This document shows, piece after piece, positions 1-64,000 of a DNA stretch of 64,000 nucleotides. The notes under the pieces were generated by a model. That model made no database searches and was not told where the DNA came from. It saw nothing but the letters and a program-made list of their open reading frames with translations. Every line of letters begins with the position of its first letter. Position 1 is the stretch's first letter. Both the position numbers and the translations under genes were made by a program. This DNA comes from Branchiostoma floridae (Eukaryota; Chordata; Leptocardii; Amphioxiformes; Branchiostomatidae). The stretch lies in the NCBI RefSeq assembly GCF_000003815.2, contig NC_049992.1:11236753-11300752 (forward strand), written 5' to 3'.

Positions 1-216
1 TGGAAACAAAGATAGGTGGGACATCCACCAGGAACACGAAGTGTGGAGGTCCTCTTGCTTCCCAGCAGACAAAGCCAGTCACTATTCCGGTGACATCAAC
101 TGGAAGTTCTGTGGCAGCTACCACAACAGCCACCACAGCTGCAGCTTTAAATGCTTTTGTAGATGCACTGATTCCAACATCCGGAACTCCACTGACAAGT
201 CCGCATAAAATCACAG
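1..216 (+). CDS. Receptor exon: end of Cys-rich repeat plus Thr-rich stalk
   Basis: Reading frame starts at base 3. It has a single Cys in an NTKCG context, then a low-complexity stalk rich in Thr, Ala, Ser and Pro that is likely O-glycosylated. It ends at ACAG|GTAG with one base of a split codon, which the next exon completes as Ala (G+CC). Confidence 0.65.
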
Positions 217-3200
217 GTAGAAAATCATTCATTATATGTATGTCATGAATTTCCATTGCACCTTTTTCATGTCCAAGTTGATTATTCTTCTCTTTTGAGT
301 GATGGTGGTTTTAGGATCTGAGTCTTCTGACTGAACTGAATAGCAAAATACATTATTTTACAAAGCTAAGGTAATTACAAAGAACATGTATATTGTGAAG
401 CTGTCCATTACATGTCTTTTAAAAGTTGCAGGGAATCAACTTATTTTTTCAAGGTGCTAAACAGAGCTTTTACAATATCTTTTATCATTAGCCAAGAAAG
501 ATGACACCAATATGGGACAGGTGCCAAAGGATCTTGACAACAGCAACAAGAACACCAACCACCACTCTCAGTCTGCACAGCTACTAGCCCTCATCTTCAT
601 TGGTGTTGCCATCCTTCTGATCATCATAATCACTTTGGTTTGGAAAAAAGTGAAGAAGCAAAGGGGAAAGCAAAGTAAGACATTCCTAAAAAAAAGCCAA
701 CAGAGCAAAATTTCAGAAGAGTTTGGATAGGATCAGGTGTCTGAAAGAGAAACAATTAGTTAAATTTTGTAGCTATTCTTTATTTGCTGCACCTTATCTC
801 AGTGTTTTGCCTTATCAAATGAAATATCTAAAATACTAGAGTTTGGCGACCTCATACCTCCATGAAATATTTTAGAGCTATTGTAAATTTTATGCAAATG
901 AATTGCACATTTACATGAATTAAGGAAGGTGATGTTCATCATTGACTAACATACACATGTCACAAGTATAAGATTCCCACCATTAATCATTAACTGATTA
1001 AGCGTTTTTTCAATTTTCGCATATGTTATGCAAATCAGTCCCTCAGTAGAATAATTGGTATCTGCTTATGTTCCTTCTATCATGATTTACACGTGTTATA
1101 TTTATTGAAGTCTAGTTATTAAAAACAATGGAATTATGCAATTTCCACATTAACTATGCAAATCAAGTCCTCATTTGCATAACGTGTATATCATTATAAA
1201 CATTTTTGCCTAAACTACCCGCATGACTAAAATGGTGTCAATCCGTCATTTCTTTCCTCTTTGGAATGTCTTGACAAAAATGCCCCTGAAGTTCCAAAAA
1301 TAAATGTTAGGGGGCTGTCAAGCTTTCCCCATTTTGGCATGATGTTAAAAGCTATCTACCCCTAAAATGTCAAGACCATATCATGTCCGGGACAAGAGAT
1401 ACATTAAAAAGATTGCTATGATAGATTAATTATGCAAATGTAATCCTATTTTGCATGATAAGTATTTTATCTTGTACAACATTGTCTAAAGGTACCTACA
1501 TACCAAAAATAATGAAATTTCATCTTCAGTTATCCACTTCAGAAGTTTTCGCCAAAAGTGCCCCTGCTATCCCAAAACTAGTCGCTAGGGGGGCCCAAAG
1601 TTATGTCACTCATTCCTGAGCACAAAATTTGTGATCATAGCTTGTTCAGAGCACGAGATAGCAAACCCGGAAGTTGCGCTGCAGTATCAAGGGAAGCCAC
1701 AAGGGGCCCAAAAATCTAATCATTTCCAGCTTTCATCACACTCTACCAACACGTCAAGTCAACTAATCCATTCAGCCATTTTTGAGTTATCTTGTTGACA
1801 GACAGACAGACAGACACACACACAAACGCTAGTGAAAATATAACCTCCATGACATTTCATGAAGGTAACTATAGATAAATTCTTACTTGCTACTTCTGAA
1901 TTTTTACTGATAATGACCCTGTACATTTATCTGCAGATGATGACACTCCTAACCGTGGGCACGATGGACCTGCTCAAGAGCAGCTTTTGGACCAACAGGA
2001 TGCACAGGTAAAGAACATGTCTGAATTTCTTTAAATACAGGTCAATGGCAGTGTAATCCTTAAGATGGGAATTGTCCACTACTGTAGTGGACAATAGTGG
2101 ACAATTCCCATCTTAAGGATTACACTGCCATTGTCCACTACTGTAATTGACAGTCATCACGTTTTACATGTATGTCTAGCTTGACAGTCATGCATGTATG
2201 TCTAGCTTGACAGTCATGCAAAGGACAATTAAATATGCTCTTTTAATTGTACCATGATTATTTTTATAGAATANNNNNNNNNNNNNNNNNNNNNNNNNNN
2301 NNNNNNNNNNNNNNNNNNNNNNNNNNNNNNNNNNNNNNNNNNNNNNNNNNNNNNNNNNNNNNNNNNNNNNNNNNNNNNNNNNNNNNNNNNNNNNNNNNNN
2401 NNNNNNNNNNNNNNNNNNNNNNNNNNNNNNNNNNNNNNNNNNNNNNNNNNNNNNNNNNNNNNNNNNNNNNNNNNNNNNNNNNNNNNNNNNNNNNNNNNNN
2501 NNNNNNNNNNNNNNNNNNNNNNNNNNNNNNNNNNNNNNNNNNNNNNNNNNNNNNNNNNNNNNNNNNNNNNNNNNNNNNNNNNNNNNNNNNNNNNNNNNNN
2601 NNNNNNNNNNNNNNNNNNNNNNNNNNNNNNNNNNNNNNNNNNNNNNNNNNNNNNNNNNNNNNNNNNNNNNNNNNNNNNNNNNNNNNNNNNNNNNNNNNNN
2701 NNNNNNNNNNNNNNNNNNNNNNNNNNNNNNNNNNNNNNNNNNNNNNNNNNNNNNNNNNNNNNNNNNNNNNNNNNNNNNNNNNNNNNNNNNNNNNNNNNNN
2801 NNNNNNNNNNNNNNNNNNNNNNNNNNNNNNNNNNNNNNNNNNNNNNNNNNNNNNNNNNNNNNNNNNNNNNNNNNNNNNNNNNNNNNNNNNNNNNNNNNNN
2901 NNNNNNNNNNNNNNNNNNNNNNNNNNNNNNNNNNNNNNNNNNNNNNNNNNNNNNNNNNNNNNNNNNNNNNNNNNNNNNNNNNNNNNNNNNNNNNNNNNNN
3001 NNNNNNNNNNNNNNNNNNNNNNNNNNNNNNNNNNNNNNNNNNNNNNNNNNNNNNNNNNNNNNNNNNNNNNNNNNNNNNNNTCCTTTTTCCCGCTACAGCG
3101 AAATTAGATCCCCGCAAACTTAAATGCATTTATTACAGTTTATGAAGGGTGAAACTATAGGCAGTATCAATATGTTTTGTACATTTTTTTACTTTCTGAA

Positions 3201-3976
3201 TTTTTCTGATGTTAAACAGCTAAAATGGGTGTAAGAGCATGTAACTAATACATTGTGATATCATTGTTGTATCATGTCATCTATGCATTTCTTTTCTTAA
3301 CATTATGTAACTGGTTGAATTATTATCTACTGATGTTCAGGATGGGGAAGGTGCTGGGGTGGGTGACCAAGCCCCTGCAAATGGTCAAGGCCAGCTGGAT
3401 GTAGCTCAGGGAACTGGTGATGTACATGAAGGTGCTGTGCAGCCACTGCAGTTAGTTGGTATGTCTGAGACACTATTTTTTATCCCTTTAAACTTGCTTG
3501 ATGATTGTAATGACAAATATGTTTTGTTTGGTTCATGTAGTAGTCTGGGGGCTGTGTCTCTGTGCAAGCAGTTAATATGTGACCCCTCTTTGCTGTGCCA
3601 TACAAAATAAGTGTAGTTAGGTCACCAATAAACGATGCTATTGAATAATAAATATTGGCCCTAACATGACAACATATCTGGTAAAAGAAGATTTTAGCTT
3701 TGCAAAAAATAAGTTGCTAGTCAGCCATTACATGTACATGTAATTCAACTTTTTTTCTGCTATGTTTCCTCAATAGATGCAACCATGATACAGATGCAGC
3801 AACAAACTGCTCTTGTTGATGCAAGACGGCAGCTAGTCATCTATTCTCAGTCAACTACAATACAACAGCAGAATGATTTTGGAAGCCCAAACAATGTACA
3901 AGTTGGACAGGGTAACCATATTAATATTGGAATTGAGAACGGTGCAGCTCAGTCTGAAGAGTTTGATGAAGAGTAG
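1..3976 (+). CDS. TNFR-like single-pass receptor with C-terminal RHIM (3' part)
   Basis: Five phase-compatible exons: 1-216, 492-674, 1937-2007, 3341-3458 and 3777-3976 (stop TAG). The 5' end lies outside the window. Exon 1 encodes a Cys-containing segment (NTKCG, as at the end of TNFR cysteine-rich repeats) and then a Thr/Ala/Ser-rich stalk. Exon 2 holds one strong TM helix (codons at about 581-643) followed by a basic stop-transfer run (KKVKKQRGK). The remaining exons form a Gln/Gly/Asp-rich cytoplasmic tail. No death domain is seen. Instead the last exon has VQVGQGNHINIG, which fits the RHIM core pattern (V/I)Q(V/I/L)GxxNx(M/I)xIG of RIPK1/RIPK3. RHIMs assemble into amyloid-like signalling fibres in necroptosis and innate immunity. 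The exon model is well supported. The TNFR label rests on one partial repeat and is weaker. Intron 3 contains the 807-bp gap, so an extra exon could be hidden there. Confidence 0.75.
492..674 (+). CDS. Receptor transmembrane exon
   Basis: The acceptor is TTATCATTAG|CC and the donor A|GTAAGA. It encodes an Asn/Lys-rich juxtamembrane stretch, a hydrophobic helix of about 21 residues (LLALIFIGVAILLIIIITLVW) and a cluster of Lys/Arg on the cytoplasmic side, which gives a type I topology. Confidence 0.8.
890..1865. repeat. Dispersed repeat with paired ATGCAAAT/ATTTGCAT motifs
   Basis: AT-rich intronic sequence with repeated TATGCAAAT and ATTTGCATAA boxes. Later come segments such as 'gcccctg...cccaaa', 'gctaggggg' and a GACAGACAGACA/CACACA tail ending in AACCTCCATG. 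The same modules in the same order recur at 14940-15925, so this is one dispersed repeat family. Confidence 0.65.
1937..2007 (+). CDS. Receptor cytoplasmic exon
   Basis: Acceptor CTGCAG|AT, donor CACAG|GTAAAG; phases match both neighbours. It encodes an acidic, Gln-rich tail segment of 24 residues with no recognisable domain. Confidence 0.65.
2043..2133. repeat. Perfect 38-bp inverted repeat (hairpin)
   Basis: Bases 2043-2080 are the exact reverse complement of 2096-2133, with a 15-base loop that itself repeats the stem motif GTCCACTACTGTA. It lies in receptor intron 3 just before the assembly gap. Confidence 0.9.
2274..3080. other. Assembly gap (807 N)
   Basis: Run of N. The right flank (3081-3138) is the end of a MITE family seen complete at 40869-41080, so the gap is at least partly repeat. 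Confidence 0.95.
3081..3138. repeat. Truncated end of the TACTGTAAATGCA MITE
   Basis: Matches the last about 58 bases of the element at 40869-41080 (CCTTTTTCCCGCTAC, GCGAAATTA, then ATGCATTTA-ACAG). The rest lies in the gap. Confidence 0.75.
3341..3458 (+). CDS. Receptor cytoplasmic exon, Gly/Gln-rich
   Basis: Acceptor GATGTTCAG|GAT, donor TTG|GTATGT. It encodes a flexible Gly/Gln/Ala/Asp-rich linker. The join with the previous exon spans the assembly gap but is in phase. Confidence 0.6.
3777..3976 (+). CDS. Receptor last exon carrying the RHIM core
   Basis: Acceptor CCTCAATAG|AT; stop TAG at 3974-3976. A Gln-rich helix-like start leads to Ile/Gln/Asn-rich sequence and the tetrad VQVG (3896-3907). 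This is followed by N (third residue after the tetrad), I and IG at the spacing seen in RIPK1. It ends in an acidic tail (EEFDEE). Confidence 0.7.
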
Positions 3977-4193
3977 AGTAGTAAACTTCAAGTCAGTACT
4001 TTTATGTTACTTATAATGAACAAAAGAGTGTATAAATGTATCATTAATGTTCATTATCATTGATATACAGAGTTTGTATCTAGCTGCCAAAAATGCTTGA
4101 GACAGCATCTTTTTCAATATACATATAGTACTGATTATGTACAGCAATGTTGAATAGTTTTATACATGTAACACTAGTTCTCTTTTATCTGCA

Positions 4194-4366
4194 GGGTTAC
4201 TTATATCCATTGTTTTTAAATGCAGGATATTTATGGATATCAAGTCAACGGAAGATGGTTTCAAAATGCTTTGTTTTGAAATATTTGGATTTGAAACCAA
4301 CGTCCATTGATTTCATATGACCCTAAATACCCTGTCTCTAAATACAGAACGGATATAGGTTACCCC
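4194..4366. repeat. Fold-back MITE-like element
   Basis: The left end GGGTTACTTATATCC and the inverted right end GGGTAACCTATATCC form diverged terminal inverted repeats that continue inward (GGTATTTA and GGTTTCAAA blocks). It is about 170 bp with no coding capacity. Confidence 0.6.
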
Positions 4367-5429
4367 GCGGGGTTACTTAATTACAATTCTTGAGTAGAAA
4401 AATGTATGAAAGTGATAAATTTTGTTTAAAAAAATACAATATGGATTCTAAACATGTACAGTGTTAAGGAAAGATACTGGGTGAATTTCAAATTGTTAAA
4501 CCTTTGCGACATGCTATCAAAATTCTTTGTTCAACATATATGAATGCTGCATGGTCTCCTTCAGCACTGTACATGTGTGGGTGCCAGTATTTAAGTTGTA
4601 ATTGGTCACAGGGAAGGTTTTGAGAGGAGAAGTCCATTGAGAAACATTTAGTTGAGGAGGCTCACTGTTAACTTTTGTAACCTGTAATCCAATGTATAAT
4701 GTTATGTATATTTTGATCATTCAGTAGCTGTATTCCACTCAAGTCGGTTTTTCACTCACTTGCACTGTCATTCTTTATTGTTATTTACTTTTTGAGTTAG
4801 CTGTCAAAATGATGGCAATTGGTATGTCCTTTGCAACAGTCAGAAATGAACAAATCTACTTCAGCTTCAGAAATATCTTGGTTTCCAAGAAAGGAGCTTT
4901 TCAAGTAATGCACATAACGTTAATGTTTTTTGAGACATGGGTAAAGAGATGATGTAATATGAGAAAGGTACTAAATCCAGTATAGAAGGAGAGGGTGGAC
5001 TTGGTCCGGGCAAGCAGCCCACAATGATGATGATGATGATGATGATGTTACATGATAGCTCTCTGCAGCCAAGACACATTTGAGGCTTTTCTGTTAATCT
5101 TAAAGTTTATTCATTTATATTTATATTTATGTTTGAATATATTTATATTCTTCTGTGCAGAGCTGAATTCATGTCTAAGACTCGGTTGGAATCTGCATGG
5201 TTGAATTATTTGAAGAGAACAATAGGAATATACTGTCAGTGGACAAGGTTAGTATAGTATACTATATGTTTTCTGACTGCATTACAGCTTAGCTGAATTA
5301 AGCTGATGTCGGTAGTGTAAGAAGATCACAATTTTTTGTCTGTTAAGTATTCTACAGTGCTGACACAAACTGACTTAAATTATGAAGAGCCTGCCGTAGA
5401 ATATAGAATGATATGTTTTTACACATGAT

Positions 5430-5829
5430 GCACATGCATTGTAAATAGTGTTGGACACATTGTATGTAACTCTTGGCATATGTAACAGAAGTATCATTTG
5501 GAGTAGTAGAATGAATATCTTTACTTTGATGTAACGTTAAGATAGAGTCAATTGTATCAAAAATTACTGTACTCTCTGTTGTTGATTCTTTCTTGTATTA
5601 AAGTCAAGTACGAGAAGCTGTCCTTGTAAACTGTTCTTGCTAGAACCATACTATTGGCTATTGTGCCTCTAATTCTTAACTTGCTGTTCATAATTCTAAG
5701 CCATGGTGATGATAAACTCAGACATGTACAACTGCAATGCGCAATGCAGCGGCCTATTGTAAAGTGTGCGAAGGGTGCACATACATTGTAAATAGTGTTG
5801 GACACATTGTATGTAACTCTTGGCATATG
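5430..5829. repeat. Pair of 53-bp direct repeats
   Basis: Bases 5430-5482 and 5777-5829 are nearly identical (TTGGACACATTGTATGTAAC core) and separated by about 295 bp. They are remnants of a local duplication. Confidence 0.8.
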
Positions 5830-6717
5830 TGTTCTTTATGGCCCCGTTCATGATGCAAAAATTCATGCGGATGCATTATGCACTTTCAAACGTGAAAACT
5901 ATGTATAACCCCATCAGAGCATTACCTGCAGTACTAGACCTGGCCACTGCAACAGGATTTTTACAAAAACAACAGTCAAATTTCCAAAATTGGTCTTCAG
6001 TCGGGAATTGGAAAATTAGGATAAGAAGGCTCGCAAAGAGCTTGAGGTATTTGGGACAACTTTAATGTTCAATTCAACAATAATACAGGTACAAACACAC
6101 CGTCACACACATACACACACGCGCGCACACACACACGGACGCTAAAGAACAAAACATTATATTATTGTCAAAGTCAGCAAAAGTGTATATTGTGTTACTT
6201 CTATTATTGTCAGTTAGGGTTTCTGAGAAATAAACAGCTCTCAACTTTCTTTTATATCTTTTATGATCAAGAGTCGATCTGTGCCTTCTTTGTATGATGC
6301 TCCGATTTCATTACAGCTCTTATGATTTCAAAGACGAGAGGTTGCTGAATGATGACTCAAATGAGCTCCTATATTTGATTTAAAGTAATAAACGCAAGGT
6401 TACCAGTTTACGGTCGATTTGTTAATAACGCCGTTTTATGGAAAACGTGCAGGCAGAAGTAAAAAGCTGTCCTTTTGGAAGACATTTTAGTTGGTCTGCG
6501 TCAAGTTATGTGTGGCATCATTTCTTCTGTAGGATTTCTCGAAGTGCGAACGTCTTTGATAAACAAGTCTGCAGCCAGAAATTCTTTCAGGTAGGTCAGT
6601 TTACCGTCAGTTTAGTGTTTCTTCATGGGGTTATTTTTATAAAGTTATTTACCAGAATCCGTTCGAAATTTTAGGGAGTATGCGGCTGTCTGTTGAGGTG
6701 AGTCGGCCGCACCTTCA

Positions 6718-6845
6718 AATTCCAGGGCCATATGTAGATTATTCTGTGGCGAAACATAGCGACCTGTCATGTTTACTCATCAAAACATACTGTATTTCAG
6801 TAGATTATACACTCCTTCATGTGTTTTCCGGTGTTTAACTGTGTT
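6718..6845. repeat. Dispersed repeat, copy 1
   Basis: Begins ATTCCAGGGCCATATGTAGA and closely matches 25411-25545 in prohibitin-2 intron 1. Confidence 0.8.
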
Positions 6846-7018
6846 TTCCTTTGTTTTCCGGTAAAAAGGAGTTTGTACACCTCCGCCATTAAAAGGCTGG
6901 AAACGCCAGCTTAACCATAGGCTATTAAGTACCGACGCCCAACACACTACATATCGGGAGAAAGCCTTATTATATTTCAGCCATACATAGTATGGTGAAA
7001 TATATTGTATTCGTAATG

Positions 7019-7048
7019 TTTCTTTCTTTCTTTCTTTCTTTCTTTCTC
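7019..7048. repeat. (CTTT)n microsatellite
   Basis: About seven uninterrupted CTTT units. Confidence 0.95.
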
Positions 7049-7159
7049 CTGTCAAATCTTCAAAGTGATTCATCTCCGCCGTTCCTGGACCGAATGACCT
7101 AAAATGTGGCACAGGGGTAGAATGGGCCAATACCTTGATGCTTTTTTCTCAGTTTTTTC

Positions 7160-8070
7160 ATATCTGCCTCTAAAATGATTTTATTGAGATTTTTTGGTCA
7201 ATTTTAGACCAAAACTGTATATTTTGGCCCCTGTACCCTGGTATTACAACCAAATGAGCTGAAATTTGACAGAGATGTGCCTTGATAATGCTCCCATATA
7301 AATTCGATAACACTTTTGGTGTACAGTACAACAAAATGCTTATTTTTGCGATTTTTTGACCAATTTTTGACAAAAAAAGGACACTTTTGGCCCCTGTACC
7401 CTGGTATTACAACCAAATGAGCTGAAATTTGACAGAGATGTGCCTTGATAATGCTCCCATATAAATTCGATAACACTTTAGGTGTACAGTACAACAAAAT
7501 GCTTATTTTTGCGATTTTTTGACCAATTTTTGACCAAAAAAGGACACTTTTGGCTCCTGTACCTTGGTATTGCAACCGAATGAGCTGAAATTTGACAGAG
7601 ATGTGCCTTGATAATGCTCCCATATAAATTCGATAACACTTTTAGTGTACAGTACAACAAAATGCTTATTTTTGCGATTTTTTTACCAATTTTTGACCAA
7701 AAAAGGACACTTTTGGCCCCTGTACCCTGGTATTACAACCAAATGAGCTGAAATTTGACAGAGATGTGCCTTGATAATGCCCCCATATAAATTCAATAAC
7801 ACTTTAGGTGTACAGTACAACAAAATGCTTATTTTTGCGATTTTTTGACCAATTTTTGACCAAAAAAGGACACTTTTGGCTCCTGTACCTTGGTATTGCA
7901 ACCGAATGAGCTGAAATTTGACACAGATGTGCCTTGATAATCCCTTCATATAAATTCAATAACACTTTTGGTGTACAGTGCAACAAAATGCTTATTTTTG
8001 CGATTTTTGGCCAATTTTTGACCAAAAAAGGGACACTTTTGGCTCCTGTACCCTGGTATTACAATTAAAT
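7160..8070. repeat. 163-bp tandem satellite, about 5.5 copies
   Basis: The marker CTGTACC recurs at 7231, 7394, 7557, 7720, 7883 and 8046, exactly every 163 bp. Units differ by a few substitutions and seem to alternate between two variants (GGCCCCTGTACCCTGG and GGCTCCTGTACCTTGG), which suggests a higher-order dimer. The overlapping open frames here are by-products of the repeat. Confidence 0.95.
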
Positions 8071-9400
8071 GACCTGAAATTTGGTATCGATAGGCATTAG
8101 ATACTTAGTAACAAGATTCAAGTAAAATTTGTGACATAAACAACTTTAAAATGATTAATTTTGGCACTTTTCTGAGGGGAAATTTGTTTTCTTTTGGCCT
8201 CCTGACGTGACCTTCCGTGACCCCGCACAGAGCCACACCTGTGCGCGTCAGCCGGAGAGTTAATTGAATCAAAGACCTAGCCAATCAGCGAAGAGGAGGC
8301 CAAAGGCTAATTAATATTCATAAGCGGGGCCTCATGATCCCGTATATAGCAGTGTTCCCGCCAGGGGGAGCGAAGCCCGCCTAAGGCTCTCGCATTTTAG
8401 ACTATTCAGAAGGCTTTATATTGTATCAGTTCTTAGGGGCATATCTATGATAATCGCGGCAGTCACTTAACTTCTCTTCAGGAGTTCAGCGTAACACTAT
8501 TTCAGGTCAAACCGTCAAAGGCAACTAAAAACAAACTTTAACGTTACTGAGTTCAACAGTACTTATAACTTGTTATCCGAAGTTGAAACGCTAGCGATGG
8601 TATTTTCGCTGCGCTGTTAGCTCCGTGCGACTGTTGTTGACGGTCTTATAACGGTATATTTTGCACCCCTGTACCCTGGTATGAGTAACATTTGGTATAG
8701 ATAGGCATAATATAGTTGGTAAAATGATCCAAGTAAAATTTTTGGCATAAAGTACTGTAAAAGGCTTAATTACAGCACTTTTTTTAGGTGAAATTGGTTT
8801 TCTTTCGTTCTCCATGCCATGACCTTTCGGACGTTCACCCCACAGAGCCGACATCTGCACCTGCGTCTAGCCGGCAGGAAGAGTTACTTCAATTAATGCT
8901 TCAGCCAATCAGCGAAGAGGAAAGCGAAGGCTAATTAATATTCATAAGCGGGACCACACAATACGTTAACTTGAAGACTCAGGCCGTACAGACTTCTCGC
9001 CAGGATTTTTTCAAAGCGTCGGACAGGGGTCCGGGGGCCGCCGAATGTCCCTGGCGGGGTCCAGGGGCAGGGCCACTGTGGGGGGGACCCAGGTGGGCGA
9101 AGCCCCCCGGAAGCTCTTGCATTTTAGACTATTGAGAAGGCTTCTTTTAACAGTTTTTTTAGGGCCATATCTACGATAATCGTAGCAGTCACTTACTTCT
9201 CTTCAGCAGTTTGACTTTAAAATATTTCGGGTCAAAGCTTCAAAGACTACTAAAACCTCATAAACAACAAACTTTACTTAGCTCAACAGTATACAAAAAT
9301 ATTGTACGGGTTGCCATCCTTAGTTGAAGCGCTTATTTATAGCGCTAGTATCTTCGCTGCGCCGTTAGCCGCCGTGCGACTTTTGTTCACGGTCTGATAT
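8046..9400. repeat. Tandem duplication of a 0.6-0.7 kb unit
   Basis: Unit 1 (about 8046-8668) and unit 2 (about 8669-9400) share the blocks CCTGTACCCTGGTAT, GCCAATCAGCGAAGAGGA, GCTAATTAATATTCATAAGC, GCATTTTAGACTATT and TCGCTGCGC in the same order. Unit 2 has a GC-rich insert (about 9000-9110) with GGGCGAAGCCCCC. The first block is the same one that repeats in the adjacent satellite, so satellite and duplication share an origin. CCAAT and AT-rich boxes give it a promoter-like look, but no gene follows. Confidence 0.8.
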
Positions 9401-11150
9401 CCCTACGTCGCCGCCTCGCTGATATTCCCACGGACATGTTTCAAGAAAAATACCCAGCAAAAAACGCTGTTCTGCGTCAAATTCTATTCTATAAAACATG
9501 TGGGTCTCAGTGTTACAGTCTAAATATTTTGTAGAAGCACCGCTGTGGGAAAGAAGGTCCAAGCAATGTAAAACATCACGTAGCATGAAGTTCGCTGTCA
9601 ACTGGCACACAGCACATGACTGTTTGAAACCCTAAGTCTAATCAACAGCCGTGTTTGATTGATAGCCGGCGGTCCTTTGATGAAGTCGGCGAAAGGTGCG
9701 TTAGTTAGAAAATCTGCGTTTAGTTTTGATACGTAATTATAAGTTAGACAGTGGCGAGAATGATTATTTTCTCATCAATATTTCTCTTCAGAATTATTTG
9801 AACTTAATTGTACATCAAAACAATTGGATTACCTGTGCAATGTTTATATGATTAATGATCAGTGTACTGAAATCATGTGTAACGTATGGCTCCTAGTCAA
9901 TAGATCAGCATTTTTCTCTATAGTGACCACCTGTCTATAGTGGCCACATTTCTATCACTGGACTGGAACTTGCGAAAACTGCTGTATTTTCTCCAGAGCA
10001 AATGTATGTGTTCCTAGTGCTGTTGTTGTTTGACATAAACTTTGAACATTTAAATTGTAAGTAACTTTAAACTGCCAGAGTTTCAGCCCAATAAAACACT
10101 CTCAGCGCCAGGGTATGAACAGACTGACCAGACAGACGAAAATAAATCCTCGAACAAGGTTCAATCGTATCTTCCGGGTCTGGCAGGACTGAGTTGTTAA
10201 ACTAAAATAAGAATAGGCTCGATGGCTGATTGCATACAAAGTAAAACAGTTTAACAGTTTTACAGCTTGAAGAAAACAAACGCTCCTTCAGTACCTGCAC
10301 CTGCTTGATAATTATTAAATCGTATGCCCTACTTAAATAAAAAAAGTTCACTGCAATAATAAATGTACCCACATCACAAGGAGCTTATACTTTTTTAAAC
10401 TTACACCTAGTTATCGTACTGAAAATTGTTAATGACATTACATGAAGTCATTCAACAATTTTCAGTCATGATGAAAATTTTCTGAATGGAAGGTGTGATT
10501 ATTGTCATTTTCTGAAAAATAGAAGCAAGCTCTGTCTTTACCTGGAATCAATTCACAATACCAGTCCACTTTGGGGGATAATGTACTGTTAAGAGGATGT
10601 TCCATTTTTGCGCAGGGGTGATTTGGAACAGTCCAATGTTGCGTGGGAAGGGGTATGGCTGAAATATGCTGTATTTGCTCTTAAGCAAATGTCGGCCTTT
10701 CTAGTATATATACTTTCAGATAGCACCAATCAACTTTATCCGTTGTGGCGTGACGATGATTTTATCCTCCGCGTGGGGCGCTTTCGAGTGCACGCAAACT
10801 CCGACGGGGCGTCACCCCACGTACACTGCATTCTGAATTTATTTCGCTGGGTGGCGCTAAAAGACGGTTGCATGAACCCAATGAACTTTGGGTCCATTGC
10901 ATTGTTATACTTTTTCATTATTTTGAGGAAACAAGATACACGACTCAGGGAAAGTACCCTCTGATGCGAAATATATAGTACCAACTTTAATGTTGTGCAA
11001 CGAAGAAAGCAACGTGAAAGACTAGTCAAAGAAGACTCACGTGCAGGCAAGAATTTAACGCCACAGATATTATCATGTACAGTATTCCCGCAAATTCCGT
11101 TGGTGTGCTAACTACCGGTATACGTAGACATTCCATGAATTAATTTTACG
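9401..11150. other. Intergenic region without recognised features
   Basis: No splice-supported coding sequence, RNA gene or clear repeat was seen between the tandem duplication and the 3' end of the first sialyltransferase gene. Confidence 0.6.
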
Positions 11151-11475
11151 CTAACGTATGTTCCGTTGGACATGTTGCCTATGACAGGGTTCTTTCACTA
11201 GCGTGAGCAGGCGTCTCTTCTCCAACGCCCGCAGCAGTTTGTACTCCGTCTTGTAATCATGTACCTTGTTGTTTGGCTCCCCTAGATTCCCGTCAATGTT
11301 TAGATAGTAGTGATAGGAAAGATTCCTCCCCGTTAGTGGGTCTGTGTTAAAGGGATAGAATCCGTAGAGGGTGATCTTGTTGCAAAGTGTTGTAGCCAAG
11401 ACGACTCCTATAAGCCCTGTAGTCACGTAGCTGTCAAAGTCTCGGTCATATCGCGGGAATATTTTCATGATGATT
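11151..11475 (-). CDS. Sialyltransferase A exon 4 (motifs S, III, VS)
   Basis: Acceptor TTACTGTTACAG|A. Contains motifs S, III and VS and the stop codon. Confidence 0.88.
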
Positions 11476-13077
11476 CTGTAACAGTAAAACAAAGTATTTA
11501 TGAGTTCGATCATATCTATCAGTTCAATAAAAAACAGGCCGCAAGTTTGTTCACTAAAAGTAAAAGCATTGTAGCTAGCAGGTAATTTCACACTTTAATT
11601 TGATCTATTGGAATCATAACACACTATAGATTTAAATACAATGTAATACTTACTTTGCGGTGAGATAGTGCGCTTCGATGTAATCAAGGGTTATTGAGAT
11701 ATTAGATGCCCATGCTAACTGTAACAAGCTCCTAAAAAGGTCTGTGCGTCTCCCTTTTGCGTAAAGGAAAATACTGGTCTTCATTTGCTTTAATCTACTT
11801 GCAAAGCCTTCCGAGTCTTTAGATTTCAAGCTTGCTTTGACTCTGTCTAATATTTCCTTGTTCAAGATCGTTAGATTTGCTTTGTTGCCGACATCTTGCT
11901 CAAAGCCAACCGTGGGAGCGAGGTTGAATCGTATGACGTATTCGTTGGCGTCGATGTTAGTGCCGCAAAGACTGCCGGTTAGGATGCCACCACTGCCCAC
12001 GATTGCGCACGTGCGGATCCGTCCGGAGTCGTGCCCATTGGCCGGGATACAGGACTTCTGTCCGTGAGAGGTACACACATGCACAGTCTGTTCTGATATG
12101 TTTCCCCACTCATCCATTGTTACTGTGGTGAAGTAAGCAGGTCCGATAGACACAGCCGCTGTCCTGGGGTGGAAGATAAACAATAGACAGGTGAACACAA
12201 TGATTACCTCTCAGCTGTTTCATATATGGCCCTTCAATCTGAAACAGACACTGTGATGATGGATAGAGTTTTCACCTGCTGATAGCTTTTGTTCCCATTG
12301 GAAGTCTGACTGATAATTCTACCACGTTTTTGAAAGTCAAGTCAAATGATTATTATTTTTTATTCTATTACTCTATTATTCTACTATTCTATTATCACTA
12401 ATCTTTGATATAACAACGCAAGATTTTAAATCATATACCTGATTCTTTGAAGAGTAACAAGGCCAGACGAAGCTCCATGATGAGGTGACATGCGGTTCCT
12501 TTTTAGTCCACTTCTTTGCAGTTTTCGTGAACCCTTTCTCATTGGCTTACCAATCTTGGAAGCTTTACCTGATGGGCCTAGTAAGACTGACGGTGGAAAA
12601 TGAGGCACTGGTCTCGGAACGGAGTGCTGAATACTCCAATGGTTTTTGGAGAACTCCCATGAGGTACTGTTGATGAAGTCCAGGACAGCCAGAGGAGCAG
12701 TGCTATTGACCGAAGAAAGAATGCCGTAGAAGCCGTTTAGTTGCACAGCCTATTTTCCAGCGTATTACGGGCAATTAGCCGGATAGCGCAATAATGATTG
12801 ATTATGTACAACGAACAACGAACAGTGTACATGATTCTACAAGGTTGCGTATGCAGTCTGGACTGACATATGTAATGCATAGTAAAATGGTCTTTCACAT
12901 GAGCAGGTGCATTTATTTTTGGTAAGTCAACATGTCCGTGGCTTCTTACCTGATTATGTCCGTTGTGAGGAGAAGAATCAGAGCTGGTGTCCCAGAAAAC
13001 ATGACCAACAGTAGAAACACGTTCTTCCACGGCTGATGATGCCGCCGGACCGTGTCTTGGGCAGTACTCCTACCCAT
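11151..13077 (-). CDS. GT29 alpha-2,8-sialyltransferase-like enzyme, copy A
   Basis: Four exons (12950-13077, 12439-12702, 11654-12163, 11151-11475) join in phase to 408 aa. The ATG at 13075-13077 precedes a short basic cytoplasmic tail and a hydrophobic signal anchor (about residues 20-42), the type II Golgi topology of sialyltransferases. A stem region follows. Sialyl motif L starts at Cys183 (CAIVGSGGIL, VIRFNLAPTVG), motif S spans about 317-345 (TTGLIGVVLATTLC, LYGFYPF), motif III is HYY at 356-358, and motif VS is H373-x4-E378. All four motifs are intact, so the enzyme should transfer sialic acid from CMP-sialate to a glycan acceptor. The LYGFxPF form of motif S is nearest to the ST8Sia group. 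Acceptor and linkage cannot be read from sequence. Confidence 0.88.
11654..12163 (-). CDS. Sialyltransferase A exon 3 (motif L)
   Basis: Acceptor CCACCCCAG|G, donor GCAAA|GTAAGT. Contains the complete L motif that binds CMP-sialic acid. Confidence 0.88.
12439..12702 (-). CDS. Sialyltransferase A exon 2 (stem)
   Basis: Acceptor CGGTCAATAG|C, donor AATCAG|GTATAT. Encodes the variable basic stem with N-x-S/T sites and no domain motif. Both ends are phase 2. Confidence 0.75.
12950..13077 (-). CDS. Sialyltransferase A exon 1 (signal anchor)
   Basis: Starts ATG GGT AGG; ends ATCAG|GTAAG in phase 2. It encodes a cytoplasmic tail rich in Arg/His and one TM helix (FLLLVMFSGTPALILLL). Confidence 0.8.
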
Positions 13078-14190
13078 CTAAGAGCCTCAGGCTCCTTCAT
13101 TCAACTGCTGGGGCCAAGCAGATGACCGAATTCCGGTTGCACAAATATATTCGTGACGACAATATTTAAGCCACACATCAACAGAATACATGTTTATACG
13201 TAAAATGATTCAGACATAATCTATATTAATAACGTCCTGTATTTTGCGTTAGGTAGAATCTAGACAAGAGGGAGGGCACGAGCGTCATAAAATCAAACCA
13301 CTATGAATTATTTATGCCCACTTTGCCACATTGTCAGTTTGCATTAAATCTAATCCCAACAAACATCACGAATAGTTAAGGTCCTTTCACAATCCCACAC
13401 GCACGTACACTACGGAGCTTTTATACTAATGAACCCGTATCACTGCATTTAGCAGCTGCACTCTTGAGACTCATTGAGTCGTTGTGTTTTCCACGGGATG
13501 CACGTAATCCTTCCATTGTCAGTTAAAAGTATTTGAGATTTAGCTACATATAGTTGACTGCTTATTTGGTATTGACAGCTCCGGTCGTATTTGTCTTACG
13601 TCAGGTCTACAACGTCAGCATAGCTACTTGATGATAGTTGAAACCCTAGTCTTACCTTAATTGTGACGAAAATATTTGCTGCCCTTGTCTTGAGTCAATT
13701 CTATCATAGTCTTTCTGACAGACATAGTAGCGATTTCTAAACGTGAAACTTGTTCATTCTTTGACCCCCTCGATTGTTACACGAGATACTCAGTAATCAA
13801 CAATTAACGTTGTTTTTCTTCCATAATCAATAATTTTGTACTATTCATTGGAGCATTTACTAGATGGTACCGTTGGCTTATAATGAAATATTAGACGTAT
13901 GCATGCTGTTAAGAACAGCATACATATGATACGAATATTGTTCGTCGATGTAGGTTAGACATCCAGGTAACAAGATACACCAAAAAGTAGTTACTCAAGC
14001 AACTGGATATGGTTTTGGAATATTTGGAATACGAATATTGTTCTCATTGAACAAGGAACGGCATCAGTGTAAGTTAGAAAATATAGAAAGACCTACTTGA
14101 AAGAAGTACTAGTATATGAATTCTTTGCTTCTTTGTTCGTATATTGAATTCATCGTTTCATTAAGTATTGCATTTGCTGATCGACTGTCA
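13078..14190. other. Spacer between the two sialyltransferase genes
   Basis: 1.1 kb that must contain the promoter of copy A and the 3' end of copy B. No distinctive motif or repeat was recognised. Confidence 0.55.
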
Positions 14191-14524
14191 TCAATGGAAG
14201 ACTAAATCTGTTAACGAAACAGGCACTTGACACCTGTCCGTCATCAGAGTCACCACGCCCCTTTTCTCCATCTCCTTCAGAATCCGGTACTCCGTAGTGA
14301 AGTTATGTATCCTATCCATCACAGCAGGTTGGATATAGTCATCCGGGTAGTAGTGGTACGGCAGTGTCCGGTACCAGAACCCTTGAGGGGCAGTCCTGTA
14401 CGGATAGTACCCGTACAGATATATCTTATCACAGAAGTTGGTGGCTGCAATGATAGTGGACATCCCTGTTGTCAAGACTGCGCCGAGATGTCTGCTTAAT
14501 TCGGGGAAGATCTTCCTTAAGATG
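14191..14524 (-). CDS. Sialyltransferase B exon 4 (motifs S, III, VS)
   Basis: Acceptor TTTTTTCTTAG|C. Contains motifs S, III and VS and the stop codon. Confidence 0.88.
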
Positions 14525-17500
14525 CTAAGAAAAAAGTGATTGCGAAATGTCATGTGTGATGGTAATTAACTTCATGGAAATGTTACTTTTCCAACTCGAA
14601 GAAGTGGGTACATTTGCTAAGCTGATATGTTACGTAATGTCAGCAAATTCAAATCCTCATGTGTAGCCGGAATAAATGAATGTTATTGTAAAAGTTACGA
14701 ATAACACATGTACATATCACTTGTCAATTTAGCGATAACATGCATTGGCATAATACCGGTCATAAGCCTTATACCGGTCGATTAAAAATAGTGGAACTTA
14801 AAGAGATCTACACATGCAACAATAGTTATTTCTGAGGTATGCACACTTCAGACATCTAGGTGTCCAATACATAATTTACAAAGCATCGATAACTAGAGTT
14901 CAACGAACACATACCTTTGCTAAATAAACCAGGTTTGTTATGTAGAATGATGTCTGTAGACATAAATGTGTTACTCATTACATTTTATTTTATATGCCTG
15001 GAGTTGGTTCATAACATTTCGCCATTGTTTATGCAAATTAGATCCCTATGCAGATTAGATTTACATAATAATATTAAATTGTATCAAGCATCATTTGCAT
15101 AATAAATGTGTATTGATATTTCCTTCTTTCTTAGCTAAAAATGTGACAAGTTTGAAAGTCCTATAAGGAATGCAGTGGATTTCCAAACTTTTCTCATTAA
15201 TTATGCAAATTAGCAGTCGATTTGCATAATTATAATTCCATCATGTAAGTCTTCCCTTTGGCTATCTACATACCAAAAACCATGACGATCCGTCAACACG
15301 TTTATATTTTCTCATTAATTATGCAAATGAGTCCGTCATTTGCATAATTAATATGCATTGATATTTCTCTCTTCCTCATCTATATATGTGGCAAGTTTGA
15401 AAGTCCTATCATGAAATGCAATGGATTTATAAACTTTCCTCATTAATTATGCAAATTAGTTGCTGATTTGCATAATTTGTATTCCATTATGTACATTGTT
15501 ACTTGGGCTATCAACATACCAAAAACCATGACGATCCATCAACACGTTCTCGAGTTATTCTCGTCCAAAGTTTGAAAGGAAATCGGCGACTGCAGTTCCA
15601 AACAAGCCGCTAGGGGGTCCAAACTTAAAGCACTTACTCTCTGCACCAAGGGCTATCTACCACTCAAAAATCATAACCACAGCAGGTCCAGAACACGAGA
15701 TAAAAAAAATTGAGGTTTTGCTGCAGTACCTTAGCAAGCCGCTAGGGGGCCCATTATCGAACTTGACCTTCGTTTTCCCGACCCCTACCCACCTACCAAA
15801 TATTATTGGGATCCATCAAAGGCTTCTTGAGTTATACTGTTAACACACAGACAGACACACAGACAGACACACAGACTCACAAGCCTAAAACATAACCTTA
15901 GCCATTCTGGCAAAGGTAACAATGCATTCGAAGACAACAAGGCCAAAAGTTTTCAGGTCATTTTCGGGGCAGGCGAGCTCGTCGTGGGACAAACACACTG
16001 CCACGTTCATCGCCAGATTTGTAGATAATAATCACATGTGCTCACGGCACAAGACGAGCATACAACTCGTGTAAAAGTGTGAGGAACCGTTGCATTATCG
16101 CCCGGATCTACGGCTGAATGGGTCAAATTGAACGTACGCCGCCATTTTCCCGCCATTTTTAATGCTACGGCCAGCAGTAAAGTTTTACGTCATAGCGGTT
16201 GTGACGGACCAAAATTAAATGAAAATTCTTGTCAGTATACGCCCATTTTCTCATGACTTTTTGTATGCTCATGCAGATTTTTGTTTTGTGCAACTACTAA
16301 CAGGAAAGAAAGGAACAACAGAGGATGTATAAAGGTACATAGCGGCAGTTAATTGTGCCGTGTTTCGTTCGACCGGTATAGTGCACCCCCTTCCAACCAC
16401 GCGCCCGTTCTCCGTGCAATTCCGCGGTGTGTTCCAATTACGATATTATGTTTTTAGCAGGACCAGAGAGACAAAATAATTTACACAGAAGAAGTGGCAA
16501 AGGTAAGCTGTAACAGCAACATGTAACTGGAGAAAATGATGCGTTGATCATTTGCCAAATTAGCATTGCTTGAGAAATTGCAGTAAACCGACCGGTATTA
16601 TGCCAATGGATGTTAATGTTGCAGTAGATGGACTTACCTTTTGACATCACTTTTGGGGTTAACATAATTGACCGTTACGGAGATTTTGTTAGCTTTGACG
16701 GCCCTGAAGAGTTGCTTGAAGAGAGTTTTTCGCTCATAGCCATTGACCAAGAACAAGAGAGCTGTCCCGTTCAGCCTTTTAAGTCTCGGTGAGTAAACGT
16801 TCTTTGTACCGCTGAGCTTTTGACTCTGTACAACTCTGTAAACAATTTGAACATTCATGACGGTTAGATTGGTCTTTGTCCCGACATCCTTTTCGTATCC
16901 TGAGACGGGAGCGAGGCTGAAGCGAATGACGTAATCACGAGAGTCGATTTCCGCGCCACAAAGACTGTTGGTCAATATTCCGCCATTACCCACAACTGCA
17001 CAGGTCTTATAATGACGTATTTCGTTCTTTTGATGGAGAGCACATTGCCTTGCGTACATTCCCCCGCAGAGACGAATGTCTTTGTTCTTCCCCATTCCTG
17101 CCATTTCTAATCGTGTCATTCTTTCAGTCCTCATACGAAAAGCATACTTCCTGTAAAAATAGCAAGGAAATCTATATTGTTAAGCATATCCAATTCAATA
17201 ATATTCAGCGGAATCTACGATGCATTAATTTTACAAAACAACAACAACAACAACAATAAAACCAGCATCTGCTCCACATTGCGTTTTGTTGTTAGAATTC
17301 AACTTGAGTCATTGTCAAATCATTGTCAAATCAATATCTCATTCCTTTTCAAATGTCTGTTGTTGATCATTATCTAAATTTCTATGAACACCAACTCTCA
17401 ACTCAGCGTTACGTTCCTTTTCATCATCATATCACATAACGGTTTATAAATCGATGCACCTGTGTGATTGTAGAAGTACAATCCGGGCGCAATAATTGCG

Positions 17501-18696
17501 GACGTAATCATTAAAGATTCATGCAACAGAAAAAAAATATTTGACGCAATCTTCTCCAGTGTTAAACAAAATATGTGGAAAAAGTGTCAAAGACATAAAG
17601 TATCTCATCTTGGGAATTGTGAAGAACTATTTTCATTTATTTTCGTACTATGCATATTACCGCCCGAACACATACAGATGTATAAATGTTAGAAACTTCG
17701 TACCTTATTCTCTGCAATGTCTGATTGTCAGCCCATATCGTCTTGTCTTCCAGAATCGGGTTCACTCTTTTGACGTTAACAATCGGAACCTTTCTGACTA
17801 TAGACTTTATCTCATGTTTCGGTTGTTGGTCAAACTTTGGCAACCTTTTCACAAAGTTTGGAGCTCCCTGAGCAAACTTGGGGCGCCGGTTGAGCGCTAT
17901 CTGTCTGAAAGCCTCTGCTGTTTCATCCTGTTCATCTGACAGTTTCCTCAAGTTACCAGTATCCTTCCAACTATCATGGGTTCTCTTGCGGTTGATAGTG
18001 CTGTGGTCATCCCAGGTCGGCTTGGGTGATGTGCTGTGATAGAGGAAATAATGTTGACAGAGCATGTGGTGATATGATGAGAGGAACCGCAGTGTTGCCC
18101 AACAGCGAATCATTCATATCATAGAACTTTAGGCAATATAATAGCAGTTGCGTAGTCTTACATGATACAGTGAGGTATCAAATATTTTGGTGTAAACAGG
18201 AGCATCGTAGTCAATACACTAGACGCACCTAGGCCTCTTTGGATAATAGTATTTTCTCCGTAGGCTGATTGTGACTCCTTTCGAAAAGGTTCAGAACTTT
18301 TAGTTGTCCGTTTACAAACTTGCTAATAGTACAAGAAATGATTCTTACTTTTTATAGATATTTATTGGAAGTTTCTTGTTAACGCATATTGAATCAAAAG
18401 CTATGGCACGGACGGGCGGATTAACTATGTTCCAGGAAACTTTTATTCCGTGAGATTGTTGGAAGGAATTTACACTCAAAACTGATCATTGATATTGTTG
18501 CGCTATTAAAAAAATCTGTACCAGATGAAACTATGCATAAGGATACCCTCTGTGCCAGGTATCCTCACACGTTCATACATGTATCCACTCACTTGTTCTT
18601 ATCCGAGCTCCGGATCAATAAGAAGACAGGTGTCGCAGTAAACAACAGCAGCAGCAGAAACACTGTCTTCATCTGTTGGAACGTGGCTACGGGCAT
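14191..18696 (-). CDS. GT29 alpha-2,8-sialyltransferase-like enzyme, copy B
   Basis: Four exons (18593-18696, 17704-18033, 16638-17150, 14191-14524) join in phase to 426 aa. The N-terminus is a type II signal anchor ([17 protein letters not shown], about residues 12-28). A long Lys/Arg/Pro-rich stem follows. Motif L starts at Cys195 ([21 protein letters not shown]), motif S is at about 333-358 ([22 protein letters not shown]), motif III is HYY at 373-375 and motif VS is H389-x4-E394. All catalytic motifs are present, so it should be an active Golgi sialyltransferase. The exon number, intron phases (all phase 2) and motif-to-exon layout equal those of copy A next door on the same strand, so the pair arose by tandem duplication and then diverged. 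The last intron holds a dispersed repeat (14940-15925). Confidence 0.88.
14940..15925. repeat. Dispersed repeat with inverted octamer pairs
   Basis: Same family as 890-1865. ATGCAAAT and its complement form inverted pairs about 20 bp apart near 15201/15220, 15319/15339 and 15448/15466, within a diverged sub-repeat of about 120-130 bp. The 3' end is a (CAGACAGACA)n tract followed by AACATAACCTTAGCC. Confidence 0.75.
16638..17150 (-). CDS. Sialyltransferase B exon 3 (motif L)
   Basis: Acceptor TTTTTACAG|G, donor AAAAG|GTAAGT. Contains the L motif. Confidence 0.88.
17704..18033 (-). CDS. Sialyltransferase B exon 2 (stem)
   Basis: Acceptor CTCTATCACAG|C, donor AATAAG|GTACGA. Long charged stem. 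Its end (QTLQRIR) resembles the end of exon 2 in copy A (TLQRIR), which helps show that the two genes are paralogues. Confidence 0.8.
18593..18696 (-). CDS. Sialyltransferase B exon 1 (signal anchor)
   Basis: ATG at 18694-18696; a second in-frame ATG lies eight codons later. It ends AACAA|GTGAGT. It encodes a Leu-rich TM helix. Confidence 0.78.
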
Positions 18697-19279
18697 GGTC
18701 TGCACCTCGAGGGATGTTTAACGACGATTTCTGTATTCTGGACCTGATGTAGACCGGGATATGCGCGATTGTACAGAATCTAGCTTTTAATTTCTATCTA
18801 CTGAATATCGCCCAAGGGAACCAGTATATGGACGGACAAAGCTATTATCAGAGTTGCTTTGCACGACATGCTGTCAGGAGTCATCAGTGATACCAACTGG
18901 GTAGGCTTTGCGGGAACGGTGCAATCATATTATTATATATGACACCTGTTAGCTATACGGTGAGAATTGGGCAGTTATTAGAAAACGGTCGGCACGTGGA
19001 TAGAGATATAGCTTTAGTATGTTTCATCTGATTGACAGCTAATATAAATGTCTGGTACTTAATGACACCTGCAAGAAATTTTGACTCAGCTCTTATGAAC
19101 ATAATTCCCCACAGATCCGATTCTGGGATTTTTGCCTTGGCAAACAGTTACCCATGAAGCAACCACGTTGCCAATCAAGGTCTTCAATGTCGTTGTAATG
19201 ATAATGGCTTAAGTTGTTATTAGCTTGGTACTCAGTTTTTACCTGCATGAAAAATGTTGACACATTGGTTAAGTTGTGT
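18697..19279. other. Upstream region of sialyltransferase B
   Basis: Probable 5' UTR and promoter of copy B. No specific element recognised. Confidence 0.5.
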
Positions 19280-19453
19280 AAATTTGGTAGTCTCTACCAG
19301 ACTCCGGATCGCTGGAAAATCGTAGAAATGGAACAAATAGAGAGGAATATAACCGGCCAGGGAACAGCTCGCGATGGCCGGCTTACTCCTCTGATTTGTT
19401 CCATTTCTACGATTTTTCCAGCGATCCGGAGTCTGGTAGAGACTATAAATTTG
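19280..19453. repeat. Long fold-back element
   Basis: Two arms of about 80 bp are near-perfect reverse complements (TAGTCTCTACCAGACTCCGG on the left, its complement on the right). The core CCGGCCA...TGGCCGG has only a short loop. Likely a fold-back MITE. Confidence 0.9.
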
Positions 19454-19599
19454 GGGCCATACAGCTGTTTGTATTTCCTTTTTAGGGTCGATGACTTTTG
19501 TGATTTTTCGATTGTGTTTCCGATATTTTTAGAACCTCTTCATATGGAGTGAGCTGGTCTTCCCTCTCTCAACCTCCTTGGGGACAGCTGTCTGTTTTG

Positions 19600-20000
19600 A
19601 TGTTTTCAGTAGCATGGGAGTGTGTGGAAGGGCGTTTCCGGCGCTTTATCTCCAGAACAGAATGCGTGATTGCAATGATGTTTGATACATGGGTTTGGGG
19701 CGGTAGCCTGATGCTCAGGATTGATTTTGGGCCTCCGTCTGTTTGAACTCGATACTGCAGGTAGCCTTTTGTGTGTTGAAGGGGCATTTCCGGCGCTATA
19801 TCTCCAGAACGAAACGTGCGATAGCGATGAGATTTGGTACAGGGCATGGGTTGGTGGTGGTTGCCTGACGCTAGTTTGATTTCGGGCCTCCTGGTGTTTG
19901 AACTTGGCACTCGGCGGGCTTTTTACTTTAGCGTGTTTGGGCATGGATATGTTGTGGCCTTGATTTTTTTGGGACGCATACCTTTCATTGTAGGTTGGAA
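19600..20000. repeat. Tandem repeat, unit about 150 bp, 2-3 diverged copies
   Basis: The block CCGGCGCT-TATCTCCAGAAC recurs at about 19639 and 19789, followed in each copy by a GATGTTTGATAC/GAGATTTGGTAC-like block, GGGCCTCC and GTTTGAACT. A third weaker copy runs to about 20000. Confidence 0.75.
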
Positions 20001-20009
20001 GTGGTATTA

Positions 20010-21049
20010 GTTTGGGCCCCCTTGCAGCATGCCCTGGAGCTGCAGAGCCAGTTTGGTCACAATGTTCCCCACCTACATCTGCTTGGTTTACTTTTCAGGC
20101 CACTGGCTTGCTTCTGTTCAGGGTTCTGTCGCCTGTTTCTACGTGGCTAGATAAGGGTCAGGTTACGTTATCATCTATAGCTGAGCATTCCCCTGGAGTG
20201 GGCTATGCCAAGACGGGTGTCTGTTTGTGTTTCTGGATATCTATGGTCAATGAAACTTCAGAACCTTTGTATTTATTTTGTATTGAAAAGCAACATTACG
20301 GAGAAATTATGTTTTTTTCCAACAAAATTGGACTCACTGTACTGCTAATTAATCTTCAGCTATTGCTCTGGACACTAGACTTAATGCACATGTGACATTA
20401 GCTGAAGGGGACCAAGCAATTCAGTTGAAAAACGCAGTCATGTCAATTCTTTATGTTGGAGAACAGTGCAACTTCTCCATAATATAATTGACCATCTCAG
20501 CAGTACTCTTGTAACAATGACAATATACAACATCAAACATAGTCTCAACGGCAAGGTTTATTCATGATTTTGACCCACACAAGTTGTCACAAAGCCTCTG
20601 TTGACTTGTAGTACCGGTAACTTCGTAAACTTCATTCAGGAATATATCTAATACAATATTCTCTCTGACTGGTAAGTCTTTACGTCACTAATGTCACCCA
20701 TAGACTAGACATTGCAAAATTTCCTTTGACACAAAGAGTATGACTTCAGTCTCCAATTCTTTGTTACGTCAAGGTCACGCTTTAAGATATGAAGTAGTCA
20801 TAACGTCAATGATGCAAAAATCCATTATATTCTGTCATGAGTTGAGAACTTAGCATGATCAACTGAAGGACATAAAGCATGATACAGCAATAGTGTAGCA
20901 AACGTTTGCAATGTACATCTCACTATGTCTAATGGTATTAGTACATTATCAGTATTGGGGACTTCATACAATAATTCTGCCTAAAGCTTAATAAATGTAG
21001 AACTCAGGAATGGGAATCTGTATACAGATGTGGCCAGGCTGAAGTCTGA
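20010..21049. other. Region downstream of prohibitin-2
   Basis: Presumed 3' UTR and intergenic DNA. TTTATT at about 20569-20574 would read AATAAA on the minus strand and is one possible poly(A) signal. No other gene was seen. Confidence 0.45.
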
Positions 21050-21077
21050 TTACTTCATCTTTAAGCCTTCGGCAGAG
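21050..21077 (-). CDS. PHB2: Prohibitin-2 exon 10
   Basis: Acceptor TTTTCTTGACAG|C. Encodes the last residues SAEGLKMK and the stop TAA. Confidence 0.9.
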
Positions 21078-24000
21078 CTGTCAAGAAAAAAACAAAGGTA
21101 ATGAGTAAAAGAAAGTCTGCTCCATAGAGCATTATATCATGACTCTTCAGCAAATTGATTTACAGACTGCATAGTTTAATGAAATACTGGATACTACTAT
21201 GAATACCGTCTCTTGAAATGTTGCCTGGTAAATCTTTAGTATAGGACAGTCTTACCAAACAAGACAGGAGCTCTCAAAAGAAGTCATATAAGAATAAAAA
21301 GTAAAGGACAGGCAAAAACAGCTGGCAGGAGATGGGAGTTTGTCATGTGTTTTGTACTTACGCCTTCAGGTCCTCCTCTCCGAGGTTCAGCATGAGAGAG
21401 GAAGCGTTCAGGTACACTCGGTTCTGGGACTGGGAAATCTGCAGACACATAGACAAAACTTTACTTTACACACAGACAACATGATATGTTTAAAAATATC
21501 ACACCAATGTTTCACTATGTCTAGTCACTATGTCTATGTCTAAATAAAATACAGTTGTTCAGTGAATATTTGGACTTAAAGTGAAACGTTGAAAAAAGAC
21601 ACTTACTGTTCTGGCGATACTTTGAGCTGCTCTGATCCTTCGCAGCTTGAGGTACCCAGGGTTCTGAGAAATAGCCTGGCCGATGTACAGATATGGTCAA
21701 GAATTCAACATACATTTGTATATTATCATAATGTCATTGTCAATCACTCACTTTGCTTTTACAAAGAGCAAATTTTGTGACATTCATATTTTACTTAGAT
21801 GCTTTGTTAGAAAGACTACTGTACAGTTTGTTTGACTGCAACAACCAAATAAAGTTCATCTTCATCTTCTTGTATAAGCATCTGATTGAATTGATAGAAC
21901 GAAAAAGATTTAGTGTGGAAAATACAAAAAACAAAACAAATCTAAGATAATTGTAGATACACAACAGTCCCACAGTTGTAGCTTTAAAGAATGACAGTCG
22001 CCCATGGTCAGGACAATATTCTGTCAGAAAGGATATCATCTTTGCAGCCTAAGATCTAAGATAGTTGTAGATATACAATAGTCCCACAGATGTAGTTAAA
22101 AAGAATGAAAATTGGTCGAGAATAGCCCATAGTCAGGCCAATGTTCTGTTAGAAAGGATATCATCTTTGCAGCCTGGGCTTCACCCTCCGCCTGGACAAC
22201 CTTCTGTTGACGCTCCTGCTTGGCCTTCTCCACAATAAACTGTGCACGCTGCGCCTCCTGCTGAGCTGTGGTGGAAGTGCAGGGAGAAACAGCCTCATTC
22301 AAAACACATTCAAGAACAACCCTCAACAAAACTGTAAGTATGCGAGAGGTACGGACACGTGATCTGTGTGTACTTTTCTGTTGGTAGAAAGTATGGTATT
22401 GTACAATGATTACTACCAACACAAATGAGCTTTCATGAAAACTATAAGTATGTCTATCTATGACTATGTCATGTTTTCCAGGGACTCATTTTTGACAACA
22501 ACAACACTACAGGCAATATGATAAAGGGTACATTCTGACGTACCAACTTGCTTGGCCTCCACAGCAGCAGTGTACTCCTTGCCGAAGGACAGTTCAGTGA
22601 TGGCCACATCATCCAGGATGACATTGAAGTCCTTTGCTCTCTCTGTAAGCTCCCTTCTAACCAAAAGACTCACCTATGTAAAAAAACAACATGTAAAACA
22701 TATACAAGATTTCATGACAATCCATCCATAGCTCCTGAACTAAGTTACATGCATAGAAATGCTACTGAAAACAAACTTGCTGAAGGGAAGCTCATTGTAC
22801 AAGATAGTATGCTCAACCTTTAAACGGATTTTACAATAGTGAATTCTATTTTCCTTCCTGTTACTGTTCTAGAGTTAGCATTTTTCTTCAGGTGTAGACT
22901 TACCTGTTGACGCTGTGTGATGAGCTGAGATGCATTGAACTTGGCCACAACACTCTTCAGAACCTGTAAGAAATAAAAGTAAAATGTTAGTAAGAGAACT
23001 TTTACCTTTTGTCAATGAAGTTCACTTAAAAGAGTAAAAGGTGACAAAATATCACCCACCTTGGAGGTTTGACAGAAATTTACATAAGGCCTCACCTCAT
23101 TGGCAATGGACGGGAGCAACCTCTCATCATAGTCCAATCCCAGATGTTGGTACATGCGTGGAAGCGTCATGGCATTGGGGCGGTGCAAAACACGGAGGGA
23201 AATCTGCACCATCTGCAAATCTGTAGAAAAAATTACAGGTTACACAAATGTTTCTGCCTGTGTCCAAAACCAATTTGGGTTCACCTAATAAGTATGAAAA
23301 GGAATCAGAATATTACATACTAAATCTAACCAACCTTCTTTGCAGAACAATAGTACTAGCTCATTTAATCTCTAGTCCAGCTTTTATTGCTTACCCTTGC
23401 TGCCAGTGGGGGATGATATAATACGTGGTCTGCTGCGGATGTCATATATGATGGGATACTGGAACCAGGGAATTCTGGGGAAAAAGGTAAGGTATTTTTA
23501 ACATCAGCATGCCCTATCTGTTTACCTTTATACATATGTAACAATAGGCTTTGTAAACTTACCATTCTACAGAATCTAGTAAACATACTTCAGTACACAA
23601 GGAATTTTACAGAGAATACGACATGGTCTATAGGATACATCAAATAATTTTGAACACCAAAATTAACCACTTTAGAAATGTACATGCTAGATACAATACA
23701 CTACTATACATGTAACCTATACAACTGTCTAAACAGCAATCATACTCATAGTTCAGAAACCAATAGTATATGTTTTGTACAATTTTCACTACCGTACTAT
23801 GAATGCAATGTGACATTCCACATACCTGAAGTGGAGTCCCTCAGTGTAAATGCTGTCCTGTATACCTCCTATCCTACTGAAGATGATAGCACGGTGACCA
23901 CCATCCACTGTAAACACAATATAATATATAAGATGTCATATATCAACTTTATCAAGACCTGTATCATCATGGTTACAGTTACATCCCACCCTATTGGAAC

Positions 24001-26266
24001 ATGAACATGAACCCAACCAGGAAGACATTCAGACCACATACAGCTTTGTACATGTAGAAATGTAGTTAAGTTAGATTTAAGTCTCAGCAAAACTTTAACA
24101 AAGCTCCTGTCTGATTCCAGATTCTGATGACTGGGCAAGGGTGCTACGCTTTTGCCAAGTTTTGGCAGTGTTGGTGTACCCTGGGAATCTAGCTCAAAGA
24201 GGCTTCGCGAAGAAGAGTTAACGTTACTGATCCCCTACCTCACGCCCGCCCGCAACTATACACTCGGTCCCCAACGAGCTGACCCCATTTATGCCGGCCG
24301 CCGACTATCGCTTGCTTCTCTGCGGGTGACCTGTCCCTTCTTTTTTCCACCGTGGGAGGGTACCATTACACCTGTTCTCCCATCAGTGCTGATGACGAGC
24401 CGCCTGGGCTTCTTCATCGCCTGCCCAAATCGTCACAGATTGGTCTCCCTCTCCTTCTCTGACAGTGTGCACCATGTGTCCCCTAGCAAAGTCATCTGTC
24501 AGTTTGTATTCGCCAGTGTTGATGATTTCACGTTCAACCTTCTAGTACTGCCCTCTGACTACTTCAGACAGTTTTTGCACCAGGCCGAGTAGAGGATGCG
24601 CTTTCCATCCCACAGCAACTTTTAGGACATGATTGGCAGATTCTGCATTGTTGTTTGTTCATTTTGTCTTTATTGGAAAGTCTTACGCAAGGTGGTGTTG
24701 AAGTTTGACTGAAGTAGGGGAACAACTTGTTCCTGGAAGTATGGACCAAAGTTCCCTGCATTTGCGAGCTCCTCTGCATGCCGAAGACGCTCCTCATAGA
24801 CTTGGTGGCTGCAGTGATGCCATTCTTTCTTTTCTTCTTCAAATTGAATCAATAACTGGTCGTCTTGTGACATCGCTCTTGCCAACTTTACGCTGCAGAT
24901 GTTCTGAACAGTTTATACGGATATGACGATGGCAGTAGAGCTGGTGACATCCCGACCATGCTCTTGCTATTGGCGTTCTAGGAGCTCTCTCGTTGTCGCT
25001 GCCCACCACTAGTACTGGCATAGATGGTGGGCTGTTTAACTTACTACGGATGCGGTCGAAGAATACGCGGCTGTAGTCTACGGTCTTGGACCCCCCATGG
25101 ACATACATTGGGCCAAAGAAAATGGGGTGCTCCCCAGTGTCTCTACGCACTACAGCCAAGTGTTTAAAGTTTGTTTATTAAAGAAATACAGAAAACAGGC
25201 TCCTATCACAATCCAAGTAGATTCATATATGTAATATTCATGCAAATATATAACAGCTTTTTGCACTGAAGTTCGGTAGATATCAGCTGTCTTGTGAAAG
25301 TTATCAGACCCTGCTAAACAAACATGTACTCTGCAATGAAAACGGACATGGTCGCCGGGTGGCGGCTGCTGTCTGGCCCGTCGTCTCAGGCATTTTCTGA
25401 CGGTTTCTTCATTCCAGGGCCATATGTAGATTATTCTTTGCCAAAGTATAGCGACCTGCCATGTTTACTCATCAAAACATACTGTAATTTAGTAGATTAT
25501 AGTTTTATACACTCCTTTGTGTGGTTTCCTATGGTTTCCGGTATTTAGGCTGACCGGTGTTGGTGTGATCACCTGTCACGGATGTACTGATGGTATCAGA
25601 TATTGTCCAATGTCTACCTTTTGGATACATAGCACTTCTTGACTAAATATTTACTTTACATTCAATGATCTGGCCTGTGTTAAATTTGAGCTCTAAATTT
25701 GTAAGTATGTGTGTGTCTTTGCTGTAAAAGGCCTTCAACACAACACATTATGATATGTAAAATATGTGCATATACTATAGTGCATATATGGACAAAAACT
25801 TGCTCTTTGGTTTTGAATTTGCAGTGAAGCAGTCACTTACAAAAATGCAAAACTAAAACAATCACGAATATTTCTGAATTTACAGTGTAATGGTTTACTG
25901 CAAGGGGAAGAATAAAAGGTGCACAAGACTGGCTTAGATTATCTTTTAAAAATGGGACAGGATGACACAGAAATCATTTAAGCAGCGAAAAGATAAATTA
26001 TTAAGCAGCAGAACTATTAACAGTAGGACTCAATGTTATTTAGAGTGATCATGGTATGGAACTATATAATGAGATTGAGAGCATGATGAAATATTTTGAA
26101 AGCATGGCAGCCAGCGCCCCCCTCCCACAGCCTTACCTGTATACATGGCCTGTTGTACACCGTAGCCAAGTGCAGCAGCGGCCGCCAGTAGCTTCATCCC
26201 CGTCCCCAGGCCCTTGGGGGCTTTCCCCATCCTGCCGGCCAGGTCTCCAAGCTTTTCCTTGCTCAT
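21050..26266 (-). CDS. PHB2: Prohibitin-2
   Basis: Ten exons join in phase to 297 aa (human PHB2 is 299): 26137-26266, 23826-23907, 23395-23474, 23096-23220, 22904-22963, 22544-22673, 22162-22265, 21607-21684, 21362-21438, 21050-21077. Prohibitin-2 pairs with PHB1 in ring-shaped inner mitochondrial membrane complexes that scaffold proteases and OPA1 and act as a mitophagy receptor. The N-terminus has the amphipathic/hydrophobic anchor ([20 protein letters not shown]). The SPFH domain follows ([46 protein letters not shown]), then [14 protein letters not shown], the conserved [20 protein letters not shown] and the coiled-coil [18 protein letters not shown]. The C-terminus ends SAEGLKMK. All introns are GT-AG except intron 7, which is AT-AC. 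Intron 1 (2.2 kb) hosts a dead MULE. Confidence 0.97.
21362..21438 (-). CDS. PHB2: Prohibitin-2 exon 9
   Basis: Acceptor TGTCTGCAG|ATT, donor AAGGC|GTAAGT. Encodes [20 protein letters not shown]. Confidence 0.95.
21607..21684 (-). CDS. PHB2: Prohibitin-2 exon 8
   Basis: A 78-bp exon encoding [20 protein letters not shown] and SIART. It begins at the AC of the AT-AC intron; donor ACA|GTAAGT. Confidence 0.94.
21685..22161 (-). other. PHB2: U12-type AT-AC intron of prohibitin-2 (477 bp)
   Basis: On the coding strand the intron starts ATATCCTTT, the canonical U12 AT-AC 5' splice site. It ends CTGTAC, with the branch-site match TTCTTGAC (consensus TCCTTRAC) whose A (21697) lies 12 nt before the 3' end, inside the narrow 10-16 nt U12 window. 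This splice gives [15 protein letters not shown] in frame, aligned without gap to vertebrate AAKM|LGEALSKNPGY. No GT-AG alternative does so: the nearest AG acceptor would drop Ile-Gly-Gln. Confidence 0.92.
21941..22174 (-). repeat. Tandem duplication of exon 7 end plus U12 donor
   Basis: Bases 21941-22050 repeat 22055-22174 with about 10-15% divergence. The duplicated unit includes the last codons of exon 7 (GCAAAGATG) and the full U12 donor, so a second ATATCCTTTCT sits at 22036-22026 within the intron. Confidence 0.9.
22162..22265 (-). CDS. PHB2: Prohibitin-2 exon 7, ending at a U12 donor
   Basis: Encodes the coiled-coil segment ending GEAQAAKM. The intron begins directly after the ATG codon with ATATCCTTT. 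Confidence 0.94.
22544..22673 (-). CDS. PHB2: Prohibitin-2 exon 6
   Basis: Acceptor TTACATAG|GTG, donor GTTG|GTACGT. Encodes the most conserved stretch, including [20 protein letters not shown]. Confidence 0.96.
22904..22963 (-). CDS. PHB2: Prohibitin-2 exon 5
   Basis: A 60-bp exon: [20 protein letters not shown]. Confidence 0.95.
23096..23220 (-). CDS. PHB2: Prohibitin-2 exon 4
   Basis: Acceptor TTTTCTACAG|AT, donor AATGAG|GTGAGG. Encodes [15 protein letters not shown] through LLPSIANE. Confidence 0.95.
23395..23474 (-). CDS. PHB2: Prohibitin-2 exon 3
   Basis: Acceptor TTTCCCCAG|A, donor AAGG|GTAAGC. Encodes [17 protein letters not shown] and SSPTGSK. Confidence 0.95.
23826..23907 (-). 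CDS. PHB2: Prohibitin-2 exon 2
   Basis: Acceptor GTTTACAG|TG, donor TTCAG|GTATGT. Encodes [15 protein letters not shown]...EGLHF, the start of the SPFH domain. Confidence 0.95.
24255..25160 (-). pseudogene. Decayed MULE-type transposase fragment in PHB2 intron 1
   Basis: Pieces of a MULE-family transposase lie in order but in shifting frames. From 25159: [35 protein letters not shown] and CHRHIRIN (the DDE region). Around 24885-24670: [20 protein letters not shown]. Around 24660-24550: [18 protein letters not shown] and [13 protein letters not shown], the hallmark segment after the DDE domain. Then [16 protein letters not shown] and a stop. Frameshifts and stops separate the blocks (the Trp expected before TNNN reads TGA), so it is dead. 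The N-terminal half is missing. Confidence 0.75.
25411..25545. repeat. Dispersed repeat, copy 2
   Basis: About 90% identical by eye to 6718-6845, with a small insertion (TAGTTTTA) near 25499. Confidence 0.8.
26137..26266 (-). CDS. PHB2: Prohibitin-2 exon 1
   Basis: ATG at 26264-26266 ([19 protein letters not shown]). Ends ATACAG|GTAAGG in phase 1. Carries the membrane-anchoring N-terminal helix. Confidence 0.95.
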
Positions 26267-27045
26267 ATTGGCTCAGATCCTACGGAAAGAGATGAGGATG
26301 TCATCACAAGTTGCTGTCCGTGATTTGCGAAGGTCACAGTGCACGAGATGATCATGGCAGAAGAATCGGACTTTTCTGATCTCTTTGTCCAAAACACCAC
26401 ATGTTCTATCACACAATAGGCAATCACAGATACATAGGACATCAAAAGTACATTTTGAGTGAAGTTATTCACGTTTATCACAAGAAAAGGACGAGAAAAT
26501 CTTACCTAATACTGCACGAAAATCTCCTAAGCCGTACCCACATGTGTTTCTACTGCGCAGAGGTTGTGCGCAGGGCAGCTACACTATCAAAGGGGGAATC
26601 AGTTTTATAGGGTGTTTATTTAAGTAAAGTAGAACAAACATTTGTCACTGTTCAATAAAATTACACATATAAGTCTTAAAATTTGTCTAAATTTCATTTT
26701 TTTAAACATCACAGTACTAGAACTAGTTGTATACGATAGCCGTTAATTTTTGTTGCTACCTACCGATAGTCAATAGACTATTCTGTTGGATAACTGAGAG
26801 CAGGACAACGATAGGTCAGCTGGATCGACGCGCGAATTGTGAATTTTCCTATTTGCTGGTGTAGATAACCTTGCCGTGCCGTGGTATGTTGTCAGAATGT
26901 TAATGTTTCAGTTCCTTGTACCAATAATTCTAAACTTGTTTTTTTAAGGTGAACGTAGAATTAGAACACAAAGGTGGGTAATACTAATACTATTAACGTT
27001 AGTACTATCATGTGGCCATGTGGGCTGGGTGAGCTGGAGATGGGG

Positions 27046-27600
27046 AGGGGTTAGCCGTGGAACACTCCTCCTTCGAGCTATACTAGCACCGGCCAGCCAT
27101 TTTTGTCATTATTAATGCGGTAAGTTGACCCGATGTGACCCCCAAGTNNNNNNNNNNNNNNNNNNNNNNNNNNNNNNNNNNNNNNNNNNNNNNNNNNNNN
27201 NNNNNNNNNNNNNNNNNNNNNNNNNNNNNNNNNNNNNNNNNNNNNNNACAGGAGACGAATCAGCTGCTCTCATTTTTTCAAAGTCGACTTGGGAGTCACA
27301 TCGGGTCAACTCCCCGCATTAATAATGACAAAAATGGCTGGCCGGTGGCTTTTATGAATGGAGCTTTGTTTTTCAAGCCCTTTCTTTTGTGGAATACCTG
27401 GGCGCTTCTGGAGTTGTTTTTTTCGCCCGTCAAGGCAGGTAAGTGCGTTGGGAATCTAGGGAGTTCAAGAATCCAGCCCGACGGGCAAGAATAAAGGCCC
27501 GGTGAACACAAGTTGGATCCTGTCTTCGGTGTGCCTCACGATTCCGTAGTGCTAGTATAGCTCGAAGGAGGAGTGTTCCACGGCTAGGGAGGGGTGTGGA
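27046..27600. repeat. Inverted repeat around an assembly gap
   Basis: The left arm (about 27046-27147) is inverted on the right in two blocks, 27287-27348 (GACTTGGGAGTCACATCGGG...) and 27548-27600 (GTGCTAGTATAGCTCGAAGG...). A roughly 200-bp insert (about 27349-27547) interrupts the right arm. The 100-N gap (27148-27247) sits in the loop, so this is the remnant of a DNA element or a mis-assembled palindrome. Confidence 0.75.
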
Positions 27601-28604
27601 TTGGCTGTTGTAGTGAGAAAGCTATGAACGGGTTTTGTATTTAAAAAAAACAACAACAAAAAAACAATTCATTTTCGATTTCAGTGGGAGAGGACGAGGT
27701 GGTCAGATTTTACAGTGATGGTTAAAGTTTTATGATAAGTAAATATTTCTTTCAAGCTGTATTTGTTTATAATTTCCTTTCAAGCTGCATTTGTTTTCTA
27801 TTAGAGGAAGAACTGAAGGCTGATATGACTGGATGTTCATATTTTCGCATGCGCCCTCCTAGCAATTTCCTACACGATAAACACACCACTTCTTGATGGT
27901 GAAGTATGCAAGTGATAATATTAAGTTGCCATTCTACCATATCCTGCCAGGTGACGCTAATGTTCTATCCTCCGGTCTTCAGGCCTTGAAGTGAACATCT
28001 TGACAAAGCTTAAAGGTGAGTGGCTTGAAAGTCGTCAGCGGTTCCCGGCCTGGTCCAATTCCTTTGTGTTGGAAACACGTGAACGCTTTCATAATGTCAA
28101 ATACCAACAGACATGAGCTTTTATACTTAAAGTACCGTTCCTGCTTAGCCTATTCAAGGGTGTTATCTCATACAACGTCCTTGGCCTAGTATATTGTGCC
28201 TTCACCACTGACCAGACCATCAATTCCATTGCTTCTACTTCGTCCTACTGTTCTATCTGTTTGGCAATGGCCTTGTGAAACTGCGGGCGGTTATGAAAAG
28301 GTTGCCACATTAAGCATTTCACCAAGATTCGTCAGTCATTTTCCTTGGTTATGTGTATCTTTGTAGTATTCTATCAGTATTGTAGTTCCATCTGTTAGCT
28401 TTTACCTTTATGTGTGTACCTTATCATGGTGTGAAAAGATGACGCAATTCAGCCAACAGGTCGCGAAATCATTGTGAAGTTGTGCCAAGGAGCTAATCTA
28501 TTTGGTTGTGCCATTCATTCATTCAAGTAACCGTTGATAACTATATACTCATATACGAATGTAGCACGCAAAAGTCAAAACATATGTGTCCGACTGTCTC
28601 TTTA

Positions 28605-29065
28605 GTTTGGACAGAAGGCACACATTCCTTTTGACACACGGCTTCCCACCTTGGAGTGTCCGTGTTTCGGGTCATGTCAACTTGTATTCCACGTGCATTG
28701 TTGCAGCTGTTATGTATTGCATATGCTGTCCAGAGCCTCACGTGCACCCTTACCTTTAATAGTTGGACAGAAGACACACATTCCTTTTTACACACGGCTT
28801 CCCACCTTGGAATGTCCGCGTTTCGGGTCATGTCTTGTATTCCACGTGCATTGTTGCAGCTGTTATGTATTGCATATGCTGTCCAGAGCCTCACGTGCAC
28901 CCTTACCTTTAATAGTTGGACAGAAGACACACATTCCTTTTTACACACGGCTTCCCACCTTGGAGTGTCCGTGTTTCGGGTCATGTCTTGTATTCCACGT
29001 GCATTTGTTGCAGTTGTTATGTATTACATATGCTGCCCGTGGCCTCACGTGCACCCTTACCTTCC
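28605..29065. repeat. Tandem repeat, unit 153-156 bp, three copies
   Basis: The block CACACGGCTTCCCACCTTGG recurs with spacings of 156 and 153 bp, each followed by GTTTCGGGTCATGTC and CCTCACGTGCACCCTTACC. Because 153 and 156 are multiples of three, frames stay open on both strands, giving open frames of 147-181 codons. None has an independent coding signal. Confidence 0.9.
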
Positions 29066-29942
29066 CACCCCTCGCGGCCGCGGGTCTCGCCTGCGGTGAT
29101 CAGCCCGCGGTAATTGCCTCATTACACGGTCGGCCGGAGAAGCCCTCTGGTGGGAAGCCGCGAGCTTCAGCCGTGGCATTCACGCTTTCATCTTAATGTA
29201 GTTAAGCCAAAGGTCACTTCTAATCAGCGAGCGATATTGTACGCCTTGAACACGATGTGCCTTGTGTGGAAATACATAAAGGAACTGTTGAACGAGGCAA
29301 ATTTATATATTTCTGGTTTAAGATAATGCAATGAAGTTTGATCGGCATGGCTTTCCTTCACCAATTTACAATAAAAGATGCGTATAAATGGTACCATGTG
29401 AGGGATGCAGCTGTAATTCCTTTAACGAGTCATATTGAGGAATTTTACACGTTCAGGCACAATGTCGTAAACGGGGGTGTGAAATTGCTGGAGTGCTCGT
29501 AATTACTGGCCATGCGTTTCAGGAAAAACAACGATAAAGTACATAAAGTGTAGGACTTTAGTGTACCATTCGCACGAGTAAATTAGAGATTGGTCGTTAT
29601 ATATTCTTGATGTTCATTTTAAAGTGCCTGTAACACTGGACAGGCTCAGCATGATGAAGAAAATAGCTCCCTAAGCTTGGTAAGCCTGTTAGGAAAGTCT
29701 TTAAAACATGCATTACCTTTCATCTGCTTGTGTGGTTATAGTTTCACCCCCTCCTAGAGACAGCGTACTATGCAACACCTTTACGACTGAAAGCAGTACT
29801 AATTTGTATTCATAGAACCATCCCTAAGTTACACTACAGGTATCCTACAGAGCCGTTCTAATGATTTCATTCCGTTTGTGTCGAGACTTCTATGATATCA
29901 GCTACTCTGTATCAGTGTATGTCTAAAACTAGTCGCCGTATA

Positions 29943-30765
29943 TTAGGCCATGTTGATTTGATTGTATGGATGACATCCGCGCTCGCATCAATTTTCGGCC
30001 ATTTCCACAAAAAAAAAGTTTTCGACCACACAGTAAATTGTGAAAATCAGCTGTAAATTGAGCACATATATACCGTACATTTTAAAAAAAGTATCAGAAA
30101 ACAGATAACTAATGCCATAGAATGCAAAAATAAATCCAACGTCAAAGAATAAGATGTGAAAGGACAGAAAGAAAAAAAAATCTATTGTTGGTAGGGGTGG
30201 GTACCAGTACAGAAATCACCTGACCTGATTATCTCTGAAAACTTGAGAATTGGCAATATTCAAAACAATGGTGATTGGTCAATTTTGCTACAAATGAATC
30301 TGTTTGGTTGATTATCCGACTCCCACTGGTGTTTTAAAATCCCACCTCCATGTAATCAAGGCTAACTGTCTCTGTATTTTTGACTGTAGAAACTTGGTAC
30401 AAACTCTATCGACTTCACTCTTGTTGTCTTCTTGGCCCGGTAAGACCCCAAGTGCATGCCAACATAGTGTGTCCATTTTCTAATTGGCGAAACCCGTTCC
30501 ACTGATTTTTTTCGGTCTTTTTTTTCGGGTCGGTCCAAGAAGAAAAAAAAAATGTTTTGCACCCGTAGGATGTACTGGTCCCAACATCTAACTGTTGATA
30601 TACCATACTTTGTGTTTTCAGTCCTATGTTCAACCTTCCTGACCACTTAGATTTCATGCTGAAGGCAACTTTTTTTTTGGCCAAACTTTTTTTTATTCGC
30701 TCGCTCGCATCAGTTTTGGAGTTCCCAGAGGATGTCAACCATATAATCAAATCAACATGGCCTTA
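29943..30765. mobile_element. Non-autonomous PIF/Harbinger-like element
   Basis: Terminal inverted repeats GGCCATGTTGATTTGATT (29946 on) and the matching inverted end at about 30730-30762 are flanked by TTA on both sides (29943-29945, 30763-30765). A 3-bp TTA duplication with GGCC-type ends fits PIF/Harbinger. It is about 817 bp; the minus-strand open frames inside carry no transposase motif. Confidence 0.7.
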
Positions 30766-33055
30766 GAGTAGAGTAGAGTTGTTTCAGCCCGGTAGGAGTG
30801 TCCACTCCAGTTTGGGCTGCTCTTCAATTAAGGATACTGAAATACTAGTAGTTGGTCTTAGGGGATGGTCCAGTGCCCTGAAGTCATAGACGACAAGATG
30901 TCCTTTTTATGTGTTCGTCAAATCTCGCTTTAAAGTTGTTCACAGTTGGTGCCATCACCGCTTCCTCGCGTATTTGTTCTCGACAGGGTTCTTTCCAATA
31001 TCATTTTCCAACCATGAATGCTGTGTAGTACTGCAGGTATCCTGACCACCTCTCAACTGAAATAAAGACATTGTAGGAGTAGCTATATGTTTTGATGGAA
31101 TGCACTCAGCTCTACATTCTCAACCATGGAAGGCTCGAAGGACGTAGCGGCTAGACTATTGGGAAATTTGACGCCAGCTTTGGCCATTCATTGTAATTGT
31201 CTACACGTTTGAGTGTAACCTCTGAGGTGGTTGGATGTCAGGCTCGGATGGTGTTTACGTTACTGAACCAGTTAACGGGTAACGGCAGGAGACTACAAAC
31301 CAACATTGTGTACCTGGTAAATTTAGACATAGGGTGTTGACTTGTCAGAAGTCTTGATATATCACAGTTATTAATTTTTCTAGAATCAAACTAGGGGGGT
31401 TATTGACTAGCATAATTGAAGGCAATCAGAAGTTGAGTCTCAAATATCCAACTACTGTAAAAAACGGAATTTTACACACTATTGTTCTGATAGCGTGGCA
31501 TATAAATGAATCAACAGCTTAGATACTTAGTGTTAAATTGCACTGACCCAGAACAAAGACATTTCACTTCTGACGGTCTGTTCTTATATATGGTCTTATC
31601 AGAGGAAGAAGATCAGACAACAGCCATGGACGAGGAAAGCATATTTTTATTTTCTATACGGATCAACGGCTATGATTGAATTATCCCCATAAAAATTGTA
31701 CAGGCAACGCAGACCAACGCCCTTTTGATGCAAAAGAAATAAATTTTCTTCCATCCATGCCACACTAAACACACAAATCCTGGCCTATTGTTGTCATTCT
31801 ACTCCGTTCGTTGCCAATGTTTACATACCATGCATACAGTGAACAGCAATGTTAACCAAAACGCTTACCACTTTGTGTTCCAGTCTTGCCTACCGTGATG
31901 TAGTACCATCTAAAAAGAATTTTGTTGTCGCTGCAGGCACCGCAGTTTCAAGTTAACGTTAGATGCAGTATGAATTAGCATTCTAAACATTAGAATTATT
32001 ACAATGTATTTTTGACAGATCTATAACGTTACCAACTACAAAATGTGATATGTTTTCACTGAAAAAAATGCTATTTTCATGATACCATAGAACGTAACAT
32101 ACTGAAAGACCGCTAGTAATTATCAAATAGCGCCACACTAGCAATGGTTGAAATAACATATCTTATTCAGGCGCGCATTTTTTATTAATTTTCACTGCCT
32201 TGGCAGGAAAGAAATTCCTGGATTTGTCCGTCAGTTAGTGGGTATCACGACATTTATTATTCACTGTAAGCAAACATCAATGACGTCATAAGAGAGCATT
32301 TCCATATGTTATGCTGGGAGGTGGTAATATAGAATACAAATCATCTACACCAGTTTACCTGCTAAATTTCAGAACGTATACGTATAATACGCGTACGAGC
32401 ATTTGCGAATATACGTATGATTCATAGCATAACATATAATTAATGATACTACAACCATTTTTGTACATCAAAGTCAGTATACCATAAACTGATAAAGACC
32501 TAATGCTCACTGAATCAAATATCGCAGTCTCTCACATTTGTTGAGTCTACATCCTAGCAGCAAAGAAATCATTTCTCAAATATATACATTGGAACTCTTC
32601 AACATCAATCAATAGAAATTCATATTTACAATGAAGTCACTTGGTATTTCTTAAAATGATTCCCAATATTTGTAACTGAACTACGGAGGGCAGCACTAGT
32701 AGAGCGGAACGGTTGTGTTTGTAATAAGTAAAGGTTATGTTGTAAGTAAAGGTCTGTAGAGGTACATGTGCAATTTATTCCATAGTATCTATCTAATTAT
32801 CCAAGTGTATTGGGTATTTTATTTTAGTTGCACAACGCAAACTATAGCCCTACTTTACCCTAGGAATATCTACTCTTTCGATTTCTCTGAATCTACACAT
32901 GGTTTGCGGATGGTTATAATTTATGACTGATGTTACATCATGGGGTCTAATCTATGAGATCAAAGTGCCACTAGGACTCGTACGTACATGAGGTTGATAC
33001 AAGTTTCATACACTGTATGAATAACGGTTAGTGTCAGTCAGTCAGGTCAGTCACC
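30766..33055. other. Intergenic region
   Basis: Nothing recognisable: no exon-like open frame with splice signals, no tandem repeat, no RNA gene. It should contain the 3' UTR of the minus-strand receptor gene that ends at 33056 or 33364. Confidence 0.55.
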
Positions 33056-33352
33056 CTATGTATAAGTGTCGCCATTGCTATCCTTAGTAAAGGTTCCCAT
33101 ATCCGTTGTGTCCTTCATAACATATTTCAGTTCACCATTGTCCAATAGAATTGTCCAAAGGTTGTCAAATCCAACGTCCTCCTTGCTCAGTTTTTTTTCA
33201 AGATCAGAGAAGGACGACCCCGCATTAGGCTTCCGTTCCGTCGATTGGTTCCCATAGCAAGTTGTCAATATTTCACGTAACATGGTGTCATTTGGACATT
33301 TTACGTCTGCTTCAACATTTGCAATCGCATGAAGTGTTTTGCCAGTGGTTCT
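33056..33352 (-). pseudogene. Out-of-frame remainder of the kinase C-lobe
   Basis: Directly downstream, in another frame and behind a TGA (33353-33355), an open stretch reads KTLHAIANVEADVKCPND, MLREILTTCY, STERKPNAGSSFSDLEKKLS and ends at TAG. This matches kinase helices alpha-G to alpha-I (CP..lL.eil..C....eRP.fsdLe.kL). It may be an exon with an unrecognised short intron, a pseudogenised tail, or a sequencing/assembly indel. No single-base change alone would join the two frames, because the TGA also intervenes. Confidence 0.6.
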
Positions 33353-36300
33353 TCAATGATTTGCTACAGACGACAGGATAATGTAGCGTAGGCGGATTTC
33401 CGGATGATCATTGTCCTCAGCCTTTGCCACTCGTCGAAGTCTGCCTGAAACGATTTCTGTGCAGTCTCGCCCGTCCCGACGATCTTTGCACTGGTGAAGT
33501 CCGCTATCACCACCTTTATGTGCGGTAACTGAGAAGAAACGTGCACTGTTAACTTATCATCTTTACCAAATAGTTGCATTCAGATCGTCAGTCGCAATCT
33601 TCATGACTAGGGAATAGCGTATGACTATGAGAGTGTTGTGGGTCGATATCTACAATTCTTCGAAGGAGGTTATATAGGGATTTTTGTTTGAAGTAAGTAC
33701 ATATACAGTTCGTTTCATGAACATAGCCTACCAACATTTCTCCTTATGATTCTAAATGATTCTAACGGGTGTGTTGTGTAGACATATCTTCTCAAAGCAC
33801 GTGCACACTGCTTTAAAGGCTTGAAGAATTTGGACTTTAATCAAACAAATCGAACATATTTTTCGTTAAAAACTATTGGTCGTTGAAAACTATTGGTCGT
33901 TGAAAACAGTTGACTACGAAGTATGTGTTTAAACAGAGGATGATGAGTCTAACCTTCTCTACCAGTACTCCGTCCAGAGTCAGTTTGCCCAGGGCGATGT
34001 TTTCCTGGTGTAGGAAGTGCAGTGCTTTGGACATGTCCAACGAGATGGTCAAAAGATCTTCCGATGACAGAGTTGGGATAACCTCCTTCAATTTGCAATT
34101 CTCATAGACAGTGTACAGAACCCTGTAACACACCAAAAAAAACGGTGAATGTACATTGCAGTGCACTGATAGGGAAAATTTGAGAACCTGCGGTGACCAT
34201 CGAGTAATACAAAAGACTTAAAAATGGTACACGCTGTTTTCTCTGCTTAGCACTCAGCATTCGGGAAAGAATATGGAAGTTGAACACACACTACTACCAG
34301 TGGACTAGCCCCCCTGCTGTAGTGATTGCACAAAGTTGTGTGGCCCAGGGCTACTGAAACGGAGATGGCGCCACCCTATGTGCGGGAAGGACTTTGCCCT
34401 CGACTTGCAGTTACTATAAAAGGCAGCTAACGATGTAAACTAGACCTACAAGTCCAACTACGTACCACTTGTAGGCGTCCAACTCTGGGATAACGCACTG
34501 TCGCACGATGTTCTGGTGACCACCTGACTCTCCTATCCGCCGTAATACTGACATCTCCTGTGTAGCCGATCCCTCAACCAAGACTGTAGACTGTATAGTA
34601 AGTAATAGAATAATAACGATTAATATTGTGTCTGGGCCTTGGAAATTAAGACCATGTCATGACTCCAACTACCACGAACACGAAATGGATAACTACTACT
34701 CTGTAGAAATGGACGTATACCTGTGACAAAAGTAAAATATTCCCAATGATAACGTTGTCTCAAAATTTCTCTGTTCCGCAAGAAAAAAAAAAGATATCCG
34801 AATGTTCTTAGGCGATAGTGGAAAACAGCACGTATCAATGTGGTGCAAATTTATCACATCGTAGGAATCGTTGCAGAGAAGGAAAATCGAAGATGTACGG
34901 ACTATAGACCCTTCTGTTCCGTTCGGTGGTCGCCATTAATCACCCGGCACAAGGGGAAGGAAAACTAATTACAATCAAACAAGCTATTCACAACCGTTAT
35001 GTAAGGCGTTAAATGTTGTCTTGGTGGCTCAATTTAGAAACCATTTTGGGTTTTGCACAATCAGCAGACGTTTGACGAAGCCGTTAATGTGAAGATGTAT
35101 GTAGAGGATAATGGATCAAGACAAGATAATGCGTACCGTTCGTCACGGCATTCTCCGGGGAAATTAAAGCCATTTAGAAAAGTAAACTCAATCTATGTCT
35201 GAAGGCAGAAGATTGAAATTTCACGTATGGTCACAGTATAGCTCTGAGTAAGCGAACTTGGGTGCCTGAACCGGACATGCGTAAATAGTTATATAACTCA
35301 TTACCACAAGACAACTATATTCTGTGCCTTTGTCTGTGAAGGTTAGACATTCGCGGATTAAAATACGTAATCAAGGTAACAGCTACACAAGCAACTGAAT
35401 AGAGTTTGGAAATGGTCAGGCGTTTCAGGCACAATCTTTCACAAGTGACTAAACGATATGGTTCACGTGGATCAGAGGACCGATTGAAAACCTGGTGAAC
35501 CACATATCCTATTCAGCCTCTGACAAAAGGCAATGGAGACCTAAAACGTTTAGCCGTTTAAAAAACACAAAACAACAACAACAAAGTATCCAGTTGCTTG
35601 ACTACGATTGCTAGCCTGGTATCCATCCGAAATATAGCTCCCAAGTCTCTTCACTCCTTTTCGCAATTACTAAGAGGAGAGAAGAGACCCGGGGGCTATA
35701 TTACGGCTGGATACCAGGCTATACGCTTGCGTTCTGTAACTATGTTATACTGAAGAGTAGTAAAGTTGTTTGGTACGTACATAGCTCCGAAACTGCAGGA
35801 TAAGTTTGACGACAAAGTTTGTTTCCACGTCGACGCTCAAGCACTGTAGATACGCCTTGATGGCTTGTTTCTCCTCGGTCTGGTCTGATCCTGTCAGAGA
35901 ATGCAGAAGAAATCATTTCATGGTTAACGCACCAACCGGGGTATCTCATAAGGACGTGTATATGAATACCGATTTGGTAACTAAATTTACTTCATAGAAA
36001 TGATTGGATAGCAAACATCACTCTCTACTGCCATACAGCATTCATCAGGGTTAAGAACTGAGACCCTCCACAAGAAATAAATGCACCATATTAAATCGAA
36101 TTGATGTACTTCGCTCAGTAGGAACTAGAGGACGTTCTACTGATTTGCCCCATACATGAAGTACCTGTTTGACGCACAGAGGAACGTTTCAACTCAAGTC
36201 GTCGACAAGTAGAACATATTTCAAGACATGTGTTGTTCGTCCGTCAAGTCGACGAGGACCATAGATACCAGTCGATAGTGTATAACACCGCAGGATCATC

Positions 36301-39300
36301 GCTACACTGTACCAGACAAAGGTCCAGGATGACACTAAATGGCTTTACCAATACATTAAGAGAGGAAAATACGTAGAAGAAGATCATTTGGACCCATGAA
36401 ATTCTTTAAAAGGTCTTCATCAATCAGTTTATAAGCAATCAATAAATGTTTGCCAAGGAGTGTGCGCGAGGGCGAAAGGTTTAAGCTTGAAGAATTTAGT
36501 ACCCCCGGGAACATGATACAGGTGTGCCAGAAACGATAGCATTTTTTGAGAGAGGTCTTTAAACGTCGTTTGTGAAAACCATGGACATTAAAATTGACAG
36601 AACGTCGATGTTTTCAGGGACATGGCAATATTAAACATAGTCCACAGACTGACATTCTTACTGCGTTTGGAGAAGATACAGAAATGAAAGTTGACAGCCT
36701 GCCGATGTGTTATAGCGCCATCCGTCCTCCACCAAACACAGATAACAGGGCCATTCGTCAAGATTACTCTTCTTCGCGAAACTCGTAACTGTATCTTAGA
36801 ACTAGAGCGAACCCTTCATCTCTGGCCATGCAATCCCGGTTATTCCGGAAAGCCAACCTTTGATACATGACAATAATGGAGGTACATTTCGTCTTCATCT
36901 TACTAATGGACCCGGGTCGTGCCCCTCCGTCAATCGTCGGACAATTGCAGAAACATCTAGGCGTGCATCACAATGTTACAGCTTCCTGTGAGTAAGGTTT
37001 TTTTTATTTTTTAGTCAAGCTTATCGCACAACGATTGTAATAGGTACAATGTATGGCAAATAACGTATAACTAGCAACTACAAACTATCTACATCAGTAC
37101 ACTAATCTAACATAATAGAAAATATGGCGGTATAGTGTATTTCACATTGTTAAAGCACTACTTCTTTTTTGCATAGCATTATATATATATTAGCCTAGGT
37201 ATAAGCGTAGAGATTGGTGTATCTTCAACTTTTGATTTCAAGTACATCTATATACCCCTGGCTGTTGACCGTTAACAGAGAGGGAAAAATTTAGCAGAAA
37301 TGTATATCATATCAGCCTGTATTTCATCATGATATGAAGATCATCATCATCTTCAACCGTAGATATTTTGTGCTTGGTTTTTCAAAATGCATATCTATTT
37401 AACTGTTGTAATGTACGTATACTCATGTACAAAAATGTACTATGTATCCATGGGGCTGATCATTTGCTTACCATTACTTCTGAGAGTGCCAGTTGATGCC
37501 TTGTAGACTCTTCTCCCCAGGGAATCCACGAAAGTATTCACAATGTTTCCGTTGGCTTCGGCACAGTTTGTGGCCTCTCTTTTGTCAGAAGAAAAGTCTG
37601 CCAGGCTCGCGAGGTGTATAAACGGGTCAATGCCGGCAGATATTGTCATCAGGAACAGGGCAGTCCAAACGGCAAGGTCGGGCGAGATCTTCTCGCCGAC
37701 TCTCGTGAGAATTCCCGTGATTACCACCACGGTCCAACACAGATAATTTAGCACCAGCAAGCCCTTCAAACCAAGGCGTAATTTTTTCTCTTTTGCTGAA
37801 TCCTTGCTGAAATACAAGTCGTTTGCTAGCGGGTTTGGCTTGCCAGCATAGAATGCTATGATGCTCGAAACTGTAGTAAGCACCATGATTGTTGCCGGCA
37901 AGATGGTGTACACGAAGAAGACATACTTCCATCCCGGTTCAGCACTGGACAACACGGTTGTCAGAACAGGCGTGCATAGCCCCGTCCTGCTGCCGATGAA
38001 GTATCCAGTCAGCTGGGATGAAATAGTCAGAGTTATCGTGCAACAAAATGAAAGCGTCCAACACACGGATGCCACGATCGAAGGAGAGTGCATTCTGTTC
38101 GTCAGGTATTTGATTGGAAGCCGAGGAAACACGTGATTTTCGAGCATTATTGCTCCGACGAGAAATAGGGACGACATCTTGGAGAAGGTGAAGACGACGG
38201 CAGCAGATGCACACATTGTGCTAGAGATCCAGTGATCAGCATAAAAGATATACTCTCCACGGAAGAATGCGTCTGCAGAGCCTATTACTAAGAGATACAG
38301 TCCTGTACAGAAGTCTGCCACCGCCAGGTTACATAGGAACGCCGTCCACGTGCCGCCATGTTTAGTCCTCAAGTGTTGAAGAACAACTGTCGGGTTTCCT
38401 AATATGGACAACAGCCCCAGAACCCACGTGGTTATTCTCAGGACGTTACTGGCGATGAGATGGTCGCATGTAGAGGTGGGGTCTTTCTCCGCGGTACAGA
38501 CGTTTACTCGTGGGGCAAGGCAGCAGATGATGTCATCATCTGCAACACTGTTGACAACCAAGGAGAGAGAACAATGGTAACAGTTAGCTTCGATGAGACG
38601 CTCTTTTTCCCTTTTATGTGCAAACTACACGTATCAATGAGTTAGGATGTAAAATTGACAGTATGGATGGGCAGTTGTATACGATCTAATGTAGTAAGGA
38701 GAAGATACAATGCAATAGTCTATGATAGAATACAATCACGTCAAGAAGTACAGAACTTACAGAAGTCGTAAGTTCTTCATGTGATCGAAGACGTCCCTGT
38801 CGTATTTATCGATGTTATTGCCACTCACATCTCTGAAACAGAAACGAATATGAACCGTCAAGACAACTATAAAACCATTTACCAAAACTTTGTGACTAGG
38901 ATAGTGAGTGTTGTATCTTCTCTGTGCCTTTTACTTAAAGATCGCAGTGTGTCGCCTCCGGAAAAGGGCCGCTAGCAAAATTTGACGTGTAGACCCCCCT
39001 CCCATACTACAACTTCCATTGTTCACCCTGTACCAATACAGGACGCTCTCAATCCGACCTTATTCTCATACCAATTGCACACCGTCAGTTTAACTCTTGT
39101 ACGAGCGCCAACAGTCATAGACCAGAAAGTCATAAGGCAGCTTTGATNNNNNNNNNNNNNNNNNNNNNNNNNNNNNNNNNNNNNNNNNNNNNNNNNNNNN
39201 NNNNNNNNNNNNNNNNNNNNNNNNNNNNNNNNNNNNNNNNNNNNNNNGCAGACTCATAATTGATAGGAATAAATACTACATGCTGGGCACCACAACCAAT

Positions 39301-39740
39301 CCAAAGGTCGCGAACGTTTCTGGACTTATATTGCACATCTACACGTTTTGTGATGAAAAGCAATCAGTCATAAAATGCCATCGGTCGATCATTGTCGGTA
39401 AAATATTACGTTGTCTCTGACGTTGCACAAACAGAGATGCAATTAGCGAAGGAAGCCGGAAGGACTTACAAGACTTGGAGTTTCTCTAGTCCGCTGAAGC
39501 TTGAGGACCTCAACGCCGTTATCAAGTTCCCACTTAGATTTCTGGAAAGAAAGTTTTAAATGTACTCTTATGTATTTCATGAATGTTCAGTATTCTATTG
39601 CTGCTAGTGTGTGTATGCATGCAGGATAGTGTGTGTATATATGTATGTATGTACGTTTGTATAAACACGTGTGTGTATTTGTGTGTAGTATATATGTGTG
39701 TACGTGTATGTGTGTGTGTGTGTGCGTGTATGTGTGCGTA

Positions 39741-39774
<34 letters not shown>

Positions 39775-42700
39775 ACGGTCGGTGTACTATGCTGTGTAGC
39801 TGTCTGCCTAGGATGAAGCTCAAACATTTCCGGTGTAGTATTGATCGGAAGACTACGGTACCAGCAGATCAATACCTCCTGGGAGAAGTGGATTACGCTG
39901 GATTACGTAGTTAGGAACTGTTGCTGCTTGTTCCCCCTTCAAATTTGCCACGATAACAAGGCATGCTCAAAGCGGTTAGTGGCTCTAATACGTTATAAAT
40001 ATAGAATTACAGCTATGGAATTTCTAACAAGAAAAGTGAGTAGAGATTAGGCCAAATAGCAGCAAAAGATGCTATATTTTCCGAACAGCGATCCTTCTGT
40101 TTTGACTATAGATGCTCTACTGAATACATTACTAGGAAAGACACTGTAAAATGAGAAGGTCACTGACACAGATGTGCACCTCTTCATGACTAATTTGAAA
40201 TTATTTTAAAGCCAAAGTATTGCGCAATCAAAAGCTTTTTCGAAGCAAACCATCAAGAAATTTTTAAAGATACTGCAGCCGTCTCTAGTTTCATGCAATC
40301 CTGACTTAGTAATAATTCCAGTTTATCAAACGCTTTCTTAAATCTTACATAGCTTTTATATGGACAGATTATATTATAGATTTAGATAATGCAAAATGAA
40401 AGTATTAGTGGAACCACCTTAGAATACTTAAATACATGATTTTTGAGACTGTTCCCTTTGAGATCGACTGATAGCGCAAGGAGAATACCAAATAATGCCT
40501 CGTCTTGATTAAACAGCTTTAGATGCATGCCTATGATAAGCCTAGCAGATGTGTCTTCAATTAGGATTAGATGATTTCAGTTAGACGGGGCAAGACATCT
40601 AACGACTCGATTGAAATCGTAATCCCAACACACGGGGCTGTAATTCCACATCCATCATGCCTAATTACATGTTTCTCTTGCACCCACCGCGCCGGATGGT
40701 TCGGGTTGATGCCGGCATTCGTAAGGCGATCAGCAGCGTAGTGCGGGTCGTCCCAATTCATTGGTATACTATGTGATTAGACAGGCAATTGTGTAGATTT
40801 GTATTTTTAGAACATATTGATAATATCATTGCAAATTGATAAGAAGAGGGATCATCTCATCAATTCTATACTGTAAATGCAGAAATGTTCGCGGTGGATT
40901 AATGTCCGCGGTTTTCGCGGTGACCACTTCACCGCGAACTTAAATCCACCGCGATCATTTTTCTATTATGGTTTTAGACTGCAGTCTATGGTGTTACCGC
41001 GAACTTAAATCCACCGCGAAAAGTCCTTTTTCCCGCTACCGCGAAATTAAATCCCCGCGAACTTAGATGCATTTACAGTATTCACGGATCCCCGAACAAA
41101 AGTATGACAACCACTACCAGCCTAGAGAATCTCAATGTCTCGTGCCGTTTTTATGCTGCCATTGGTAAGACGATCAGCAGCGTAGTGCGGGTCGTCCCAA
41201 TTCATTGCTGTAGTATGTGATTGGACAGGCAATTGTGTAGATTTGTATTTTTAGAACATCTTTATAATATCATTGCAAATTTATAATATCATAGGGACCG
41301 GTCGATTGGTCTAGAGAATGTCCATATGTCATGCGTTGTTTGGGGCTAATTAGCCATGGCTTTGATTGGCTGTACAAAGTGTGGGTGTGCTTGAAACATG
41401 CCACAGTTTTGATTCATGAGCGAAAAGTTTCCTGTGCGGAAATCAGCCAACGCCAAGGTCTGGCTGGCGGGAAAGTGTTGCCGTCGATAGAAGGTCACGC
41501 TTTTCTTCCCGCGCCCGACCCGAGATAATGGAGCTACAAAAGGTGTGTGGCAGATTGATTGGAGCTCCCTAGCGGGGCTGACACGCCTTAATCTATCCTT
41601 TTATCAGATCGATATCATTGAACTGGTTCCTCCAATACGCCTTGCAATGCCATGGGGACAGAGCTACAAGAATCCATTTTGCTGAGAAATGCATAGATCT
41701 AGAGGAGCAAGCAAACGAATTCACAGTTACCAGCTCATACAATTCACTAATGAACGTTGGAAACAATAACCGTCTACCCCTTTAAGACCTCCTCTCATAG
41801 AGTACTCTATGGATAGCTATAGTTTGATGTGCTGGATAGTCTGATTTACTGGATGCCTTTATGTACTATCCCCACAGACAAGGAAGAAAAATTGTTAAGT
41901 CCCAAATGCCCTCTATATGTGTTCAATTAATTTTGACATTGCTAGATCAAAAATACTCATATATCAGGTGTATAGATGCACTTTTAGCTGATGGTCTTTG
42001 TACATTGGAGAGGTTAGCGCTAGCTTAGTTTCCACTAAGACTAGACCTTAGGGGACGTGTTGGCGGCAGACGGTGAAGGACATCAAAGTTGTTGATCGTT
42101 TGATTGAACTTCAAAGACGTTTCAGGGACGTTTGAAGTCATTCAGCAATTCAATTACAATGATCGTTATTCAAACACCAATAGTTAGACTTAGCGAATAG
42201 TATTGCTGCTACTGGACATGAAAAGTACTTGGGGTATCAGTTGACGATGCAAGCTGGATGTATGTATGCAGCGTACACAAAATGAATCAAAATTTACATA
42301 AACTACATTTGGTCAACCCAAGGGGGAACATAGCGCACATTTTGGCCAAATATGCCGTTGGACTCTACAACTTTTATGTTAGTATTTCGTGTGTAGCATC
42401 GTGCATGAATATTCTTAAAGTCAAATCAGAAACCAAAATCCAATCTTTACGCTGTCTTGCAGAGTTTACGGTCCTCTCATATCATCTTAGCCACCTTCAT
42501 TCCAGCTGATTCCATTTCGCGTACACGCAGGGATTTAATCATTGTGGGCCTTACATCAGATATTGCAATCAGCGATGGGGGATCCATCTGGATTAACGTG
42601 GCATCAAACGTGACAAACGATGTAATGTTTGCCAATGGGATTAGATTGGTATCAGGGGTGGCCATGGTAACAAGGCGGGCTGAAATCAAAAGGTTAATCA

Positions 42701-45700
42701 TGTAGCCGACCGTATGGACGGCCGCGTTTGCCGAAGCCCAGCTCAACTGGAATTGAGTGAGTTAACGAGAGTTGCAAGGACGAGTGCAAATCAATGTAAC
42801 TCTGGGGGACGCCAAGGTGGGCCGAGAATACACTGGAGAACTGATGAAAGGGTTAGAGTTATTAAGACCCGATCAATCAACGATGCACTTTGCTGCTGAT
42901 TGTCTTATTTCACCTTTTGTAAATGCGCAGAAAAGACAACATTTTATAGATTTTCTACCTGAAACTCCACCAGAGGAATCGTTAATGAGTCAAAAACAAA
43001 TTGAAAAGTAAAGTTTCCTTGTCCAGAACTTCACAAGGTTTATAGCTGTATCCCATGTTTGTTGAGTCACGGTTAACTCTAAGCACAAGATTGCATGATT
43101 ACGAAAGATCACTTGCAGACCCATGTAATCTACAGGATCAGAGAAGCTCCGTGATGAGGTGTTCGCTCAGTACTGCAGTGCTTTACTTTAAGTTAGGACG
43201 AGTACATTCTGAAGAGTACATTCGAATAGCTTACCCTATATAGCTATTACGTAACGCTGTTGAAAATAGATGAAAGTTTACGCGGCACAAAAAGAAAAGT
43301 TGCTCGTCACATCAAGGCAACGATAGATCTTCTTGCAAAGAAGTTAGTCTGTGATTTGTAATCTGTCGCTTGTTAATGTTATATTAATTGAAGTGTCATT
43401 GGGAGTATTGTCATGAGATTGCATGCTTACCATATAAATTCAAGTAACATAATGTATTAATCTGTTTCAACAAATTGACATGATTAGAAATGTTCTAGTT
43501 TTAGTTTAAGTACTGGTTAAGATAATTCTTCTACGGAGAGAAATTTTATGCGGTCTTCTAATATGTATTTTCAAAGAAGTACTTACAGGAGTAGAAGGGT
43601 GTGAAGAGTTCCAAAGGCATTCTCCGGTAGCTGCTGGATGGAATTGTTGCTTAGGTCCCTGGAAGGAAAATCAATTCTCATTTATAGAAGAAAAGCGGAT
43701 TCCAGCGTTAACGTTCTGTTATTCATCAAACTTTGTTCAGGACTGGCTGTTTGATTCCATTTTAAATTCATATAAGCATTTCGCGTACCCATACAGAGAC
43801 ACACATGTTTCAAATTGCATGATATGCAGGTAGATGATTTTTGTTTCTAGTCCAAACTCGATTCTGTCTTAAACGTACTATAATGTGGGAAAATTTCATT
43901 TTCAACTGTTTTAAAAGAAAGAAGTCAAACCCCGCAATAGTAATGTAGATTTTAGAATCGTCCTCGATATTCTTTATATACATACAATCAGCTAATCTTT
44001 GTATGTTAGAATTTAGATTATTTACCCGTTTTCAATCACTCAATGTATCTGATTTTTTTTCACTTGCAATTAGCCCCATGGGCATGAATTTGCAATAAAA
44101 CATTTCAATTGATTCGATATATTGTAATCTTTAATGAGCATGTTTGATATGGCGACCCAACAAGGTGGCTATGCCTATGTACATATTCTACATTAATGAC
44201 AAAATTGAATGATTCTTTACAAGATTGATTGAACCACGGAGCCCATAGTTCGCAAGTTGTGTATGAATCATGTTTGTAAGCTAAAAATCGATAAAACCCA
44301 CAAAACGTGCTGCTGTAAATTAATAGGACATGGATTTATCAGCGCTGATTGGCTACAAGGGAGCCAATTTTTCTAAAAGACGCTTGTGATGTGGTAAAAT
44401 CCCATGACAGCTGTGACCGTCGTGCTTTATACTATATCATGTATCAGGCTTATAGCAACTGACTTAATTATCTCTCTGTCACTGGTGCACCACTGTTATT
44501 CCTATTAGTAAAGTAGGAACAGAATGTAGTTTATGACCACTGAGACTTCCATTTGTTTGTCATCGCAATGTAGGAGTACACGCCCCGTTTTCAGCTGAAA
44601 AGTGCTACTAATTGTGGCATTTCGAAATGGCCCACATATCTACATTTTATTAAGCAGGCGTACGGGACGTACGTACGGTTGGAATATATCAAACTTTCAA
44701 ACACGCACTTAGCAGTCTGGACACGTAGTATACTTAAGAGTCATTGCACGATAAAACCAGGCAGAGGCCGGAAGATGGGGGTCGGCCAAATCGGCTCATA
44801 CTTTGTATGTGTGATAGGTATGTGGAACTATGAACAGCCATATAGTTAAAACCCTCCAGCTATTTTTCGTTTGGCGTTCTGGGACCCCCCTCAGAGACCC
44901 TCGAAAATCCAACAATTTATGACTGAAAATTACCGAACTTGCGATGGCTACGCTAATAAATGTGATAACGATGAGAATATAATCTTTGTATTTTCATACA
45001 GCATGGACTCCCTAGTTTCACAGACCAAAAGTTGAAGATGAAACATTGAACTTGAGAGGGTGTACTTGGGGGTTACTAGAACCACTAAAAGCAGAATTTT
45101 CATCTCTGTGAATTTTAGTTCTTTTTAAGGCGGAATATTTTCTATACCCAGTGGGTCTGGTGAATGGTTTCAATGTTGTTGGACAGAGGAACATCAACTT
45201 ATTAAAAAACAATCGTCATCTAATTGGGCCATACATAACGCGAGCCGTGAGAGGGGGGTCTGTATGGGGATTTTTCGGGTTTTGGTCTATATCAAATCAT
45301 GTAATGATGTGTTGCTATGGGGATAAGTTATGGAAAATTTTGCATAGCTTTGTGAAAAACATGCACAGCTGTCATTAAATGCAACAATAAGTTAGCAATA
45401 ATAATTTGGGACTCTGCATGGGGGATAAAAGGTTACTTGAAAATGAATTTCACCTCCCATGCTTTACACATATATCGTTGCTTTTTCATTTGGACGAGTG
45501 CGTTACTTACTAAATAACTGTGTACATTTACGTTGAGGTAAATAATTTTAAAGGGCTGTGTATGGGGTTTATCAGAACTATAATACTGTAAATGCAGAAA
45601 TGTTCGCGGTGGATTATTGTTCGCGGTTTTTGCAGTGACCACTTTACCGCGAACTTAAACAACCGCGAACATTTTTCTATTATGGTATTAGACTGCAGTC

Positions 45701-48700
45701 TATGGTATTACCGCGAAATTAAATCCCCTCGAACTTAAATGTATTTACAGTATACAGGTCACATGGGTGCAGAGCTACCTCATGTTGACAATTCATTTAA
45801 AAAGATCATAACAAACTTTTAAGTTTGTTATGATTCTTATCTATGACATTGTCTGTGCACATTTCCTGTCAGATTAGGATTAGCACAGGTATACTGCCAG
45901 TGTGATGGCCCAGTATTGAATAATTGTCTTGCACTCGTTAGTTTTTGGGTTTGATCCTTGTCTGTGTCATACCAAAGACATTAAAAATGGGAAAAACGTT
46001 AAAAGATGTAATTATTAGATGTGTACTATTACTTTGGCGATATTTAATTGAAACCACTTTTTTATGCCTTAGAGTAAATCCTTTTATCTTAGGTTAGGAA
46101 CTCATGGGTTGTCAGCAAAGCATTCCACTCGTTTGATAAATTGCAAAAAGTAATGTCAACCCTTCCACACTCCCCCTGTCTGGGACTGTGCAGTGTATGT
46201 TGTTCTTTGGTCTGGGTTAGCAGACATTGGGGTCATGCTAAAGATAAGGATCTGACAAGCTCTTTGGCTGCCATGTGGTTTCTTTAGGGGATTCTGAGCA
46301 CAGCTACATGATTAAACGCAACTCTGATCTAACTCTGATAAATGTGTCAGATGGAAAGAATATTTGTTTTGCCCAATTTGCATTGAATTTTTGGACGTAT
46401 ATATTTCTTAATTTCCACCGGTTAAAATGATGTCCGAAGATTACTCCCTACTTGCAAACATGGCAATACCCCAAAGATACCCTTCGACAGGGTGTGGGCC
46501 ATGCACTGAAGCTTGAAAATAGTGTAGCTGTCCTCTAGGTAAGTTTCTTAGATTTTTGTCATCTTAATTTTGAACGTTTTCTGTGTGATGATCAGAAAAG
46601 CTTAAAAGGAATCAAGGTGCTATTAGAACTGTGACATTTCAAAATGGCCTTACAGATCTTGCATCCCATTGAAAACTTGTATTTACCATTGGTGCCCTGT
46701 TAACAGCTTACATGCATAAAATCTTATTCTATTCTTTTCTATTCTAAAAGTATGCGGTTCTATGTTCTTGCAGCCAACATGAGTTGTTCATTTGGAAGCC
46801 CAGATTCAGAGTGTGGTTTGTCACGTTACTACCCTGAAGACATATCGGTCATACCACTGTCTGCTTGTAACAAGGATGTAACAAATTACCTAGCTACATT
46901 AGGTCTCAGTGGACGTGGCCACGGTCAGACAGACCTGAGCGAGCAGGACCTCATTCTGAATAGATCAGGGCGATTTGGGTTGTCTGAGGAAGAAAAGAAC
47001 AACTTGACAGTATGCCCAAAGCATCGGTATGACCTGACAACACGCTGGACCGGAGGCAGGAGAAACACATGTGCTCACCCTGAACACGTAGGCAGGAAAA
47101 CTGCCCTGAAAGAACCAAGGCGTGTGCCAATGTTTCTGTCTACACAGATGTACAGGACATACAACACAGTAGTGCCAGTTGGCTCTGCCATGTGCAATCC
47201 ATGCAGGAAGCGAGCAGTTAAGGATGCAGAAAGGGACGTGGAAAGACCCACTGGTTCCCAGGATCTTTCGTCCGATCAGCCTGGACCAAGCTCATATCCG
47301 CAAAGTACCATGGGACCACCGTCACAACCAGTAGGGACTGCTGCATCTACTTCAACTGCTTTAAAGGCCACCTCCCAAGTAAGCTCCAGCGAGTCGTCAT
47401 CAGTCATATCGGAGACTCCTATCGTTGAAACGACGTTTGAGTCACAGAGCAGCTCAACAAGCGAAGGAGAAGCGAACATTAGCACTTGGGTCGATGAACA
47501 ACATCAACAAGAGCAGAACAGGGAAGCCCTGAACAAAGCTGTAGATCAAATCACCGAGGGGAGAATCAGTCCTCTGCGATCCAGTCTTAACACTCCATGG
47601 GAAGAAGTAACTGAAAGGCAGCGAAACTACTATCTGAAGAAAACAAGAGAAGTTATGTCAGCGACAATGAGCGTCATTGCTCCAGGCCAAGAATCAGATC
47701 TGTGGCGGAGTCTTGTTCAAGCACCGCCGCTATATGAAGAACCTCCTGCAAAAAAGAAGATGTGGGACCAGCAAATGGTGCAAACCTTGGTGAAGGCCTA
47801 CCAAGAAGCAGACACGTGGCAGACAAGGCAGCAAATCCTATCGCTGTTTGCTGACGATTATACTAAGGACGAGCTTCAAGAACTCATACCTGGACTTTCC
47901 AAGTGGCGCATCGATCAGGCTAGGGCGCATGCAAGTGAGTCAGGCCCAGGAAAACCCGTCCAGCAACAACCCATATACCGGACCAGACTGAACCCGGTGA
48001 AGACTGACCATTTTCTGGCTTTTCTCACGCAGCTCCATCTCCTGCAGGATGTTGTATATGGAACTAAAACCATGAAGCTGGACTCAGGAGAAGTGATAAC
48101 AATACCTGCCGCTATCCGCACAATCATCCCTTCCCGAATCATCCAACAGTACTCACAATACTGCACCAGCGCCAACTTCCAACCTCTGCCGGACAGAACC
48201 CTTTTCAAGATTATAGAGGTATGTGCTGCACGGCAGCAGAAGTCCTTGCAGGGTCTGGATTACATCTCTACTGAGGGAGCCGAGGCATTTGATGCAATGT
48301 GCAGTGTTGTAGATTCCCTTGTCCAGAATGGCGCGTCTGCAGACTGGGCAAAGACTGTCACGCACAAGCTAAAGGAAGGAAAGCGCTACTTCAAAACGGA
48401 ATACAAGACGCATGTAAAGCTGGAGGACAGATGTGGTGACCACTGCATTGCATTTGCCCTGAGTGAAAAGGGCAAGGAAACATTGTCAGTGAGATGCAAC
48501 CACAGCCATGAGATCGCATGTGAACGATGTAGTGAGATAGACAGCAGTCTTCTTGAAGTGCAAAAGATGATTGAGGAAGAAGGCCTCCTCACAGAGGAAC
48601 ACAAGAGTCGACTATGTTTTACCTTTGAGCAGTCATCTTCCGCCATTTACAGCTGGAAGTCCCATTTACTGCGAGCAGTTAACCAGGATCTTGCCAAACA

Positions 48701-51700
48701 ATCTGCTTTGCAGCAGCTAGATACAAAGTCGGCTCTGATAGTTATGGACTGGGCAATGAAGTTCCTGCCATTGAAGTACAGGGAGCAGATGACAGACTTC
48801 TTTGGAAAGCGTGGAAGGAGCTGGCATGTGTCGGCAGTAATCACGAAGGGAGACGAAGGCAAGTATGACGTCGAGTGCTTTGTCCACATTTTCAACAACT
48901 GCCGACAGGACTGGTCAGCTGTCTGTGCTATTCTGCAAAGTGTGCTTCAGACCATCAAGTCCGAGAATCCTTCGCTGACAAATGTGTTTTTGAGATCGGA
49001 CAATGCAGGGTGTTATCACTGTGCTCCGCTGATCTTGTCTCTGCCAGCGATCGGTAAGAAAACTGGCATCTCAGTTCTGCGCTTCGACTTCTCAGACCCT
49101 CAGGCAGGCAAGGACATTTGCGACCGCAAGATAGCATCCATGAAGACTCACATAAGAAGGTATGTCAATGAAAAACATGATGTCTTAACAGCTGAACATA
49201 TGAAAGAAGCGCTGGAGTCCCATGGAGGCGTCAAGGGCTGTAGAATTGCTGTGGCGCAAACAGATGAGGCGAACAAAGAGCAAGCAAGACAAAAATGGGA
49301 GGGTGTCAAATCATGGAACAATTTCATGTTTGAAACTGATGAAGACATACGAGTCTGGAAAGCCTTTGGCGTTGGGGTCGGAGAAGTGGTTACCTTTGCA
49401 ACAGTGCCACAGACACATGACCTTCCAACCCTGACAATCACAGCACCGTTTGGTCCCCCACAGTCACACACGAGCCACATAACAACATCAGCAGGTGGGA
49501 CAAAGTCAGCGTTGTTCTGCTGCCCTGAGCCAGGATGTGTGGCAGCCTTCAGCTCAGCGAACAAGCTAGAAGACCACATGGATGTTGGAGAACACTGTAA
49601 AGAACTGGAGCGAGAGTCTACATACGACAAAATACGCAAGCAGTGGGCTCAAGCAGTGACTGGAATAGCTCATGGCCCTGGCCTAGCCTCACAGTCACTT
49701 GGAGAAGGATCCGGAGTTGGCGTCGGGGGATCCGCCCGAGTTGTCAATGAAGGCTGGGCAATCCGGACTGTGAAAGGCGGCCAACGGATGTCAGACAAGA
49801 TGAAGACCTACCTAACTGACATTTTCAATCAGGGGGCGAAGTCTGGACAGAAAGCTGATGCTGTGCAAGTGGCCCATGAGATGCAGCACGTTAAGGGAGC
49901 TGATGGGAAGCTGTTGTTCCAGCCCAACGAGTGGCGCACAGCCAAGCAGATTACAAGCTATTTTGCAAGACTTTCAGCAGCACAAAGACAGAAAGAAAGC
50001 ACAGAATCAGAGAACACTGACATGGAAGCGATAGATGAGGAAAGCGAGTGGCAAGAGCTGCGAAAGACAGTGTATACTAGCATTGACTACAGCCATCCTG
50101 TCATGTTTGAAGACATTAACTTGTGCGAACTGGCTAAAACCAAAGGTCTCAAATCGCTAAAGCTAAAGCAACTAAAGTGCATATCAGATCATTTCCATCT
50201 ACCCATTACAGGTTCCATGGCGAGGAAAGTCTCTTTCATACAGGCATTAGAGAACATCCTATCCACATGCACATGTGCAAGTTGATTTGTTTTTAATTTG
50301 ACAGCATAATGACAGCATCAAGGTTTGTAGCATAACTTTTACAACCTTTAACAACATGTCAAGTTCAAGGCCTGGCCAGAATCTGTCACCAATTACAATT
50401 TAAAATTTACTTCAGATCCAGCTTATTGTACCATTCCAACAAAACTGAACTTGTGCATTTGTGAAAATGCGGTTCAACAGTGTGTTGGTGTATTTTTCAG
50501 ATAGTGCGCTCCATTGTGATATGGTTATACATGTATATGTTTGTTGTTTGTTTGTGTCTATATTTAGAGGCTTGTAGGTTTGTCATAAACTTAATGTTTA
50601 TGGTCTGTCCTTATGGTGATAAATGAATGAACAGTCATAGCAAATCATTGGTATACTACAGTTTGTCCTTAGTAGTATACCTGTACGTAAGGGGTAAAGC
50701 TAAAGTACATGTACAAATGACTTATGTACATGTATTCTTTTCAAAATAGCCTTATAATTGACCTTTGTTATGGTGTTATTTCTAGAATTTTCAATATGTA
50801 TGAAGTAGTTCTGCATCCATGTGCCCTGTGTATTAAACAGTTTTGCATTCTTGGAGTACTGGTAACCCCCATGTACAGCCTTTTTTCATTGTGTAGGACA
50901 TATAAGTTATAAGCATTGATTTGGCAAGGCACCTACTTAATGACATTAGAAAGCAAAAATGAAAATGTGTAAAATCAGCATAATTCCTAAGTCAAGTAAC
51001 CTTATGTCCCCCATGCAGAGCCCCAAATTTATATTGCTAAATAATTGTAGCATTTTATGATAGTTATGTATGGTTTCCAAACACTTACACAACAATTTTC
51101 CATAACTTATCCCCATAGCAACACATCATTTCATGATTTGATATAGACCAAAATCCGAAAAATCCCCATACAGACCCCCCTCTCACGGATCGCGTTATGT
51201 ATGGCCCAATTAGATGACGATTGTTTTTTAATAAGTTGATGTTCCTCTGTCCAACAACATTGAAACCATTCACCAGACCCACTGGGTATAGAAAATATTC
51301 CGCCTTAAAAAGAACTAAAATTCACAGAGATGAAAATTCTGCTTTTAGTGGTTCTAGTAACCCCCAAGTACACCCTCTCAAGTTCAATGTTTCATCTTCA
51401 ACTTTTGGTCTGTGAAACTAGGGAGTCCATGCTGTATGAAAACACAAAGATTATATTCTCATCGTTATCACATTTATTAGCGTAGCCATCGCAAGTTCGG
51501 TAATTTTCAGTCATAAATTGTTGGATTTTCGAGGGTCTCTGAGGGGGGTCCCATATCTCCACAATGAAAAATAGCTGGAGGGTTTTAACTATATGGCTGT
51601 TCATAGTTCCACATACCTATCACACATACAAAGTATGAGCCGATTTGGCCGACCCCCATCTTCCGGCCCCTGCCTGGTTTTGCCTGGTTTTCTCGTGCAA

Positions 51701-54180
51701 TGACTCTTAAAACTAGTTATGTGTTTTTGAACAGACGTGCCCCAGTAATATTTGAAATCAATTTGGTACGGAATCCGGTAACTGCCTACGGTAACCTATT
51801 TGCTGACACACACGGTCGCCAAAGGGTAAACTGTATTTAGATTTAAAACCTCGTTAAGTTTTACATGCTATATTATGCGTGGAAATTACGCAGACTCTTT
51901 AGCCTCTCCTCATCAGTTATTAGTGGACTGATTAGACATAGATAAGTGGATTATCTTGTTATCGCTGTTAAAGGCGTCTTCGTTAACCCCTCGAGCAACA
52001 CCATCAATCCACGAAGCGTTCCAATTTAAATCGTCCTAAGTCTCGCCGACTGCATGTGACAGGTATTCAGCTGATGAGGGTATTGTATTGCATTTCTATC
52101 AGGAACCGCATCAACTTATTGATTGATACTTCACCTTCATTTCATCAGCAGAAAATACTATCCCTTACGAAGGTTATGATAAATGTATAAGGTAATTAAT
52201 GATGATGGTCTGAATTACACTTTTGAAAATCAACTGTATCATGTAAACAGAGTATGAGGATAGAAAACATCAAAACTAGCTAATTGGTTCTCGCAACAAC
52301 GCCCACTTTCTTTGCTCGGGAACGAACTTTTGACATAGTTACATTCAGCTTCATAGGTTTGATGAAGGTTTTATTTCGTTAACTTAGTTTAACAATGGTT
52401 AAAGGTATACTATACGGTACATTGTCTTCATCGCAGTATAGCAGAACAGTTTGATTAAGTATGCTTTACTTTTTATCAAGAAAAAGCAAAATGTCAACTA
52501 CTATATTCATTGAAAGACAAACTAGCAAGTTTAGCTCCGAAAAATCGATCACGCTCCTGAAATTGAACAGCGACTGCCTGCGGCACTGCAGTAAATATCA
52601 CAGGAGTGATTAACTACTACAGGACTCATCTTTAGTGCCAGACGTGCTGCGAGAATCTAATGTTTTAACTTGCTTGGTTAGAGGGTAGTTCCGGGCCTTC
52701 CAAAAACACGTTTAGACAAGATTTCTGTATCATAGCCTTTTTATTACCTCTCAAATTACTGATGAGAATGATTATATACCAACGGTTCGTGAATAATGAA
52801 TATTTAGGAAAGGGTATTAGCAATTTAGACAAATCTAATAACGCATATTTCTTTCCTTAAGTATGTGCCAGATATGTCAGTGTCTCGTCTTGCATTTTGA
52901 TAGACAGAATATGAAAGGTAGAATGTTGAAGACTACAATATTATGGATACCAAAATAGTCCAAATCCTTCTATGGGATCAAATAATTTGCATGACATTGT
53001 ATAGAAACAGAGTTAGGCAAAAACTAGCCAGCTTCACTATGACAATGAACCACACGTATCACCTTCATGAGGTGTGATACGTAAGGATAATACATACAGT
53101 GATGATAGGAGATGCCAGGATGTGAACGACTGTGCTGTGAAGTTTAGTCTGTTGCTTCCAAGCAAGCTGTAATGAAAAACAAACATTGATATTAAGGTCA
53201 GTAGCTATCCTGGAGTAGACAGTGTGATTGAGACTTCATTGTGACGGCCTTATTATTTATTTCTTAATGAATACCTTGTTGCAATGGGGGTGATTTGAAT
53301 ATTACAACCAAGATTATGCATTGGATGTGTTGACGGAACACGTAAAGGCAAATAGATATAATTAATGCTTCACACATAACGCAAATGCTCTGTGAAGCTA
53401 CCCTATAATATTCGTACGTGTATTTAGCAATAACACAAGATTCACAATTTGCAAGATTGGCCTCATTTTCGGTTGCTAACTTAAACTCATGAGCAATTTC
53501 GTCTAAACGCTACATTCAAGATTCAAGATGCAATATTATATTTGATAATTGCACGTCTTTAGATAAGATATTGCAATAAGTAATGAGGGATTTATCTTAA
53601 CCTGGTATCAAACGTGACAAGTGATGTAATGTTTGCCAATGGGATTAGAAGGGAATCAGGTATAGCCACGGTGGAACTTTTTTCAACATATGATATAAAG
53701 ATACGGGATGCTAATGTGGGGCTAGATAAGGACTTGTAATTGAGAACATACAGTTTTCTGGTTGTCTTGTGAATCATGTCTGGCAGCTGCTCAAGGCCCT
53801 TCTGTACACAGGAAACTGTGTCCTCCAAGCAGGAACAAACCACCGGGCAGGTCTTGGCTAAAGGGAGGAACAGTGCAAACTGTCAACTGTCACTCATCAA
53901 GGATTAAAAGGTGCTACAGAGATATCAAATGTGAACCTAACGATTAAAATTATTTTGCCGGAGAGAACACTGACCATTTAGAAATTACCTATTAGTAGTT
54001 ACACAATGGAAATGTGTTGGCATAGACATTGGAGTGGTGTGGTGTATGGTATAATTCATGTTCATAACATAATTGGAAGAAAAAAAGCTTAAAAGAAGTA
54101 CTTTTATAAGTATTAAAAAGTTACTAAATTCATGTGGTATTTGTGGAGTCTGAAAAAAAGGTTCGCGTGTGTGTGTGTGT

Positions 54181-54219
<39 letters not shown>

Positions 54220-57200
54220 TGTGTGTTTGAACCTACCATCTTTTTGCATTGAGCAAAGCACGTGAGTTGGCACCCGTCTGTAGCATTCCGTCGTTGCCGC
54301 CTCCCACCTCTTTCCCGTTCCCTCTTCTTTTTCCAAAACGTTACAAGTGGCTGTTCCTTCTTCCTTTATTTGCATGAACACTTTCGGTTCAGGAAATCTG
54401 GGCCAACATTGGTCGAGGTACTCTTCTATCTGTGGCAGTTTGTCGGTGTGGTTTACCAAAACGACCGTTCCTCCAACATCAGTACACTTGTCATCATAAT
54501 TTATTTCTTGTCCTTTTAGCCGGTAAAGTTTCAGACATGTGGATCCAACCAGAGTCCATCCTTCGTCGCATCCTAAAGAGATATAAGTTTATTGGTATAT
54601 CATGTACTCTAAATTCCATTTTGATATAAATTTACTTTAACTGCAATACTATGCCATTTCTATATTTACTACCATAAATGAATGTCTATGTGACATTATG
54701 TATATTATTGATATGTAAGACCTAATAGAATTGGAAAGGTTTTATTGATTTTAAGAGCTTTTTCCCATAGCATATTTGTGAGAAATGTAGACGGTCAAAA
54801 GGCTTAGAAGGGTACAGTTCGTAAACAGTTAATGTTTTCTTAATATTTGACAGTGTTATGACGTACCTCTTGCGCCAGCCTTACAGATAAAGTTCCTGCC
54901 AGCACGCGGATAGTCACACGGTACAGGGTACCACCGTGTGTCCATGTCCCCCTCCTGCCGCCCTGTCGTCATCAGCGTACAGGTCCGGGCAGCCTTCCCC
55001 TGCCCGGTAGGCTCGGGCGGCCTCCCCTGCCACCTCGTGAACCTAACGGCAACACTGCAATCTCAGCATGTAGCTTGATGTACTACTTCCAACTTAGCAA
55101 AGGGCATTGAGTAATGTGACGTAACTGCATGGTAATCTGATGTCCATTTCTACACAAAGGTTAGAGGTATTAAAATGTTCCAAAAGAATTATCAGCGTCG
55201 TAATTGCGATGTGGTAGTTCCTTTCATCGTACAAAAGTACAAGGTCAGGATTAAGATAGGAGGAATGACTGATGTGGTATATTATCCCTACATTTAGGTT
55301 GAGATTATAGCCCACCCGAACCAATGTCACTTGTCCGCCACTGAATTGAAGTTTGGACCCAGGTTTACCTTATCGTATCCATCACGCCTGAATCATAACT
55401 TTTTACTGCTTCGATATGAGAGCCATAAAATGGCGAGATGTGACCAGAGACCGCGGACATCTATCACTACGTACAAGTTAAGCCTACTGGAGTCGATTTG
55501 GCTCCTCTTTGGACTCCATTGAACCGACTACATCATTTACCAAGTTTTGTAAAACCCAGAATAATGGCTGAGATTCCACCTCAAGGTTTTGTTTCATACT
55601 TGGTAGCAGGGGTTGCTGGAGATTTGTGGGGCTTGGCATACTCTTTGACAAGACAGTCAGCACGCCAAGCACGTCTCCGGAATTCGGAACATCAAATATT
55701 CAAACGGCTCGTTTCTGAGAAGGACGGCTCCTGTATCCTGAAATCCCTTTATCACGGCTTTTCGTCTGGAAACTAATCGGTTATACGGAGAGCTAAGATC
55801 ACTGGAGTCACTGAGTTGCTTCATTTCCATATCGCAGCCACTTAGCAAATTAAGAAGCCTGACGAACGGAAGCTTTGAAGTGGCTTTGATCAAAAGAGTC
55901 GTTAATTCTTTTGAAAAGCAGCTCTAAGAGCAGGAGTGAGGTGCATTAAGTCGAACAAATTTCTTTGCGAGGGTATCAAAATCTCTTAACGACGAAGTCT
56001 TGTAGTTAATCAGTCGTTCCATAACTTGAAGGAGAGTGAAGCACAAGAAGGAAGCATGTTCATTTCGTACAACTTTCAATGATGAATTTGGTATAAAATC
56101 AAAGAGACGTCCTTGCGAATGAGCATTTTGAAAAGTTTTAATCCTTGATGTCTTAATTTTGTTGTGCTGCTATTGTGCAATGCTCCACAAAAGAATGGAC
56201 AAGATGCACAGAGCAGACCGGCAATCGATGTGCTCCTCCAACATTTTGTTTTCATGATTGCGATGTCTATCAATTACTGCCTGCATACGCATGGAGTCTA
56301 TGTTAAAAAGACAAATGAACAAAGAGCGTCAATCCAATCTCGTATGGTTCATGTTCACTATGCTGACTGTAGCGATCCGTCAAACGCTGACCTACTCGGC
56401 GAGAGAGCTGCAATAAATCTGACCACAGCCTATATTGCTGGTGAAATTGATATCAGTACCAGTACCCTTAATATAACAGTTCAATCAAGGCAGAAATGAA
56501 TAGGGAGTTTTGAAATTTACACACCTCGCTGTGTGTGCACATACCACTAGAATACGAAGTAACCTTAACGGTAGTAATGGCCGTTGAGATCAACCAATGG
56601 GCCACAAATATGATTTCGTATCTTATTAAGCAAGGTGGCCCATATACTGTATTGTTGAATTAGATTTCATTTGTTATTAATGATTTAACTAATCTCCAAG
56701 CAGATCTTGCTTGGCATAAGACGGTATACGTATCATAAGCTGGGGAAGGATCGAGTTTAGGCGGCAGAGGAGTAAATTGGCCACGCGTGGCCAATTCACT
56801 CCTCTGTCGGCTAAACTCTTTCCCCAGCTTATGATACTGTCTTATACCACGCAAGATCTGCTTGGAGATTGGATTTAAACTAAGCGGCAGTGGATTGTTC
56901 AGTTCAGTTCCGTTTATTAGAGTTCATTCCTTGACAAAGACTGGTGCCGTTCAGTCGAAAATTTGGACGAGTCTAATTGGATATCACAGTTAAACTGGTT
57001 TAACTACAATGCTACTCACGTGACGTCACTCCCATCAACCCATGCGTACGTTCCCGATGTGCCTTTCGACCGTAAGCCAATGAACGCTGTTATTGGTGTA
57101 CTCCCACCGGCAATCAAGCTTTCTCGGGCCAGCCTCTCGATGAACTTCATCTCGTACGGACTCGTGATGCTCGCGAGAGTTGCGCCCATGTCGCTGCATC

Positions 57201-60200
57201 GCTGCTGTGCGGACTCCCACCACAGCGGTACCTGACTGGCTAAAACCTGGTAGCAGTTCCCTCTGTAGTGGGTAAATCCAGGCTCGCACAGCTCCTCAGA
57301 CAGGTACACGTCTGGAGCAGAGGAGAGTTGTTTAAGTGTTTTGGTGCAGGTAGTGTCAGAATAAAGGTCATGTGGAGAGGTACAATAAACTTCTCGCAAG
57401 CCTCAAAGAGAACAATGTTTTTCGTATAGTTCAGAGCACAAGATATAGGGTAGCTCACCGTCAGGAACTTACGCCGAGAGGCAGATAAATGTAGCAATAT
57501 AAACTGTTATGCTGAAGTATATGTATGACGATCTAACCTTATAGTGAACAGTTGCATTGACTCGCATAGGTAGATAAAGTAGTGTTCATGAAAGTTACAT
57601 TATCTTCTATGGAGCTAGGAATATTGTACGAATAAGACCAATCTTATTTCCTGGCATAACATATAATACCTACTATGCCCTAGCCATTAGATCGTAACGA
57701 ACACCCGATATAATTGACTGAGGACCCTTTCTACAAGCTGCTGCCGCTCCGCTAGTGCAATTATGTACCCTGTTAGGGCGGCGTGCCATCTGCCGTCTCG
57801 ACCAAGTGATTGCTCATAAACCTACCTCCAACCGAAAGTTTTCTACTTTAGTGCTTTTAGGTTTTATATCACCACGGATTGATTATCCTACACCTAGATA
57901 GGGCTACGGTAAAGCCTGTGCGGGTATATCACCGCGGCGTCCTGTATTGCAATCTGATGTTTTGGGATTTTATGACCCCCAGGACGGTGCGTAACGTCAA
58001 AAGGCTATAGATACACACAGCTTTGCGGCACATAAAGGGTAGCAAACTTAATTGTTTCTCCAATGAAGAGATGGGAGGGTAGGTCTGCTTTTTCCAGCCA
58101 TGCCAGGTAGCCAATCCCATGTGTGTCTTGTATGTAGACGAACATTAATAGGATACCTATATAAATACTGGACCTCTGTGAGTAGGGCTGAAAGATAAGG
58201 ATCGTCATTTGGCATTATTTTTCTAAATTGAATTAGTTTTTCCTTGATAAAAGCAAAAGGCGGGCGCCATGGGTTCCCGATTGGGACTTTTCTTCTGCTT
58301 GATCAAGTGAACAGGTCTCAACAGTCTGACAAGGTCAAAATCAAAACTGAAATACAAAACAGACAGTGATGTAATGTACTGTGGAGTCGGTGTCAAGTGC
58401 CATTTGCATATACGTACCTAGTGATTATGTCGCGTGCGGTGAAAACGATAAGAAGGAGAAAGTAGGAAGGAAGTTTTGATTTGGAAACTTTAAATGGCAC
58501 CCATCAGCATACAACGACATGTTGCATGCCACGCATACAATGACATTCAACAGAACAGGTCTATTGCACATTTTTGTTTGAACACAGGCACACACGCAAT
58601 GAACCAGGTCCAGAGCCTGAAGCCAGGTGACGATTTGAGCACAGCTCCATCAGGTGGCCTTTGGTCATGCCCGGCGATCTAACCTCTACCCATCACGGTG
58701 TGGCATAGCCACTCCGAGAAACCCCGAGACTGCCGTGTAGTCCCGGATCAATTTCACACTTTGTTGCCTGTAGAGATGGATCGTTTTGTCCCGTGATGAA
58801 TGGTCTGGGTGGAAGGTAACACCACCTGGGAGCTAATTAATGACCCCCTAACCACGGTTTGGCAGAAAAGGACTACTTTTCAGCACGCTCAATCTTTAGC
58901 ACTCAGCTCAAAATATTGGACAGAACCACCCGTTTAAAGTATGGCGGATTTCGAACTTTAATAATCCTTTCACACTGAGTCAGAATCGACGAAAATGTCA
59001 AAAGCACAATCCCTTCATTCTTTGTAATCACCACAGCTGTCATAAAACATAGTACATTGACCTCTAGGACTTGTAGTTTAAACTTTTCTTACTTTTGTGA
59101 TACTATTATATAACCTAAGTTGGCAAAGAAGAGCAAAATGCAACTTAACTGTATAGTATTAGTATCATACTCACGTATTACGAGTACGTAAAAGGCATCT
59201 ATCTTTAAACGGAATTTAGAAAATGTCGTGAATTTGAAATAAATGTTTTAATTTGCAGGTTGTCATTTGAAGGTTGGGCCAATGTTATTTGTGCTTAATA
59301 TCATTATTCACAATTACGGCAGAAGTAACCAATTACCTTCCATATGCTTGACAAAGGTTGCCTCCTCTTCCATCCAGTAGTGAGCCACAAATCTGGTTTC
59401 AGTACCGTTCTGGCCCTTGGAGAGTTTAATCAGAACTTGATTTGTTGTGGATAAGTAAGGAAAGATGTCATAGTTTTCTGTCAGCTCGTTTGTCGTCTGA
59501 AAACCGCCATTTTTAGCTCCCTCCAAGATGGTGACGTAGTCATCGACGTCACCGTCGGACCTCAGTCTGATTGGCTGGAAGAACATCAGGATGCTCTGAC
59601 CCAGTGGAGAAGTCACGAGCCACTCACATGTAGTGGCTGAAGAATTTGTCGGCGAGAAGATTGTTCCGCAAGAAGCGTCCAGGTTGACACGTGGGCCACA
59701 GGTTGTGGTCTGTGATCTTACGCACTCTGGAAGAAGAAAATAAGATTTATTAAAAGATAAACAAACGAAACCGCTACACAGTAAGATTTGTTAAAGCTAG
59801 ACACGTTGTAGATGTTGCTTTTCTGTGCTAGGCATTTTCTATTCTATTTTTGTATTGGTCGCAAAATAGCGAATCATAAGTCTCAATTCCATTCTAATCA
59901 AGGAGCAACTTGTAAAAGTACACAATATGGTTTATCAAGCGCGACCAGCGGCTTTGCCTAAGTTACTGTGGGATTTCGTAGCCTAATAGGGCCTTCACAC
60001 GGAAATCGAATTAGCAGGAATCAAGCCGAACCAGCCGGAATGAAGTATTTGCAAACTTCGTGTCACATTCGGGACCATTCGGGTGGGAATTCCGAATGGG
60101 CCTTAAATCCCCTTCACACGAGAAGGAATGAGCCGGAATGCCGTCAGAATGAAAATTCTTGTCTATTCCTGTGAATTCGTAGTGCATTCTAGACATTCTT

Positions 60201-61039
60201 ACGGCGTTCGAAATATTCTTTCGGCCACATTCTGGCAGGATTCGAGGTGGCTTGCCGTTTCGGTTCTACATCGAATGAGATAAGAATGTTTCGAATAATG
60301 TTAGAATACCATAGAATGCGGTCAGACTGCAGTCAGAATAGTTAGAATACACTAAGAATCCACTACGAATGCCATTCGATATTTCTCCACTTCGAATGCA
60401 CCTCGACAGTTTTTAACATGTCAAAACTTTCGAGCCAGCCAAAAGAACGGGGACGAATATCTCGAATGCAGTAAGAATGTTTAGAATACAGTACGAATTG
60501 CGAGGAATTGCCACGAATAGAAAAAAAATTTCATTCGGACGGCATTCCGGCTCATTCGTGCTCTCGTGTGAAGGGGGCTTAAAGCTGAACAATATTCATC
60601 GTACAGAATTCTAGTACTTCAGCTACACATCAGGTAAACGATTTACCTGTTTCTCTGAAGGAGAAGAAGAAGCCGCTCTTTGACCACGCACAGCGAGACC
60701 TGTACACTACTTCAACAGAGCTGCTGGAGGACAAAACCGTTCTCCACTCGGTGCGAGCATCTCGGCAGTAGGAGTAGATCAACAACGGGCTGTCACCGGA
60801 TTGGTCGTAGACCTGGAATGTCAAAGAGAAATGATGATGATAGTACCAGTCCTGACAAACTCTATGATCTATGATCTAAAAAAATGAATGAAAAAAAAAT
60901 ATGCAAAGAATAGACAACGACAGATGCGATATTCGTTTGAAGATCCCCAAGATGTTTTCGTTGAAGAGACAATCTGTGATGAAACTAGTGGATGATTGTT
61001 TTTGTCATGAAAAGTCTTGGAACTATTTGTACATGTATG

Positions 61040-61089
<50 letters not shown>

Positions 61090-63930
61090 CGCGCGCGTGT
61101 GTGTAAACATGCTAGTAATTTGATGTTTTAATATGGGTTTAAAAGTTTTTAACCCAGCATTGTGACTGCATACCTCGTCAAGCAAAATTCGGCTGTGTGT
61201 GTAAATATGCACAAGGGATTTAATATTTTGCTATGGGTTTTAAAGTTTCTATCACAGCAGGAAGGCTGTATACCATCCAAGCAAAACTTTGGCTGTCAGA
61301 GGCCCTGTGACGTCCTGATCAAGCAAACCATATCCATCTTCCCATGCGGCGACGGTTTGGCGCTAATGGTTCTTCCTACACTGCACAGCCACTAATCTAA
61401 ACTTCAACGTGGCATTTCGGCTTTCGGAAAGAATGGCCGAGGTTGCCGATCTAGCAATGCCTGTCTGTCTGCCTGCAAGATTACGTTTAATGTAAAACAT
61501 TGAGAGCCTTGAATGTATAATTTATAAGGTATATTAGAATTAGAAGGTTGCTTGAATAATGGAATGCGGAATTCCAAGAATATCGCCAGAACTAGACAGC
61601 AGTAAACAGAAGCCTGACCATACGAGGACAGACAGCCACATTTTTTCAATCAGACGACTAAAAAGCAGCCGCATGTACCTGCACGTTCCAGACACATTAT
61701 GCTTTTCGTGTTTATGAGTTCTGACGCATCAAACTTGAACCAAAGAGACCCTGTAAAATTGAAGAGGAAAACAAGGACAAAGGTGGTCGTAAACGTAGAC
61801 AAATCATTTTTCAATTTTCATCCAGTGTATAATTTGACTCCCCCTTTGACATTCTTAACGTCTGTGAGGGTGTTCCTCGCCAGTATCCAAAAATCGATCG
61901 GTACTGCACTTCGTTAATGTTTCTGCCATATTGCAGACTATTGGCATCGCCATGGAAATGATATAAATCACGTTCCCTTCATGCGTGTTAGGTTAGGGCT
62001 AACCATTTATATTGTCACCCGCAGATCACAAGGGGATAATTCGACTGTTACTGAAGTAGGAGGCCCACCCTTTCGGGTCACACACCGTGTCTTAACTAAT
62101 TAAGTTCCCTCCTATATTAATGATGTATCGGCTGAGTTCGCGCCGATCTCTATGCTCTGTGGCCTCTCACAATATGCTGAAGCAGAGATGGATTACGCCA
62201 TCCAAATGGCAGAGGAATTCATTTGTACGGGAATATTACAGAATATTTCATCTTCAAAACCATGCGACCTTTGGGTGCCAATACGCGATGGGGACACACA
62301 GCATATTGAAGTCAACGCCATCGATTTGTGAAGGCTAGATAACATACATTATTGGAAATAGTAAAAGCAGCGGCGAGCTATACAACGAAATATTCTCATT
62401 GTAAAATGTCGCGTTTTTACTAGACTTAGGTGTGCAGAGAAAGCGCAGAAAATGGATGAGTTGGATTTTGTATTACGTCGCCACCTTGACTTTGTACTTG
62501 ACTGTGAAATATTCTGGGGAACAGTTAATGTACCATGACAGCCGCAGACTTCCTCATCTTACAGCTTAGCGATCTTACGAATTTGTCATGCGTTCTTTTG
62601 CCGATGAGGACTTCTGCGGGAGATGATTTAGAAACTTCTGCGGTAAAGATGGTCCCTTAGAAACTGGTGTAGCCTTGCTATTTAATAAAGAAGTAGTGAT
62701 GCATTTGGTATATGTGTGCAAGACTTGACTCTAAAATCGGCAGCAAAAATAATGACAAGACTTTTTTCACAGACGATATGTGTTGCATTTGAGCAATAGT
62801 TCTGTAGCGACAGTCCATCATACAAACGAATCGTTGCCTGAATTGTTCTACAGGGACCCAATCCCTCTTGCAGAAAATAGAAGTCGCGTTGTAATCTTAA
62901 CGAGAAATGATGAATACCACTCTGCGGTACGGCCCATATATCTTCCTAGTTCATACGGTCACAAGAATGTGTCGGGATCATTGCAGCAAAACGATCGTTC
63001 CGCGGGAAACTAGGCTGTATGCCATCGATTTAGACTTTCAAGACGCGGCCCAGATCTGATTTCTTCCCGCGGAGAAAATAGACCACCTGTAGCCGTCCCG
63101 ACGGAACATGTCTTGGATATCTGGTGTCGGTAGGGAATGCCTTACACGGTGTACAGTAGCCTCAAGTGTTGCTACTCCATACGGAGACTTATCAGCTGGC
63201 GAGCTGCCTGCCACTCCTCTTACCTCCATGAGTAATGGACCAAGTCCAGTTCCTTTACAGTAATGCATTAATTCATTTATCATGTTGGGTTATCAGTTTC
63301 CTCCGGGGAGAGGCGTAGATAGGTACCCGTACACTTCACAGAAGGGTATATACTTGTAATGAGAGTGAGTAGTAAAGGGAACTTAGAAAGGACACGTACT
63401 TAAGTCGGTCGATCGTAGAGAGGCTTACAGGAAAATGGACTGCAGTTAGAAGTGCGTTAGAAATGGCGCCTTGGCAAGCTCACCCCAGGGATGGTGGTCT
63501 TTGACCGCTTATAGATCTTCACCAAATGCGTCTGGTATAATGTAAGAAACTTGGAATTGATTTGAAACTCTTGTGAAAGTATGACTTCTGTTGTCATGAT
63601 GTTCGTACACATTATCTACATGTTTGATTATGTTAAGTACTGTATGCTTGCCAAATACATTATCGTGAAGTTTATAGTTGCAAAGTTTGGGTGATACCTG
63701 TAAGTCTTCTTCACACAGATCCTTCATCCCTTTACAGACAAACTGGACATCCTGCATTGCGGAGATTGGTGAGAAATCCAGCTTGAGGTTGCTGCCACTC
63801 TTGCTTTCAATCATGATGTGATAGTCCAGGTTAGTGGAAGCCTGTTGAGGTGCCTGTCTGAAGCTACCACATTTCTCAGTCACTGAAATCGTTGAGTTTT
63901 CGATCAAAAGATGAGAGAAGTCTTGGCAAT
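33056..63930 (-). CDS. CUB/C-type-lectin/LRR 7TM receptor with C-terminal pseudokinase
   Basis: At least 16 exons on the minus strand join in phase: 63698-63930, 60647-60812, 59337-59726, 57020-57311, 54867-55054, 54237-54572, 53752-53857, 53098-53166, 43587-43658, 39470-39541, 38761-38832, 37472-38547, 35781-35890, 34466-34590, 33954-34122, 33364-33528. Domains in order: CUB, CUB, C-type lectin (two exons), C-type lectin, LRRNT, four LRRs, LGR/GRL101-type 7TM, protein kinase-like fold. The 5' end is outside the window. The ectodomain suggests binding of glycans or proteins at the surface. The intracellular part keeps the beta-3 Lys and alpha-C Glu but lacks HRD, so it is probably a non-catalytic scaffold. 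LRR-ectodomain GPCRs with mixed modules are known in invertebrates (GRL101 has LDLa plus LRR). A kinase domain fused behind the 7TM is unusual for animals. The kinase C-lobe is interrupted by stops near 33353-33366. The large central introns hold a 7-kb transposon and several MITEs. Confidence 0.85.
33364..33528 (-). CDS. Receptor exon: kinase activation segment, ends in TAG
   Basis: Acceptor GTTTCTTCTCAG|TTA. VVIADFTSAKIVG carries DFT in place of DFG (33493-33501). FDEWQRL then resembles helix alpha-F. The frame stops at TAG (33364-33366), before a complete C-lobe. Confidence 0.75.
   Translation of the reverse strand, partial: LPHIKVVIADFTSAKIVGTGETAQKSFQADFDEWQRLRTMIIRKSAYATLSCRL
33954..34122 (-). 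CDS. Receptor exon: kinase hinge and degenerate catalytic loop
   Basis: Acceptor GTGTTACAG|G, donor GAGAAG|GTTAGA. LYTVYENCKLKEVI is the hinge, LLTISLDMSKALHFLHQENI is helix alpha-E. The catalytic loop reads LGKLTLDGVLV where kinases have HRDLKPENVLL, so the catalytic Asp is Lys (about 33984-33992). Confidence 0.85.
34466..34590 (-). CDS. Receptor exon: kinase alpha-C helix
   Basis: Acceptor ACTATACAG|TCT, donor AAGTG|GTACGT. ATQEMSVLRRI gives the alpha-C Glu, and HQNIVRQCVI matches the 'HpNIv' stretch that follows alpha-C in protein kinases. Confidence 0.82.
35781..35890 (-). CDS. Receptor exon: juxtamembrane and kinase beta-3 strand
   Basis: Acceptor CTGACAG|GA completes the Gly codon left open by the 7TM exon; donor AGCTAT|GTACGT. 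It ends NFVVKLILQF, read as kinase beta-3 with the ATP-contacting Lys at 35805-35807. Confidence 0.75.
37472..38547 (-). CDS. Receptor exon: hinge and seven-transmembrane domain
   Basis: A single 1076-bp exon, as in LGR/relaxin receptors. The hinge has the CCLAP motif and a Cys cluster. TM1 shows LSILGNPTVV, TM2 LAVADF, TM3 follows the conserved Cys (STMC), and ECL2 has GLCTP. TM6 has LCW, TM7 IDPFIH. The DRY box position reads ENH (about 38133-38141) and NPxxY reads DPFIH (from about 37628). Read-through gives a stop a few codons after the donor (AATG|GTAAGC), so an intron-retaining form would end just after TM7; splicing adds the kinase-like tail. Confidence 0.92.
38761..38832 (-). CDS. Receptor exon: LRR 4
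   Basis: A 72-bp exon: DVSGNNIDKYDRDVFDHMKN then LRLL. It splices straight into the hinge of the 7TM exon. Confidence 0.88.
39148..39247. other. Assembly gap (100 N)
   Basis: Run of exactly 100 N, so its size is nominal. It lies in the intron between LRR 3 and LRR 4, so an additional 72-bp LRR exon could be hidden. Confidence 0.95.
39470..39541 (-). CDS. Receptor exon: LRR 3
   Basis: A 72-bp exon: NLSGNLITALRSSSFSGLEK then LQVL. GT-AG borders and phase as in the other LRR exons. Confidence 0.88.
39600..39775. repeat. (TG)n-rich microsatellite
   Basis: Imperfect TG/TATG tract in the intron between LRR 2 and LRR 3, 5' (coding sense) of LRR 3. Long open frames over it are compositional. Confidence 0.95.
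40711..41285. repeat. 131-bp direct repeats flanking a MITE
   Basis: Bases 40711-40840 and 41155-41285 are closely similar (GATCAGCAGCGTAGTGCGGG, CAATTGTGTAGATTTGTATT). The MITE at 40869-41080 lies between them. Confidence 0.85.
40869..41080. mobile_element. MITE with TACTGTAAATGCA ends (complete copy)
   Basis: Perfect 13-bp terminal inverted repeats TACTGTAAATGCA / TGCATTTACAGTA. The inside is made of repeated inverted CCGCGAACTTAAATCCACCGC-type blocks, so it can fold into several hairpins. The flanking TA suggests a TA target site. Related copies are at 45584-45752 and 3081-3138. Confidence 0.85.
42599..42670. repeat. Short segment shared with 53603-53673
   Basis: About 71 bp (ATCAAACGTGACAA, GATGTAATGTTTGCCAATGG) repeated in the same orientation 11 kb away, just 3' (coding sense) of the LRRNT exon. 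Both lie in introns of the receptor gene. Confidence 0.75.
43587..43658 (-). CDS. Receptor exon: LRR 2
   Basis: A 72-bp exon (24 codons): DLSNNSIQQLPENAFGTLHT, a canonical LxxNxIxxLPxxxFxxL repeat. The intron on its 5' side holds the 7-kb transposon. Confidence 0.9.
44738..45440. repeat. Left terminal inverted repeat of the transposon
   Basis: Matches the inverted sequence at about 51000-51706. The translated stretch GLVNGFNVVGQRNINLLKNN is identical in both arms, reflecting near-identical DNA and not a gene. Confidence 0.9.
45584..45752. mobile_element. MITE nested inside the transposon
   Basis: Same family as 40869-41080, shorter through an internal deletion. It starts TACTGTAAATGCAG and ends GTATTTACAGTA. 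It lies between the left inverted repeat and the transposase ORF. Confidence 0.85.
46752..50285 (+). CDS. Transposase of the TTAA element (1177 aa, superfamily unassigned)
   Basis: Single intact ORF without introns; the first ATG is at 46752 and another in frame at 46782. The N-terminal about 170 residues hold Cys/His pairs (CPKHRYDL, CAHPEH, CNPCRKR) that look like zinc-binding, then a Ser-rich low-complexity linker. A second Cys/His cluster (CGDHC, CNHSH, CERC) precedes an RNase H-like core. Candidate catalytic acids are D666 in ALIVMDWAMKF, D750 in FLRSDNAGCYH, and D782 or D788/D791 in FSDPQAGKDICDRKI; these assignments are inferred. Near the C-terminus there is a C2H2-like finger (CPEPGC...HMDVGEHC). 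I recognise the protein type as one of the uncharacterised multi-copy proteins of corals, fish and amphioxus, but not its superfamily name. TTAA ends make Kolobok-like the first hypothesis. Confidence 0.85.
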   Translation: MRFYVLAANMSCSFGSPDSECGLSRYYPEDISVIPLSACNKDVTNYLATLGLSGRGHGQTDLSEQDLILNRSGRFGLSEEEKNNLTVCPKHRYDLTTRWTGGRRNTCAHPEHVGRKTALKEPRRVPMFLSTQMYRTYNTVVPVGSAMCNPCRKRAVKDAERDVERPTGSQDLSSDQPGPSSYPQSTMGPPSQPVGTAASTSTALKATSQVSSSESSSVISETPIVETTFESQSSSTSEGEANISTWVDEQHQQEQNREALNKAVDQITEGRISPLRSSLNTPWEEVTERQRNYYLKKTREVMSATMSVIAPGQESDLWRSLVQAPPLYEEPPAKKKMWDQQMVQTLVKAYQEADTWQTRQQILSLFADDYTKDELQELIPGLSKWRIDQARAHASESGPGKPVQQQPIYRTRLNPVKTDHFLAFLTQLHLLQDVVYGTKTMKLDSGEVITIPAAIRTIIPSRIIQQYSQYCTSANFQPLPDRTLFKIIEVCAARQQKSLQGLDYISTEGAEAFDAMCSVVDSLVQNGASADWAKTVTHKLKEGKRYFKTEYKTHVKLEDRCGDHCIAFALSEKGKETLSVRCNHSHEIACERCSEIDSSLLEVQKMIEEEGLLTEEHKSRLCFTFEQSSSAIYSWKSHLLRAVNQDLAKQSALQQLDTKSALIVMDWAMKFLPLKYREQMTDFFGKRGRSWHVSAVITKGDEGKYDVECFVHIFNNCRQDWSAVCAILQSVLQTIKSENPSLTNVFLRSDNAGCYHCAPLILSLPAIGKKTGISVLRFDFSDPQAGKDICDRKIASMKTHIRRYVNEKHDVLTAEHMKEALESHGGVKGCRIAVAQTDEANKEQARQKWEGVKSWNNFMFETDEDIRVWKAFGVGVGEVVTFATVPQTHDLPTLTITAPFGPPQSHTSHITTSAGGTKSALFCCPEPGCVAAFSSANKLEDHMDVGEHCKELERESTYDKIRKQWAQAVTGIAHGPGLASQSLGEGSGVGVGGSARVVNEGWAIRTVKGGQRMSDKMKTYLTDIFNQGAKSGQKADAVQVAHEMQHVKGADGKLLFQPNEWRTAKQITSYFARLSAAQRQKESTESENTDMEAIDEESEWQELRKTVYTSIDYSHPVMFEDINLCELAKTKGLKSLKLKQLKCISDHFHLPITGSMARKVSFIQALENILSTCTCAS
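51000..51706. repeat. Right terminal inverted repeat of the transposon
   Basis: Inverted copy of 44738-45440, ending CGTGCAATGACTC|TTAA. Confidence 0.9.
53098..53166 (-). CDS. Receptor exon: LRR 1
   Basis: A 69-bp exon encoding LLGSNRLNFTAQSFTSWHLL, one diverged leucine-rich repeat. It has the same phase-2 borders as the other LRR exons. Confidence 0.75.
53603..53673. repeat. Short segment shared with 42599-42670
   Basis: Second copy of the 71-bp segment, 80 bp from the LRRNT exon donor. Confidence 0.75.
53752..53857 (-). CDS. Receptor exon: LRR N-terminal cap
   Basis: Acceptor CTCCCTTTAG|CC, donor AAACT|GTATGT. TCPVVCSCLEDTVSC then LEQLPDMI is a typical LRRNT with its Cys cluster. Confidence 0.85.
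54160..54228. repeat. (TG)n microsatellite next to an exon
   Basis: Ends about 9 bp from the donor of the CTLD 2 exon (54237), so on the coding strand a (CA)n tract follows the 5' splice site. Such tracts can act as splicing enhancers. Confidence 0.95.
54237..54572 (-). CDS. Receptor exon: C-type lectin domain 2
   Basis: Acceptor TATCTCTTTAG|GA, donor AGATG|GTAGGT. A one-exon CTLD-like module: CDEGWTLVGSTCLKLY, CTDVGGTVVLVNHTDKL, then C-terminal CYRRVPTHVLCSM. It lacks the WIGL and EPN motifs, so it is a diverged, probably non-sugar-binding CTLD. A CA microsatellite abuts its donor. Confidence 0.75.
54867..55054 (-). CDS. Receptor exon: C-type lectin domain 1, second part
   Basis: Acceptor GAGATTGCAG|T, donor AAGAG|GTACGT; phases join WVDGSDVT to RFTRWQGRPPEP. 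It ends RWYPVPCDYP and NFICKAG, the CTLD terminal W...C...ICK pattern. The EPN/QPD calcium/sugar triad is replaced by PPEP, so classical mannose or galactose binding is not evident. Confidence 0.85.
55490..56280 (-). pseudogene. Possible decayed coding fragment
   Basis: Minus-strand stretches with protein-like composition in shifting frames (for example LPFVRLLNLLSGCDMEMKQL and KFVRLNAPHSCS). They lie in the receptor intron between the two CTLD 1 exons. No family recognised; it could be old transposon debris. Confidence 0.25.
56691..56870. repeat. 180-bp fold-back element
   Basis: Arms starting AATCTCCAAGCAGATCTTGC are inverted at the right end (to 56870). The centre is the palindrome GGCCACGCGTGGCC. 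Near-perfect pairing over about 80 bp per arm. Confidence 0.9.
57020..57311 (-). CDS. Receptor exon: C-type lectin domain 1, first part
   Basis: Acceptor CTCTGCTCCAG|AC, donor GTCAC|GTGAGT. Contains CEPGFTHYRGNCYQV, WWESAQQRCSDMGATLASI, FIGLRSKG and YAWVDGSDVT, the standard CTLD core with WxDGS. Confidence 0.9.
59337..59726 (-). CDS. Receptor exon: CUB domain 2
   Basis: Acceptor CTTCTTCCAG|AG, donor GGAAG|GTAATT. It shows a full single-exon CUB: CGTIFSPTNSS, CEWLVTSPLGQSILMFF, DVDDYVTILEG, TTNQVLIKL and TRFVAHYW. Several N-x-S/T sites. Confidence 0.85.
60103..60582. mobile_element. MITE with TTAA flanks and CCCCTTCACACGAGA ends
   Basis: TTAA at 60103-60106 and 60579-60582. Inverted ends CCCCTTCACACGAGA...GAATGAGCCGGAATGCCGTC. 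The inside is built of many GAATG/CATTC words. A related degenerate fragment precedes it (59990-60102). Confidence 0.8.
60647..60812 (-). CDS. Receptor exon: CUB domain 1, C-terminal half
   Basis: Acceptor TTGACATTCCAG|GTC, donor AAACAG|GTAAAT. Contains VYDQSGDSPLLIYSYC (CUB 'D..s..a..l...C' region) and the closing strands with a final Cys and SGFFFSF. Confidence 0.78.
61040..61103. repeat. (TG)n microsatellite
   Basis: GTGTGT tract with a short GCGCGC interruption, in the intron upstream of the CUB 1 C-terminal exon. Confidence 0.95.
61130..63697. other. Receptor intron between the CUB 1 exons
   Basis: No repeat or exon firmly supported. A short minus-strand ORF with a signal-peptide look (61641 downward) and a minus-strand open frame at 63038-63283 are unproven. 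Confidence 0.45.
63698..63930 (-). CDS. Receptor exon: CUB domain 1, N-terminal half
   Basis: Acceptor CTTTTTTTCAG|AT, donor TTACAG|GTATCA, phase 0 at the end. Four Cys and the CUB-like blocks YHIMIESKSGSNLKLDF and VQFVCKGM are visible. The upstream exon is beyond the window. Confidence 0.75.
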
Positions 63931-64000
63931 CTGAAAAAAAGTGATTGACGGATGTAAAATGTGGTGTTGTGTGGTGATATATATAACAGGATAAACAAGT

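Follow-up and report, generated by a model that had tools for sequence, protein, structure and literature searches.

The question raised by this locus is whether a chordate 7TM receptor can carry a kinase-fold domain as its own cytoplasmic tail, in one polypeptide, and what such a tail would do. In the accepted view, an animal 7TM receptor signals via G proteins, kinases, and arrestins that are molecules apart from it. Fused 7TM-kinase domains are described in protists and sponges in the accessible text of two papers (PMC12716839, PMC5784254). The stretch of DNA analysed here, termed the window, consists of 64,000 nt of the 513-Mb Branchiostoma floridae genome (G000:C14:11236753-11300752). On its minus strand is a gene whose predicted product, GRL101/relaxin-receptor-like in outline, is a class A-type 7TM receptor bearing LRRs, with a truncated pseudokinase as cytoplasmic tail. 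The gene is one of four of this kind in the genome.

Gene model and domain order

Sixteen minus-strand exons were rebuilt. All 15 introns are GT-AG, the phases agree, and the product is 1208 residues long with zero internal stops, the reading being open to a TAG at 33364. An AG also precedes exon 1 of the model, and exon 34122-33954 displays a weak donor, GTTAGA. In the four tail exons 59-67% of third codon positions are G or C, vs 45-73% in the twelve others. The last four exons are referred to as k1 to k4. The exons, in window positions and with the support for each, are:

Exon 1, 63698..63930, minus strand: CUB, first part (GT-AG and phases; CUB matches two stretches of the product)
Exon 2, 60647..60812, minus strand: remainder of the first CUB (splice model and Pfam on product)
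Exon 3, 59337..59726, minus strand: second CUB (CUB 2.7e-6 on frame)
Exon 4, 57020..57311, minus strand: C-type lectin domain, first part (Lectin_C 8.2e-9)
Exon 5, 54867..55042, minus strand: C-type lectin domain, remainder (Lectin_C at product residues 294-414)
Exon 6, 54237..54572, minus strand: second CTLD-like segment, by eye only (open and in phase; no Pfam lectin match)
Exon 7, 53752..53857, minus strand: LRRNT (0.0067, below cut-off)
Exon 8, 53098..53166, minus strand: LRR 1, 69 nt (splice model and Pfam on product)
Exon 9, 43587..43658, minus strand: LRR 2, 72 nt (LRR_8 9.5e-17 across the LRR exons)
Exon 10, 39470..39541, minus strand: LRR 3, 72 nt (Pfam on product)
Exon 11, 38761..38832, minus strand: LRR 4, 72 nt (Pfam on product)
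Exon 12, 37472..38547, minus strand: 7TM core (7tm_1 2.2e-12; three paralogues)
Exon 13 (k1), 35781..35890, minus strand: linker and beta3-like strand (phase 1/0; counterparts in the paralogues P1-P3)
Exon 14 (k2), 34466..34590, minus strand: alphaC with conserved Glu, and beta4, 125 nt (paralogue comparison)
Exon 15 (k3), 33954..34122, minus strand: hinge, alphaD-alphaE, and degenerate catalytic loop LGKLTLDG, 169 nt (Pkinase; paralogues)
Exon 16 (k4), 33364..33528, minus strand: DFT for DFG, short segment, D...W helix, and stop (Pfam; paralogues)

A Pfam search with the whole product shows CUB (E-value = 1.4e-8, two stretches), Lectin_C (9.6e-12, a single stretch), LRR_8 (9.5e-17), and 7tm_1 (2.1e-11), as well as Pkinase at 8.6e-6 with 25.8 bits, below the cut-off of 31.7. 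An earlier note, made from the sequence, had proposed sixteen phase-compatible exons in one polypeptide, with a direct joint between the 7TM and kinase segments, and the rebuilt splice model agrees on both. The 7TM exon (38547-37472) ends ...AATG/GTAAGC in phase 1, and exon 35890-35781 gives the two bases that restore a Gly. The proposed arrangement CUB-CUB-CTLD-CTLD-LRRNT-LRR x4-7TM-kinase-like holds in its overall order, with CUB, CTLD, LRRNT, LRRs, 7TM, and kinase-like tail in one open frame; however, the second CTLD (54572-54237) yields no Pfam lectin match and the LRRNT is weak. The note had also placed the 3′ limit at 33056. Coding extends to 33364, and the 98 aa frame at 33352-33056 is not counted with the gene. 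This frame had been considered as a decayed C-lobe (alphaH-alphaI by eye) and was rejected. It shows no Pfam match, matches only itself genome-wide at E 10, and gives one PDB match, a flagellin hook protein (E-value = 0.0014), with no stretch passing alone.

Since complementary halves of another CUB are found upstream (L010:5278-5622 and L009:3976-4212, unspliced), the gene probably extends beyond the window on that side. A tblastn search with the model for tandem copies at E 0.01, run on L001-L030 with some 100 kb of flank below the window and 119 kb above it, gave a single hit, an overlap with exon 1.

Reading through the 7TM donor leads to a stop after about 10 codons (near 37440, minus strand), and an AATAAA is situated 463 bp inside the intron (near 37008, minus strand). 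These two features make a short isoform without the tail possible.

Other elements are present in the window. The intron between LRR 1 and LRR 2 contains a 1193 aa frame (46704-50285, plus strand), for which Pfam gives nothing below E 0.2, flanked by two near-identical frames in opposite orientation at 45112-45378 (plus) and 51085-51321 (minus). The region 45112-51321 has the look of a DNA transposon whose long ends are inverted. Two minus-strand frames, 42477-42761 and 53592-53882, have a stretch at and around IPLANITSxVTFD in common when compared by eye and are probably a repeat element in the introns of the gene. At 11151-17179 (minus strand) there are pieces of at least two sialyltransferase genes, apparently in tandem (Glyco_transf_29, E-values 7e-14 to 2.5e-27).

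Paralogous loci on C3

A search of the whole genome with the tail at E 1 (25 of 25 candidates scored) gave 12 matches. Four are the window's own exons and eight are at three places on C3, with E-values of 0.01 and 0.13 for the weakest two. The 7TM exon gave 14 matches at E 0.001 (34 of 34 candidates scored), and the three best after itself are found at the same three C3 places. There the tail matches are directly 3′ of the 7TM paralogues, on the same strand, and with exons k1-k4 in order. By a crude uniform model of the genome, the chance of the tail and 7TM places coinciding is of the order of 1e-13. The three paralogues are:

P1, C3:20841081-20838029, minus strand
P2, C3:20966479-20970032, plus strand
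P3, C3:26543185-26546678, plus strand

The order LRR-7TM-tail is present in all four genes. LRR-type sequence is found upstream of the three paralogous 7TMs, by Pfam for P1 and P3 only and with the ectodomains partly covered. The P1 ectodomain displays an LRRNT above the cut-off and four LRRs, with a lectin-like end ahead of them by eye. An LRRNT followed by LRRs ahead of a class A 7TM is thus seen in the window gene, where the LRRNT is weak, and in P1. P1 and P2 agree with the window gene in the position and phase (1,0,2,0) of each of the four introns. The P3 model has an unclear k1 donor, where a GC site is used as a guess, and an unsettled 5′ boundary of its 7TM exon; the remaining tail junctions agree. 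Exon k3 is 169 nt in all four genes, and k2 is 125 nt in three and 128 nt in P3. With the P3 tail as query, the genome search returned 10 matches, of which four are its own and four are in the other three genes; two further weak matches are on C1 and C7 (E-values 0.07 and 0.13).

The order of the exons might also come from two neighbouring genes, an LRR-7TM receptor and a separate small kinase-like gene, merged only by the model. The read-through stop in the window gene would accord with this, as would the AATAAA within its 1581-bp intron, two such signals in the P2 gap, and one in-frame ATG in P1, 15 codons before k1. However, order and strand are kept at four loci, the gaps between 7TM and k1 in the paralogues measure only 240 (P1), 481 (P2), and 298 bp (P3), the k1 acceptor is in phase 1 in every gene, and in three of the four the open stretch before k1 has no in-frame ATG. 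Separate gene starts within these gaps at four loci are very unlikely, and merging of two genes is a most improbable account. The fusion of 7TM and tail is, with high confidence, a genuine feature of the window gene. The decisive evidence for it, drawn from sequence comparison, is the finding of tail and 7TM paralogues at the same loci.

The P3 7TM is nearest to a receptor at C4:28028121 (38%, vs 30, 29, and 26% to the other members). In this C4 receptor (G000:C4:28027250-28028249, L048), the NPVLY sequence leads into a Gly/Lys/Pro tail of low complexity, and the stop lies in that same exon. No kinase-like exon is present in the approximately 500 bp examined on its 3′ side, and tail searches with the window and P3 queries show no match on C4. 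Because the P3 7TM is nearer to this tail-less receptor than to the other members, the family history may include tail loss or regain. Either the tail was lost from the C4 receptor, or rapid 7TM evolution followed the loss of DRY in the window gene, P1, and P2, or modules were exchanged. The result concerns the timing of the fusion and not its presence in the four genes.

The kinase-like tail and the 7TM core

The window tail searched alone gives Pkinase with an E-value of 2.4e-7 and 30.9 bits (cut-off 31.7), covering profile positions 17-155 of 263, and PK_Tyr_Ser-Thr with 26.0 bits, above the cut-off of 23.1. All four paralogous tails match Pkinase (E-values 2.7e-5 to 6.8e-12), the P3 tail with the highest score (45.8 bits) and the P2 tail with the lowest (24.1 bits). 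Three of the four pass a curated kinase cut-off, and the P2 tail passes none. PDB profile matches are to mixed kinase groups (EGFR and PKC theta; FGFR1, PAK, and others), the best being FGFR1 with an E-value of 2.2e-5, and the tail is therefore not placed in any one kinase group.

The catalytic motifs are altered. The HRDxKxxN stretch reads LGKLTLDG, LGKMSLDA, LGRMSLDS, and LNGISLDN in the window gene, P1, P2, and P3, i.e. HRD is replaced by LGK, LGK, LGR, and LNG, and its catalytic Asp by Lys, Lys, Arg, and Gly, respectively. DFG is DFT in the window gene and DFS in P1, P2, and P3. The alphaC Glu is kept in all four tails. A candidate beta3 Lys in the direct alignment is shared by the window gene, P1, and P2, with R at that position in P3; when FGFR1 is aligned by profile, its beta3 Lys faces a residue other than Lys.

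A complete kinase domain with HRD and DFG is not present, as HRD is gone in all four tails and the Pkinase match of the window tail stops near 155 of 263. The product ends at or just after the conserved D...W helix, and nothing resembling alphaG-alphaI follows. Exon k4 is 180 nt in both P1 and P2, which have a common stop position; relative to it, the stop comes 5 codons sooner in the window gene and 17 sooner in P3. Since P1 and P2 share their stop, the early end of the tail is a trait of the group rather than the sign of a decayed C-lobe. The tail is a predicted pseudokinase with its fold truncated before alphaG. Published GPCR-TKL/K or GPCR-TK members are, as far as known, complete in their kinase domain. 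The term pseudokinase had been used in the earlier note and fits the loss of HRD in every tail. Two checks suggested there, a profile search of the spliced tail for a kinase fold and a search for other LRR-type 7TM genes with a kinase-like tail, both gave positive results, the first with Pkinase in the tails of all four genes and the second with three more genes in the one genome searched.

Tail similarity is higher than 7TM similarity in each of the six pairs of genes (60 v 52, 53 v 35, 42 v 26, 32 v 27, 30 v 23, and 30 v 28%), with the two values near-equal in the window-P3 pair (30 and 28%). The closest two pairs are P1-P2 and window-P1, in tail and 7TM alike. In every pair, codon position 2 shows the fewest differences and position 3 the most. 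Nucleotide similarity between the window locus and P1 is confined to k2 and k3, and none is found between the window locus and P2 or P3 at E 0.001. The tail looks to be under selection because it is more similar than the 7TM in all six pairs.

The DRY and NPxxY motifs have recognised roles in 7TM receptors, and Arg3.50 is the residue contacting G proteins. Positions 3.49-3.51, found by counting 25 residues from Cys3.25, are ENH in the window gene, QIH in P1, HMY in P2, and DRV in P3. The TM7 motif is DPFIH, NPMIQ, NPLIQ, and NPFLY, in the same order. Thus Arg3.50 and Tyr7.53 are both absent from three of the four cores, and P3 retains both. The 7tm_1 family is matched by P1 (8.4e-13) and P3 (1.7e-18) in addition to the window product, and the P2 7TM has no Pfam family match at E 0.1. 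The three cores lacking Arg3.50 suggest output through the tail. P3, with DRV and NPFLY, may couple to G proteins normally.

Proposed signalling by the fused receptor and comparison with known systems

Ligand binding by the CUB/C-type-lectin/LRR ectodomain would change the 7TM, and this change would shift the pseudokinase relative to the membrane. The shift could expose or hide a docking face for a partner, such as an active kinase, an adaptor, or a trafficking protein. As a scaffold or an allosteric switch without catalytic activity, the tail would complement G-protein output and, in members without Arg3.50, largely take its place. Such bypass or complement of G proteins, as proposed in the earlier note, is a hypothesis helped by the loss of Arg3.50 in three of four members. 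The fusion and this scaffold or switch mechanism, taken jointly, are somewhat better than an even proposition.

The main alternative is that the conserved tail only tunes an ordinary GPCR, affecting its trafficking, desensitisation, or GRK/arrestin access, with the signal passing via G proteins. The 7TM core is present in all four genes, P3 retains Asp-Arg and NPxxY and is perhaps exactly such a case, its receptor being normal except for a tail with a regulatory role, and receptor phosphorylation and arrestin recruitment are proposed for GPCR-TKLs in the accessible part of PMC6033456. Tuning is less easily reconciled with the loss of Arg3.50 and Tyr7.53 in the window gene, P1, and P2, or with a tail that outscores the core in similarity in every pair, and is judged rather unlikely for the family. 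Decay of the tail exons into remnants without function would account for the lost catalytic motifs, the truncated fold, and the stops of the window gene and P3 ahead of the common P1/P2 stop. It is very improbable: the modelled tail exons have no internal stops, the codon-position pattern is one of constraint, similarity in the tail exceeds that in the 7TM, and the P1 and P2 k4 exons are of one length and end at the same codon. Equally slight is the prospect of an active atypical kinase, to which the DFG Asp, the alphaC Glu, and the candidate beta3 Lys (Arg in P3) might point; against it, the catalytic Asp of HRD is substituted in all four tails, the sequence ends after the D...W helix, and the FGFR1 profile alignment does not place a Lys at the beta3 position.

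A shift of output to the tail is the reading favoured here, because Arg3.50 is lost in three of four genes and the tail is kept more than the core. In a more tentative extension, which we consider possible but rather less probable than not, this chordate family largely gave up G-protein coupling, and the 7TM would relay ligand binding by CUB, lectin, and LRR domains to the tethered truncated pseudokinase. The protein would then be a seven-pass counterpart of receptor-pseudokinases, possibly an innate-immune sensor.

GPCR-kinase fusions are published for oomycetes, amoebozoans, choanoflagellates, and sponges, according to the accessible text of PMC12716839. The choanoflagellate GPCR-TKL/K and GPCR-TK and the sponge GPCR-TK proteins likewise combine a 7TM with a C-terminal kinase fold in one protein (PMC12716839, in part). 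Here, however, the host is a chordate, the receptor belongs to the LRR/class A type, and its truncated kinase fold lacks HRD. The oomycete and amoebozoan GPCR-TKL bigrams also have a 7TM followed by a kinase-like domain, for which bypass or bias of G-protein output is proposed; in contrast to the amphioxus gene, their kinase is predicted to be catalytic, and the available sections mention no CUB/lectin/LRR ectodomain (PMC5784254, PMC6033456).

GRL101, other LRR-containing receptors, and type C LGRs share the LRR ectodomain and rhodopsin-type 7TM (excerpts of PMC4079206 and PMC6267866). These receptors are described with LDLa domains, whereas the amphioxus gene has CUB, lectin, and a pseudokinase tail instead. 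In the available text of these papers the word kinase has zero occurrences (PMC6267866) or one, unrelated (PMC4079206). The 2008 amphioxus GPCR survey reports CUB and C-type lectin domains in adhesion GPCRs, and its available text has no word starting with kinase (PMC2246102). A literature search, which included few subscription journals and no supplements, found no chordate GPCR-kinase or GPCR-pseudokinase fusion, and no earlier report of the LRR-7TM-pseudokinase combination was found for animals other than sponges. A tail of this kind could escape surveys whose queries are active tyrosine kinases.

A four-gene family whose kinase-fold tail is more conserved than its core would offer a natural example of direct wiring between a 7TM receptor and a kinase-fold platform. 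With members that have and members that lack Arg3.50 in one family, the need for G proteins is directly testable. Receptor guanylyl cyclases are single-pass proteins with an inactive kinase-homology domain as a regulatory element, followed by the cyclase. They share with the amphioxus gene an inactive kinase fold on a membrane receptor, but the amphioxus protein is seven-pass and has nothing after the pseudokinase.
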